This document shows, piece after piece, positions 1 through 64,000 of a DNA stretch of 64,000 nucleotides. The notes beneath the pieces were generated by a model, which made no database searches, had not been told where the DNA came from, and worked only from the letters and a program-made list of their open reading frames with translations. The position numbers and the translations under genes were made by a program. The stretch's first letter is position 1, and each line of letters starts with the position of its first letter. The stretch is from Elmis aenea (Eukaryota; Arthropoda; Insecta; Coleoptera; Elmidae): contig OX393581.1 in the NCBI GenBank assembly GCA_947652605.1, forward strand, positions 28,948,788 to 29,012,787. The letters run 5' to 3'.

Positions 1-1530
1 CAAGACTGGAAATTTTGTACAAGGTCAAAAGAGTAATGTACTGTAGAATAAAATTCTATTTACGTTGGTTTTCATTTATTTTGATTACAAAAGGGTTCTA
101 TTGAAGATTTGCTTTCTAACCTTCGAGTTGTATAAATTGCCTAATGTAACTCACAATAGCAGAGAAATGAATTTTACGTTTGGTAGATTAAATTAAACGG
201 GTTACAATTCTGATGTATCATTGAATGATAAAAGTAACATATCTAACTTATTGCTACAAAGTACAAACATACAATGACTATCACCTTTTATACTAAATAA
301 TCTAAAGCAATGTTCAACACAGTTTCACAACTCACACCACAAATGCAAGAAAATGAATCAAACTATATCTGTTACAAAAATCTCCAAAATAACCTGTGAA
401 AAATTCTCCACAATAAAGTAAAAAGTTTATACAACGCATAAAAACTAAAAAAAATGAAACCAAACTACCTAAACTGTAATTATTGAGTGATTACGCTATA
501 GATGAGCTTTCATATTAATTTTCCATTTTTTATTCATTAGTACAAAAAAGTGTCTTGAATGAAGACCAATTTTTTTAATTTTTTTTTTGAATTTAGTAAC
601 AAATAGGTTTGGTGATGGCATAAGTGGCTAAAAAGTGTGAAGTTACTTATTAAAATGTTTTGGTATTGTAGTAAATCCAACTAACGTACCTATTGATGTA
701 TTGGAAAATTGCACAGTTTTTGAACTGTTGCTACTTGCTAGACAAACAACCGCCGAAAAAAACGCAATGTATAAATACACTTTTTCGATGCTTATTTGTT
801 TATAAAATGAATTTACTTAATTTTTTTTTGAGGGTTTGTAAAAATAATTTCGATGTCAATGTGGAACCGAATATTTCCAACACAACTATAATTTGTCAGT
901 CAATACGGGCTAAAGAATAATTTAATGGAACGGTCCATAGGGGAATTCCCGGTAGTTCGATGCGATAGGCCGACCTTGGTTATCACTTATTTTTTAATTA
1001 CACACATTGAGTGTAAAACGTTCACCTTAATGAATACGTAAACAAAAAAATAAAATTATGATGTTTATAAAAACTTTTGGGAAAAAATTGAAAAGCAAAT
1101 GACAACCGTGCCATATTTGGTAAACAAAAAAGAATTAATCGTGAACTTGTGTGGAACGCTAAAGTATTTAAAACATGGATTTTATGTTTTACATTTTAGC
1201 GGTCACAAATTTTCTACTTCATTTTCTTTATACGACTTCTGAATTAGAACACTTGCATATTTTAAACTTAGAAAGGATTCAAGCCGCTAAAAATGGTACA
1301 TAATTATTTTTGAGGGTAATAATTTTCCTATTTACCATTCAAACAAAACTTCGCTTTGTCAATTTTAAAGATTTAAAATCTCGTATTATATTTAAAAAAA
1401 ATCTCAACAAGTTTTTTAAAATCGATTCAACCAAACTAGGTGGATATTCGCAATTCGCATGTTCTACGGTAGCGAATTGATCGATTCACCAGTTTTCTAG
1501 GATGTCGTTAAAACTTATCAAAAAAGACAA

Positions 1531-1572
1531 ATAAGTTTGGTTGTCTAAAGTGAAAAGTCAAAAAACTTGTAA
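1531..1572 (+). repeat. Left copy of the 42-bp direct repeat flanking the LINE remnant
   Basis: It begins ATAAGTTTGGTTG and ends AACTTGTAA, and matches 2434-2475 with three mismatches. It sits immediately outside the 3' end of the LINE remnant, so it is most simply a long target-site duplication. Confidence 0.75.
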
Positions 1573-2433
1573 TATTTTTATTATTTGGTCATGAATCCTT
1601 CTACTGTTAGGTGTAGGACTGTTGAGTTGTGTTGTGCTGACTTTCTTTCATGTTTTTCTGTCTTGTGCTAGCTTTTTTATGTCTTTCCATTTGCTGGTAC
1701 TATTCGTTGCTGCTTTTTTTACTTCGTCTTGCCAAATTTTTCTCGGTCTACCTCTTTTGTTTTTTTTTCTGTGATCTTGCTTTATAGGCTTTTCTGGTGA
1801 ACCTTTATTCTTCCATTCTACAAATGTGACCCAACCATCCCCGCTGTCTTTCTTGTATTTTTGTTTTAACTGATTTTATCTCTAATTGTCCTCTACATGT
1901 TTCATTTCTGATTCTGTCTTTTTTTGCGTATTAAAATGGCGGAGTTATTACCTTTTTTACCATACTTCCACCTCGTTTCGGGACTTCGCTATTTCCAAAA
2001 TACGTTGTTTTTAAACTATTAAATATATTCTTTCCACATTTCCTGTCCTTTCGCTAATTTCCTTGTCCATTCCTCCATTTTTCTCTATGATCACCCCCAA
2101 GTATTTAAAGCTTTTTTACCTGTTCCAACCTAAGCCCATTTAAAGTGATGTTTCGCCCTTTGTTGTAACGATCATAGTTTTAGTTTTATCGTTATTTATT
2201 TTCATATCGATTTTTTCCAATTCCTGGTTTAGAAATTCTATATTATGTTGCAGATAATTTTCTGTTTCCGCGACTAAGACCATGTCGTCTGCAAACATTG
2301 GCTCAGTTATGTTTCTTTTTTTCCATTTTCCAGCCACCTAGGTGAAATGGTCGCATTTTTTGTTTTACTTCTTTAATTACGCAATCTATTACAACTGCGA
2401 ATAATAATGGACTGAGTAAGCATTCTTGTTTTA
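1573..2433 (-). pseudogene. 5'-truncated LINE (non-LTR retrotransposon) reverse-transcriptase remnant
   Basis: Reading on the minus strand, a broken reverse-transcriptase frame starts at a KQ-C-LSPLLF motif near 2430 and reaches the catalytic FADDMVL box near 2290. It continues through a KINNDKTKTMIV stretch, and further down (about 1750) carries the RGRPRKIWQD motif typical of the C-terminus of some LINE polymerases. Frameshifts separate these blocks, so it is dead. The remnant lacks the endonuclease and the first RT motifs, as expected from 5' truncation during reverse transcription. A 42-bp direct repeat flanks it exactly (1531-1572 and 2434-2475). The clade is not assigned. Confidence 0.8.
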
Positions 2434-2475
2434 ATAAGTTTGGTTGACTAAAGTGCAAAGTCAAAGAACTTGTAA
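2434..2475 (+). repeat. Right copy of the 42-bp direct repeat flanking the LINE remnant
   Basis: Partner of 1531-1572. It abuts the truncated 5' end of the LINE (minus strand) at the KQ-C-LSPLLF codons. Confidence 0.75.
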
Positions 2476-3678
2476 AAAATATTTAAAAAAATTAATAAAT
2501 ATTTAAATTTAGAAATATCGTAATGATTGATTAATACTTATCAATATTTAATTAAATTAGTCATCGAGTGTTTCAGTTGTTACTATGCTGTTAGCAGTCG
2601 CTGCAAATATAGTCATAATTCTGATATTACAGGTTGCACTTATTTGTCAGGTGTTGATCTGCAACATGCATTAATTTCATGCATAAAATCATTAGGCGGT
2701 GTTAAGTTGATATACTTAATAGATTACTACGACAGTGGGAGTGGATGTGATAAACAAGATTTTTCAATTACTAAAAAAATCATAGCACATAATGATCACA
2801 ACAGTAGGATGTCAAGGCCGGTACGACAGGTAAATTTAATATTCACTTAATGTACCAGTCAATGCAGTTTTTCTAACTGAATAATTTATTAGAATGAACA
2901 TTTCTATAAATATGCAATTGAGCGTTTTCTAGATTCCACACCTCGCGTAGCCGTTTTACTTAACATTATTATCAGTTAATAATTATCCCTACAGAGCGGC
3001 AAAAGGATTTCAGAATTGTACCGATTATATTTGTTTTCAAAGTACCGACTCCGATAAGTAGAACATAATGGCCTATGTGGACCTCCCAAATATTTAAACT
3101 TGTTTTATTGTTGAATTGATACATTTTACGTGTCTAAAAACATATCTAAATCGATTTGATAACGTTTAATAGCGAACGATTTATTAAATCTTTAACAACA
3201 TCACGTTATTCTAAATTTCAAGCTTGCCTCCTAACACAACACAAAAAAAATCGTCATTAAAACACTGTTAAAAAGATAAGCAAATTTTCGGATGGATTCT
3301 TTGTATCGGAACAAGCGACCGTTTGGGAATAACTTTAAATAGAAAAGTGTTTCTAAGTAATGTTAAAGATCTTGTTATTGCATTTTATGTAATAGGTATT
3401 TATTTAATAGTGTAATAAAACAAAACACAGCTTGTTATGATATATTACTATGAAGATATGGCCAAGAAGAGAGTGAAACATCAAGTTTTTTTTTATAACA
3501 TAAGAATTTCGTACAAGTAAAACTTTTGTCAAGATTGTTGTTACTTTATTTGTTGTAATCATTGCCATCTACAAATTGTTATTAAAATTATACACGCAAA
3601 ATTATCTAGTTTGTATTGTGTAGGTAGAGTTCCTGCAAATAATTGTCATAAATTATGAATTTGTAGTTTTTAAAGATA
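2476..3678. other. Intron stretch with one unassigned plus-strand open frame
   Basis: A 107-codon frame (2527-2850, plus) is open here but not recognised. It is a little less AT-rich than its surroundings and carries an acceptor-like TATTACAG near 2625 and a donor-like CAG/GTAAAT near 2830. I cannot tell a chance frame from an old exon or element fragment. The rest shows nothing definite. Confidence 0.25.
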
Positions 3679-4997
3679 CAGGGTGTCCCAGATACATTTC
3701 CAGCATAGGGATTCGCTTATTATAATAAAAACAGGTTTGCTTAAATTAGATGCAATATTCTTAAGTATGAGAGGAGCTACAATCAATTTTTAAAAGTACT
3801 TCTACTTTTGTGTATTTTTTATGTAGAATGTAACTGTTATTTTAGATTTTTTGTATCACTTACCATTTTCGAGGTATTACCCCTTTTTTCTTATGGACCG
3901 CGAAGTTGGCTATGAAACAGTTAAATGTGTGTTTTTTTTTAAATGAGATATTACTTGCTATATCTATCTAATTTTATAAATAAGTCACAAAAACAAGAAA
4001 AATCGTACTTTACCCATCACTTATTGAGCTATCTATGAAAATAAAAACAAAAAACAACGAATTAAATGTCAAATGATAGTTACTATTTGTGTGGTATCAT
4101 TTATTATAATTTTATAGTATTGTTGTGTAATTCGATAGTCTTTGTAGAAAATTTGTCATCATATCATATAATTACGGACACATTTACAACTAATGAAAAA
4201 TTTGACATGTTTAGATGCTACATTCTTTGCCATAGAAACTGTGTAAAAACAAATATTTCTAGTTCTTCATTCATTTGTTTTGGATTTTCTCGAAGAAACC
4301 ATATTCTTTTAAATTTATTTCCAAATTTCAGTAATTACGCGCACTTCCTTGCCTCATCTCGCAATACAGCTCTATAAGTATATTAGCTCAGCTTCTACAC
4401 AGTTTTTATGGCAAAGAATGTAGCACCTCAATACGTCAAATTTTTCGTTATTTTTATAATGTAGCCATAATTATAACAATTACTACAAAGACTATCGAAT
4501 TAGAAATTACACATTAATACTATAAAATTATTGTAACAAATGATAACGCAGACAATTTATACTATTATACTGTCATTTGAAATAAGTTAGTTGTTTTTTG
4601 TTTTTATTTCATAGATAGCTTGATAAGTGATTGGTAAAATACGATTTTTCTTGATTTTGTGACCTATTTATAAAATTAGATAGATATAGCAAGAAATATC
4701 TCATTATAAAAAAGAAACACACACATTTAACTGTACCATAGCCAACTTTGCGGCCCATAAGAAAAAATGAAAGGGGTGATATCTCAACAATGGTAGGTGA
4801 TTAAAAAAAATATCTAAAATAACAGTATATTCTACATAAAAAAGTACACAAAAGTACAAGTAGGTACAAGTACTTTTAAAAATTGATTTTAGCTCTTCCC
4901 ATACCTTACTTAAGAATATTGCCTCTAATTTAAGCAAACATGTTTTTCTTATAATAAGCGAGATCCTAATGCTGAAAATGTTATCTGGCATACCCTG
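3679..4997. mobile_element. Foldback DNA element with CAGGGTG termini (1.3 kb)
   Basis: The two arms, about 3679-4249 and 4393-4997, are inverted copies with moderate divergence. They share, for example, GCTTATTATAA near each end and the GCTACATTCTTTGCCATA block at the inner edge. A loop of about 140 bp separates them. The termini are CAGGGTGTCCCAG and its complement, each preceded by TA. No transposase is encoded; the open frames inside are by-products of the palindrome. Confidence 0.85.
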
Positions 4998-6771
4998 TAT
5001 AAAATCAAAATTCGTACCTAAAATGGACTACTAAATATTTATCAAAATAAAACGAGAACGCTTAAGAAAGAATTCTAATTACACCAAAATTCAAAATACA
5101 ACTTATAAAACAGTTATAACATTAGTTTGGAGATTTGGATAAAACACTGTACTGTATTATAATTATAAAAAAAAATATTCTTGGCTATTATTAGCTCTTA
5201 TAGTCAGGTTATGATATTTTACAAACCTAAAGTATTTTTTTTATACAAAATATGCTGGCCGCTGGCGAAATGGTCGGATATTACAAACTTAAGATTTCTA
5301 TTTTTATTTTAACCTCCACTTCATCATCAGGTCAACGAACAATTTAGTTTTCTGAGCCGGACTGAGGGAGTGATTCATAAAATGATTTTAGCATTATTTT
5401 AAGGTGAATATGATATCGAATGTCCTCTGACGCCCCCTGCTGGAATTATAATAGCAGGTACTTTGGGGCTATGCAGAATTGTACGTGTTGTAAATAATAC
5501 GCTGTCACTTAATGATCAAGAGAAAAAATAATTCTCTTTTTTTTAATATTTCGATTGCACAAGGTGTTCACTTTTCAATTAGAACGCATTGTATCGACGA
5601 TAGAAATGGAAACAATAAAATGCAAGACAAATTGTATTGTTTTATTTAAATTATGACAAGATCATCTCTAATAACCGAGTATCACAAATGGTGAACGTTT
5701 AGTAAAAAAAATGTAATTATTCATGCAAAGTGAATTAAAATTTTGCCTTGTAATAACAAATTGTTAAATGGTGGGTTCGGGCACGTATTGTGGTTGTATA
5801 TATTCCGGCACGTTGAAAGGAAAGCTATAATATTCTGCAGTTAAAACTGATTATAACATTTGAATTGTGTAATAAATTGCGATTTTTGATGGATTGGCGA
5901 TAGAAATTCTGGAATGGGCAAACATAAAATTTTAGTGTAAACGTTTACAGAAACGTTAGTTAGATTTATCGTGGAAAAGTATTTGACTTAGAAACGCCTC
6001 TTTGACCTCAGATCGCCTACACACTGACAAATTGCTGACTTAGATAAAGATTTTAAATTACAATCAATATTATGAAAGGCTAACCTTCTCGCGGCCTTTT
6101 GTTTTAAATTTCGTGCCTATCACAACAGATAGAGATCAATTTATAACCATTACAATTAATGGCACTATAGAAACTGTGCAATTATGTTATTTATAATACA
6201 CAAATTTGCATATCTGAATGGTATCAAATTAATAAAAACGTGCCATTGTTATGAACCTTTTATACGTGTGTCTGGATAAGCACATTATGTAAACAATACC
6301 GAAAGTTTTAAAATGAAACCGCATTAAAAGAGAGAGGAAGAATAAATTAATTACAAAGCACGCGTTTTATTTGCAAGAAGATGAAGTTTCCTTGATTAGT
6401 ACGTTAATTAATTATCTGTAGTTTTACTTTTCAACAACGAACGAACTTGGATATTAATTAATTATATAAATACAATCTACGCTTCTAAAAACACCAAACA
6501 GAAATTTCGTATTCGTTTTAGGATTAATTAAGCATGATTCAGTTCAAAAATATTTGAACGATTGATGGGAAATTGAGATTAGGTTTGTAAATAATTTCGA
6601 TTATTTTATTTAGCAAACAAGATAGATAACATTTTTTAAAATCTTGCGAGTGACTTTTTTTGAGAAAGTTACAGATAAAGCCGGTAAATATTATGAAGAT
6701 CAATGAAATATTAAACATCTGGATTGTAATTGCCCATACGAAAGCCGCATAAAAAGACTACATTCACCTGT
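4998..6771. other. AT-rich intron, nothing definite
   Basis: No coding, RNA-gene or repeat structure was recognised. A short less AT-rich patch near 5255-5470 is not assignable. Confidence 0.4.
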
Positions 6772-6772
6772 T

Positions 6773-6805
<33 letters not shown>

Positions 6806-6806
6806 C
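6772..6806 (-). repeat. (TAA)n microsatellite tail of a LINE
   Basis: About ten TAA units, reading on the minus strand as AATAAAG followed by ATT repeats. This is a common 3' tail of non-LTR retrotransposons, and the LINE coding remnant lies directly upstream on the same strand. Confidence 0.75.
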
Positions 6807-8815
6807 TTTATTTGTTCTGAATATCCCAAAAAAGGTGTAGAACTTGTCACAATAATAATTTACGTACATTACAAATAATATACATAGTTAATAAAAAGGA
6901 AAAAACACAGAAAAATTATATTTAAATATAACATTTTATAAAGTCAGCATCATTTAAATATTCGCTTACTCCATAGTAAGCTTTAGAAATCAGAACTTTT
7001 CTTAATTTCTTCTTTAATTCGCGGGTGGGAAGATTTATTATACTCTCAGGTGATGTGTTAAATTTATTATACAGGGTATCCCAGCCAAGACGAATTATTC
7101 GATAACTCTGTTATTAGTAATAATATTAAAAAAAGTTAGATATAAAAGTTGTTTGTAGTCATTTACTACATAACCTAAAATTATTTTTAACTATACACAG
7201 TGTTTTGTTTTTGCGCTCTGATAGTAAACATTGTTTTTTTTATATGGAACACCCTGTATATTTTGGAATTTTTGGATGTAAAATTATATTCTCTTTCAAA
7301 AATATTATAGGTTGTTTATGTCTAAAATGAACCGTTTTTGAGTTATTAACGTTTTTTTTGAAAATTTTGACAGTTGCAGACCTTTATAAAAATATTTATA
7401 TTTATTAACGTAACAACACCAGAGCAATTTACTCTAGTAATTTATTAGACAATAGTGTCATAGTAATTGTTGACTAGTTACATTTTTAAAATAATATACA
7501 GAGTGTTCGTTATAGTCGGTCCATTTCGCTAAACTTTAAACGCATATAAATCTTTTTTTTTTAATGGAACACCCTATATATTTTTACATTTTCTTGTACA
7601 AAATTTAATTATCTTTCCAAGTTGTTAAGCATGTTTTATGTCTAAATATAATATTTTTGAAGTTATTTCGTTTCTTATGATTATTTGCGAGTATTTTACC
7701 TAAAATATCGGTAGTAGCCTTTGAAAATTCAAAATAATTTGTATAAACTGTCAACCAGAACAGTTAATCGGCACAATTTAAACTATTATGCCACTAAAAA
7801 TCCATATTTTTTAAGAGTTGTAGATACACAGCATAAATGGCAGCAAATAACACCAGAATGCTGTCTATCTACAGTTCTTAAAAAATATGGATTTTTAGTG
7901 GGGTAATAGTGGAAGTTGTGCCGATTAACTGTTTTGGTTGGCAGTTCATACAAATTGTTTTGAATTTTCAAAGGCTACTACCGATATTTTAGGTAAAATA
8001 CTCGCAAATAATCATAAGAAACGAAATAACTTCAAAAATATTATATTTAGACATAAAACATGTTTAACAACTTTGAAAGATAATTAAATTTTCTACAAGA
8101 AAATGTAAAAATATATAGGGTGTTCCATTTAAACAAAAAGATTTATATGCGTTTAAAGTTTAGCGAAATAGACCGAGTATAATGAACACCCTGTATATTA
8201 TTTTAAAAATGTAACTAGTCAGCAATCACTATGACATTATTGTCTAATAAATTACTAGAGTAAATTGCTCTGGTGTTGTTACGTTAATAAATATAAATAT
8301 TTTTATAAAGGTCTGCAACTGTCAAAATTTTCAAAAAAAACGTTAATAACTCAAAAACTGTTCATTTTAGACATAAACAACCTATAATATTTTTAAAAGA
8401 GAATATAATTTTACATCTAAAAATTCCAAAATATACAGGGTGTTCCATATAAAAAAACAATGTTTACTATCAGAGCGCAAAAACAAAACACTGTGTATAG
8501 TTAAAAATAATTTTAGGTTATGTAGTAAATGACTACAAACAACTTTTATATCTAACTTTTTTTAATATTATTACTAATAACAGAGCTATCGAATAATTCG
8601 TCTTGGCTGGGACACCCTGTATATAGCAATAATTGTGGAGGCAACATTTTTTTGAAGATAGGTATATTTGAAACAATCGGGTTTTAGGTTTTTTTTTTAT
8701 ATCGCGTATTGGCTGCATGATTTCTTATATTCTCTTCGAACAGATCTACATTATTTTTTACGAACAGGATGGCTTCGAGGATAAATAGACCGTAAAAGGT
8801 TAATATTTCGTATAT
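6807..8815 (-). pseudogene. LINE ORF2 C-terminal remnant, split by a foldback insertion
   Basis: Minus-strand coding remnants lie on both sides of the palindrome at 7072-8619. The upstream part (about 8815-8622) reads FVKNNVDLFEENIRNH-AANTR, with one frameshift in an A-run. The downstream part (about 7068-6940) reads NTSPESIINLP then ELKKKLRKVLISKAYY and ends in a stop. Together they match the order of the conserved C-terminal tail of CR1/Jockey-like LINE polymerases, where an NTR motif is followed by a YNKLP-type motif. The (TAA)n tail follows at 6772. The element is 5'-truncated and dead. Confidence 0.72.
7072..8619. mobile_element. Large near-perfect palindromic foldback element (1.55 kb) with CAGGGTATCCC/CAGGGTGTCCC ends
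   Basis: The arms, about 7072-7826 and 7867-8619, are inverted copies with high identity. The loop is only about 40 bp (near 7827-7866). Because of the symmetry, open frames at 7721-7906 (plus) and 7786-7971 (minus) give nearly the same peptide and are not genes. TA (within TATA) flanks both ends. Each arm also holds internal copies of the family's end motif, for example ACACCCTGTATA at 7250 and ATACAGAGTGTTCG at 7495, so the arm looks like several concatenated element ends. It interrupts the LINE remnant at 6807-8815. Confidence 0.88.
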
Positions 8816-8954
8816 AATGTATTTAATACATTTTAATACGTTTCGGGTTTAAATTTAAAAAAAAACCATAAACGTCCTTACGAAATATTTAAAAAACAAC
8901 AAAAAAACTTTTGGTAATCTTTGGATATCTCGGACTGTTATGCCTGACACATAT

Positions 8955-9274
8955 TAATGCTGTGTTCACATGTGAGCGCGCAGCGTTTGCATAAAAGGTT
9001 TGCAACGTGGGTATTATTAAAAATATGTGTGCTAGGATCACAACTATCAACTACAGTGTTTTTTCTTTAAAAAAAGCTTTTACCAACCTTTAATCTGAAG
9101 CTCATTCACTTGGTCAGCAATAAAGGGTAATATATTAAAGGTTGGTTAATGCTTGTTTTTAATGCATAGGATGAAACAAATGTAGACAATAATAAGTGTA
9201 CAGTGGGTTGTAACCTTTCGTGAATGGTTTTACGCAAACGTTTACATGTAGACTTTGTAAACACAGCATTTATA
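8955..9274. mobile_element. Possible small TIR element (about 320 bp)
   Basis: AATGCTGTGTTCACATG near 8957 is repeated inverted near 9272 (AACACAGCATT, with GCAAACG and ACATGT shared further in). The arms are about 45 bp with indels. No clear target duplication was seen, so the superfamily is open. Confidence 0.45.
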
Positions 9275-10756
9275 GTGGCAGCCATGGCAGTCTCAGTTAT
9301 CCAAAGATTACAATAAATACAAATGAATATAACTATCTTATGCTGTGAAAGCATATCTAGAACTTTTTTTTGAAATTGCATACAAGTAAACAAGAATTGA
9401 AAACTTTGTTATTTAATTGTCTGTCATAATCTAGTGCAATGGAATATTTAAATAAATTAAAGTATATCGGAGTAAGCCTTGGACAGGTGATCACTAAGTC
9501 TAATTTGTAATTCTAAAAAGATCAAGATCCGTTTAGTTCCCTGGAAAAATAGAGATACTGTTTAACCAATAACTGTTTTATGAACTGATTCGTAACTAAT
9601 ATGGTATTTTTAGATTTCTTGGAAATTTCAATAACCATTTATGAATGGATTTTTATGGGCAACATCAATCCAATTATAAATTAAACAAAAGGTATGTAAT
9701 TTACATTGTTTTATGGACTACAATTTAGTAAATGTTGTAGTCTTGAATGCAATATCGGATGAAATATAACGTAAAATGGGGTAAGCACAGATTCACTTTC
9801 ATTCATTCATCCTTTATTGCATTTTATATTTGGTTATCTAATCTAAACACAACAGAACTGCAGGTTTAGGAACTAGTATGTAAATTCGGAGACATTATAA
9901 TATGAGCGAGCATGTGCCCGTACGAAAGATGGTCATGTTCAACAAAATGTGGACAAGCAATAATATTCGGTATCGCTCTATGACATTGTAAATGTTTTAA
10001 TCCTATAGGAAAACCGACAACTTTTTATGCAATGTCTTCATCCGTATAAACGTAAGTTACGAGTTCAAACTCGTTTTAAAAACTCCTTGGCTAAGTTGTT
10101 TTTAAGAATTGTGTCTTGACCATACAGGTAACATATTTGTAACTTCACTTTGCTTGTCATTTTTTAATCTTTCATATGACATTTGAAGTGACCGTCCGTT
10201 ATGCCCTTCACATTCAACGGTAAAAATTATACATTCATCTGAGAACCGCGACGAATTTTTGCTCTCATCGTGGTTTTAAAACTAGCCCTACCTCGACAAT
10301 TAAAAACACTCAAGAACCCGACTAAATTTGGATGCATATAGTCGCGCATAAATCTTCCACATTATTTAAGGGACAACTAAAAGCAAAATGTGAAGGATCA
10401 TAAAAGGATTATTTCGCTAATGGAATTAAGAAATTTATTTGTAACTGATTGTAAACTTTGAAATTGTTCTTCGGTGTTTTGTTTAATAGGTTAGTTTTTT
10501 TTTTTGCTAAGCACGACCATTGTTAGTTTAGGATAATTTGGCATATGGAGCAATGCGACTGGTCACAATTTCTAAGAAATTATGTCAACACAAATGAAGA
10601 ACTGCTGTTCCCTGAATAAATGACAAGAATTTTGGGCGGCACATTATACTTTTTCATTGTTTGTTCGAGTTACACTAATTAACTCAAATATTCGAGATCG
10701 AATTGACATAATTATCCAAAGCGGAACAATTGAGTTAAAAGAAAAACGAAACTTAC
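9275..10756. other. AT-rich intron, nothing definite
   Basis: No gene or repeat structure was recognised up to the donor site of the cadherin exon. Confidence 0.4.
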
Positions 10757-10958
10757 CGGAATCCAAGTCTGTAGCGCTGACGACAACAACAGGTGTAGCT
10801 ACAGAGATATTTTCGAATATTTCGTTACTGTACGACATCGGATCGAAAAGGGGAGCATTATCGTTTAAATCCAGTACGTTACAGTAAACTGTTAATGTAC
10901 TTGAAAGTGCCGGATGACCTGCGTCCTGAGCTTGCACCACCAGAATATAATGCTGAAC
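10757..10958 (-). CDS. ds: Cadherin-repeat exon of the same Dachsous-like gene (next internal exon)
   Basis: This 202-bp exon encodes 67 full codons plus one base. The acceptor TTTTTGTTACAG ends at 10959, and the donor GTAAGT starts at 10756 on the minus strand. It starts in phase 0, matching the phase-0 end of the exon at 42442, so LDYEE runs straight into VQHYILVVQAQDAG. That reproduces the canonical end of a cadherin repeat. Further calcium-site motifs are AQDAG, DLNDNAPLF (linker to the next repeat), the FENIS glutamate and ATDLDSG, where the final glycine codon is split (phase 1) to an exon beyond the window start. The stretch YCNVLDLNDNAP is what I associate with Dachsous. An open frame continues beyond both splice sites and on the opposite strand, but only the bounded part has cadherin character. 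Confidence 0.87.
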
Positions 10959-11071
10959 CTGTAACAAAAAAGGGATATTAACACTCTCATTAGTTATTAG
11001 TTTTAAAAAGGCTATTCGAAGAGACGAGAGTCTCGAAACTAGTCTAAAAGTTTGTTTTGGCAAGGCTATGT

Positions 11072-11150
11072 ATGATCCGATGAACGATCAGCATTTTGCG
11101 CAGTACCTACTGATTTCGCGTTTCAGCAGTCTCTGATAGTTCATCGGACG
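11072..11150. repeat. Imperfect hairpin within the intron
   Basis: CCGATGAACGATCAG (11072-11086) pairs with CTGATAGTTCATCGG (11136-11150) with one mismatch and a loop of about 49 bp. No flanking duplication was seen. It may be a tiny TIR element or a chance inverted repeat. Confidence 0.45.
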
Positions 11151-13518
11151 GTTAGTCGGCTGTTTCAGCAGTTATCGAAACAATTCATGATCTAGTTTGT
11201 GAACGGTAAAAACAGTACATGTACGAAGGCAAGAACTGTCGCTTAATTTTTACACGCATGCGCTGTACACAACTAATGTGGTATCTTGTCGCTAAACATT
11301 CCCCGCTCAATCCTTCGCATTGTTCTATTAGTAATCTTCTTAAGATGTTTACATCTGTGATGCTTACATTTCTATGAACCCAGTAAAGACAAATGTCATT
11401 TACAGTTAGGCATGTCTTTAAAGCGTTTCGACAGCGGCTAATACATTAATTTATTAGTCCATAGTTAACGCATGTGAGTAAACTAATTCATGTATCACTA
11501 CACGAATTAGTACAAAATGCACTTCTGAAACAAACCTTAAATATTCTTCAAAAAGAGATTCTTCTTACATAGAAGTATTTTTTTGTCGGAGTATAGGTAT
11601 CGGATTAAAACGAAATTAGTTCCGTTCAAAGTTTTTGATTCTTTTTAGAAAAAGTGGAAAATCTAAGGCGACTGAACATGTTTTTTTTTTTTTTATCAGC
11701 AAATTGTTTAACATGGTGGATTATTGTTAATCTTTTTTATCTCATTTTTAAAGAAGTTTAATTTTTGCATGTTAATTTTTAATTTTCAATAAGTATATTG
11801 TATTAAGCATCGTATTCAATAATTAAAATTTCTTCCAAGCTGACAACAGAAACAGAAATCTTCACAGCAGTTAAAAATGCATACTCCAAAGTATTATCAA
11901 AGAAATATGTGACAGATAATTACATAATATAAGCATATCTTAAACTGCGACTTTGAATTATAGTGTGAAACTGGCTGGAATTTTTCGGAAATATTCATAT
12001 AGATACATGTAAAATAAAACGAATCACTAAGTGCCTATAAATGTGATTAATCTATATTGGAAGATGTGATATGAAGTATGTACACCGTGGTACTTATAAC
12101 TTCCTGCTATTAATTATAAGGTAAATAAAGCCTTAATTAAAAGCAACAAGCAATCACTTTAATCTGTAACGCGTAATATTTTATTTATTAAGTAACACTA
12201 AGACGAGTGTTTTATCGTGTTATGGTGATCAATGGTAATTGTTGTAAACTCTAATACTACAGCAGTAATGCAATGTATACATACGATTACAATGGTAATA
12301 TTTTACAGTACAATGTGTGTTCATTAGTGATATTGTTTTTACAGCTGTGGAATTCCCTTTGATCTTTGATAAATTTATATTTCAAAACTGTACATTCAAG
12401 TACATTTAAATACAAGTACATTCCAAATAATTCTTTCGAAGTAAAATGAATGAGAGATCTAAAAATGATTATGTAATAATTGTTTTTTAAGTTTTTTGTT
12501 TATTAACGTCATTAACGACTGTTTTATTGACAGTAGTATTAAAAGATTTGTTGGTTAAATTAAATTTGATTTTAAAAGATTTCTTGCTAAGCAACAAATA
12601 CAAGAAAACTAGCAAAAGCCGACAAAAGTAAAGGAATAAATGTTCTAATTAGTTCTTCGCTAACGTTTAAGGCAGTCTTATTTGATGAAATATAAGGGTT
12701 GAGGGAAATAATAATAATCAAATTTAACCAATTTTAACTTCGGTTGCATAAAGCTTGGTTAAAGTTAACCGTGCCGCCAAATATGGTAACCATAGAAAAA
12801 AAAAAGTTGTTTAGTTACCAAACTTTAAACAACTGGCGTTAATTTCTGTGTTTTATTTTGGGACATTAAAGGTAGAAGAGTTTAGAAATATATGTTTTTA
12901 ATGTCATTACAGTAAAATAATATTAAAAGCAAGTTCAAAAGAGATTTTATTATTCGTTTATTGGTATCAAATTTTCAATGCCGTTGTGGTATTGATAACA
13001 TGAAATAATTAATATTTGTTACTTTTTTACGTTGGAATAGAAAATAATCTTGGCATAACGCTATTGCAAATTTTCTCCTAGGGTTTTTTAATATCATTCA
13101 AAAAAATCTTGTTTCCTGACGTCCTCATTTTCTCTATCGATCTTAATTACTGTTAATTAAAAGGATTGAGGCTGCATTTCCGAAGCATATTTTACGCCTT
13201 AAATATTTGCATATTATATCCATTACCACATTAATCAATTAATTATTAAAGTCAGTCGATAAAAGATGATTTAACTGCTAACTGTTAAAATTTAATGTAA
13301 GTGGTGCTCTCAAAGGGGTGTCCAAGATATTTAATATTTTTCAGGAAAGCAATGATGAGCAGATCTGTCGGACACTGCGTGAACTGCTAGTTCGAGCTAG
13401 TTTACAGTTTCAAGTGTTTTGATGTATTTGTTTATTTATATTTTTTTCTACAAAAGTAACTTATTGAATTCATCGTTTATTATATTTTACATACAAATAT
13501 TTGTAAAATCCACTGAAA
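11151..13518. other. AT-rich intron, nothing definite
   Basis: No coding or repeat structure was recognised. A GTTAACC-rich patch near 12720-12830 is not assignable. Confidence 0.4.
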
Positions 13519-13534
13519 TAAAGAGTGTTTCAAC

Positions 13535-14970
13535 CAGGGATGGAATAACGTTTTAAATCGTTACGTTATTGAATAACGTTATTTATTATTTGTTTTCGTT
13601 ACATAACGTTATAAATAACATTAAAAAAATGAATTGTTATGTTATATAACGTTACGTGAAGAATTATATACAGGGTGTTTCTTAAATAATGCGAAGAAAC
13701 TCGGGAGTTGATTTCTTATCAAAAATTAGGTGGGGTATTTTTAATAAATTTTTTTTCTTTAACGTCTCCTTTCGGAGTTACACCTCCCTAAAGGGGAGCA
13801 GTAAAATTGGGTTTTTATTTTATTTCTCAAATTTAGATAAATGTAGGAGAATGATATTTTGTAGATGTTTTATACTTATTAAAAGGTTTCCCATAGTAAT
13901 ATTTTCAATCATCTCCCACCTTCACAGGGGGCTGAAAAGTGCGACCCCTGTTGGTTTTTTATTCAGAACCTTTTGGTGAGTTGAAATTTTGCAATTTTAA
14001 CATTTTTTTTTGTAAGTTTGATTTAATTAGAACCTCTTTTTATTCCTTAGTTTTTCTCGTAAATCCTACAGTTTTGAGTAAAAAATTAAATGAGTGAATA
14101 TTATGTTTATGTTCATATTGGGTAAAATTGACGGGCGTTTTAGCGTCAAAATAAATTACACCCGTCACTTCTACCCAATATGAACATAAACAAACTATGG
14201 TACCATCATTCATATAATTTTTTACTCAAAAACTGTGGGTTTAACGAGAAAAGTTAAAGATAAAAAAACTTCTAAATAAATCAAATTTTCAAAAAAAAAA
14301 AATTAATTGCTAGATTTCAACCCACCAAAAAGTTCTGATAAAAAAACCAACAGGGGGCGCACTTTTCAGCCCCCGGTGAAAGTGGGAGATGATTAAAAAT
14401 CTTACCTACTGTGAGAAACCTTTTAATAAGTATAAAACATCTACCTACCTAATATCATTCTCCTACATATTATCCAAATTTGAGAAATAAAATAAAAACC
14501 CAATTTTACCGCTCCCCTTTAGGGGGGTGTAACTCCGAAAGAAGGCCTTAAAGAAACAAAAAATTATATGACCCCTCTTGATATTCAATAGGGAATCACC
14601 TCCCGATTTTTTTCGCATTATTTAAGAAACATGCTGTATAAAAATAATTTTTATTTGTAACTCTGAAATTATTTTTGGGATCTGTAAATGTAAATTTAAA
14701 AAATGGTACAAAATTAGTTTGAAATATTTTATTTTCATTTTAATTTCTAAAATAATAGACAAAATATATCTTCGGAAAATAAAAAGATCGCCATATAAAA
14801 ATTTAATTTATAGAGAATAACGATACAAAATAACAATTAATGAAACGTTATCGGTTATTATAACGTTATATAACGTTATAAAAATATCGTTACGTTATTG
14901 TATAAAACATTATAGTTGAATCGTTATTATAACGTTATCGGGTATCGTTACGTTACGTTTTCCATCCCTG
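13535..14970. mobile_element. Non-autonomous hAT element, 8-bp duplication GTTTCAAC
   Basis: The termini CAGGGATGGAATAACGTT and (inverted) CAGGGATGGAAAACGTAACG are flanked by perfect 8-bp duplications at 13527-13534 and 14971-14978. Subterminal sequence is full of ATAACGTTAT-type repeats, typical of transposase-binding arrays. No transposase is encoded. It sits inside the left terminal repeat of the mariner relic and itself carries a nested foldback. Confidence 0.92.
13671..14636. mobile_element. Foldback element nested in the hAT (CAGGGTGTTTC family, copy 1)
   Basis: The left arm starts CAGGGTGTTTCTTAAATAAT and the right arm is its inverted copy ending near 14636; both are flanked by TATA. 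The arms share the block with AGGGGAGC and the GTGGGAGATGATT region. The centre is palindromic around an ATTGGGTA..TACCCAAT motif near 14117-14170. The open frame at 13689-13979 is an arm sequence and not a gene. Confidence 0.87.
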
Positions 14971-15077
14971 GTTTCAACAGGAGGTGTAGGATTTGAATTG
15001 CAGAACAGTTTTCATTTGTCTATTTTTTTTAAAGTTTTTATTTGAAAGCTGTTATCTATATCCTAGTAGAATTTATC

Positions 15078-15808
15078 ATGAAGAAGAACACAATCGCAGA
15101 ACGCATAAAAATCGTTGAATTTTATTTTGAATATTCAAGTTCTTTCATAAATAGAGTTCGCAAAGTTTGCGCATTTTTTCCAGATAATCGTGTACCAAAG
15201 TACCAAGGGAAACCACTATTCGGAACCTAATGAAAAAATTCAAAGAGACCGGTTCACTACAGGATTTGAAGACGCCAAAGCCCCCTCGGATTTGCCGTTC
15301 AATAGACAACATTGCCGTAGTGAGTAAAAGTGTCGAAGAATGTCCAAACACGTCAATTTTTTGAAAACGATGCTGGAAGGGCTGTTTCGGCCAATGGAGT
15401 GCGCTATTACGTCATGTTGACCAACTTTTTGTGGACTGAGCTGGAAATAAGGATATTGCGGACCTATACTTCCAACCAGATAATGCCAAGTGCTATCCAA
15501 GTGGCGAAATAATCACTTTATTGCGTTCCAAGTTCCCAGGTCGTTTGATTTCGAGAAATTGCGACATCAATTAACCACCAAGCTCATGCGATTAGAGACC
15601 ATTGGAATTTTTTATTTGGATCTATAATGAAGGAAAAGTCTATGCCAATAATCCACAGTCAATTCACGTTGTCAATGTCAACATCGAAGCAGCTATTGCT
15701 AAGAGAGCCGGATTTTTGCGAAAAAATGACAAAAACTTCAATAAAGGGGTGGCGGTCCGTATAAAGAGCCGAGACGGACATTTGGATGATGTGGCATTCT
15801 ATACATAA
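15078..15808 (+). pseudogene. Tc1/mariner (IS630-like) transposase pseudogene with internal deletion
   Basis: The product would be a DDE transposase that cuts and pastes TA-flanked elements. The N-terminal block (AERIKIVEFYFEYSSSF) and the second block in another frame (FKETGSLQDLKTPKPPR, then SIDNIA) match the helix-turn-helix region of a transposase type common in insects. The frame then jumps from PNTSI straight to FENDAGRAVSANGVRYY, so roughly a hundred central residues, including the first catalytic aspartate, are gone. The second aspartate survives in QPDNAKC. The third lies in RPLEFF, where this type usually has PLD. Stops also occur at DIN*PP and SCD*. It cannot be active. Several frames are needed to read it, so coordinates mark the outer limits. 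Confidence 0.85.
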
Positions 15809-15910
15809 TCTATATGTCTTCACTCTATAACGAAATTTAAAAAAAATAATTATCGTAATTCCTTGAAATTTTATTTAAAAAATAAATTTTCATCTCTTGA
15901 TGAAACACTA

Positions 15911-17503
15911 TATTATGTTGTTGTTTTTTTAACCTAACTATTTAGTGAAAGGAAATGTTTGGTATTTATTTTGACCTGGAGGCATCTTAAAAAATTACCG
16001 TGAACTGAGAAGATTAAAAAATTTCAAACGCATGCATTTTTTGAGCCAAACTTTATAGTTTTCAAGAAATAAATAATAAAGATATTTTTCCAAGGACATA
16101 GTAACCTGATTGAGTGTTTTTGAATTTGATCACACTTTTAGAAGAAAAAATTGGGATTTCTTAATCTATTGTCATTTCACTTGCTTGACTTGAACCACTG
16201 TACCAAAGTATTTAATTGGCAGATATACTTCTCTAATATTTTCTCACGACATTATAAGTGATTATATTTTTATATTTTTAAAGCCATCACGAATTTTTGC
16301 AATAAATGTATTATATCGATTATTTTACAAGACTTCAAGAATGTGAAATAATTGGAAGCGATTATTTTTAAAATTATCCCGCAGTCTGTTACACATGTCA
16401 CTTCTTTCCAAGTAACGCGACCATAAAATAGTAAAACAAAATCTTTATTTTTTTAAATAGAGGCAAATCAACAATAAAACCGCATAATGAAAACAGGTAT
16501 AAACAAACAAGAACTATAATATGAACAATTATATTGACAAGATAATGGTTATTTATGCTTCGGTTTCATCGAGAGAAGAAATGCTCGACTACTTTTTGAC
16601 AAATAGGTAATGTATAAAACAAACTAAGGTATGCTAGTAGCCTTCAGTGACTAGTTAGCAGTTCGTGCAGGTAAATAACATCAAAGATGGAAGGAATTAG
16701 ATGGATATAAGTATGAAATGCGCTTAAGGATACATGCAGCTTGGATAGAAGCAGACATATATGCATGCACCTAGCGCGTCCAGTTTTATAAAAACTTGCG
16801 GAGGAACACGTTGAGTTGCAACATAAGGACACTTAGTTGCTAGCTGCAGGAACTGAACGCCTGAACTGTATACATTGACGCTTAGAAACCATAAGTGCCA
16901 AGACTTGAAAAAGTTGTCAACGAATCAATCTATATTCTATCTATATGCTGCAAATATTACGAGACACGGCAAGCCGATGTTCTTGGAAATTCATGCTAGA
17001 TTTGTGAACCGTTCAACTTTTAACTTGTCCTATATTTAACGTGAGAGAAGCTTTTTTACTGCCACTCAATGCGTATTTCATTAATTAAAATGTGTTGACG
17101 TGTAAAAGTGTCAATTAAAAACACTTAGGTAATCTAGTTTCTGTAAACTGTAGCCATGAAAGAGTACAATTTACGTTTACAGTAACAATTTTAATCGTTC
17201 TTGTTTTAATAATAATAATAATTTTAACTGCATTGCGCAAACTGTACGTAAATAAATACTTGAAGTTAATTTCTTGGATATGGCAAAATAACTGACATTT
17301 TATATCAACATCAGTTTTATTTAAGAGGTCACTCGGCTATTCGAAGTGTTAAGGTATTTTCTAGCTCCATGTTACAGTTTCTTTATTGTCGAGATATGCT
17401 AATTAAACATTATTTTTAAAGTTCGATACAAAAGTCTTGGCGGTTAAATAATTAAATTTAAAAAGGATTCATTTATTAAAATTATAAAATTATAAATTTC
17501 ATA
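15911..17503. other. AT-rich intron, nothing definite
   Basis: No coding, RNA-gene or repeat structure was recognised. A short AAT run near 17208-17221 is the only simple repeat. Confidence 0.4.
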
Positions 17504-17700
17504 CACAGAGTGATTCAGTTTGACTGTCGCACCTCTATAACTTTGTTATTTTAAGAGGAACCCCCTATAAACCTTATAGTTTTGTAAATCGTGTAGAATT
17601 CTCTATCGAATGACGTTTAAATGTTTATTGTACGATGAAATATGACTAACGAGAACCTTTTTTTTTGAAATCATATGGTACACTTTTTCAAATGAATTCT
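17504..17700 (+). repeat. Single degenerate end of the CAGGGTG superfamily
   Basis: TACACAGAGTGATTCAG begins a stretch with the family's usual interior (a GGAACCCCCTATA block near 17560). No opposite end was found before the hAT at 17825. Confidence 0.45.
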
Positions 17701-17824
17701 GATAGAAAATTAAATTCTAAACCCGATAGTCAAATTAAAACTTACAAGCTCATTCATTTGACGTTTGTATATTTTAAAACAAAACATCGCAACGATATCA
17801 TATAGAAGTATTATTTATCTAAGT

Positions 17825-18880
17825 CAGGCATGTGTAACTTCGACAAGACCGCGGGCCGGACAGTGAATTTGAAATACATCCGCGGGCCGCAAAAAGCAAC
17901 TCATCTTCATTAGTGTTTTGTATAGGTACTTCATTGAAATAGTCATTAATAAACAGGTTGAATGCGAAGCAATTTTTAGTAGATCACTGCAACAATTTCA
18001 AAATTTGCTAGTTAAATATTTTTTTAAACGAAGACACTTATCATGCCAGAAAATGCTACTTAAAATTTTTACGGTTGAGTTGGCCATGAAACCGTCTGAG
18101 ATAAAATCGAAACTTTTTTATTTATCGATGTATTCTTTGCCAGTAAAATGGCGCAAAGTTTTTGAAAATTTGTCCAATAGTTCCGGAGAAAAACGAGATT
18201 CCCGTAAAAGCATTTTTTTCTCGGAGTTCGTTGGAAAACAATAAACACCTCAGGTCACAAAAAAATCAGTGACTTCTTTGTTTACTATCCGAAAGTTTTC
18301 GTTTTAGTCTCAGAGTGTAGTCAAAGGATAGCCGTATCTGGCGATGTATAAATTGGTGTACTTTCTTTTGTTTCTAATATCCTTTACAGCCCAGCCGCCC
18401 GAAAATGATGATTAAAAATAGTCAATTTTGCAGTCGCGCTTGCGTTGGTCATCGAATAGTGCGGAAAAATGAGAAATTATTTAGTTTTTGATGCGCGCAT
18501 CTGTTGCGAGTAAAACGGTGCAAGGTTTTAAAAAATAGGTCTAACGGTCTCGGAGAAAGCGCGAAAAACGAAAACCTTGTACAAGCAGTTTTTCCTCGGA
18601 GTTAATTTGAAAATTGGAGAATTTGATAGGTAGCCCGCGACTACCATTCTATACAAAGAGTCCCATCGTGACAACGAACTAGTTGGCGACCTCTGCTATA
18701 GGACATTTAAAATATAACCGCATTTTATAGGATTCATAAAAAAACATAAATAAAAACCACTTTTCAACCTTAGGTGGCTGGCGGGCCGGATTTAGCGAGA
18801 TTTGGAAAAGTTCTCGCGGGCCGGATAAAATCATGTCGCGGGCCGCTTCCGGCCCACGGGCCGTAGGTTGCACATGTCTG
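17825..18880. mobile_element. Non-autonomous hAT element rich in GCGGGCC subterminal motifs
   Basis: The ends CAGGCATGTGTAAC and (inverted) CAGACATGTGCAACC are flanked by ATCTAAGT (17817-17824) and ATCTAAGA (18881-18888), 7 of 8 matching. Subterminal GCGGGCCG and GGCCCGCG repeats are typical of a widespread hAT group. The interior holds two diverged copies of a module (18075-18225 and 18431-18600) also found in the foldback at 62828-63540. The 108-codon frame at 17918-18244 overlaps that module and shows no transposase motif. Confidence 0.9.
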
Positions 18881-18888
18881 ATCTAAGA

Positions 18889-20312
18889 CGATATCTATGA
18901 GAAAAATAAAAATTTTAAACACCGCTAAAACTTTTGCAATGAACTATAAGATGCAGATTGGCGCTAGCTTGGTGCAAAAAATGTTTTCTTAAAGAGGGTT
19001 GTTTATTAAACACTTTTTAAAACAATGAATATTTGGGACTGTTGCCTTTAATTAACTAGTTGATATGTGTAAGGAAATAACCAATAATATTTTGACAATA
19101 CAATTAAAATGTAAATATACAGGCTATCTATTTTATTTGGGTCGCTACAGAAATCTCAAAAACGATGTCTTATACTCTTACACAAAGGCTCGAATTTCAA
19201 AGCGTATGCATTAATATTTTACATTATGAATGTTTGGCATAATCCGGTTTATTATTATTATAATTTCCAATGTCCTCGATATCAGCGTTCTTTCATGTTT
19301 TTTTTTTTAAAATTTAATCGTATTTAAAATGCGTAACAATCAAAATATTGTAGCCACTTCTTTTTAATGTGCGAATTATAGTGTATTTATATTTGACGTG
19401 ATTGGAAAGTACTCAGGCCTAAATTGCAAGTTGTTAACAAAAATAGGTTATCGTATAACGTGATGAATGAAAGAATGAACCGTTACTACAAAATAAAAAT
19501 GAAATTTGTATTCGGGGTTAAATTAGCGGTGATTTAAACTCTGCGCGTAATTTGACACCATGGTAATGCTGTTTTAAAAAACATCATGTCTTGATAAATT
19601 ATAAATGATTTAAGCGGAACTTTGTACTTAAATGATGTTTCGATACAGACATCTCGATACATCAACACACGTTATACCGATATATAATGATATCTAGATA
19701 TCACAGTTATATCGACAAATCGCCAATCTCTCGTTTTAATCTACAATTTACGCACTCGCATTTATTTATTATCGCAGATAGTTTCACGCACAAGCACACG
19801 GAGAAATCGGACTTGAAGAACGGTTCTATTGTTCGTTTAAATAAAACAAAACGATAGCGCCTACGCCCTCTGCTTTAGTTCATTTCGCTGCATTCGAAAA
19901 CATTACTTATCCACAGCAATCCTGACATGCGTGATACTCAAAAATCCTATGCAAGTGTCAGAGCCGTTAGCGTGATCAATGGACAGAATAATTCTCGACG
20001 CGCAAGGCGAATCGGATTGCGTTTGAACTGATACAAACCCTTTTTACAGCAGCGAAAATTATATTTTGACATTTAAATTTAAACTTATTCTATTTTAGTG
20101 TTATTTATAACTACATTACTATTTTTATATTATCCAATAAATGAAAATAAATTTTTTCATGTTTTTACATAAAAATTACTGTTTTTTTTCTCGTTTCATT
20201 TCCAATATCTGTTGCTAAATACTTTCACAGTTTAGATTTTATTAAATGTTTATATAACACATGAAAACACGATAAATTCCGCACGGTTTTATTGAGCTTT
20301 AGTATTTAAATA
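18889..20312. other. AT-rich intron with a possible solo element end
   Basis: TATACAGGCTATC at 19116-19128 resembles the CAGGGTG-family end but has no partner. Nothing else is definite. Confidence 0.35.
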
Positions 20313-20698
20313 CAGGGGTTTGGAGCAGTCCAATTTTTTAATTGCTCCGCTCCAGCTCCGTTCCGACATCAATCTGCCTGCTCCGTTCCATGCTCCAAAT
20401 ATTAATAAAATGTTTAAAATAAATTTTTAACTAAAAGCTTTGTGTTTAAAAACAAAGCTTTCATTTTATCAGATATGTGTAAATCGGTCAAAAATTACAA
20501 TATTTGACACTGACAAACAAGTTATGTTAAATAAATGTTTGTAAGAACAAATTATTGATCTTCAAATGTTGAAACAACGAAAAAAAGTGTTTAATTTTTA
20601 ATTGTAGATACATAATAAACTGTAGCAGCTCCGGGCAAAAACCCATTGCTCCACTGCTCCGTGCTCCAGCGCTGTGCTCGCTCCGCTCCAAACCCCTG
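20313..20698. mobile_element. Short non-autonomous hAT element with GGAGC repeats (386 bp)
   Basis: The ends CAGGGGTTTGGAGC are inverted perfectly. Both subterminal regions are arrays of GGAGC/GCTCC. Flanks TTTAAATA (20305-20312) and CTTAAATA (20701-20708) match 7 of 8 if two extra bases at the right end are allowed. No coding capacity. Confidence 0.82.
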
Positions 20699-20784
20699 CA
20701 CTTAAATACTTTAATTTAAAAAAACTATAATTCTAAAAATTAGCATTGCTTTAATTACATAGCATGAAGTGACCGGGTTTGTGC

Positions 20785-21290
20785 CTTGCTGTGGATTTCT
20801 ACAGGTTTGTTAATTTCTGCGCTACTTTACCTCCAGGTTTATCTTATTCTATACCTATATCTATAGATTTGTGGTTTCATATGCTATCGATATTTTCAGG
20901 TTTCTGTCTTACTGCTTACTGTGGTACCGAAATTTTCAGGTGTGTGTGATTTTGCTGTCAATATAGTGCGTTAGGGTAATACCGCCCACCTAAGACATTA
21001 TTCTGGATATTTTTAAAAAATGTGGTCAGAGATTAAAAATAAAAATATTAGCTGCAAACAAAAACTATATTCTTCAATAATCTGTTAAGAAAATAAACAG
21101 AACTTTTCTATTCATGCAAAGCGGGAAATTCAAACATGGGCGATATATCAGACCGGGCGGTATTACTCTAACACACCTTATTTGCAGGTTTGTGTCTTAC
21201 TCTGCTATCGAGTTTTCCGTGTATTTATGTCTTACTCTTCTATATACATTATGTGTGGATTTGTATCTTTCTCCATTATCAATACCCCTT
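20785..21290 (+). repeat. Degenerate minisatellite, units about 30-40 bp
   Basis: About eight diverged units are built around CAGGTTTGTGTCTTACT followed by a TGCTATCGATATTTT-like segment. The starts at 20804, 20836, 20897, 20937, 21185 and others are readable by eye. A small TIR element splits the array near 20966-21174. Confidence 0.6.
20966..21174. mobile_element. Small TIR element of pogo-like type inside the minisatellite
   Basis: GTTAGGGTAATACCGCCCACC (20970-20990, shortened at the border here) and GGGCGGTATTACTCTAAC (21155-21172) are inverted copies. The inner edge CGCCCACCTAAG is shared with the right end of the pogo-like element at 57676-58457. TA lies at the left border; the right border is less clear. 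Confidence 0.65.
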
Positions 21291-21761
21291 GCTTGACGTT
21301 TATAATTGTCATAGGTAATAGGAAATGTTTTCTTTCAAAATAATATTTACTTCTTACAAAATGAGATTAATTTTACTAACAGTTATATACTAGCCTGTAC
21401 AAAAGTTTTATTTAAATAAGAATATTTACACTAAGATGTTGATAGGTTTTGTAGAACAATATGTTTCAATATACCGATTAAAATACATTAAAAACCAGGG
21501 TGGATAAAAATCATGATTTTTTTTTTTAATCAAAAAAATCGATTTATTTGATTTAAATCAGATTTTTTTGATTTAAATCAAATGTACCATATTATCGAAT
21601 TTAGTGACATATTCACATGCTATTTCTGTTTTGTGCTAATATATTTAATAACCAATATATTTAACTCATTGGTGAATTTTTGTCAAAATGAAAAATTAAA
21701 TATAATGATTAAGAATTTTGAAAAAATCAGTGCTAAATGGTGATGTTTAATTAATTATATA

Positions 21762-22174
21762 CAGGGTGAGTCATTAGTGCGGGATCGGTCGATTGTGGCT
21801 AACGGCTTGAGATATGAAGTTGAATCAAATGCTATTTTATACAGTTTTTTCTAAACAACAAAATAAAAATATTTTCAAATATACAGGGTGAGTCACCTTT
21901 CTGGAACTAATAGCAACTTTTATATTTCAAATACAACACCCAATTTTTTATTTAATATTTTTGACCGCCTTAATTTTAGCTTTGCATCAATATAAAATAC
22001 TACAGGTTTTTATACGGCGTTATAAAAAAAAATAATTTTCTAAATTAATCAAGGTTTTAAGTCTATTTAAAAAATTCTCCTGAAGTTATTTTGAAGTACA
22101 GAGTTTTAATTTGGTATGGACATGCAGAAAAAATTTCTGTGTTTGCTCGATATGAAAAAATTTGAATCACACAT
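21762..22174 (+). repeat. Two direct CAGGGTGAGTCA element ends
   Basis: TATACAGGGTGAGTCA occurs at 21762 and again at 21884 in the same orientation, each followed by different sequence. No inverted partner lies in the window, so these are broken ends or a stack of 5' ends nested in the hAT-type element. Confidence 0.6.
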
Positions 22175-22531
22175 ACAGGAGTGTTTATAAATAGGTGGAA
22201 ACTTCCATGATTTTCATAAGCTCATAACTCGATTTTTTCAAATGCGAACCCCTGTATTTTTTATGTCATCGAATTCGTCTTTAAAAGAGCTTCATATTTT
22301 GTTAAGTATGTCCTATACCCAAAACTCATACTTTTCGAGATATTCGACATTTTTCTTCAAATCGTTATTGAAGCAATAGAGTGCCGTGAAAATTGAAAAA
22401 CTGACTGTTCACTTTGCTAACGTCAAAAACTTGTCTTCTATTTTTTGAATTATTGCCTTTCCACAATGAATATTACTTTGCAAGAGCAAATTGATATGGT
22501 TTATTCACCATTTCGTGTATTTAATTACTAA
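22175..22531 (+). pseudogene. Truncated Tc1/mariner-like element with the first codons of a transposase
   Basis: CAGGAGTGTTTATAAATAGG at 22175 (preceded by TA) starts an element 5' region. At 22466 an ATG opens a 21-codon frame beginning MNITLQEQIDMVY, which resembles the N-terminus of insect mariner/Tc3-type transposases just before their first helix-turn-helix. It runs into unrelated sequence and a stop at 22531. Only the 5' end of the element survives. Confidence 0.55.
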
Positions 22532-22720
22532 TAGTAATACAATTTTGTTTTATTATAAATATTATATTGTATCTACTCATATAATCTGTGATTTAAATTG
22601 ATAATTTTTTTAAAAAAATCACTTGATTTAAATCAATGATTTTAAAAAAAAAATCACTTGATTTAAATCATGATTTAAATCGTGATTTAAATCAATTGAT
22701 TTAAATCTGCTTAACCCTGT

Positions 22721-23589
22721 ATAAAAACTGTTAATTATGTGTAATATGCTACAATTTTCATCGCATAGCAATAAAATTAGTAATTCCATTGCAAAAATAT
22801 TTGCTTATATAGAGTTAGGTTGCAAAACCATTCAAATAATTAAAACTTTCATTGATTTTAATTATTATTGGCCTATAAAACGATGAAAATATTAATTTTA
22901 AGGGCATCGAGTATCGTTTTTAATGAGGAAATGTAGTTGATCAGTAATAAATCAAAATGTAATATTTGGTCGTTCGTATAACAGAACCAAATGCGGTGTA
23001 CAAGACTTCAAGCCACCGCTAGTTTTCAAGAAATTCAACAACAAAAACTAGAAACTGCAACTTGGTTGTCGCAACGCGCAGAACAAACAAAGCAAACTGG
23101 GTTTCGGTAAATACATTAACAGACAGATCCACTTTTTATTGGAAAGTTTAACGAATAGGGATGCGCTAAATTTTAGTTATTTTGTCGTAATATACAGACA
23201 GTTGAACAAATATCACTAGACAGAAATTCGACGGTTTTCAAACATCTACATGTACAGGAATTACAAAAGAATTTCAGTCTGACATGGTGTTTCACATTTG
23301 ACTCTTTTACCACACTCCTGCATTTCATTTCAATGAATTTATATTGGTAGCTTATTTAATATAATTATATTATCTGTTAATTATTAATCAACATTCAATA
23401 ATTGTGAAGGTAACAAATATTAAATGACAATAGTCACAAGGTTAAGTTACTTGAAAAAAAAACATATTACACATTAATTTAGATGGAATATTAATAATAA
23501 ATGTATATGAACATTTTCTTTTCAATAAAAATTAGATAATTTATTAAAGTCAATTTTATTGTCGTTCATAGGATCCAGTCAAAAATATA
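22721..23589. other. AT-rich intron, nothing definite
   Basis: No coding or repeat structure was recognised. Confidence 0.4.
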
Positions 23590-24096
23590 CAGGGTGTTTC
23601 TTAAATATTGCGAAAAAATTCAGGTGGTGATTCCTTATCGAAAATTAAAAGAAATCTTTCATATAATTTTTTTTCCTTAGACGTCTTCTTTCTGAGTTAC
23701 ACCCCCCTAAAGGGGAGCGTAAAATTAGGTTTTTATTTTATTTTTCTTTGAATAAATGTAGAAGAATGATATTTGGTAGATGTTTTATACTTATTAAAAG
23801 GTTTCCCATAGTAATATTTTCAATCATCTCCCACCTTCACAGGGGGCTGAAAAGTGCGACCCCTGTAGGTTTTTTTATCAGAACTTTTTGGTGGGTTGAA
23901 ATTTTACAAATTTTTTTTTTGGAAGATTGATTTATTTAGAAACTTTTTCTGTTCTTTAGTTGTTCTCACAAAACCTACCGTTTTTAAGTAAAAAATAAAA
24001 CAAGTCAACATGAACCATCAAATATTCCAATATAAAACGACTTATTTTGGTGGTTGCCATGGTTTGTTTATGTTCATATTGGGTACAAACACCCTG
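23590..24096. mobile_element. Short asymmetric CAGGGTGTTTC-family element (copy 2)
   Basis: It begins CAGGGTGTTTCTTAAATA like the left arm of 13671-14636 and follows it down to the GTTTATGTTCATATTGGGTA centre. It then ends at once with CAAACACCCTG next to TATA. It is one arm plus a terminal stub, 507 bp, with TATA on both sides. Confidence 0.85.
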
Positions 24097-24097
24097 T

Positions 24098-25017
24098 ATA
24101 ATATAATATTTCTGTGTGGTCACCTCACACAAAGCTCAGTTCAAGTTAAAAAAAAGTCGTCAAATTCGTTTCCATAGTCACAATTAATTTACTTATGTTA
24201 GTTACTCAGACGTATTCATTTGCTAAATTTTAATGCAGTTTTATTTTTTTGCACGAATTAGAATGAAAATGTAATTACTTTATTAGAACTTTTCTTTTAA
24301 ACTGTAATTTATTTAACAGTTTAACATATAACAAAGTAAATACAACTTTTTTCCTAAACAAACGTTTCCGATTTAATCCAATTGTTTTATTATCATTTAC
24401 ACATTTTTTTTTCACAGTCTGGTCTGTTAGGCAACTAAAAAAAAAGCAGATAAACAAAATTAATATTTAGTACGTTTATGTTATGTACGTTTATGTTAAT
24501 GACAGTTTGATTAAATTTTACATGATGTGAAACAACATTTGTAATTCTGAGTGCTTAGTGATGCGTCAGAAGATTTTCAATTAGTATCTATGAGTAAAGA
24601 ATTCACATATGGGTATACTTCTTTTCAGATAAAAACGTGGTTTGCATTTTCAACTACTGTCGGTCTCTACCTTTAACTTCGCTTATTATTAGTGTAGTGC
24701 CATTTCATTTATAATCTAATAAAAAAACAATTTTTTATGTAGTCGTACCGTCAGGTGTAGGACTGCTAGTAAAATTTAAAAAAATAATAATCAAAAAAAC
24801 ATAAAAATAAAAATAAAATGAATATAGGTAAATATTAATTAATTAAATTAAGGTATACCATTTAAAATTTATGATTGGAAATGTTTATAAAAGTTTTTTG
24901 CAAATTCATCATAATATTTAAAAAAATGTGCAAAAATCAACATTATTGTTTTTGCTTAATTCTAAAAAGCATAGCACCATTTGTTGCTATCGTCCAGTTT
25001 TACTTTCTAAAGCATCA
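24098..25017. other. AT-rich intron, nothing definite
   Basis: A TCAGGTGTAGGACTG motif near 24752 also occurs (as TTAGGTGTAGGACTG) in the 3' end of the LINE remnant at 1608, hinting at another small fragment of that LINE. Otherwise nothing was seen. Confidence 0.3.
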
Positions 25018-25560
25018 ATTTAATAATAATAATAAGAACCCTTTTTTAGCTTTTTAGCTTATTTTATATAATTTTCATCTTGCTTGTATTTATTTGTACA
25101 TATTCTTTTAAACTATTATATCTTAACACAATATTTCACATACTCTAGGCACGATTTTTTAAAAATTTGATCTTGACGTTGTTTTTTGTTTAATTTCAAT
25201 AGGTAATTTATTAAAAATCTTGAGCGTTTGTAGTACAAGGCGTTCTATTAATTTGTTTTACTTAATTTCGGTAAAGTTGTTGCTGTTCCTTTCGCGAATG
25301 TCACAGTTTTGTATTAAATTTTTATGTCATGTAACCAGGTAAAAAATTATTTATTGCCTTATGTATCAGAAAAGGCAATTAAACGTAATTTTTGACGTAG
25401 GTATACTTAACCAGGTTAGAGTTTTCAGCATTTCGCTAACATTAGTGTATTAAGCATTTTAATATTATACGCATTGCTCAATTATATGAAAAAACATTAA
25501 TTTGATTACCTACTTGGAGTAAAGTTTTCCAGCCAATGCAGCAGCGCAAATCCGTGAGTT
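25018..25560 (-). pseudogene. LINE ORF2 C-terminal remnant
   Basis: Degraded minus-strand coding sequence contains SEMLKTLTWLSIP (about 25430-25380) and LKIFNKLPIEIKQ (about 25240-25190). These match in order the conserved C-terminal tail of CR1/Jockey-like LINE polymerases, as in the remnant at 6807-8815. Stops and frameshifts interrupt it. A short (TAA)n run at 25020-25035 marks the probable 3' end. Confidence 0.65.
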
Positions 25561-27506
25561 ATTTTAAAATAACAATTAAAGACAAGCAAAAGAAAATAAG
25601 CGATTTTTAAGATAAACACATCAATCACTTCAACATTTACAGATATAAAATTATTATTATTATTATTATGTGATTCGTTAAGATTATTTCATTTTATTGT
25701 GTATTAAATAATAATTAAATGTGAATTGTAAACTACTGAATAATTACATAAACTATTAAAAAAAACAGTAATGTTGACAGGAACTTTTATAATTACAACA
25801 TAATTGAAAATAATGATCGTAATTACTAGCTTAGTAAAGAATATATTTAAACATGGGATTGTCTACGTCTGTAATACTTTGGAATTTATGTATTTTATTG
25901 ATTTTACACAATATTGTTGGTTCGTTTAAGGGGTATGGTTGAACTTGCGAAGAAATTTTTGTTGTACTTATATCGACAATAAAGTCTGAAAACAACAAGT
26001 TCATAACTTTGTTATTCCTTTGCAAACAAAAAGATTCTATAAGCGTAGTGCTTATTTACAATCGTCCTCGTAGGCTCATGCATACTTCATAGCGTCCTTG
26101 CAGACTTCACGGTTGCTTTTAAATTTTAAGTCGATGCACAGCTCTCCTTTCTTATTCCACTCGCATTGCCGTTTGAGCAAGAAGAGAACAAATCATCAAA
26201 CGTGTAAAAACCACAACCGGAGAAAAACACGAAACAAAAAGGCGAACTATTGTCAACGCACCGTTGTGGGCATTTTTACCGCAAATGTTAGTAAACCGCC
26301 GCAAAAATCGCTGACTTACGATTACTGCCCTTTTTATAAAACCAAGACCACCTATGATTACATTTTATTTCGATGGTATATTACAAGTACAGGCAATTTT
26401 TTCTATTTTGGATCTTATGAAGACATGAATCGATTTTGATTAACATCTTTTGACAGCTGTCAGTCAATGCATTTGAGTTATGAATTATTTTATATTTAGG
26501 TTGTTTTTTTTTGCTATACGGATTTATCAATTATTCACCACCATATACTGAATGTTTAGAACGAAAGATAAATCATTTTATGTGTACAGTATACGCACAA
26601 CTTTGTTTTACATGCGCAAGAACATTGTAGAGGAAAATTTATTACTCATTTTACCTGTAATTTCAAATTTACGAAGCGCTGATTTATTGCCATTAGAACA
26701 ACTGACAATATGTAATTAATTGCTCGAGATAAAAAACTACTGATAAGCATATCGGCATCATAATAATATAGATTAGTAAATTAGAAAACTGACCAGATGT
26801 TAACTTTTCATTTTAATAACTTGTAATTTATATTGCTCCCCTGAAGTAAAATATTATTTATTTTACGTTTCCGCTATTAAGATATTACTGGTACTAGTTT
26901 CTCATACATTATTTAAAAAAAAAACAATACTTCCTCGAGTGCGTATTTACCAGAAATTTAATTTAAAGAAAGGGTTGATGCCATTGTCGGGTTGTCTTTA
27001 GCGGGCCTCAGATAAAATTTAGCGTTTGGGCCCCATTTATAGAGGGTTTTTGCGATTTTATTAATAATTACAATTTTTTTCGGTGTAGAATGGAACTCCA
27101 GACGTTTGTCTATTTGTTAATCCGATCCTGGTTGATGCGATCAGAAACAAATTTCTTTGTAACAAAGACGCTAAAAGTGTAGTTGTTTAACGACTTTCTT
27201 TGAGTCAGTCAGCTGATTAATGCATAAACAGGGTTAAATATGATACAATAATATCTAAATCCACACAATACAAAAACACTTTATTTAGTTTATTGTTAAA
27301 AAAAATATTAATTATAATTTAGTTTTTAAAGTTTTAAACTATCAGTCAATAGTTATCTACTATTAAGTTTTGTATAGTTTTTCATGAACGCTTAAAATAC
27401 AACAACAATTTTGATTTAAAACAATTAAAATCAAATCTTGTGCGGTTCCAAATGTACTATCAAACTTTATATTGATTACTGAAGATTTAAAATATACAAC
27501 AAAATA
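25561..27506. other. AT-rich intron with one unassigned open frame
   Basis: A 113-codon plus-strand frame (26098-26439) is unrecognised and probably due to chance; its region is slightly less AT-rich. An ATT repeat lies at 25648-25670. Confidence 0.3.
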
Positions 27507-27513
27507 AAATAAT

Positions 27514-27517
<4 letters not shown>
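27507..27517 (+). repeat. Candidate target-site duplication, left copy
   Basis: AAATAATAAAT directly precedes the poly(T) run at the 3' end of the Jockey LINE and recurs at its 5' end (31862-31872). It is low in complexity, so a chance match is possible. Confidence 0.55.
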
Positions 27518-27551
<34 letters not shown>

Positions 27552-27720
27552 GAAATGCAACTAGTCAAGCTACTACTGACTAACGAGCACCTTAAATCTA
27601 TCTTAATCTACTAGTTACTACAAATAATAGAACTCCTCCCCTCGGTGTGTCCTATTTCCTGGTTTCCACTTGGGCACATCCTGGCCTGCCCACTTCACTA
27701 CACTACACTACCAAGCGAAC

Positions 27721-30396
27721 TTATACAAGTTCGAACGGCTTAGTTCGTTTTAGCCTTCGCACTATTGAAGCGTTGTCAAGGAGCTGCACTACCTCCACGT
27801 TGACGTGCCGGTGTAGTCGGTCCTCGTGCTTCTTGGCTGATTTCTTAATCTCCTCGGTAACATGATTGGCTCCAAGGTCTTTATGGATATCATTGTTTCG
27901 ACAGTACCATGGGGCATTTACAATTCCCCTTACCACTTTGTTCTGAAATTTTTGGATGATTTCAATATTGCTTTTACTCGCACAGCCCCAGAGCTGTGCT
28001 CCATAAGTCCAGACCGGTTTCAGTATCTGGTTATATACTAAGGTTTTGTTTCGCATTGATAGTTGGGATTTGCTTCCCAGAAGCCAGTTCATTTTTTTAT
28101 ACTTTATGTTTAGTTCTTCTCTCTTCTTCTTCACGTGTTCGCTCCATCGAAGCTTAGCATCCAGTGTCATTCCTAGGTATTTTGCAGAGTTTGAGTGCGG
28201 TAATCGGTTGCCACCAATTTTTATTGGGATGTGATGTGTTTTACGATTGGTAAAATTGACGTGGACCGACTTCGTTTCGTTTAGCTTAATGCGCCATTTT
28301 TCTGTCCATGTGCTTATTTTGTTTATGGCCTGCTGCAGCTTGTTAGTTGCTTCTACGATGTTTTCTTCTACCGCTAACACTGTGGTATCGTCTGCGAACG
28401 TTGCTATTGTGGTGCCGTTAGTTTGTGGAATATCGTGGGTATATAAGAGGTATAAAACTGGCCCTAGCACGCTTCCTTGAGGAACGCCTGCTTTTATGTC
28501 TTTGAGCCCGGAATAATGGTTTCCCTGCTTTATTCTGAATAGTCTTCCTGAGATATAGGATTTTAGTATTTGGCAATACTGCTCTGGTAATAACGTTTGC
28601 AGTTTAATCATTAGCCCTTTATGCCAGACCTTATCAAAAGCTTGTTTGACGTCTAGGAAAATTGCAGCACATATTTTCTTTTCTTCTAGAGCTTTTTCTA
28701 TCAGATCTGTGACTCTGTGTACTTGGTCTATTGTAGAGTGTTCCTCTCGGAATCCAAATTGATGAGTTGGTATGATATTTTTTCTTTCGATTATGATCTT
28801 CATTCGCTTTAAGAGCAATTTTTCAAAGAGTTTGGAGATAACGGGTAGCAACGAGATCGGTCTATACGAGGTAACTTCATGTGGTGGTTTTCCCTGCTTT
28901 TGGATCATTATTACTTCTGCTATTTTCCAGATTTTTGGTACGTGTTTCAGCCTAAAGGTAGCGTTTATTAGGTTTGTTAGTTTTACAATCCCCTTTCTAG
29001 GGAGTTGTTTGAGAGTTAGACCTGTTATAAGATCGAAACCTGGGGCTTTTCTCGAGTTAATATTGTTTTTGATGTCATTCTCAACCTCCTTTGGTGTTAC
29101 CAGTGGGATCTCCTCCCCACCCTCCCGTGGTAGCAGCAGCTGATCTGTATTATTTACACTCTCACGAGTATATTGTTCATTAGGTTTAAATGTTTGTTCC
29201 AGGTGATCTGCGAATAGTTCAGCTTTATGTTCATCGCTTTTCGCCCATCTACCTTCTTCACTCCTTATAGGTGGTACTTGTAAAGCTGGTCTCTTCAGTT
29301 TTTTCGTAGCTCTCCATAGTGAGTACTCCGTCTTTTTTTCAGCCGATAGCCCTTTCATATAAGTACTAAAACTTTCATTTTTGCACTTCTGTATCTCCCT
29401 CTTCAGTTGTTGACTAAGATTATTTAAACTTGTCTTATCGGTAGGTGCTCTTGTGCGTTGCCAACGTTTACGCGCTTTTCTTTTTTCAGCAATTAGCTCA
29501 CGAATTTCCTTTGGGTAGTTGTTTTCCCTTGTTTTCCCTGTGATGAACGGAGTGTTTTTCCATGCTGCTTTCTGTATGATTTTCATAAAGTTTTCTGTTT
29601 CTTCGTCCAACTGTTCAGTTGTTCTTAAGGGTACTGATAATTCAATATTGTTATTGATTTCTTCTTTAAACCCTTCCCAGTCAGTATATTTGTTTACTAA
29701 TGTTGGGTTGGATTCTTTTTTAATAACTGTTTCACTCAGTGTAAGAATTATTCCTGAATGATCCGAGTTTAAGCCGTATTCTTCCTCGACATCTATATAA
29801 TTTGCCGATATTTTTTTTGTAATGAAGAAATCCAATAGGTCTGGTATTTTTTGTACATCTGTTGGCCAGTATGTTGGTTTTTTTGTTGAGTGGTATTCAC
29901 ATCCATATTCCACAATGGCGTCGTGTAATTCCTTTCCTTTTCTTGTAGTTAACCTTGATCCCCAGTTAATATTTTTTGAGTTGTAATCTCCACCTATTAT
30001 AAATCGTTCCCCGAGGCTTCTGAGGAATCTTAGATAATTTTCTTTTTTTAGGTTGTATCTCGGTGGGCAGTACGCTGCAGCAAAAGTTACTGATTGCTTC
30101 TTAGTTTTCACCGTTACTGCTGTAGCCTGGATTTCGCTTGTTGCATATTTTGTTTCCTCGTGATGTGTTATATTATTTTTAATTATAACTGCGCTACCTC
30201 CCCTCGCTGTGTTTTGGGGATGTACCGTGTGGTATAATTGGTATCCTCTTATTCTTACATAAGTTTGATTAGTTAAGTGGGTTTCTGCAAGGAGACACAC
30301 ATCTATTTTTTGTTCATCAAGTATTACTTGCAGCTCTTGTTGTCTATGCAATAATCCGTTGACATTCCATTCGAGTACTCTTATCGTTTCACCCAT
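27721..30396 (-). CDS. LINE ORF2: AP endonuclease plus reverse transcriptase (Jockey clade)
   Basis: The 891-residue polyprotein nicks target DNA and copies the element's RNA at the nick. The apurinic-type endonuclease occupies about residues 1-225, with WNVNG (10-14), E38 and H40 in AETH, D137 and N139 in GGDYN, and D212-H213 in SDHS. All of these expected catalytic positions are present. The reverse transcriptase spans about 440-705, with D582 in FLDVKQAFD, GVPQGSVLGP near 638, and the catalytic FADD box at 667-670. The C-terminal part (about 730-891) has the usual LINE C-terminal region, including a WTYGAQLWG stretch, and no RNase H domain. The length is normal for the clade and there are no internal stops. 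The start ATG overlaps the ORF1 stop in TAATG, supporting coupled translation. It may still be functional. Confidence 0.95.
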   Translation of the reverse strand: MGETIRVLEWNVNGLLHRQQELQVILDEQKIDVCLLAETHLTNQTYVRIRGYQLYHTVHPQNTARGGSAVIIKNNITHHEETKYATSEIQATAVTVKTKKQSVTFAAAYCPPRYNLKKENYLRFLRSLGERFIIGGDYNSKNINWGSRLTTRKGKELHDAIVEYGCEYHSTKKPTYWPTDVQKIPDLLDFFITKKISANYIDVEEEYGLNSDHSGIILTLSETVIKKESNPTLVNKYTDWEGFKEEINNNIELSVPLRTTEQLDEETENFMKIIQKAAWKNTPFITGKTRENNYPKEIRELIAEKRKARKRWQRTRAPTDKTSLNNLSQQLKREIQKCKNESFSTYMKGLSAEKKTEYSLWRATKKLKRPALQVPPIRSEEGRWAKSDEHKAELFADHLEQTFKPNEQYTRESVNNTDQLLLPREGGEEIPLVTPKEVENDIKNNINSRKAPGFDLITGLTLKQLPRKGIVKLTNLINATFRLKHVPKIWKIAEVIMIQKQGKPPHEVTSYRPISLLPVISKLFEKLLLKRMKIIIERKNIIPTHQFGFREEHSTIDQVHRVTDLIEKALEEKKICAAIFLDVKQAFDKVWHKGLMIKLQTLLPEQYCQILKSYISGRLFRIKQGNHYSGLKDIKAGVPQGSVLGPVLYLLYTHDIPQTNGTTIATFADDTTVLAVEENIVEATNKLQQAINKISTWTEKWRIKLNETKSVHVNFTNRKTHHIPIKIGGNRLPHSNSAKYLGMTLDAKLRWSEHVKKKREELNIKYKKMNWLLGSKSQLSMRNKTLVYNQILKPVWTYGAQLWGCASKSNIEIIQKFQNKVVRGIVNAPWYCRNNDIHKDLGANHVTEEIKKSAKKHEDRLHRHVNVEVVQLLDNASIVRRLKRTKPFELV

Positions 30397-31699
30397 TATA
30401 TTAGTTTATTTTGGTTGGCTCCCCTTGTGCTACCCAATTCTAGTATTTTCACTCTTTCTAAAATTGCCTTGTTTATGCTATCTTGTTGATCCAATTTTTC
30501 GATTATCTTTGTTAGCATTTGATTGACCGTCATTTCTTCTTGCGGCTCTTGTACGTTTACATTAGTATTTCCAGCTATTTGCCCATATGTTTTTCCCACC
30601 TGGGTTTGTGAATATTGCACTTGCTGTAGTTGTCTTGTTATATTTTCGCTAGTCTTAGTTTCTGTTTTTTTCTGATTTGAATTGTTTCTCATTTTTTGTA
30701 GCTCTGTTGCGACGACACAGCCCCTATAATTTGCCGGGTGAGCTTCACCGCAGTTAACGCATTTTGGATGGCTTTGTTTTGGTTTCTGGCAGTCTTTCGT
30801 GTGGTGTTTGCCGATGCACTTCACACATCTCGCTTCCCTTCGGCAATATTTTTGGGTGTGACCATATCCCTGGCAGTTTTTACATTGTGGGATTACGTTT
30901 GACCTTCTTAGCGCTTCTATTGTCACTTTCATATGTAAAATTTCTTTTATTTCGTATATTTTCTTGCTATCTTCTTGTTTTTCAAATGTAAGCATGAAGA
31001 GTGGGAGAGGTCTTTTATCTTTCCTACTCCGTAATTGGGCTACTTGTATAATGGCGAAGTTTTTATTTTTAAGGTCTTCTAGTACCTCGTTTTCGCTCCA
31101 AGATGCATGTATATTTCTAGCCATGACTTTAATTGGCCTCGTCTGTTTATTTTCGAACGAGTACCATTCTATCTTACTTTGATTTAAGGCTTTGGTGATA
31201 CTTCTGTAATCGTTTTCTTCTTCAGCATTAATTTTTATGTCTCCGCTCTTTAATAGGGTTGTTTGAAACTTAGGGTTGTTATTTTCTTTTAGATATTTGT
31301 GCATTTCTTGATATTTTTCTAGTTTCCCTACTATTATTGGTGGAGGTTTTGTTTTTTTCGGTTCACTCGGTACCTTTATTTCGTTCTTTTTTATCTGTTG
31401 TTGCGTAGCCATTTCCGGAGAAAATTGCATACGTCGTTTTTTATGTTTTTTCACAATCCAGTCTGTTTCTTTGCTTAATTCTTCCTCATCTGTATTACTT
31501 GTTCATTTTGTTTATTTTTTTCCTCATGATTTGTATTTTGTAATACGTTTAGGTTATCTCTCAACGCTTGCATTTCTTTTTCCAGTTTTTCAATAGTTTG
31601 TAGCAGTTGTTTTCTTTCAGCTATCCACTCTGTACATTCATTATTTAGCGAAGATTGCGCTGTTATTTCGCTTGAGAACTTGTTTTGTAGGTTCGTCAT
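30396..31699 (-). pseudogene. LINE ORF1: gag-like RNA-binding protein, one frameshift
   Basis: It would form the retrotransposon ribonucleoprotein. The ATG at 31699 opens 74 codons of coiled-coil-like sequence (Glu/Lys/Gln/Leu-rich). Near 31490-31500 a one-base loss shifts the frame. The next frame already reads TDEEELSKETDWIVKKHKK before the nominal ATG at 31454 and stays open for 352 codons to 30396. That part carries a domain often found before zinc knuckles (about residues 105-185 of the 352) and three CCHC knuckles: CKNCQGYGHTQKYC (191-204), CVKC..HHTKDC (210-222) and CVNC..H..C (232-246). This is the standard Jockey gag set. A single insertion or deletion is the only visible damage. Confidence 0.88.
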
Positions 31700-31861
31700 T
31701 GTAAAAAGCCGTTTTAATTCACTTCTTTTTATCGCGATAGCACTATGACCTACCGGTCACCGGATAACACTCGCGATGAATGTTATCCTTTAAATTCGCG
31801 CACACCTGACACTTTTCTCGGAGCAATACGTGTTCACTCTTTGAACGCCAAACTGTGAATG
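31700..31861 (-). promoter_or_regulatory. 5' UTR and presumed internal promoter of the Jockey LINE
   Basis: This is the region between the 5' end (minus strand CATTCACAGTTTGG) and the ORF1 ATG. LINEs of this clade carry an internal promoter at their 5' end; that role is inferred from the family. A hairpin (ATAACATTCATCGCGAGTGTTAT, abbreviated arms ATAACA/TGTTAT, around 31766-31788) and a CCGGTGACCGGT near-palindrome lie within it. Confidence 0.5.
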
Positions 31862-31872
31862 AAATAATAAAT
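31862..31872 (+). repeat. Candidate target-site duplication, right copy
   Basis: AAATAATAAAT abuts the 5' end of the Jockey LINE; partner of 27507-27517. Confidence 0.55.
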
Positions 31873-33530
31873 AATCGCACTTTCACGTACAATATTACCA
31901 TTTAAATAAACACAAAATCGTTAGATGTTTTAGATTATATTAATGAAATTATTTGTTACATCAACTCAAAATTTATGTTACCCACTCAATTAATGTGTTT
32001 AAATTTTTATTGGTTCTTGTGATAAAATTATTTACGAAAATATTAAAAATGCTAGTGTAACAACAATAATAATGTAGGCTTATTCACTATTGATCACAAC
32101 GAAGACGTTAAGACTTTCATAGATTATAATTATGAATTTAATAGATAATTGCAAGGATAACCAGTACTAATACTGTGTGTTACTAGATGAAGTTTATAAA
32201 GTATTAAATATACCGTTCGTACGTACGTTTTTACTTACATTTACTTGTTAAAATTAAACTAGCCACTAATATCTTAGCAAATGGAAGAAAAATTTTAAAA
32301 CGGTAATTAGATATTGTCACTGTAATTTACAAAATTGGTCATCACGTTAAGTAACGAGAAATAATTATCGATCAAGTGTATGTCTTTATAGCAAATATGA
32401 TGTAGTAGCTGTCCAATTACCTTAACGACTATACTAGAATCAAGTGAGTGCTAGAACGGATTCTGCGGTCACTTGTTTCCCATGTGCAGTGTTTTGTTTG
32501 AACATTAATAAAACGTTTACATCAATGTATCCAATACGTCGTTAAAGTGAATTTTTCAAAGAACATACATACATGCACGAATTACCTTCGAGATGTAATA
32601 AATTTTTTATCATTTATCTATTTCAGAAAACTGCATAATTTATATTACTGTGATCAATTATTTTATTTTATTTCAATGTTATTTTATTTACTTTGAAATG
32701 AATAATATTGCAACAAATTGCTGATTCATCAATTACTGAAACATGTAACACTTCAAAAGGGCCAGGTTATGAGGATTTCAACTTTAGTAAAACACTTTAA
32801 CGTTAAAATATTACGGCCATAGGTAACCTGGGTCCTACAACGCCAGCATTTGGGTTTTCGTCAATCAACAAACGATTTGTTGATAAAGTTGTACATCATA
32901 AGTAGAACATACTACTCGCACAAATATGTGTTTATAGGAAAGAATGACAAAGATGCAACTACAATAAAAAAGGGATAGAAACAGGAAATCTAAAATCTTG
33001 GATGATCGCCCTGGGTTAGTTAAGAACCAACCCACCGAAAAATGTACAGCCAGTCGAAAAATAAAGGAGTTTGTTGTTAAAATTGTTGTGTTTTATTTGT
33101 TTCTTACTGGGTACTAATTGCTCTAGACCTGTGTACTACGTAAAACAACAATAAATAGAAGAGTAATAAGTACTCTTACCCAACAGTGCGGTCCATTACA
33201 TAATTGTAATTTTTTTGAAAAAATATTTTTAGAATTCACAACAAAGTTTGTAGGTTAAAAATAAATCGTCCCGCAAAAAATAAGTTTTTATGTTTTTCTT
33301 GTTAATACGACTTATTTGTTATTATCTTAACTTTGGAAACTGACAATTACTGAAAAGAGTTTTTAGCTGAATCCAAAAGACGTATTTTATAACAGATGAA
33401 AAGTCATGACAAAAAGTTGACGAATCAAAACCAAAAGCTATAAAACACAACTACATTTCAACAGCGAAAACGAATGTGTACTGCAAAATTACAATTTTAT
33501 CCTTATTCATACAGAATTAGTATCCTATTC
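31873..33530. other. AT-rich intron, nothing definite
   Basis: No coding, RNA-gene or repeat structure was recognised. Confidence 0.4.
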
Positions 33531-33716
33531 CAGGGGGGCGCAAACTAGGGGGCGCGCCATTTCATAATTGTTTAATGATTGAATTGAGACCTGCTATTTT
33601 CAGAGCGTAAAAAAAAATAAACAAAGTTATGTTGGTACCTTGCCAGCTGTGTTGGGGGCGCAAATTTGTATGTTGAAAAAAGGAGGGGCGCGGCTTGAAA
33701 AGCTTGCGTACCCCTG
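33531..33716. mobile_element. Tiny hAT-type element (186 bp) with GGGGCGCG ends
   Basis: CAGGGGGGCGCAAACT and (inverted) CAGGGGTACGCAAGC are the ends, with GGGGGCGCG-type motifs just inside both. Flanking 8-mers do not match, so the superfamily is inferred from the CAG ends and motif style. Confidence 0.65.
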
Positions 33717-35093
33717 TATTCACCATTTTCATAATACGTAATTAAAACTTATTTTTAAATTACATTTTATTAAGAAAAATACACTCCAGAACATTTTTTT
33801 TTTCAATGGTTAAAGCTGTAATCTAAAATTTTACAAAACAGTTTTAGTAGGGATTTTTTATAGGCCCCAACAGAGACTTCATTCCTTTAATAGTCTAAAT
33901 TCAGGGGACCGCAGAACGTATTAATGCGTTTAAATCCCGAAATCGAAAATTTTCACGATCACAATATTTCTTCATACAACGTATAGCGAAAGTTAAACTT
34001 GTAAGTGTTATGTAAGGTCCATCTATTTACTGGCAATTGTTTTTTACTTTTACAAGTTTATTTCGAAAACTTATAATTTATAACTTCTCAAGATATCAGG
34101 ATGTAGATAGATTATGTCACCACCTACACCAGTTATGATCATAACAATATCGTAATTAATTATTCTTTTATAAGTAAAAGTATGCAATATACCTACAAGG
34201 GTTCTTAAAAGTAATTAAAGACGTCTCGGAAACGGTATCAAATCAAATATATCATACACCTCCATGGCGATATTTCATTTCACTGTATTAATGCTAAATT
34301 AACTACGATATTATTCTCGTACAATTTCTTAGCGCAAGTTAACAAATTGCCTACGCGTTGACCGCACCAGAGGTGTATATATCAATAAGCAGTCGATTGT
34401 CCAAACCTGTACTTATGTATAACGCTAGATATTTATTTACAATGTAACAACCTGTTACTTTACAGCCGTAATACTTCCTTATCACTTAAAATGACAGTTC
34501 TAAATGACACCCAGTACACTATATAATATAATTACAAGGATAACTTGGCTTGCAATCATCTAATAGATTGTGTATACGGTAAATATGCATTAAACTAGAG
34601 CGTTTTAGCACAACACTTCGACGTGCAAACTAATAGAGACATTGCAAAATAAAATCTAGTCAGGCACTGAAATTTAAAAAAATACAGGTTGATTTACAGG
34701 TACAACGCCGATTTTCCCGAACTCTGGGTTCAAAGGCCTTGCTGATTAACAATTTTGCCAGACCAACCGTAAAGCCATAGTAAGGGTTAAATTATAGTAA
34801 AATAAGTTAAGAATCTCACAAAATTTCGTTATCACCACCAATAAGTGCAGTGTAGTAAGTGCGCTCTACACACAACGCCATCTGTGGCCGCCCAGTAAAC
34901 TAGTCCTTTCGTAATTTTGTCCGGACTATAGGAGGTGCCGGAAAATCAGAACCGATCGAAACGTGCATTATTTTAAAAGTACATTATAATTATTCCTCAG
35001 TCGCTATGAGAGTGATGTTAATAAATTATCCAAAATATTTTACCAGTATTGCTGAGTTAAAAAAATTAATTTTTCGTTTTAGAACTATGTATA
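33717..35093. other. AT-rich intron, nothing definite
   Basis: No coding or repeat structure was recognised. Confidence 0.4.
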
Positions 35094-35717
35094 CAGGGTG
35101 TGTATAAATTGGCGGAAGCGCTACACGTGACGATGTTCTTCGTAAAATTCAAAGTCGAAAATCTTGATACAAAAATGTTGTACCATGCTTCCTATGGCCT
35201 CAGGAACCATTTAAAGAAAAAAAAATTGGCAACATTGCATACATTGATTTGCGTTTGGACATTTTTTTATCAGCAATTTTTACTTAGGTATTTATAATTT
35301 TTGTTCGAACTGAAAGTTTTCAGTTCGTAAACATAGCTGCAAACTTTTGGGTATCGTAAAACACAAACTAGAAATAATTACGAGAAAAACAGAGATGACA
35401 GCTAATGACAATGTTGCCATATGTATTATTTTCATTCAAATCAGTGATTTACATATTTTCAACACCAATTTTTGAAAGGAAGAACACAATATCTAGGAAA
35501 AAATACTATTCGAAATTTATTTTTATTCCAAATTGCAGCTTTTTCATTTGCAAGTATTAAATAATAACGCTTATTAAAGGACTAAATGTCAAAACTTTGA
35601 GGACCTCTTGCAGACACAGCAAGCATGGTACAACATTTTCGTATTAAGATTTTCGACTTAGAATTTTACGAAGAACATCGCCACGTGTAGCGCTACCGCC
35701 AATTTTTACACACCCTG
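35094..35717. mobile_element. TIR element, CAGGGTGTGTA ends (624 bp)
   Basis: Inverted repeats of about 115 bp begin CAGGGTGTGTATAAATTGGC and share GCGCTACACGTG and GATGTTCTTCGTAAAATTC, with high identity. Both ends are flanked by TATA. The interior is not palindromic, and no transposase is encoded. Confidence 0.88.
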
Positions 35718-35833
35718 TATAATACGTCAATATTTGCTAAAACAACGTAAAAACTCAAAAGTGTTTGATTGAAGGTAAACAGAAATCTTCTGCATTTTTG
35801 AAAGAAAATTAAATATAAAATGTGATAAATATA

Positions 35834-35960
35834 CATGGTGTTTTATTAACAGTTAGTGCGCGAAAACAAAATACTCGGTATAGCTGAAAATAGGTTATGA
35901 AATTTATTACCTACAACAAATTTTGTTGTCATTTGTTTTTCTATTTTGATTAATAAACCA
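35834..35960 (+). repeat. Solo end related to the arms of 7072-8619
   Basis: TATACATGGTGTTTTATT is followed by AGTGCGCGAAAACAAAATAC and then GGTTATG, matching in order the outer-arm sequence near 8433-8550. There is no opposite end. Confidence 0.5.
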
Positions 35961-36738
35961 GATATGAAGAAAATACGTTCCAATTGGATTCCTTGTTTAT
36001 GACAATATTGACAATCAATACATTTAATTACTGGATTTCAAAACACATCACTAGTCGAATAATATGCTTATTCAAAACGTTCGTTTGAAGATTTTTTTCC
36101 ATTAATATTGTTTATTAAAAAAAGTAGCTAACATATTTATTAAAATGAAATTACTCTAGGAAGTTCGCAGACGTGACGCATTCCTTTAACAATCGAACAC
36201 AATTATGAGAACAATTATGCATATCATATGTTTTGCAAAACAATAAAAATGCATAATGCACACTATACTTTAGTACAAATAATAATACATTATCCTGGAG
36301 TATTTGTGCTTAGAATACATAAAACTGGCAGCGATTATTTACGGCGGGATGTTTTATTGAAACAGTCACGTGCGATTCTACATGGTTCTTATACCACTAA
36401 CAATTACTCATTAAAATGGGACTGTCCCATACAAGAACTGTACTGGGCGAGTATTGTTATGATTTGACGCTGCATTTGTATTGTGCATTTCTAATAAATC
36501 GTATACATAATTTAACACAACGTGCAACCCATGAATTTGTTAAAATATTGCATTCGCACTGTAATATTCTTGAAAAACTTTGGGTATGCAAAAGCTGTTT
36601 GTGTCAAATCGATAGGAATTTGCGGTTGTAAGTAATACAAACAATTGCGACAAAAAAATAATATCTTATGTGCAATACGTTTTACATTATCAATGATTTA
36701 ATTAATATCTAATGTCTATTTTCATAATTAAGTTTGTA

Positions 36739-37945
36739 CAGGGTGGTCCAAATTCGATGGGATTGCATGGGTATCTCGCTTAATATTCTAGATAGAGAAA
36801 CGGTTAACATACAAAAAATGTGCAGTTTTTTGAAACAAACTCAGAACCGTTTTCAAAAATATTTTATAATTTTCAGTTTTTGAGTTATTGGAAAAAAGTG
36901 CCTTTTTGTCATATTAATAATGTGTCATATCTCCGTTATGGTTGTAAGTGTCAAATGATTTTATAAAGATTATTTTTAGATATTTTTATGTAGAATTCAA
37001 TTAAACTAAAAAAAAAAAAGATTCTTACGCTCGCTGTTAAAAAAATGACATAAACTTGAATTTTTTTAAATAGAAGCTTTAGTTGGCTATGACTTATTTA
37101 AATTCCTTATTTTTTTCCCTATATATAAGGGTTGATGTAATTATTTTCAATAATACGTAAGTTACAAAGGTTTTTTAGTTTTTTTTTAATCATAGAAGGC
37201 TGTGAAAACAAAAACAAAACAAGGTGTAAAATCTTTTAAAACTCATGTGGTACAAGTTACGAAGCTTTTGTAATTTGTTGTTGTAATAAACATTATAAAT
37301 ATTTAAATATAAGAAAACAATATAGTCGGAATCAGCAGTTATGTAGTTTATTGTTGTTAATCTTATGTTCAAATATTTATAATGTTCATTACAACAACAA
37401 ATTACAAAACCTTTGTAACTTGTATCACATGAGTTTTAAAAGGTTTTACACCTTGTTTTGTTTTGGTTTTCACAGTCTGAGCCTACTATAATTTTCTATA
37501 AAAAATAAAAAACTAACAAACCCTTGCTTGTAACTTACGTATTATTGAAAATAACTTATCAACCCTTATATATTTGGAATGAGAAAAAAATAAGGAATTT
37601 AAATAAGTCATAGCCAACTGTAGCTTCTATTTGAAAAAGGTAAGTTTGTGTCATAACTTTTTAACAGCGAGCGTAAAAAATTGTTTTTAGTGTAATGGAA
37701 TTTTACATAAAAATATCTAAAAATAATCTCAATAAATTTTTTCAATATTTACAACAATAACGGAGATATGACACATTATTAATATGACCAAAAATCACTT
37801 TTTTCTAATAACTCAAAAACCGGAAATGATAAAATATTCTGTTTGTCTCAAAAAACTGCATATTTTTTATGGTAACTAAGTCATTTCTCGATCTAAAATA
37901 TTAAGCGAGATACCCATGTAATCCCACCGAATTTGGATCACTCAG
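36739..37945. mobile_element. Foldback element (1.2 kb), CAGGGTGGTCC family
   Basis: Arms of nearly 600 bp lie at about 36739-37300 and 37375-37945, with TGTA on the left and TACA on the right. Shared blocks include ATACCCATG, ACACATTATTAATATGAC and TTACACCTTGTTTTG. The loop is about 75 bp. A half copy lies at 55825-56381. Open frames inside are arm sequence. Confidence 0.87.
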
Positions 37946-38088
37946 TACAAAAAGTAAACACTGACTTCTACATGGAAGTATATCTTAGTGGTTTGGGGTA
38001 AATTAAAGTTAAATAAACAAATTGAATAAAAACATTGTTTATAAAATAACGTAAGAACTAAAATGTTGTTCACTGAGACACTACATTT

Positions 38089-38480
38089 ATAGGGTGGACT
38101 AAATACGAATACTAAACACGGTATCTCGGTTACCGTAATAGTTAGCAAAAATTTGATTGGGTAATTTTACCAAGATAAACACGCCCGTCCTCGTGTTATC
38201 AAACTTTTATATCACCTTATATTTTGGCACTACAGACGAAAACTTAAATTTCATCGGTTTTGAACATTTACAATAACTTCTTTATTTATAAAAATATAGC
38301 TAAATGTTGTACAGATTTATTATAAACATATTTATGCCTAATATAAAAAATATTTGTAACGACCTTGGCTTTTGGGATATGAAGTAAACTTTATTTTTTT
38401 TTAATGGAACGTCTAGGATGCCATGACTGTATATAAAAGAGCATATTTTAGTTTTTTAAAAATACATTTGATATACATTT
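38089..38480 (+). repeat. Solo end of the CAGGGTG superfamily
   Basis: TATAGGGTGGACTAAATACG starts here, with the usual GGTATCTCGGTTACC and, further on, TTAATGGAACGTCTAGG interior. No inverted partner was found. Confidence 0.45.
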
Positions 38481-38786
38481 GTTGCAAAAAATAACCAAGA
38501 TACGACTAATTATGTAAAAATTTTCATTATCACAGTTTGCCATAATTTCGTAAACAATTGATGTTTACAATTAATAAACGATTATGTCTAATAAATCTTA
38601 AAATTTTTAAGCAAATACATATATTATTATGCATTTTAAGAAAAGTTTTGGGTTATTTTTTATCTGTTTTATTGTGGTATTGTAAACATGGCAAGATTTC
38701 AATACTTTTAAAACTTAAATATGTTTAAAAAGTACCTTCTAAGTGGTAAAAACGTGGACAAATTTAAGATCCTTGAAAAGCACATA

Positions 38787-39320
38787 CAGGGTTCTCGTTT
38801 TTCGAGGGCCACTATGGGAATCTCGTAAACGGTAAGAGTTACGACTTCGGTTCAATTAGGGCAAAGTTGTATATTCAGGTGCTTAATAATTTGACACAAA
38901 CAGAACTTATCTAGCTTTTTTAGTTTTTGAGATATGGGGGAAAAGTAAAAAAGTGGATTTTTGTTTTTTGCCCCTAACTTTTTTATTTGATGTCAAATTG
39001 CATTTCTGTAAACACTTTTTCGTGGCCACTTTTTGCAAGGAATCAAAATCCCCAATTATAATTTCCATACGACGTTGCGCTTTTTTTTAAACCATCATCA
39101 GGTAAATATTTTCTTATGGACGCTATATCTGATTTTAACGCCAATTTGTAGAGTATTTTATTCTGAATTCGATAATGTATGACACTTTTTTGAAACAATT
39201 GCTAAAAATGGCAAAATTCCTAATCGGCATGGTAAATAAATGTCTTTGTCCCTTTTTCTTTGAAATAACTATTAAAGGGATTTATTAGATCCCCATAGTG
39301 GCCGAAAAACGAGAACACTG
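38787..39320. mobile_element. TIR element with CAGGGTTCTCGTTTTTCG ends (534 bp)
   Basis: The ends CAGGGTTCTCGTTTTTCG and (inverted) CAGTGTTCTCGTTTTTCGG are flanked by TA. Interior motifs AAACCATCATCAGGT and AATCAAAATCCCCAATTATA recur inverted in the partial copy at 50330-50879. Confidence 0.85.
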
Positions 39321-40718
39321 TATATGCGACAAATGTATACCTACAACTATGCATCGTCTGCCCTGCACAAAATTTTTACGTGGTATACGATAATATATTC
39401 ACCGCACATAGTATTTTACCTTTAGATTTTTAGCCCTGATTTCATATACATATTATCGTTAATCGGTGCTACAAAAAAATTATTGTCGCCAAGACAACAA
39501 ATTTTAATAATGTTTACACCACCTAAAAATAATATTACGTCTTTTTTCCAACTCATAGGGACCAACAAAACAGAAATTAACGTACAAGTTCAATGTAGCT
39601 AACGAGTGTATAAAGAGTACAAATTAAATTGCTAATGAAATCTGCAAAGTCACTTTCTAAAACACATAAACAAACCGTGAACTTGCACAGCGCCTCGCAA
39701 TTCAACCTCGGTAGTTTTTATTCACTTTCTCATGAACTTGTGAAGTCATTATTAGCATAACGTTATGCAAGTGCGTTAAGTCACATTTTTATGTTAATAA
39801 TGTTCACTCGTTATTGACAATGAAAACTGCTGCCAAGAATTAATGACACAAAAGAAGCTCGCATTAGATGTGGTCGCTGAAAATGTTAATTTACGATTCA
39901 GATTTTGTATGGTGTACCTACGCCGTTACCTCATTCTCAACGCGCATTTGCGCGTCTATGATAGTTCGACTCTATCGAAACCGAATCTTTACATGTACAA
40001 CAAGGTTTTGAAATTTTATAACTCGTGGATTTATTCTTATATTATTGCGTATTTTCATGAGAGACAATTGAAGGTTACTTTACCTGCGGACGACCAGAGG
40101 ATATGTAAATAATTAAAAAAAAATGTTTCTCACACTAAAGTTTTCAGAAAAATCCTGTTGATCGCTTCAAGTTAATCTGACATTATTTTAGCCTGCTCAC
40201 TTCTGGGAAAACTCATACAAACATAACACAACTATAAAAATGTACAGTATTGGGATCTTTTTGTTTTATAACTTTTAGGCGGTCAAGTAGGTAGGAGTTA
40301 GCTAAGGTTAATTTTACTATTTCAATAGATTACAATCTTTTACATTTAGTTTGAGTGACATACAGACTTTAAAATCGGTTGAGTATGAAGTGTTTTTTAA
40401 ATAGTAGCTATGAATTATTGAGCGTAATTTTAAAGCATGCACACAATTTTTTTAAATCTTATTGCAGGTTTTTGCTTTAATTTTACAAGATATTGCCTTA
40501 ATTTAGCTTCCAATTTTTTGCCATAAAAATTAAGAATAAAACGCCGTTATCGATATTTTCAATTAAAATTGTAGGCATAATATGTTAGTTTATGTAAGAT
40601 TTTTACAAATGAAAAATTTTAAAAAGATCGACTGATGTAACGAAATAATGTTTGTGCATACTTTGGTACTGGATAAATTATGTTTGGAAAGCGCTGAATT
40701 GAATATTGATTAAATATA
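39321..40718. other. AT-rich intron, nothing definite
   Basis: An 89-codon plus-strand frame (39843-40112) is unrecognised and is treated as chance. Confidence 0.35.
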
Positions 40719-42144
40719 CAGGGTGTTTCGTTAAAAATGCGAAAAAAAATCGGAAGGTGATTCCTTATCGAAAATTAAGGGTGGTCTTTTAAATAAATTG
40801 TTTTCCGTAGACGTCTCCTTTCGGAGTTACTTACACTCCCCTAAAGGGGAGCGGTAAAATTAGGTTTTTATTTTATTTCTCAAATTTGGATATATCTAGG
40901 AGAATGATGTTGGTAGATGTTTTCTACTTATTAAAAGGTTTCCCATAGTAATATTTTCAATCATCACCCACCCTCACAAGGGGCTAAAAAGTGCGACCCC
41001 TGTTGATTTTTTTATCAGAACTTTTTGATGGGTTAAAATTTTGCAATTTTTTTTTTGAAAGTTTGATTCATTTAGAAACTTTTTTTATTCTTTAACTTTT
41101 CTTGTAAAACCTACAGTTTTTGAGTAAAAAATAAGATAAGTAATGCACCATTAATAATATTCCAATATAAAACGATTCATTTTGGTAGTTACCATGGTTT
41201 GTTTATGTTCATATTGGGTAAAACCAGTGGTGAGCTATGAAATTTTTAACAAAGGGCTCGCTCATAGTTAAATAAAAACAAAAAAATAATGTTAATTATA
41301 TGTTGGAAAAAAAATGGCATTTTAAATTCAAACGTGAATAATCGAGTGATTGTACATAATTCAAAAAATTCTATTGTGCGACGGGTTATTCTAAATTTAA
41401 TCGTCATTGCTTGATAGGCATCACTTCGTGACTTCGTCACTTTACAAATGTATGTAATGACAATGATTTTAAAATATATTTTTTCTTGAGAAAATGGTTA
41501 ACAAGAAGAACAAGGGGCTCGCAAATTAAGGAATAATTTAACAAAGGGCTCGCGGGGGCTCGCGCGAGCCCCCTACAGCTCATCACTGGGTAAAACTGAT
41601 GGGCGTTTTAGCGTTAAGGCCGCGTAAACGTCAAAATGAATTACACCCGTCAATTCTACCCAATATGAATATAAACAAACCATGGTAATCACCAAAATGA
41701 ATCGTTTTATATTGGAATATTTAATGGTGCATGTTCACTTATTTAATTTTTTAATCAAAAACTGTAAATTTTACGAGAAACGTGAAAGAATATAAAAAGT
41801 TTCTAAATAAATCAAGCTTTCAAAAAAATGTCAACCCACCAAAAAGTTCTGATTAAAAAACCAACAGGGGTCACACTTTGCAGCCCCCTGTGAAGGTGGA
41901 AGATGATTGAAAATATTACTATAGAAAACCTTTTAATAAGTATAAAACATCTATCAAATATTATTCTCCTACATTCATTCAAATTTCAGAAATAAAATAA
42001 AAATCTAATTTTATCGCTCCCCTTTAGGAGGGTGTAACTCCGAGAGAAGACGTCTAAGGAAAAAATTTTATATAAAAGGCCCTTCTTCATTTTCGATAAT
42101 GAATCACCGCCCGAATGTTTTCACATTTTTTACGAAACACACTG
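40719..42144. mobile_element. Foldback element, CAGGGTGTTTC family (copy 3), carrying a nested hAT
   Basis: The left arm starts CAGGGTGTTTCGTTAAAAAT and the right arm is the inverted copy ending GAAACACACTG at 42144, both flanked by TATA. It shares the GTTTATGTTCATATTGGGTA centre and the AGGGGAGC and GGGGCT blocks with 13671-14636 and 23590-24096. A 364-bp hAT sits at the centre (41225-41588). Confidence 0.88.
41225..41588. mobile_element. Short hAT element with GGGCTCGC motifs, 8-bp duplication GGTAAAAC
   Basis: The ends CAGTGGTGAGCTATGA and (inverted) CAGTGATGAGCTGTAG are flanked by perfect GGTAAAAC duplications at 41217-41224 and 41589-41596. Subterminal AAAGGGCTCGC repeats lie at both sides. 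It inserted at the symmetry centre of the foldback, in its GGGTAAAAC motif. Confidence 0.93.
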
Positions 42145-42441
42145 TATAACAGTTTAGCGGTACCTATTAAAATAGTTGACGGCAACCATATGTAAAATAT
42201 TTTGAAGGAGTCTTGCAGCACTTATGCCTTGCAATTTGCTGCATTTTTTAACACACGAATATCTGCAAACTATTTCATGCTTCAGACATTCAATAAATTT
42301 TATGATAAGACATTTGACATGTTATAGAACTGTTTAGTTAAAATTTAAAATAGATTACGGTATAAGCCTGAACTTGAAGATAGATACGACCATGGATTTG
42401 TGAAGCAATTTCTAAATATAATTTCGTTTGGGAGCACTTAC

Positions 42442-42675
42442 CTCTTCATAATCAAGTCTTGCTGTCAGTGTAAAAACTCCTGTTTGTGGATTAAGTGAGA
42501 AGACATCGTTGGCCCAGTCGCTGATAACTGTGTATGTCAACTGGGCATTGATTCCTAAATCTGGATCAGTGGCGCGCACTTGACCGACCCGAGATCCGCG
42601 TGCCGCATTTTCTGGGATATCGAAGGAATACGCACTTTCGGAGAAAACTGGCGGATTATCGTTGGTGTCGGTCAC
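42442..42675 (-). CDS. ds: Cadherin-repeat exon of a Dachsous-like giant atypical cadherin (internal exon)
   Basis: This 234-bp internal exon encodes 78 residues of extracellular cadherin repeat. Reading on the minus strand, a pyrimidine-rich tract ending in TTTTCAG precedes the first codon at 42675, and GTAAGT follows the last codon at 42442; the exon begins and ends in phase 0. Visible calcium-binding motifs, in order, are DTNDNPPVF (inter-repeat linker), the PENA glutamate, ATDPD, and LDYEE at the very end. Such proteins are single-pass membrane adhesion molecules; Dachsous pairs with Fat to set planar polarity and growth. The exon continues directly into the one at 10757-10958. The Dachsous assignment rests on resemblance recalled from insect Dachsous around the DWANDVFSLNPQTG stretch. 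Fat-like or another large cadherin is the alternative. Being an atypical-cadherin exon is near certain; the exact gene is likely but not proved. Confidence 0.85.
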
Positions 42676-44775
42676 CTGAAAAATAAATATACAATGCTTT
42701 AGAATGCTAAAAGTTTTACTTTAAGTTTATATAAATACATAATGCAACTTTGTCAATTCACGTTATTTATAAAAAATATTACTTTTGTCATTTTACTAAT
42801 TTTACTGCTGATAAGTAATGTACATGTATGCGCTAGTTTATTAGTAGTAAACCGTGTTCATATGTTAAACCGCGATATAACTGCAGTTTCTACATAGTTT
42901 TGCAATATAAATAACATAGCAATCTTATAAAATACATATAAAAACTTATTTAACTTAAAATATTTTTGAAGAAAAATGCAGTTACGAGACTTTCGTCTCT
43001 TCTTCAGTAGATTTACCAAGGAATTGTTGGTTAAAATTTTATATTTTTTCTACAAAATATAGTGAAAAAAGCGACAAAATCAATTTAATTATCCTTTCAA
43101 CTCTTAAGTAATTTACTAATTAAATACTTTAACGTTTAGTAATATGTATTCTAAAAAAAATATTATAGCAAATTTTTGTCTCAAAGTCCCGTAGCAATAC
43201 TTTTGCAAACCTTTCCTCTGGGTAGCATAAGCAATATGTTTAGTTTTACAAACATATTGTTGGCAATGCACATATATTACGATGACACACAAGCACAAAT
43301 CAAAATGTCGGTAGTAGTTAAGTTTATTAAAAATATTCACAGGTCGTTCAACACTAAATTCTAGCTATGAGCTTGGGATTGCGATGGCAATCGTATGTTA
43401 TGGATGTTGCTTACATGGCAAAAAACACAAGAACTTAACTATGTGTGTACCCACAGGGCTAATAGAGCGAGTACAACCATAAAATTGTATTTGCGGCCTT
43501 AATCTGCAATTACGTGTGATTTGAAAGTCCAACTTCGTTATAATCTCCCAAGAAGATAATTCATAATAGCATTAAAACCCAAGTTTTGCTCCTGAAAGAC
43601 TAGACTAGACGTCAACAAAGTACATTGTGAATAATAATTCTTTAAATTGATGAAGTTGTTTTGCTGTTTAGTTTCCAGTTTCAAGTTTTATTTCTGAATT
43701 GCTGGTAGCTCCCTACGGTCTCTTTAAGAAGATTGTTACTTCTGACTTGGTCGTGTTTGTGCACAATCACCTGTTAGTCTTGTGTAAAAATGTATTTATT
43801 GATCCCGATAATTGACTGGAGGCATGTTTAAGGAAAATGACGTGGTATCGATAAGGCGCGTTCTTTCATGTCGTCCAGGGCCACGAATTCTTGAGACTGT
43901 GTCTATAAAACACCTGTCCAACTACAGGGGATAAAAACCCCAACTACATTCCACTCGACTGTTAATGCGGCTAGTTTCTTTCGATGTCCTTAAATATCGT
44001 TTAGTTGTTAAGTGGAGTCTTGAGAAAAACACGATGAAACGATAGAAGTAGTTTATGTGATAAAAATAGATAATTTAGTATCATTAACTTATATGTATAG
44101 CGCTAACTTAATTAATGTTACCAGGACCGACCTAGCATTTATCGGGGCCGTCATTAGTACAACAGAATTTGCGAGGCACTCGTTATGAGTTTTTTTTTAA
44201 TACAAAGTTCACAACAGATATAAGCGTCTGTCTGTCCGTCCTCGTGTTTCAGCATAAGATGGTAACGCGATCAGAAGTTGTATTATTGTTTTGGAGAAAT
44301 AAATATGAAAGAACACTGTTAAAAAAATGTGTGTCATTCAAACGCTCATAACATTCTTACAAAATATAAAACAAAAAAAATTGTTTTCCCCACTAAACAC
44401 CGCCTCAATTCGTATATTTCACAATTTGATAGCGTAGTTTTTTTACGACTACCTACCCACAGATAACTAATCGAAACATGTAAATTAGATTAAACGCAGT
44501 GTAATACACAAAATTAACGGTGTGGAAATAACATCATTTATCGCAATTAACAAAAGAATATTTACTCTACGAAGGTTTAAAGTATCATAGTTAACATTTG
44601 GGACTGGGTTTTAATGCGCTTCACATAGCATTTTACAGCTAACCTAGAGGATAGCATTGAGTTCTCGATGCTAATCTTACTTAAAATAAGCGAATATCTT
44701 TATTTTATTGTTTAAAAAAAAGTTGTAGAAGTAAAAAACTGGAAAATAGAAGTCTTAGCTATATTGGATATGAGG
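42676..44775. other. AT-rich intron, nothing definite
   Basis: The only pattern seen is a GAGAC-GAAA-GTCTC hairpin motif (read on the minus strand) at 42988-43001, also present in near-identical form at 11011-11024. Confidence 0.35.
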
Positions 44776-45155
44776 TAAACCCGGGGAAGTGTGTTTTGGG
44801 GGAAAGTGTGACGACTCTTGTTAAAATTGCTGCAATTGAATCTAGTTTATTGCCATCGCGTTACTAGATGCCCAAATCATTACGAAAGCAAATTGATAAG
44901 TTAGAACTCAGTAACAGTGTTGTGTATGAGTTCGCACGCTTTGGCGCCTAATTTTGAGAAAGAGTTAAACATGGTAAGTGGATATTTTTTCAAGCTATCC
45001 TCTTATTTAAGGATTGCGTTTCATGTTGCAATAAGGAAATGCATGTTATTTTATATATTTGAGGAATTACGACATAGTTCACACTTACCCCTCTAAAATT
45101 GTGTTTCGAGGTTAGTGTGACCACTTTTACGGGGCAAATGTGAACTTGTTGCAAA

Positions 45156-45780
45156 ATGGTAAGAAATTATAAGAGAAACAGCGACAGAGCAACCAAATAT
45201 ATCGCCAAAAAAAGAAGAAAAAAACCAAAAAAAAAGACGATGGAAAAAACGAGGACAAGTAAATTACCATAGAAATGTTTTAGTAGCTTGAGCTCAGAAG
45301 AAGAAGAAATGGTAGAACCATTACCTATTTATAGATACAGACGACGATTTGGACACTGAAATATGTGAAGACGAAGACCAAACGGATATTTACGAAAAAT
45401 ACATAAATTAGATGGAAAAAACAGAGGTAAGAAAAGAAGAATTCGGTAAAATTAAAGGGACAACAAAATCACGACAGAAAACTTTCAGCAGCTCAAGCTT
45501 AGAAGAAGAAATGGTAGAACCCAATTTTGTAGAATCAGCAAATGATTTAGTCCCTGAAGTATTCGAAGAAAAAGACAAGACGAACGTCAACCAAATGGCT
45601 GCCGGGAGTTGGGTTATTGCAGAATACAACTTCAAAAAAAGCACTAAACATTACGTTGGATAGATTAAAACCAGGTCAGGAATCCAATAGAATGTTCTAT
45701 TCTTGAAATATAGGAACAATAATAGCTTCTTTTGGCCACAATTGGAATACGAACACAATATAATTGACATAGACATTATT
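45156..45780 (+). pseudogene. Pogo-like transposase remnant (N- and C-terminal pieces)
   Basis: The ATG at 45156 opens MVRNYKRNSDRATKY, the hallmark start of many pogo/Tigger-type transposases, followed by a lysine-rich run. A later frame (45412-45663) has an acidic, serine-rich linker and ends in GSWVIAEYNFKKSTKHYVG, which resembles the short C-terminal domain of insect members. The DNA-binding and DDE catalytic core between them is missing. An AGAAGAAGAAATGGTAGAA block occurs twice (45295 and 45500), so the linker is partly duplicated. It is not functional. Confidence 0.65.
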
Positions 45781-46289
45781 ACGAATTTTGTCGGAACCAG
45801 TTAAGAACCGAAGAAACAATTTTATGTTTAAGGGGGAACTAAAGGCACGCAATAAAACAGCTTTCGTAGTTCAAGTTTTTCTCTCACACTAATTATCCAA
45901 AGTACTTAAAAATTTGTAAGTAAAAAGATTTTTGGTTCGAGAATGGCGGTACAGGCTCGATTTTTAAAAAAGTTAATACTGTTAAGCATAAAAAAATATT
46001 AAAAACTGGCTAAAAATTGACGTCTGTTTACACCATCAATATTTGTAAATTATTGGCTAAAATTAAAATATCGTCCTGTACCGCCGTTAAGGAACATGTT
46101 TTTAATAATTGTTGTTAATTTGAAATAAATTTATTCACAATCTTTTTCTAAAAACTTGAACTAAGAAACCCATTTTTTAAGGAAATTTCACTTGTACTTT
46201 CCGAAGCGAAGGCGCTGCAACACCCCACCATTTTATCGCCGTATGTCTGTTCTACAACATTATATCTACAACACAAAAAATGACAGGAA

Positions 46290-47190
46290 AATCTAAACGT
46301 CAATTTATTTTTATAGAATCTATACCATCTCTTAAAATCGAAGGGAAAATGTCGGCTCCCAATAACATGTCTATTTTACGTGGCGTTCCAAATTGTGGGT
46401 CTGCCAACTTAAGGTTTGTGGTATGTGTCCAATTTTCCGAATTAGTTGTGGACGGCATTTCCGTACATACATGCGGCAAAATCATGAAGTCGACATTAAA
46501 TTTAGGTTCCTCTTTGTCTTTAGGTTTAAGAATACATGTGGTAAAACTGGTAGATTCGCACGAAAAGGTACGATTCAAGCCATGGATGGGAATATTTACT
46601 GAGGCTCGGGACAGCCCTAATTTCTTAACGCAACTATCAGTACCTAATAAAATTTGTCTGACTGGCACTATCTAATAATACACGAAGCGTTTGATAATTT
46701 CCCCAACAGTCTAACACATCAACTAAGGCTGTCGATAACAAAACAGTGTTTCGAGATGAAGAGGTGTCGTTAAGCTATTGACTTGATTCAAAAGTATGTT
46801 TGGAGTTTCATCCAAAGGTGAATGAGTAATTTCCGATTCTTTACTCGTAGATACGTGCTCGGATGAAGACCATTTGATTTTGTTTTCAAAGTGAAATAAG
46901 GTATCATGCCTGCTATAGCAAATACGACAATTTAAAGTTGAGTTACAATCCTTCATTTTATGAAACGAGCTCAAACAATAAATACAAAGGTTTTTGCCTT
47001 TAATAAATAAAAAATTTATCATTTGTGGTTTTTTCAAGAAAATTCGAACATCTATGAAGTGCGTGTGGCGACCGACAACAAAGACAACTACTATTATTTG
47101 CGTTTGCTACAAAAGAAGCGGTTGAATTTAAAATTCGATTAGACCAACTGGTTCGATTAGGCGATAATACGACATGATTTGTTCGACTTT
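46290..47190 (-). pseudogene. BEL/Pao LTR-retrotransposon gag-protease fragment
   Basis: On the minus strand the end of a gag-like protein comes first. CRSPHALHRC (about 47085) is followed by CIYCLSSFHKMKDC and CRICYSRHDTLFH (about 46985-46900), the cysteine/histidine cluster typical of BEL/Pao elements. Downstream (46668-46300) lies the aspartic-protease-like region, with ILLGTDSCVKKLGL, NIPIHGLN, FMILPHV, LADPQFGTP and LLGADIF. The protease active site, normally a DTGS-type motif, reads GTDS here. Frames are broken between the two parts, and no reverse transcriptase, integrase or LTR was found. It is a dead internal fragment. Confidence 0.8.
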
Positions 47191-47194
47191 TCTC

Positions 47195-47340
47195 CGTTTT
47201 TTTGCCATTAAAAATAACGGTTTCGGTTTCTGTTAAAAATCACTTTTACGGACAAAAAATAACGGTTACCGGTTTTTTTAATAACGAAAAAAATAGTTTA
47301 TGGCATCTGTCTTCCAGGGCATGTATTCTGTGTTTTGTGT
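47195..47340. repeat. Possible hAT end with CGGTTACCGG motifs
   Basis: AACGGTTTCGGTTTCTG and AACGGTTACCGGTTTTTT lie side by side directly after the BEL/Pao fragment. Such motif pairs are usual near hAT ends, but no partner end or duplication was found. Confidence 0.35.
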
Positions 47341-48165
47341 TATTTAGTGTTATCGAATTGTTTTAAATAACTGATAAACCGCCCTAGTACTAATATAATA
47401 AAAATATGTAAATATATCTTTTTTTATATATTTCTTCTTTTTATAATAGGGAATATGAAATAATTAAAACTATTTATACATTGAATTTATTTTGATTCTT
47501 ACAGTAAAAAAACTTTAACTTGGTAATATTTAATTTTTCTAAAAGTAATACTTACTATAAAATTTACGCCTTTAGCTGCTAAGATCTAATAGGCTGCTAG
47601 GAAAACGCTTTCAGGGTTAAAAATAAACAATGATAGACTGCTAAGATAAAGAGTGATGAACGAATATATGGCGGGGAAATATGGAGGGGGAAATTAGTTT
47701 TGCTATGTTGTTTTCTGCTAGTGTACTAGAAAGAGATGTAAATATGACATTACGTGTATTATTACTTCTGCACTTCGACTAAAATTTAGTTCCCCCTTAA
47801 TGTCAAATTTGATGGACTAAACCATTAATTTTTTAAAAGTTTTTGACTTTAATATTAATAAAGATATAAAAACGATTTAAAATAAACATAAAAATCCTAT
47901 TTTTTTCGTTCTATTAAATGCTTCCCACTTACCCCTGAAATTAAGAAATAGACCAACGATATAATCCATTGTCACACTTACCCCAAACTCATGGGGAAGT
48001 GTGACCCATGAACATTAAAACAAACCAAAAATTATAATTTTATTCTAAAGCAACAGAATTACGAAACTTGTTCAATTGAAAGTGGAAACACTGAGGTACC
48101 TAGAGAAATAAATGAACGCCTTTTGAAAATCAACTAATGAAAAACTAGGTCGCACTTCCCCGGGA

Positions 48166-49334
48166 TTACCTTGTTTTTAAAAAAATTGTACCTAATTTTA
48201 ACTTGAGATGTTACGCTTTCTTTAAATAAACCAGTTAGGAATTTTGAGCGATGCGGTTCTAGATATTTTCTCGCTACATAAACTGCATCACATTGGTGTC
48301 ACCAGTCACCACTATGAAGTATCTTAAGATTATTTGTCGCAGCAATATTAGTCTTTGTTTTTATAGACTTTATTAACGCAATCAATAGTTAATAATCTGC
48401 TTATTGCATATTCTTAATGTAATTCCCAAAAAAGATAAAGATGAAAAATTTTGCATATTACGTTTTGGATAATGTAGTCCCTTCCCACACATCGAAAAGA
48501 AAAATAACCGTTTGTTTGTTTATTTACATACGTTATATAAACATTTCTCATGTTAGATGTCCATCAAGACGAGTAAACATGGCAATCAATGTCCAGGCCG
48601 CATAAAAACAGCAACAAATAAAACAATATTATAAATAGTAGAAAATTGATTACAATCATCATGTATGATCGCATCAGAATTTTTACACATCTACACATGT
48701 CATTCCTTATAAATTCGTATCATTAATAACCACTAATCATCATCTACCCGTCATGAGAATTTTTAAATTCTTATACAATACCTAGTGCAATACCAGATAT
48801 GGAATCTGTTAAAAATTAAAACATATCGCGATAGCCAGTAGAAAATCGACGATTAATCACTTGACCGAGACTTAACAAGGAGTTACTTACATTGATTGAA
48901 TGTGCAGGGAAATGTCGATAATGTAAGGCGAACCAGACAAGCAAAACGCCGCGTGAAACTTCTAGGAACATCGAAACTCAAACTTGTTTTGTTTTCAGAA
49001 AAGTATGCTTGTGTTATGATGTAAGATTTTTAACTTCTGTGCACAAACGTTAACAGTTCATTACAATGGTAGATAAGTTGCATGGGTAAAAATTGTATAA
49101 TTTTTTAACACTTCACGTGCACAATTTGTGAAACAAAGAGTGTATGTGACCATGAAGAAGATGGAGATCTCGTAAACCGTAAGAAATGAAAGAATATTTA
49201 TTTTAAAACGTACTTTCATGTGCTTAGTTGGAGCAGCTGAAACTGAAAATGTGCATATTGTGCTCAGTGGCAAAAAAAAAGTGGAATTTTAAAATGTTTT
49301 TCTACTACCACTGATGTAAATGACTCTTACCGTA
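48166..49334. other. AT-rich intron, nothing definite
   Basis: No coding or repeat structure was recognised. Confidence 0.4.
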
Positions 49335-49592
49335 CAGCCTGCATGTATAGTAAGTGAGTCCTAACGCACGGTAAGCAAAACGCACACTTGGCTAGAAAGA
49401 TCGAAGTAGCCTTACGTCAAACACTGCCTGCATGCATGTAGTAAGTGAGTTATAACGCACGGTAAGCAAAACGCACACTTGTCTAACGTCAAAGTAGGCT
49501 TACGTCAAAATTGACAAGACAACGTAATTACATGTGTGTATAAGCCAAAAAGTAGTTATAATCGTATGTATTATGTGTTCGTAGAAAAAGTA
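49335..49592 (+). repeat. CAGCCTGCATG element end with an 89-bp tandem duplication
   Basis: TACAGCCTGCATG starts a stretch whose unit, including CTAACGCACGGTAAGCAAAA and GCTTACGTCAAA, is present twice in tandem (from 49338 and 49427). One copy of the same sequence lies at 56384-56558. No inverted partner was seen. Confidence 0.65.
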
Positions 49593-50329
49593 GGCTACAT
49601 AACTCGAGTTGTAAAGCAATTACGCACTCACTGCTACGCGGCTCCGTGCGTAATATTATTCATGGTTACAATAATCTAAATCGCTAAGCGTTGGTAAAAC
49701 AAAATCAATGTGCTTTTTTTTTCTATAAAAATCGAAAAAAGTCATCTCTTGCTTAATTTAAGAAAAGCAACAAATTTGATTTTTTAACGACATAAACCCT
49801 CTTTAAAAAATAAATTAAACCAAGCTTAATTACAAAATTAATATTTCATATTGTGTTTATATTTTTAAATCTAAGCTGTGTATCGTTAAATTGAAAACGT
49901 TTCTTTAATACCTGAAAAGGGAAGTAAAAAATATACTTATTTATGACTACAAGTAAAACTGTGCATAATGTTGTGAATACATACAAATTGACCACAAAAA
50001 AATTAAAGGCAAAAGTTATTTAAGCTGTTAAATAAGTAAAACAAGCGGTGCATTTAAAAACAATAAAAAGTTACAACACGTTGCAATTCGTCAAAGAAAC
50101 ATTATTCAGCACTTCTGTTTCTGAACTAATTTTGTATCGTTGCAACCAAAATGAACAACCGTTAAGTATATTTATTTCAGTGGAAATTTAAAAAAGTTTG
50201 CGGTAACGGTATTTATACTGTTTACTTAGCACCTACGTCAACATCTAAACAAAAACGATTTTAAATATAACTGAAAAATCATGTTAATCCATTCCTAACA
50301 TATTTATTAATATCGATTTTTTTAATTAA
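49593..50329. other. AT-rich intron, nothing definite
   Basis: No coding or repeat structure was recognised. Confidence 0.35.
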
Positions 50330-50879
50330 ATCCCTTTAATAGTAATTTCATACGGTTTACTCACCTGCTTCCTCGAAAAAAGGGACAAAGACAATTATTT
50401 ACCATGCCGATTAGGATTTATTTTAAATAAAATATTTGTTTTTGCCATTTTTAACAACAATTGTTTCAAAAAAGTGCCAACTGTTATACATTGTCGAATT
50501 TAGAATAAAATGCTCAACAAATTGGCGTTAAAATCAGATATAGCGTCCATAAGAAAAAATTGACCTGATGATGGTTTTAAAAAAACGAAACGTCGCACGA
50601 AAAATATAATTGGGGAATTTGATTCCTTGCAAAAAGTGGCCATGGAAATGTTTTTACAAAAATGAAATTCGAGATCAAGTGAAAAAGTTACGGGCAAAAA
50701 ACAAAAATCCACTTTTTTACTTTTTTCCCTATATCTCAAAAACTAAAAGAGCTAGATAAGTTCTGTTTGCATCAAATTATTAAGCACCTAAATATACAAC
50801 TTTGCCCTAATTTAACCGAAGTCGTAACTCTTACCGTTTACGAGATCCCCATAGTGGCCCGCGAAAAACGAGAACCCTG
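50330..50879. mobile_element. Partial copy of the CAGGGTTCTCG element, inverted relative to 38787-39320
   Basis: It ends CGAAAAACGAGAACCCTG next to TA at 50880 and shares AAAACGAAACGTCG, ATATAATTGGGGAATTTGATT and CAACTTTGCCCTAATTTAAC with the other copy. The left terminal repeat is missing, with the sequence fading near AATCCCTTTAATAG at 50330. Confidence 0.78.
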
Positions 50880-53233
50880 TATATCGCTAAATATTGAGAT
50901 AAAAAAAAACTTTAAGTGGACATTACTTTTATTGATATTTTTAGGACAAGAATGTATTATGTAATGAATATTTTTGCAGTGAAGTTTGAAAAATATTTAC
51001 AGGTACATCAATTTTTCAGTAACTGATGGTCCGGCACCTCTTTTAGTCCGTGTAGGGCGCACTTTTTTACATCATTTACACTGCACTTGTTAGTAGCGAT
51101 ATCTCAATTTTGTAAGATTCTTAACTTAGTTTGCTTAAATTTAACCTTAATTAATTCGGTGGGGCTTTGAAACCAAGAGTGTCGGGAATTCGATATTGTA
51201 CCTTTACATGTATTTATTATCAATGACTAGCAAAATCAATCGTTTCCCGCTCAATGTCACATAATTTATATTTTTACTAATTTATGTATCTTGATTTGCT
51301 AAGTAACTTTCATTTCATTCTTTTAAAATAAAAGTTAAAACATAGAAAAATTTAAACAACGTTTAACGTTAATGTATCACGGTAATAAAGGTTCATCTTT
51401 CAAGTTTACTTTTTAATAACCTTATAATTTAGGCTACACCTCATATTTTGTTTTACTGATATTATTAATGTCCTTAAGAAAGCCATGATCTTTGCGTAAT
51501 AAAATTTCTGTGCAAAATGCTCCAAGCAAATGTCCTCAATTTTGAAAAAAATGCAAATGTAATGTTGCAACTACAATTTACAATAAATCATAGATAGAGA
51601 GACGTTTAACCCAATTAAGTACAATTAAGTTTTTCGACAATGCAACTATCAGTTGGTGTTGACTATCTCAAGGTGATTTACAATCTATAATTGGTTCATA
51701 GTAGGATTTATACCGAGTGTATTACCATAATTAGTTTATCTCGTATCATTTCCACTCTATAATTAATAAGACAGGCTGCCACTAGCACTCAAGGAAGTAA
51801 ATGGTTCGCGATTATCAGTCGTGGCTGCGATCGAGCTATAGAATTTTTTGAGTTATTTTAAAATCGGTTGAACGAATAAATAAAATGCTGCGGAATTTTT
51901 CTAATACGGGAATTACATAATGCAGAAATAATCCTTGCATATAATCAATAATTAAAGTTCTTCGCTCTCATGGTGAGTATGATATCTGCCACACTATCTA
52001 TCTGAGTGACAGGTATGATAGAGTACCGTGCAGCGGCTGTTGCTCGGCGGTAGATGTACATAAGCAGTTCCGCATTTCTGGTCTTAACTATTTGTATTTA
52101 ACTACAAAAGTTTTATATTCCCTACTCATCTTTGACTATACATGCCTCTACGGCAATATACATACAGCTGGACTATTTCACGGTTTTTTTTTACGACTAT
52201 AAACCACTTTAATAAAGTTAATTACAAATTTCACAATGTGTAATCGTAAATTATAAATCCTAGGTTGTCCTTACAAAATAATGGCATTTAAAGGCAACGA
52301 ACCAATTAGATCCAAAACAGTGATAAGCAATTAGAATTTAGGGCAGGTCTATAGTTTTAAATAATCTATAATGTGACGTACTGTAGTATTAATACAAAAC
52401 AGACATAATAGACTTGACAATTTTTAAGAGATTACCGTAAGAAAATAATTGAGAAAATTAGTAATGAGAGAGCCAGAAATAAAACTTTATAGTTTAATGG
52501 ATGTGATATTTGGTGCTGAAATGATAATTACACGAGAATAGTGAAAAGTAAACGTCCTGCAAAACAAAATACTCCAACAAGGACAAAATTATTAAGCCCA
52601 CACGTATCAAATGTCCACAACAAGGTGTTCTAAACAAGCACTAAAATGCATATCCAAGGAAAACCGCAGTATTTAGAGGTTCATAGAGGACAGGATAGCA
52701 GCTCGAGTCGGAACATGCAAGGGGGCTTAATCCTTGAAGTAGATAATGATGATTAGTTATCCATAGAACATTAAAAAGTATATTACAAATCGCGTGCGTA
52801 TAGTTGATATCTTAACAACTAATACAGAATCCTTTGCATTCGTTTCTAAGGGATGGACGAATACTGAATCAGACGAGTATGGAACCAGATTTTCCACCGG
52901 AATTAACATAAAATGAAAGAATCCGTTTCCACGCCGAATCTGATACATGAACAAATAAAATTTAACCAGAACTTTACTAAAAAGCTTTGTTGGCAGAAAC
53001 TAGAGAAGAGGTTAGGAGATTTGTTTAAAAAAGGGAAGTCACCTTCCATTAAAACATCAAGTAACTTCAATTCTGGTAATCGATGTCTTTTTTGTCCCTT
53101 TTCCGACGATTCACTAACATTCGATTTAGCAAAAAACTTGTACAGTGTTGTCTGTTTCTAAGGTTTCGTCACGGATATTGGACTTTTGAACGAATATCGA
53201 AGCATTTTTTTGCTGGAAAAAATTGACGAATAT
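50880..53233. other. AT-rich intron, nothing definite
   Basis: An 82-codon plus-strand frame (52913-53161) is unrecognised. Nothing else was seen. Confidence 0.35.
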
Positions 53234-54125
53234 TGAGGCGGACAAATCTAAAGTTTCCACACAGAGTATCTCCGTTATTATCAGAGATAGAAAAAAACTA
53301 AGTGCGTAGTCTCGATTTCTTTTTCAAGAGGAATTCATTGCCGTAAACAGATTTTTAATATCTTTTTTAAATTTCGAAATATGGCCAAAAACCGATTTTT
53401 GTCAATTTTCAAAAATGTTAAATATCTCGCTTAAACAAAAAGATAGAGAAAAACATTAAATACATTTTTGGCATGTTTTTTTTGTCCTTAATAAGATAGC
53501 GATGTTCAATTTTTTTTTACTGATATAAATATACATATATTACACATAACTTTCTTATTTTAAATGGCAACCGTAAGCAAATTATATATTTTTGAAAAGC
53601 GCAAAAAATAAGCTTTCGATTCATATCAAAGTCAACTATAATTGCCTTTTAAAATAAGAAAGTTAGATGTAATATATCAATGTTTGTACAAGTAAAAAAT
53701 AATAATTGAACATTGCTATCTTATTAAGGACAAAAAATTATGCAAAAAATGTCTAAAGTTTTTTTCAATCTTTTCGTTTAAGCGAGATATTTAACATTTT
53801 TGAAAAGTGCCATAAATGGTGTTGGCTATATTTCGAGTATTAAAAAAGATAATTGAACATCGGTATCTTATTAGGGACAAAAAACCATGCCAAAAATGTC
53901 TTTAAAGTTTTCCTCTATCTTTTCGTTTAAGCGAGATATTTACCATTTTCGAAAAGTGCCAAAAATAGGTTTTTGCTTATATTTTGAAGATTATAAAAGA
54001 TATCAAAAATCTGTTTACGGCAACGAATTCCTCTCGAAAAAAGAAATCGAGACTACTTACCTAGTTTTTTTCTATCTGATAATAACCGAGATACCCTGTA
54101 TGGGCATCGAAAATAGGTCACCCTG
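53234..54125. mobile_element. Foldback element (0.9 kb) with a double CCCTGTA right end
   Basis: The arms meet near 53600. Shared inverted blocks include AAATCTGTTTACGGCAA, ATATTTAACATTTT and TCTTATTAAGGACAAAAA. The right side carries two end motifs, ACCCTGTA near 54093 and CACCCTGTA ending the element at 54125. The left end is weathered, and its limit is approximate. Confidence 0.78.
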
Positions 54126-54700
54126 TACAATGAAATTAGTTTCTGAATAAAACAGATATACAAAAAATTATAGAGAGAGAATTATATATCATTCATCATT
54201 GAGCCGTATAATCCTAGGGATTATGGCTAACGCCAAGAGTGTATATAAATGGTTTAATATAACGTATTTAAATTTTTATTTTACTTTTTTTTCAGCATTT
54301 TCCGATACCGCTTATACTTACACACGCCTACACATTAATGGAAACTTATGTTATTTTTGATTAAAATCTATAAAACTTAATAATTACGTGCAAATGCAAT
54401 ATAATAACTTTCACTACTAATAATAGGAAACGTACATTACTGATAAATAATTAGCTAACAATAATTAAAACTTTAAATTTATTAAGGACAGCAAAAACTA
54501 CAGACTGCATTACTGAATAGAAGTTATTGATTAAATTATTATAAAATGATAATTTTAATGTTGAAAAGTTAATAAATATTTAGTATGTATTAGTTTTTTA
54601 GAGATATTGAAAAATTAAAATTCCTTAATGCAGCTGACTTGCAGTAATTTTGATATGCATTTGTTGTGCCGTATATTAAAATCCTTGACAGTTGGTTATA
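54126..54700. other. AT-rich intron, nothing definite
   Basis: No structure was recognised. Confidence 0.35.
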
Positions 54701-54708
54701 CATGTTGT

Positions 54709-55415
54709 CAGTGATGTGAGTGTGTCATAATGACCGCGTCATGACAGTTTGTCATGACGGTCATGACGTCACGTCACAATGATTTTAAATGACCGTGACC
54801 ATTCTAACCTCCAAAATTTAAAATGACAGTATTTCTAACATCCAAAAATGACAGTTTTAAGTTTACATGGTGGTTGTCACTTGATTTGTGTTAATCTTAA
54901 TTGCAATATCGTTAATAAAAATATAAATACCACTATATAAAGTATTCTGAAAGTTGGTAAACACAATGCGGAGAAAAGGGAAGGTATTTTACTTTTTTGT
55001 ACGTTATCCTGCAAGTTCGCAGCAAAAGGTAGCAAAAGGTACTTATGGTTGCCAATTTTGTAGAAAGAGATACGGATTACATGCCACTGGAATGGCAGAA
55101 CATGCAAGAAATGCCCAGAGCATGTAAAATTAAAGTTGAAACGCAAATAAAAGTTTTATTAAAAAATGTTTAGCTCTCAGCATAAGTAGTCCAAAATCAC
55201 CTTCAACTCCCTCGACTTCTAGAGCCTTCTCTGAAGGAATACAATACCCAGATAGAGATACTGATACTAATAATTCTGCTTTTTATTTATTATTCCTATT
55301 ACATATATATTAATTTTATACCATTGTTATAAAAATAATCATAAATGACGGTCATATGACCGGTCATGACGGTCATGACGTCACAATCATAAATGACCGT
55401 CATTTCACATCACTA
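54709..55415 (+). mobile_element. Non-autonomous hAT element with 8-bp duplication CATGTTGT
   Basis: The ends CAGTGATGTGAGTG and (inverted) TAGTGATGTGAAATG are flanked by perfect CATGTTGT copies at 54701-54708 and 55416-55423. Subterminal arrays of TGACGGTCATGACGTCA and related motifs lie on both sides. It keeps the first exon-like part of a transposase (54966-55127). Confidence 0.93.
54966..55127 (+). pseudogene. BED zinc-finger remnant of a hAT transposase
   Basis: A 53-codon frame starting MRRKGKVFYFF contains YGCQFCRKRYGLHATGMAEH. This has the CxxC followed by spaced histidine layout of the BED-type finger at the start of many hAT transposases, although the last zinc ligand is not clear. 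A stop follows at AQSM. After it, a serine/proline-rich linker (SSPKSPSTPSTSRAFSEG) can be read in another frame. The catalytic domain is absent. Confidence 0.65.
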
Positions 55416-55824
55416 CATGTTGTAAAACTTAACCTTCACGAGATGCTCTTTAAAAACGTGGATTTATTAGCCTTAACCTTATATTACAGCATGTACAAGA
55501 TAACGTAACCCAAAAAAAATAATGTAAAATGGAAGTTAAACTATTTTACACGTTTATTTAATTATAGTAAATTGATTTATTATTAAAAACAACCTTTCAC
55601 AATTTAAACTAATTCATTTCCACAAATAGGGAGAGTTAATGAAATCAACTTCATTTATAAATGATCGTACACGATTGTTATTTTGAGTGGGCATAATGTA
55701 GTTGGCGCCGTTAGTTGTCAACAGGGAAATGATAAAAATTAATATACAATTAATAAATTTTGTTAACAGTTATCACTTATTCTTCTGCTACCCGTCAGAA
55801 AATTGCTACTAAATATATTTATCT
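55416..55824. other. Intron stretch, nothing definite
   Basis: It begins with the right duplication of the hAT and has no other recognised structure. Confidence 0.35.
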
Positions 55825-56381
55825 CAACAACAAATAAGAAAACCTTGGTAATTTGTACCACATGACCACATGAGTTTTATAAGGTTTTACACCTTGTTTT
55901 TTTTGTTTTCACAGCCTACTATGATTTTCTTTTTAAAAAAACTGAAAAGCCTTCGTAATTTGCGTATTATTGAAAATAAATACAAGCCTTATATATTTGG
56001 AATGAGAAAAAAATAAGGAATTTAAATAGGTCTTAGCCAACTATCGTTCCCATTTAAAAAAAGGTAAGTTTGTGCCATAACGCCATACGGCGAGCGTATT
56101 TTTTTTTGGTAGTATAATCCAATTAAACATAAAAATATCTAAAAATAATCTCCTTAATTTTTTTCGATATTTACAACAATAACGGAGATATGGACACATT
56201 ATTAATATGACAAAAAAACACTTTTTATTCAATATCTCGAAAACCGGAGGTGATAAAATATTTTTGAAAACGGTTTTGAGTTTGTCCCAAAAAACTGCAC
56301 ATTTTTGGTAATTTAACCGTTTCTCTATCTTAAATATTAACCGAGATACCCATGCAATGCCATCAAATTTGGACCACCCTG
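55825..56381. mobile_element. Half copy (right arm only) of the foldback at 36739-37945
   Basis: It runs from CAACAACAAATAAGAAAACC through TTACACCTTGTTTT, ACACATTATTAATATGAC and AGATACCCATGCAATGCCAT to CCACCCTG, in the order of the right arm at 37388-37945. The left arm is wholly absent. TA follows at 56382-56383. Confidence 0.85.
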
Positions 56382-56383
56382 TA

Positions 56384-56558
56384 CAGCCTGCATGCATAGT
56401 AAGTGGGTCCTTACGCACGGTAAGCAAAAAGCACACGTCTAGAAATGTCAAAGTAGGCTTACGTCAAACTTGACACTTAACAGCGTACCTACAAGTGTGT
56501 TTACTATTAGCCAAAAAACCGATAAAATCGTATGTATTATGTGATCGTAGAAAAAGTA
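56384..56558 (+). repeat. CAGCCTGCATG element end, second genomic copy
   Basis: It matches the second unit of 49335-49592 (CTTACGCACGGTAAGC, GCTTACGTCAAACTTGAC, ATCGTATGTATTATGTG). It begins immediately after the TA shared with the half foldback ending at 56381. Confidence 0.7.
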
Positions 56559-57675
56559 TGCGTAATATGCTTCTTACAATTCTTGTTATGTAATATACTA
56601 TGAAAAACACAAGTAAAAGTGTAATGAGATTTTTATGGTCAAAATTTTTAAAACTTATTTGATTGTTTAAACTGAATATTCTAACTTAATTTTGCTGATT
56701 TTTAATTTATGTTGATTGCATTCCACATTTTTGTAACTTTCACGTTGCGGTTCATTACCCAACAGTTGTGAGGGCAAAACTATTAAACTTGACGTCTCAC
56801 ATGCTCATATTCTTTATCGCGCAGAGGCGTTACTTTGGTCAATTGGATTTTATTTAATTTATTACGAATTATTTTATAAAGTTCCAAGTAGATATAGTAA
56901 ACACTTTCATTTATAACGATAAAGTTTAATAGTTCTATAAATTAATGTGTAAGATACGAGCGGTTATCTTTCATTTTAATCACAGCCAATTGCGAAAAAG
57001 TATTTAATTATAATTTTTACGATTGTCTCTTTCACAATTTACTTAAGGGCAAGAAAGAAGGGATGTATTACGGATAAAGCAATACTTTACATGCTGTTTT
57101 CATTTCGAAGAACACTTATATTTTCTAACGCTAATATCTCCTCTTTTGTTTACGATAAACCTAACATTAGGTACGAGAGGAAGTTGTATTGATTGGGACA
57201 GTGCATTGGAAACATGAAGAATAAAAAAGAGTATTAGAAGAGTATTAGAAGAGTATAGGAATAGGAAACGCTAATGCAGAGTTATGCAGAATTTAATTTT
57301 GCACTAGAAAATGAAAAAAAAGTGGGCATTTTATTTGAAAAATACGAGTTTTTGTGGTCCGAAGTTGTATTAAAAGAAAATTAAATTTTGGACACCCTGT
57401 AAGTAATGCATCGATTTCAAAAATTCCAGTAAACTACAAGGTTTCTTCTATGCATAGTCTCAATTTGAGCATTTGCTCTACAAAAATGGCAGCGGTAGAT
57501 AATATTATAAGCATCACGATGAAAATCAAAAATTTTTCAAAAAAGTCAAAAAATCTAAAAAACGACTGCACTGTATAGTGGTAATGTCTTATGACATAAC
57601 GACCCTTCTATTTTCATTGACTAATTCTTAAGTGAGTCATAAAACAAACATAATTTTTATCAAAAAATCGAGGTA
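56559..57675. other. Intron stretch with one solo CACCCTGTA end
   Basis: TTTTGGACACCCTGTA ends at 57401 without a left partner. The rest is unremarkable. Confidence 0.35.
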
Positions 57676-58457
57676 GGGGAGAGCGGGGTAGTGACGCTCA
57701 GTGGGTAATTACGCTCACCGTCGTTTTGCGCCAGTTTTCAAATATTTAAAAGTTAAACTTAGCAGCTACCTAGCTTTCGTTCTAATAAACACAATGCCGT
57801 AAGTAAAAAAACTTATTTCACCATAAAACGTAAGTTAATTGAGTGTGTGTCATTTTGAACATTTTCATATAAGAAATCGCCTACAAAAAAAAACTGTAAG
57901 TAGCTCAATTAGTCTAATTTGAGTTTGTGCTTTGGTCTCCTATGAAATTTGTGTCATTTTTAGCAGGAGTGACCATATAAAGTTTTTTTTTAAATTCAAG
58001 GCTAGTTTAGTAAAATACCGAATTTAGAAAATTGTGCAACAGGGGGTAATGGCGCTCAATTAGCTACGGTTATACCGTGCAGTGAGCGGCATTACCCTCA
58101 TGGATATTTTTATATAATTTAATTTACATTTTATTTTTTCTTATAGTAATTGTGCACAATGCCTCGTACAACTAAAAGAACAACTGGTAAAGCATCCTGG
58201 AATATCAATATCCAAAAATGTTTACACGTAAAATAGGTGAGTGCTATTACCCACTAGCAGGCGGGTAATTCCGCTCACTTACATGTTTTTAAATTATTAA
58301 TAACTTTTTGTTCTTTAAGGTTCAATCAAGTTTGACTTAACCCGAACACTAAGTATTGTTTTGGCGACAACAACCTCAAATTACAGGGTAATTGTTGTTA
58401 CGGTTTAGAATATATGAATTTTTTCGCTTAGGTGGGCGCCATTGCCCCTCCCTCCCC
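57676..58457 (+). mobile_element. Pogo-like non-autonomous element (782 bp) with TA flanks
   Basis: The ends GGGGAGAGCGGGGTAGTGAC and (inverted) GGGGAGGGAGGGGCAATGGC are both flanked by TA. Motifs of the form GGGTAATNNCGCTCA are repeated through the element (57700, 58045, 58090, 58260), like transposase-binding sites. It keeps the start of a transposase at 58159. Confidence 0.85.
58159..58236 (+). pseudogene. First codons of a pogo-like transposase
   Basis: The ATG opens MPRTTKRTTGKASWN, matching the conserved start of pogo/Tigger-type transposases (MPR.YKRKT..G.W pattern). It ends at a stop after 25 codons. Only the N-terminal tip survives. Confidence 0.6.
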
Positions 58458-59967
58458 TAATTCTTGTAAACTTTTTTTTTTTCAAAATAACTTCGTTAAC
58501 AAATATACCTAAAATAAGTGTGAAAATAAAGTGTCTTAAACTTTAAAAACAAATTGTATGGGCTTTATTCAAAATTAAATGTAGGTATATTAAAAATATT
58601 TTAATTATTTATACATTATTTTTCTGTAATAAAAATATAAAAAAGATAAAAGCTTGTATAAATTATTTCATTTAAGAATAAATAAGTAAAGTTTTGGGTG
58701 CCAGAAGGTTACTTAATTAATAAAGTAAATATATGTCGTTTAAAAATATATTTTTTGTATGCCTGATTAGTAGGAAAATACTTATTATTATTACAAATTA
58801 TCGTTAATAATAACTTTAATCTTTGATATTCTTTTTTTTTATAATTGTGCTTAATGATTTATTGAAATATCTATATTTTAAAATATTTTTACGCTAAACA
58901 AAGGCGTATTAGTAACCCACTCCCAAAAATAAAAAGTTGTTATTTTATATTTTCATCATTAATAGAGATGACAGTGCATCTACTCTAAAAAGGAAACAGC
59001 CTGTATATGATATTTTCAAGTGTTTGTCAATAATCAGACAAACAATTATACATTCCTTGTAGCCAGAAGCAAGTCAGCATGCAGCTGTTTTCGATTGCTG
59101 ATTTTAGAAGTAGTCTAAGGTCGTTTAATGCTGTATCGGTTGACACAATTACGTAAAAATATATCATTTTAATCTTGTTCTTCAATTTAAATTCTCAAGA
59201 CAATGAAACGAAATTGAAACATAAATTCCGAATGAAAGTTGACTGAGTGACAGAATTGGGTTGGCCGGATTGTCGCCAGTTTTCTGTTTTAATGAGAGAA
59301 ATATTTAACGAAAGAAAAGTTGAGATAGTTAAACAACCACTAAAGATTTGGATTTGATAGTCATGTAGGTTTGTAAGTTCATTGTATAATACAGACATAC
59401 ACGTAGGACGATTGGCAGCAGTTGTCCAAGTCGAGATAAGCTAAACTACCTCTCGATTGATTTATATATTTTAGGTACGTTACCTAAATTCTAGCAGCAC
59501 CAACAATATTTACAATACATAGTAAATGCGTGAATCGAATAAATTGAAACAAATAAAAATAGCACAATATGGACAAGTTTTACGTATCGTAATTAACAAT
59601 AATGTATAATTATACTAATGCTTATAATTTTTACTGTTTCAAATACCTTTAAACTTGTTTAAAGCAAAAAACCAAATTGGTAAACTCGTAATAAACGATT
59701 TTTTTTTGTCTTGTGCTCGCATACATAAATAATACACGGCCTTTAAGAGACAGCTCAGTGTTCAAAGTCGTGTTTGTATGTTTTTTGAGAACAAATCTTC
59801 AGAAAAAAAAACACCAAGAATACAAGTTTGTGCACCGTCTTCGTGGTAAAATTGTAATAGTATAGTATTAGTAGAAGTAATAATTGTTATTGTTTATCTA
59901 ATATTCGTAAAATATATTATAGTAATACAAAACAGAGCAAAGTTATTGTATTGTTCTAACAAAAATA
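58458..59967. other. AT-rich intron with one solo CAGCCTGTA end
   Basis: AGGAAACAGCCTGTATA at 58991-59007 resembles the right end of the CAGGGTG superfamily without a partner. Nothing else is definite. Confidence 0.35.
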
Positions 59968-60715
59968 TCACGACCCCCGTATAACACGGTTTCGCTGTAA
60001 CACGGATAGAAAATAACGACCCATCTCGCATAACGCGGTACTTTTAAAATTTTGTGTGGGAAAACCTCTACTATTGTGTTTAATGCAATTTTGCAATATT
60101 GTTATCCTTTATTGCAATTTTCTCCTGCTAGCTATTAAGCATGGAATATAATCCAAATAGATTTAAAGAACTATTGCGAAGATGAAACTTCTAAAATTCT
60201 AAATTTCACTCTGAAGAACAAACAAAAAGACATAAACTTAGCTAAGTAATTATAACGTTATTTTTTGAATGCAAATGCTTCGATTGAAAGGCGTAGGAAA
60301 TCAAAAAGGGGTTTAAAAAAGCTTTATCACATTCAATTTACAAAAAACCAAAACACACTCGTAAGTGCAAGATATTAAACGAAATCTACATGCGTCTTAA
60401 AGATTAAAAGATAAAGAAATTCTGCAACAGTGTACACGTTATCGGTTAATTATCCTTAGCAGCAATAAACAGGAAGAGAAATAAATGACCGTACATTATC
60501 TGGAATCTGGAGTATAGGTATGATTCACTGATTGTTAGCCGTTTGCACAATCATTACTAGTTTAAGTGGTTTCCAATAGTTCCAGAAATTAAATAATGTA
60601 GGTTTTGGAGCGTAAGTTTCTTTTTGTTGTAGTTCTTAGTCCCATATAATATGATTTCGCACTACACGATTTTTTCAGGAACCCAAAAAAACGCGTTATA
60701 CAAGGGTTACATTGA
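59968..60715. mobile_element. Probable pogo/Tc1-type non-autonomous element with TATAACACGG repeats
   Basis: CCCCCGTATAACACGG near 59974, followed by CTGTAACACGG and CATAACGCGG, faces (inverted) CCCTTGTATAACGCG near 60704-60690. Inverted ends and subterminal repeats fit a Tc1/pogo-type element. The exact borders and TA duplication could not be fixed. Confidence 0.55.
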
Positions 60716-62827
60716 CACATTCGGGACGGTCTATTTTGTTGCTAAATAACTGAACAAAAAACAAAAACGTTTTCGTTTAAGATCCTCGATCATAACTATT
60801 AAAAACATCTTCCAGGCAAAAAAATCGCAAAACGAAACAAACGTTTTGCAAGGTTGTAGTTCGATTACAAGGTTTTATAAAAAATAAAAAAACTATTGAC
60901 AGCCTAAAACCTTACAACTTTTTATTCATAGCACTACGTACGTATAACTACTTGTAGCAGGTTAACAACTCTGTGTGAATTTCCTGACAGTTAACATCAC
61001 TAATTGGTGGTTAGAAACTACGGAAAGCGTAAACAAAACTCGAATCTCATTATTAAATAACAAATTACTTTATTAACATTACTAAATGAACAAGCGTTGC
61101 TTAATAATGTATAAATAAAGGCTAAAAATTAACTCGACAAAAAGCGAACTAAACAGTAAATGTGTGCACAGAGCTAATTAATATTTAACACAGTAATCAA
61201 AATTTGTATAATTTCAAATCTAACGTAATTTTTAGGTACACATTGACATTTTATAAAATCAGATCCACATACACCTATTTTATTTGGTGTGTTAAGAGTG
61301 TTATTTTGAATAAAGCTGTACAATAACACACCAACATAAATAATTAGGTACTTATTGAGATCATTACGGGTATAAATATTATAATTAATATTGCGCAAGA
61401 TCACTAAAAACCTTCAAATTTATATCTTGGAACTAATTTTTAACACGAACATTTAATTACCACCATTTAATACTGTGATGTCCATATAATAGGCATGAAT
61501 AATTTGACAAAATTTATGAAAATTTCGCTATCGTAATCTATTAAGAACGGCAGAAGTTGGACGTAATAAATAAAAGACGCGGAATGCGCTGTTAATGTGT
61601 AGAAACTGCTTGTAACAACAAAACAATAACCAATTAATATTTTATGATAAACATTCATGTCACAGTGGGTAATATATTACTATGATATGGACTGCACCTA
61701 AATTTAAGTTAATAGTTTTCAAGATGTAAGTTTGGTGATTTGTTTTTTTATAGCCAACTTAAAGCTATTATGTTGAGATGTTTTTAATAACTAAAATAAT
61801 TATTGTATAACTGTGTATTTAAATTTTGATTACCACAAAAAATTAAACGGTTTCCAGTGAATAAATTTAAAGTACAAAATTTTATCTTGATGTTGATCAT
61901 TTCTTTACAAAGTATTTTAAAAATGAACTGAACTGTAAGGAAAATTGTAACCTTCAATTTTTGTCAAAGATGTAGGTAGATCGGATTAATTCGATTAAAC
62001 GATTCAAATATGGATTTAAAAAACACAAAATGATTATTACAGTGTAACTGTTAGTTTCAATAAGTATTATTTTTATTTCTCAAGGGCTCAGCATAATAGT
62101 TTCCCAAGCAAGTATTTGCCACAGGCTAGTAATATGAAAAGTGTGCTAGTGTAGATGATATTGAGGTATGGGTGTCGAGTAGCAAGCATAAAAGTATGTT
62201 AAATGCGATAAAAAGTGGATGTATAAGGTATGATTGTGCAAGAAATAAACAAAAAGAATATAGGTGAAAAATGAAATCAATGATTAATGAAATAGTTATG
62301 AAAATCTTTGGGTTTTTAGATATCACGGGGCGAATGTATCTCGAGAGATTTACTTAGTTACCACATTAAAAAGAATTGTAATAAATAAATAATCACGTAA
62401 AGAAAATAGCTGAGAATTGCAGTATATAAATGGCTAAAATTTAAAAAGATGCAAAAGTTATAGAAACTCTTACTTCATGGTCAATTCTATACAACCAAAG
62501 TGAAAACGTGGAAAAAATAAAAAAATTTACTGATTGTAGTATAATTTGAGTTTTGTAAATTATAGAGAGTTGTGTTAAAATGATTTTACCTCCGAAACAT
62601 CCTAATTATGCCAAACGAAACTGCTAAGAAAAATTGAGAACGATTAAAGTACCTACCTACATTGAAACTGATTAAGAATTTAATTAACGATTCTAACAGC
62701 AACTGACATTATTTTGGTTCATGACAGCTTTGTTGGATAAAAAATTGACCACAATAAAAGCGGACAGTGTCAACCTTTTAGAGAAAAGTCATGAAGTTAT
62801 TTTGTATGGAACGTTATTAAATTTTAA
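60716..62827. other. AT-rich intron, nothing definite
   Basis: No coding or repeat structure was recognised. Confidence 0.4.
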
Positions 62828-63540
62828 CAAGGGAGGGTGACGATATGTTGTCGCTAGAATTTGATTAAGGCTGTGTTTATTGCGTCAAGGACATCAAAAC
62901 TAAATGTTTTCCAGAGTTATACGTGCCACTGGCTATTTCCTACGGAAAAATATGGGAAAAACTGAAAAATTGGTATAAAAAGGTCATTTTTGCGATCGCG
63001 TTGGCCATGAAACCGTCAAAGACAAAAGCGAAATTCTCCTATTTACCAATGCGCGCATGCTTTGCAAGTAAAATGATGCAAAGTTTTTGAAAAAATCTTA
63101 AACGGTTCCGGAGAAAAACGTCAAAAACGAAACCCCTGCAAAAGCGCTATGATTTGAGAAATTGTGGTATATCTGTATAACTATATCTATGCGACTTGCA
63201 TAGACGTTTAACAAAGGGAAAACAGTTTTTACAAGAGCCTCGTTTTTCGCGTTTTTCTCCGGAACCGTTCAAGATTTTTTGAAAAACTTTGCACCATTTT
63301 ACTTGCAAAGGATGCGCGCATTGTTATATAGAAGAATTTCGATTTTATCTTTGACGGTTTCATGCACAACGCGATCGCAAAAGTTACCTTTATTAATCAG
63401 GTTTTCAGTTTTTTCCCTATTTTTCCGAAAGAAATGGCCAGTGGCACGTATAACTTGCAAAACATTTAGTTTTGATGTTCTAGATGCAATAAACACAGCC
63501 TTGATCAGATTCTAGCGACAACATATCGTGACCTTTCCTG
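62828..63540. mobile_element. Foldback element (0.7 kb) sharing a module with the hAT at 17825
   Basis: Arms of about 320 bp are inverted copies sharing GTCACGATATGTTGTCGC (one mismatch), CTAAATGTTTT and ACGTGCCACTGGC. The loop is about 70 bp (near 63150-63220). Ends are CAAGGGAGGGTGACG and (inverted) CAGGAAAGGTCACG, without a clear duplication. Open frames on both strands (63279-63515, 63299-63496) are arm sequence. Each arm contains the GGCCATGAAACCGTC .. GGTTCCGGAGAAAAACG module. Confidence 0.85.
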
Positions 63541-64000
63541 GTAAGCTTTATTATATCATATAATGCAAAATAGAAAACGAATTACCCAAGTCTAGAATAA
63601 TAAGATTGCAATGATTTATGTATCAGACGTAATCAAATATATGTTTAACGTACCTACACAATTTTACAATATCCTTTAAAGTTAATGAAAACACATAACA
63701 AGCATAACTAAGTGAAAACTATAATTGAGTAATTTACAAATTTATCGACAAAGTATTTGTGATCTGAGGGAACATTTTTTATTGCTAATTGCTATTGTTG
63801 AAATTTTAATTTAATAGCGGTGCCAAATCATAAATTAAAAGATCCTTTTAAAATAAAAAGTATGCTCGTAGGTGGCACTGCGAATTGGATACATTTAATA
63901 TAATTAACAGCAAATCTACAAATTTACAACTTCCGAAATAACATTCCAGACCGTTCAGGTATAATTTTTTTAATTCACTTGTTATGTTTTGCTAGCTAAT
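63541..64000. other. AT-rich intron, nothing definite
   Basis: No structure was recognised up to the window end. Confidence 0.4.

Follow-up and report, generated by a model that had tools for sequence, protein, structure and literature searches.

Foldback elements with a TA-CAGGGTG end look like derivatives of diverged DD41D Tc1/mariner lineages in Elmis aenea

The elements in the 64-kb window (the whole stretch of DNA analysed) are very probably non-autonomous foldback derivatives of several diverged, LTIR-like DD41D Tc1/mariner lineages (DUF4817 plus DDE_3) that have kept TA-CAGGGTG or a close form of it at their ends. They look like a known kind of transposon, a diversified DD41D branch of Tc1/mariner, rather than unrelated DNA with a common end. 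Judged from their sequences, autonomous-looking parents with CAGGGTG-type ends and DD41D spacing coexist in the same genome. Because one genome contains the parents, their derivatives, and the conserved box at their ends, the system is tractable and bears on the birth of long foldback elements from ordinary Tc1/mariner transposons and on a transposase clan that retains an 8-base end amid divergence elsewhere.

Results

The terminal box and the elements that carry it

TACAGGGTG occurred in 17 exact copies on the two strands of the window, where a second-order Markov model predicts 0.25, and was the most over-represented of the 9-mers with at least eight occurrences. TA stood directly 5' of CAGGGTG in 17 of 18 window copies and in 59 of 85 copies (background 8.8%) when the window was combined with the loci from L025 onward, which were picked via transposase matches and include related copies. 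Genome-wide, there were 90,756 exact TATACAGGGTG sites (43,880 + 46,876), whereas the backwards-read control gave 359 (180 + 179). At this scale, annotation could divide one clan into many seemingly unrelated families.

The first-pass annotation had described long palindromes with a shared end. Six long foldbacks and E7, with adjoining TA, bear out the palindromes; the exact box, however, was present at both ends of E7 only, E1, E2, E3, E8, and E9 having one exact and one altered end and E10 an eroded left end. E1 (3677..4999) is an asymmetric foldback with ends TACAGGGTGTCCCAGATAC and TACAGGGTATGCCAGATAA and a self-inverted match of 80%, and E2 (7070..8621), E3 (13669..14638), and E8 (36737..37947) are palindromic over practically their whole lengths, at 95%, 82%, and 80%, respectively. 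E2 ends in TACAGGGTATCCCAGCC and TACAGGGTGTCCCAGCC and contains internal motif pairs; GTATCCC (at 7070) and GTCCCAG, listed earlier as two families, are the left and right ends of this one palindrome. E3 belongs to the GTTTCTTAAATAATGCG family and has an altered right end (CAGCATG), and E8 carries the two-box end GGTCCAAATTCGATGG...GGGTATCTCG. E9 (40717..42146), a foldback of the GTTTCG family, has arms of ~505 and 491 bp (83%) around a 430-bp centre, and E10 (~53257..54127) is a foldback with the right two-box end TACAGGGTGACCTATTTTCGATG...GGGTATCTCGG. E7 (35092..35719; TIR ~103 bp, GTGTATAAATTGGCGG) resembles the L089 end by eye over its first ~24 bp.

Half and solo copies were present as previously described. 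E5 (23588..24098) is a single arm of the E3/E9 family that shares 85% identity with the E9 arm across 520 bp and bears a CACCCTGTA of its own on the inner side. E11 (55815..56383, minus strand) is a one-arm partial copy of the E8 family (80% over 582 bp), and its outer end adjoins a TA inside a repeat (56381-56469) that also occurs at 49332-49422. D1 (38785..39322; TIR 43 bp, end TACAGGGTTCTCG, box B by eye) and D2 (50377..50881, minus strand), a partial copy 86% identical to D1, represent the TTCTCG family, which had been placed under CAGGGTG and in fact terminates in CAGGGTT. Two GAGTCA-type ends, at 21760 and 21882 (21760..21890, plus strand), point the same way at a distance of 122 bp; locus L076 has a matching pair 121 bp apart, its second member being GATTCA. 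A lone end, CTTACAGGGTGTCCAAAATTT (57393..57401, minus strand), is of a type also found in L019, and X380 (38088..38420, plus strand) is a degraded two-box end, TATAGGGTGGACTAAATACG...GGTATCTCGGTTA, with an arbitrary inner limit.

Autonomous-looking parent lineages

One transposition machinery behind the common end had been proposed, and autonomous-looking copies with a transposase and the shared ends were indeed found, in five lineages from which six copies were read: L091 (TIR 593 bp, 97%), L088 (633 bp, 99.8%), L089 (117 bp, 91%), L102/L106 (281-283 bp, 96-97%), and L104 (366 bp, 97.5%). The end was CAGGGTG in four lineages and CCGGGTG in L088. All six copies had TA at both borders and an open frame that measured 346-399 codons from stop to stop; in each, 41 residues separate the second catalytic D from the third. 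Transposases of different lineages were 35-44% identical. DUF4817 and DDE_3 scored above cut-off in each of three proteins scanned, to which those of L102, L104, and L106 were 35-44% identical, and the 41-residue spacing recurred in 87 of the 90 homologues, among 120 listed, in which the catalytic motif was located. In a tree for which homologues were gathered by similarity to one of three lineages, these three and their homologues formed one clade, without the other included Tc1/mariner proteins of the genome (support 0.825, moderate); L102 and L104 were compared pairwise only. Thus, the proposal of one kind of machinery gains support: every fully read CAGGGTG-type parent encodes a DD41D-spaced transposase, and the three scanned proteins, with both domains, are the same three that share the clade.

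Five E3/E5/E9 arms that lack an insertion aligned with the joined flanks of L106, the alignments running through the junction, and this one paralogous empty site supports a probable TA duplication. For L089 and L104, the junction in such alignments was unclear or of low complexity, and empty-site use was limited to L106.

Eight further sites beside DUF4817 matches, read on the 5' side only, gave three CAGGGTG ends (two of the L102 lineage), three other GGGT-type ends, and two without any in the expected direction. The best terminal repeats of loci L025-L084 (n = 60) mostly had other ends, and three loci had no TIR; CAGGGTG copies lay near some of these loci or served as insertion host, as at L067. 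L085, L087, L090, L092-L095, and L097-L099 were rejected as parents, being other Tc1/mariner types or having no matching ends. A protein search of genome contigs from other species confirmed one relative, in a bacterial MAG (23% identity), and a protein search of viral contigs confirmed none. Scans of viral contigs gave 16 stretches for TATACAGGGTGTCCC and 0 matches for the two-box end. Among the papers listed by a literature search on the end sequence alone, we recognised no transposon paper by title, and a search on DUF4817, transposase, and insect found nothing.

Tracing of E1 and E2 to parental DNA

Window positions 3676-4248 of E1 aligned in pieces to L091 from its end to 886 (L091 72-886), and positions 5008-4246 aligned in pieces from its end to 1041 (L091 63-1041), the two segments meeting tail to tail at ~4246-4248 with no DNA between them. 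The E1 ends were 79-88% identical to the L091 TIR over 126-140 bp, and the arm segments were 70-72% identical to L091. Because the L091 start codon lies at 812 and its terminal repeat is finished by ~707, both segments extend beyond the TIR into the gene, reaching codons ~25 and ~77. Searching with the L091 transposase (tblastn) detected an N-terminal DD41D transposase fragment in the left segment (4180..4248, plus strand; 74% over 23 aa, E 4.5e-7) and another, with stops, in the right segment (4286..4458, minus strand; 79% over 28 aa, E 7.4e-10; a further piece at 2.6e-7). These alignments show E1 to be a tail-to-tail fusion of two 5' segments from the L091 lineage.

The E2 arm was 83-85% identical over 48 bp to L102/L106/L110/L114 and 86-87% identical over 47-50 bp to the L088 arm. 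By tblastn, both arms carry a short DD41D transposase match: TVNRHNLNYYATKNPYFLR at the left arm tip (7760..7840, plus strand; best E 5e-4) and its inverted counterpart at the right tip (7858..7932, minus strand; best E 0.002), which is not independent because the arms are 95% identical. One or both tips were matched at E <= 0.01 by 8 of 128 transposase queries and by 0 of 128 reversed queries. The match is short (27 aa), and query P0053 matches a retrotransposon at E 0.004, presumably by chance, so matches near that level are weak.

Given the two joined 5' pieces in E1 and the transposase match on both arms of E2, the elements look like inverted duplications and not captured DNA. The earlier view of unrelated bodies, or of repeated capture of new DNA between the same ends, is thus wrong or unproven: the bodies that could be traced appear to be the parents' own DNA, clearly for E1 and by the short match for E2. 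Against that view, the annotation had set the prospect that each family comes with an autonomous parent and with long terminal repeats peculiar to it; this was the case for the five genome lineages and, within the window, for E1 directly (L091) and for E2 via shared arm DNA only (L088, L102/L106). The 128 queries gave no transposase match at E 0.01 in E3, E5, E7, E8, E9, E10, E11, D1, or D2, and the genome yielded no parents of the GTTTC, GTGGTCC, TTCTCG, and GTGAGTCA families or for E3/E5/E9, E8, D, and GAGTCA. Among window families, E1 alone has a directly matching parent, E2 having relatives only.

A second box and the relatedness of element bodies

A second box lies ~32-33 bases inward in E1, E8/E11, E10, and the 38088 end; visual inspection suggests one in D1/D2 as well. 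Exact two-box ends numbered 11,217 genome-wide (control, 0), and 13 of the 20 pairs of neighbours lying no more than 3 kb apart were plus then minus; ~5.5 neighbours in any orientation were expected. The E8 and E10 bodies matched at 65 bits; 120 shuffle comparisons reached no more than 42.5, and matches of either body to 32 non-element segments no more than 36.8. Cross-family body pairs were mostly not above shuffles; the E2-X380 match (46.8 bits) fell short of the 52.5 bits that E2 reached at best against non-element segments, and E8-D1 and E8-X380 (38.3 bits) were just over the corresponding value for E8 (36.8). The element bodies are therefore not all unrelated, a large group having a common second box, and the claim that the families share only the terminal box is not borne out, given this box, the E8-E10 relationship, and the unity of GTATCCC and GTCCCAG.

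Discussion

We infer that a DD41D transposase would cut at the TA/CAGGGTG box and read inner, lineage-specific sites; that repair of an excision break could fold back and copy one (5') part of the parent inverted, generating a palindrome; and that the two-ended palindrome would then be moved in trans and multiply. Families without a known parent may have arisen by the same route.

It is improbable that one machinery recognises the 8-base end alone, with any DNA between two such ends becoming a new element. In favour of this reading, the GTTTC, GTGTATAAATTGG, GAGTCA, and GTCCAAAA families have, by eye, little in common beyond the box, body pairs across families mostly score no higher than shuffles, and one end of E5 is long and family-specific, the other having only TACAGGGTGTTT in common with it; since no parents were found for E3/E5/E9, E8, D, and GAGTCA, such short-end recognition may apply to them. 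However, five lineages have their own parents and TIRs, a second, fixed box unites a large group, the traced bodies appear to be DNA of the parents themselves, and the inner end of E5 may be an inner motif copy as in L088, L104, and E2. Long palindromic arms with recurrent internal repeats also resemble Foldback elements, yet separate foldback transposons of Galileo/FB or Mutator type that reached a similar end by convergence are a very improbable source: E1 appears to be made of L091-lineage DNA, E2 has a DD41D match, and the five parent lineages read combine the same end type with DD41D proteins and TA borders.

The different gene points at which the E1 segments end (codons ~25 and ~77) would fit two deleted copies, inserted separately in inverted orientation, in each of E1 and E2. 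We consider this unlikely, because the E2 arms share ~95% identity and are separated by 23 bp, the E1 segments adjoin without other DNA, and no end motif (at most one mismatch) was listed inside E1 or closer to the E2 centre than 7578 and 8114. A single inverted duplication of parental DNA remains our preferred origin for both.

Among known systems, aphid LTIR-like DD40/41D elements (Apismar5; 'Lsra' of Zhang et al. as cited there) are Tc1/mariner transposons of >2 kb with DD41D, TIRs of ~460 bp, and deleted MITE derivatives (PMC5490172), and are like the present lineages in superfamily, catalytic spacing, and deleted derivatives. Their ends are TCACCAATTTAGGG and AATGTGTCAAAC (TCACC/AATGTG), in contrast to CAGGGTG/CCGGGTG here, and foldback derivatives do not appear in the portion of that text examined. 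Relative to the LTIR-like length (>460 bp), the TIRs of L088 (633) and L091 (593) are longer and those of L104 (366), L102/L106 (281-283), and L089 (117) shorter. The rosa DD41D elements (Crmar2-like, Apismar4) have TIRs of 27-32 bp (PMC5490172); DD41D is common to both groups, whereas the CAGGGTG-type parents lack a short ~30-bp TIR. The Apismar4.1 end, AAGGGTGTCTC, resembles the (A/T)AGGGTG ends of L100/L101 (PMC5490172). Loci L100, L101, L103, and L105 have TIRs of 23-33 bp; in comparisons with the CAGGGTG-type lineages, the transposases of L100 and L101 showed 28-33% identity. A decayed transposase fragment in the window (15392..15742, plus strand; tblastn, 37% over 110 aa, E 4.7e-19) was closest, among the queries, to rosa-like L100 and lies outside any recognised CAGGGTG element.

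MITE_83.0 of Rhodnius prolixus ('Tc1-like ?'; 11 copies, 489-1073 bp), with no parent assigned in the part of PMC4678618 available, has the similar end TACAGGGTGACCAGAG, a likeness of end and length. Bee maT elements start with CAGGG in all cases reported (PMC8472432) but are DD37D, unlike the DD41D parents here. Rice Stowaway MITEs fall into numerous families, flanked by TA and with TIRs that are very short, and are mobilised by mariner-like Osmar transposases (PMC3660474); these are plant mariners and orphans without cognate parents in the passages seen, whereas some lineages here have cognate parents. Drosophila Foldback-like Galileo belongs to the P-element superfamily (PMC3573991, PMC4168063, as excerpted), in contrast to Tc1/mariner with DD41D proteins in the five lineages.

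Recurrent spacing of internal motif pairs

End-motif pairs recurred at spacings of 64, 82, and 187-189 bp, including inverted 82-bp pairs in the left (7497..7578) and right (8114..8195) arms of E2. The 82-bp unit was exact in length, with sequence identity down to 68-73% between sources; two of six 64-bp unit comparisons were not better than shuffled interiors. Thirty scrambled motifs gave a mean of 1.1 and one reached 26, compared to 17 for the true motif. We dropped a reading of the 51-82 bp pairs as tiny mobile elements because the 64- and 82-bp units, at the listed places, were often ~300 bp apart and because such units lay inside the E2 arms. Tentatively, and with more doubt than confidence, the arms may be made up of copies of a single transposase site arrayed at intervals, forming a multi-site, IR/DR-like end code by which several DD41D transposases could move palindromic derivatives across lineages. 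If true, this code would explain how one end box came to occupy ~90,000 exact sites across a genome of 516 Mb. The recurrent spacing of these pairs is the most intriguing feature of the analysis.

A common end box in the window and across the genome

The long foldback elements of the window are very probably derivatives of DD41D Tc1/mariner lineages that have an end box in common. Box-type ends, with CAGGGTG at the terminus, were found on six long foldbacks (E1, 3677–4999; E2, 7070–8621; E3, 13669–14638; E8, 36737–37947; E9, 40717–42146; and E10, 53257–54127), on E7 (35092–35719), which has arms of ~103 bp, and on partial copies and lone ends. Both ends were exact in E7 only; E1, E2, E3, E8, and E9 each had one altered end, and one end of E10 was eroded. 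Its cadherin-like exons and its retrotransposon and mariner types suggest that the window is insect DNA. The 64-kb window (31% GC) contained 17 copies of TACAGGGTG compared to 0.25 expected, and a count over 516 Mb in 302 contigs gave 90,756 copies of TATACAGGGTG genome-wide, compared to 359 for a control pattern read backwards. The shared CAGGGTG end described in the first-pass annotation is thus real and extends throughout the genome. That annotation also listed GTATCCC and GTCCCAG as separate families, but these are the two ends (at 7070 and 8621) of the single palindrome E2.

Putative parent transposons

Parents were sought by reading candidate loci at Pfam matches in the genome and inspecting their ends. 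Six copies from five lineages qualified: L091 (2502 bp, TIR 593 bp, CAGGGTGTCCCAGATTAC; another copy of this lineage, L096, was partly read), L088 (2537 bp, TIR 633 bp, CCGGGTGTAACTG), L089 (1897 bp, TIR 117 bp, CAGGGTGCTTAAAAAATGGCGG), L102 and L106 (2102 and 2107 bp, TIR 281–283 bp, CAGGGTGAGGCATC), and L104 (2262 bp, TIR 366 bp, CAGGGTGTTGCGATATTC). All six are putative autonomous elements: each is flanked by TA at both borders, contains an open frame (stop to stop) of 346–399 codons, and has a spacing of 41 residues from the second catalytic D to the third. DUF4817 and DDE_3 were above cut-off in all three parent proteins scanned. Identity was 35–44% between lineages and 96% between L102 and L106. 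A 35-sequence tree, built with the three lineages known at that stage and with homologues recruited by similarity to L091, placed these lineages and 20 homologues in a clade of 23 (support 0.825) that excluded every other Tc1/mariner protein of the genome in the tree. Of the 120 homologues listed (1,345 in total), the catalytic motif could be located in 90, and 87 of these had the 41-residue spacing.

L086 and L088 were 99.6% identical across 2,137 bp, and nine profile matches with open frames of 351–357 aa had identical E-values and scores, a hint of recent movement. Two further types with 41-residue spacing, L100/L103/L105 and L101, have TIRs of 23–33 bp with ends AAAGGGTG or ATAGGGTG, and resemble rosa. 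Among eight additional 5′ sides beside DUF4817 matches, CAGGGTG was present at three (L108 and two L102-lineage loci, L110 and L114), different GGGT-type ends were present at three, and two had none in the expected direction.

The second box and relatedness of element bodies

GG-ATCTCG (≤2 mismatches) was present at offset 32 or 33 in 14 of 52 exact ends from fetched loci outside the window, a non-random sample of loci picked by transposase or pattern matches in which the 14 include both ends of L091, and in 3 of 17 exact ends within the window. Control stretches gave 0 matches in the flank (−50 to −25) and up to 4 of 52 deeper inside, and other offsets added one match outside the window and one within. 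The exact two-box pattern TACAGGGTG-N20-26-ATGGGKATCTCG occurred 11,217 times genome-wide, compared to 0 for the reversed control. In the window, the second box is common to E1 (right end), E8 and its one-arm partial copy E11, E10, and a degraded end at 38088 (X380), and was seen by eye in D1 and D2 of the TTCTCG family.

When bodies were compared, E8–E10, E8–D1, E8–X380, E10–D1, E2–X380, and the same-family pair E3–E9 scored above all 120 shuffle comparisons, and most remaining pairs did not. Against 32 non-element segments, only E8–E10 showed a clear excess (65 bits vs 36.8 for the best control); E8–D1 and E8–X380, at 38.3 bits, barely passed the best E8 control of 36.8, and E2–X380, at 46.8 bits, fell below the best E2 control of 52.5. 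The bodies are in part related to one another.

Proposed derivation of E1 and E2

Two segments of E1 aligned piecewise with L091 (70–88%): window 3676–4248, running from the L091 end to position 886, and window 5008–4246, running from the end to 1041. Because the L091 start codon is at 812 and its repeated part is over by ~707, both segments extend beyond the TIR into the gene, one to ~codon 25 and the other to ~codon 77, and the two meet at ~4246–4248. As both alignments enter the gene and abut, E1 is, judged from its sequence, a tail-to-tail join of two 5′ segments of one lineage (L091). Protein matches at 4180–4248 (+) and 4286–4458 (−), with stops, were concordant.

Both arm tips of E2 carry a 27-residue match (TVNRHN.NYYATKNPYFLR) to ~residues 153–196 of DD41D proteins, which 8 of the 128 queries detected, at E 5e-4 in the best case, compared to 0 of 128 reversed queries; one other query matched a retrotransposon of the window at E 0.004, and the transposase match is therefore modest evidence. 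The 128 queries gave no transposase match at E 0.01 in window elements other than E1 and E2. The E2 arms have 48 bp in common with L102/L106/L110/L114 (83–85%) and 47–50 bp in common with the L088 arm (86–87%).

Inverted duplication of the parental 5′ part is the simplest reading of E1 and E2. Cut-and-paste excision would produce DNA breaks, at which a foldback process could generate the inverted duplication; in yeast, one study describes a foldback mechanism by which DNA breaks give rise to very short inverted duplications (PMC11724301). For the traced cases, unrelated elements sharing a bare end give way to a clan of known transposons, with the end box itself retained.

Target sites and pairing of ends

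L106 is inserted in an E3-family copy, and its joined flanks matched five window arms that lack the interruption, in alignments that ran through the junction (identity 67–72%; E 2e-26 to 3e-18). This empty site appears as expected for TA insertion, at a divergence too high for base-by-base proof of duplication. E11 ends at a TA within a repeat that recurs at 49332; the joined-flank sites of L089 and L104 were not clean. Among 100 two-box places from the genome-wide match list, 20 neighbor pairs lay <3 kb apart compared to ~5.5 expected, with 13 oriented + then −, 4 − then +, and 3 + +; four of the 13 + then − pairs were 1512–1515 bp long.

Internal motif arrays

Inner copies of the end motif are inverted in the L088 and E2 arms, with a span of 187–189 bp, and direct in the L104 arm, ~110 bp in. 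A search for TACAGGGTGTT-N30-60-AACACCCTGTA, covering lengths of 52–82 bp, found 2,945 genome places and 0 for the reversed control; among 50 distinct places listed, 29 were 82 bp, 19 were 64 bp, one was 80 bp, and one was 70 bp. In fetched sequence, 30 motif pairs of 40–260 bp, several of them taken from both arms of the same element, had spans of 64, 82, or 187–189 bp in 19 cases and other spans in 11. The 82-bp units from three sources were 68–73% identical without gaps, each above 1000 of 1000 interior shuffles. Of six comparisons of 64-bp units, two were above all 1000 shuffles and two were at chance level; the remaining pair stood at 15 and 3 of 1000.

Because same-family copies inherit lengths by descent, a functional role for the recurrent spacing is only a suggestion. 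We think it rather unlikely that the arms are spaced arrays of one transposase site, with an end code of recurrent spacing. Weak controls for the E2 match and the 64-bp units slightly lowered our estimates both for this array reading and for the derivation of the window elements from DD41D lineages.

Relation to described systems

DD41D Tc1/mariner elements are already published, as LTIR/Lsra with long TIRs from aphids (PMC5490172) and as DD41D/VS from bees (PMC8472432); bee maT is reported to start with CAGGG (PMC8472432). In Rhodnius, two mariners are reported to start with CAGGGTG and a MITE of uncertain class with TACAGGGTGACC (PMC4678618). Stowaway/Osmar offers a model for many short-ended MITE families at TA mobilized by mariner-like transposases (PMC3660474). 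In the open-licence papers searched, we found described neither foldback derivatives of DD41D elements nor CAGGGTG as an end common to DD41D lineages. What is new, in our view, is the breadth of DD41D lineages retaining one end box, the foldbacks assembled from 5′ segments, and the motif arrays at recurrent spacing.

Other features of the window and loci

Other or related transposon types lie in or beside CAGGGTG-element sequence at L067, L100, L101, and L106, which indicates repeated nesting. A decayed transposase piece with stops (15392–15742) was closest to the rosa-like L100 among the queries (37%, E 4.7e-19). A further palindrome at 62827–63542 (82% over ~720 bp) has a different end (ACAAGGGAGGGTGACGATATG) without CAGGGTG; stretches related to it lie at 18064–18596 and in L107, and L033 has an end that resembles it. 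A non-LTR retrotransposon at 27721–31454 (−) has two long open frames, of which one is an endonuclease/RT frame of ~890 aa and the other, upstream of it, carries a PRE_C2HC domain, and frames at 45408–47239 resemble, by eye, a BEL/Pao retrotransposon fragment. A ~90-bp repeat (CTGCATGCATAGTAAGTGAGTCC...) occurs at 49332–49595, in tandem at 49332, and at 56381–56561, where it adjoins E11. An array of TGATTTAAATCA-like palindromes (22580–22707) adjoins a TACAGGGTTAAGC end at 22721, and TAACGTTAT (complement ATAACGTTA) is in 11-fold excess (15 vs 1.34 expected), on both strands and at many places in the window. Cadherin-like frames with LNDNAP / TNDNPP motifs were seen by eye at 10644–11087 (−) and 42412–42720 (−), which could mean that a long animal gene runs across the window.
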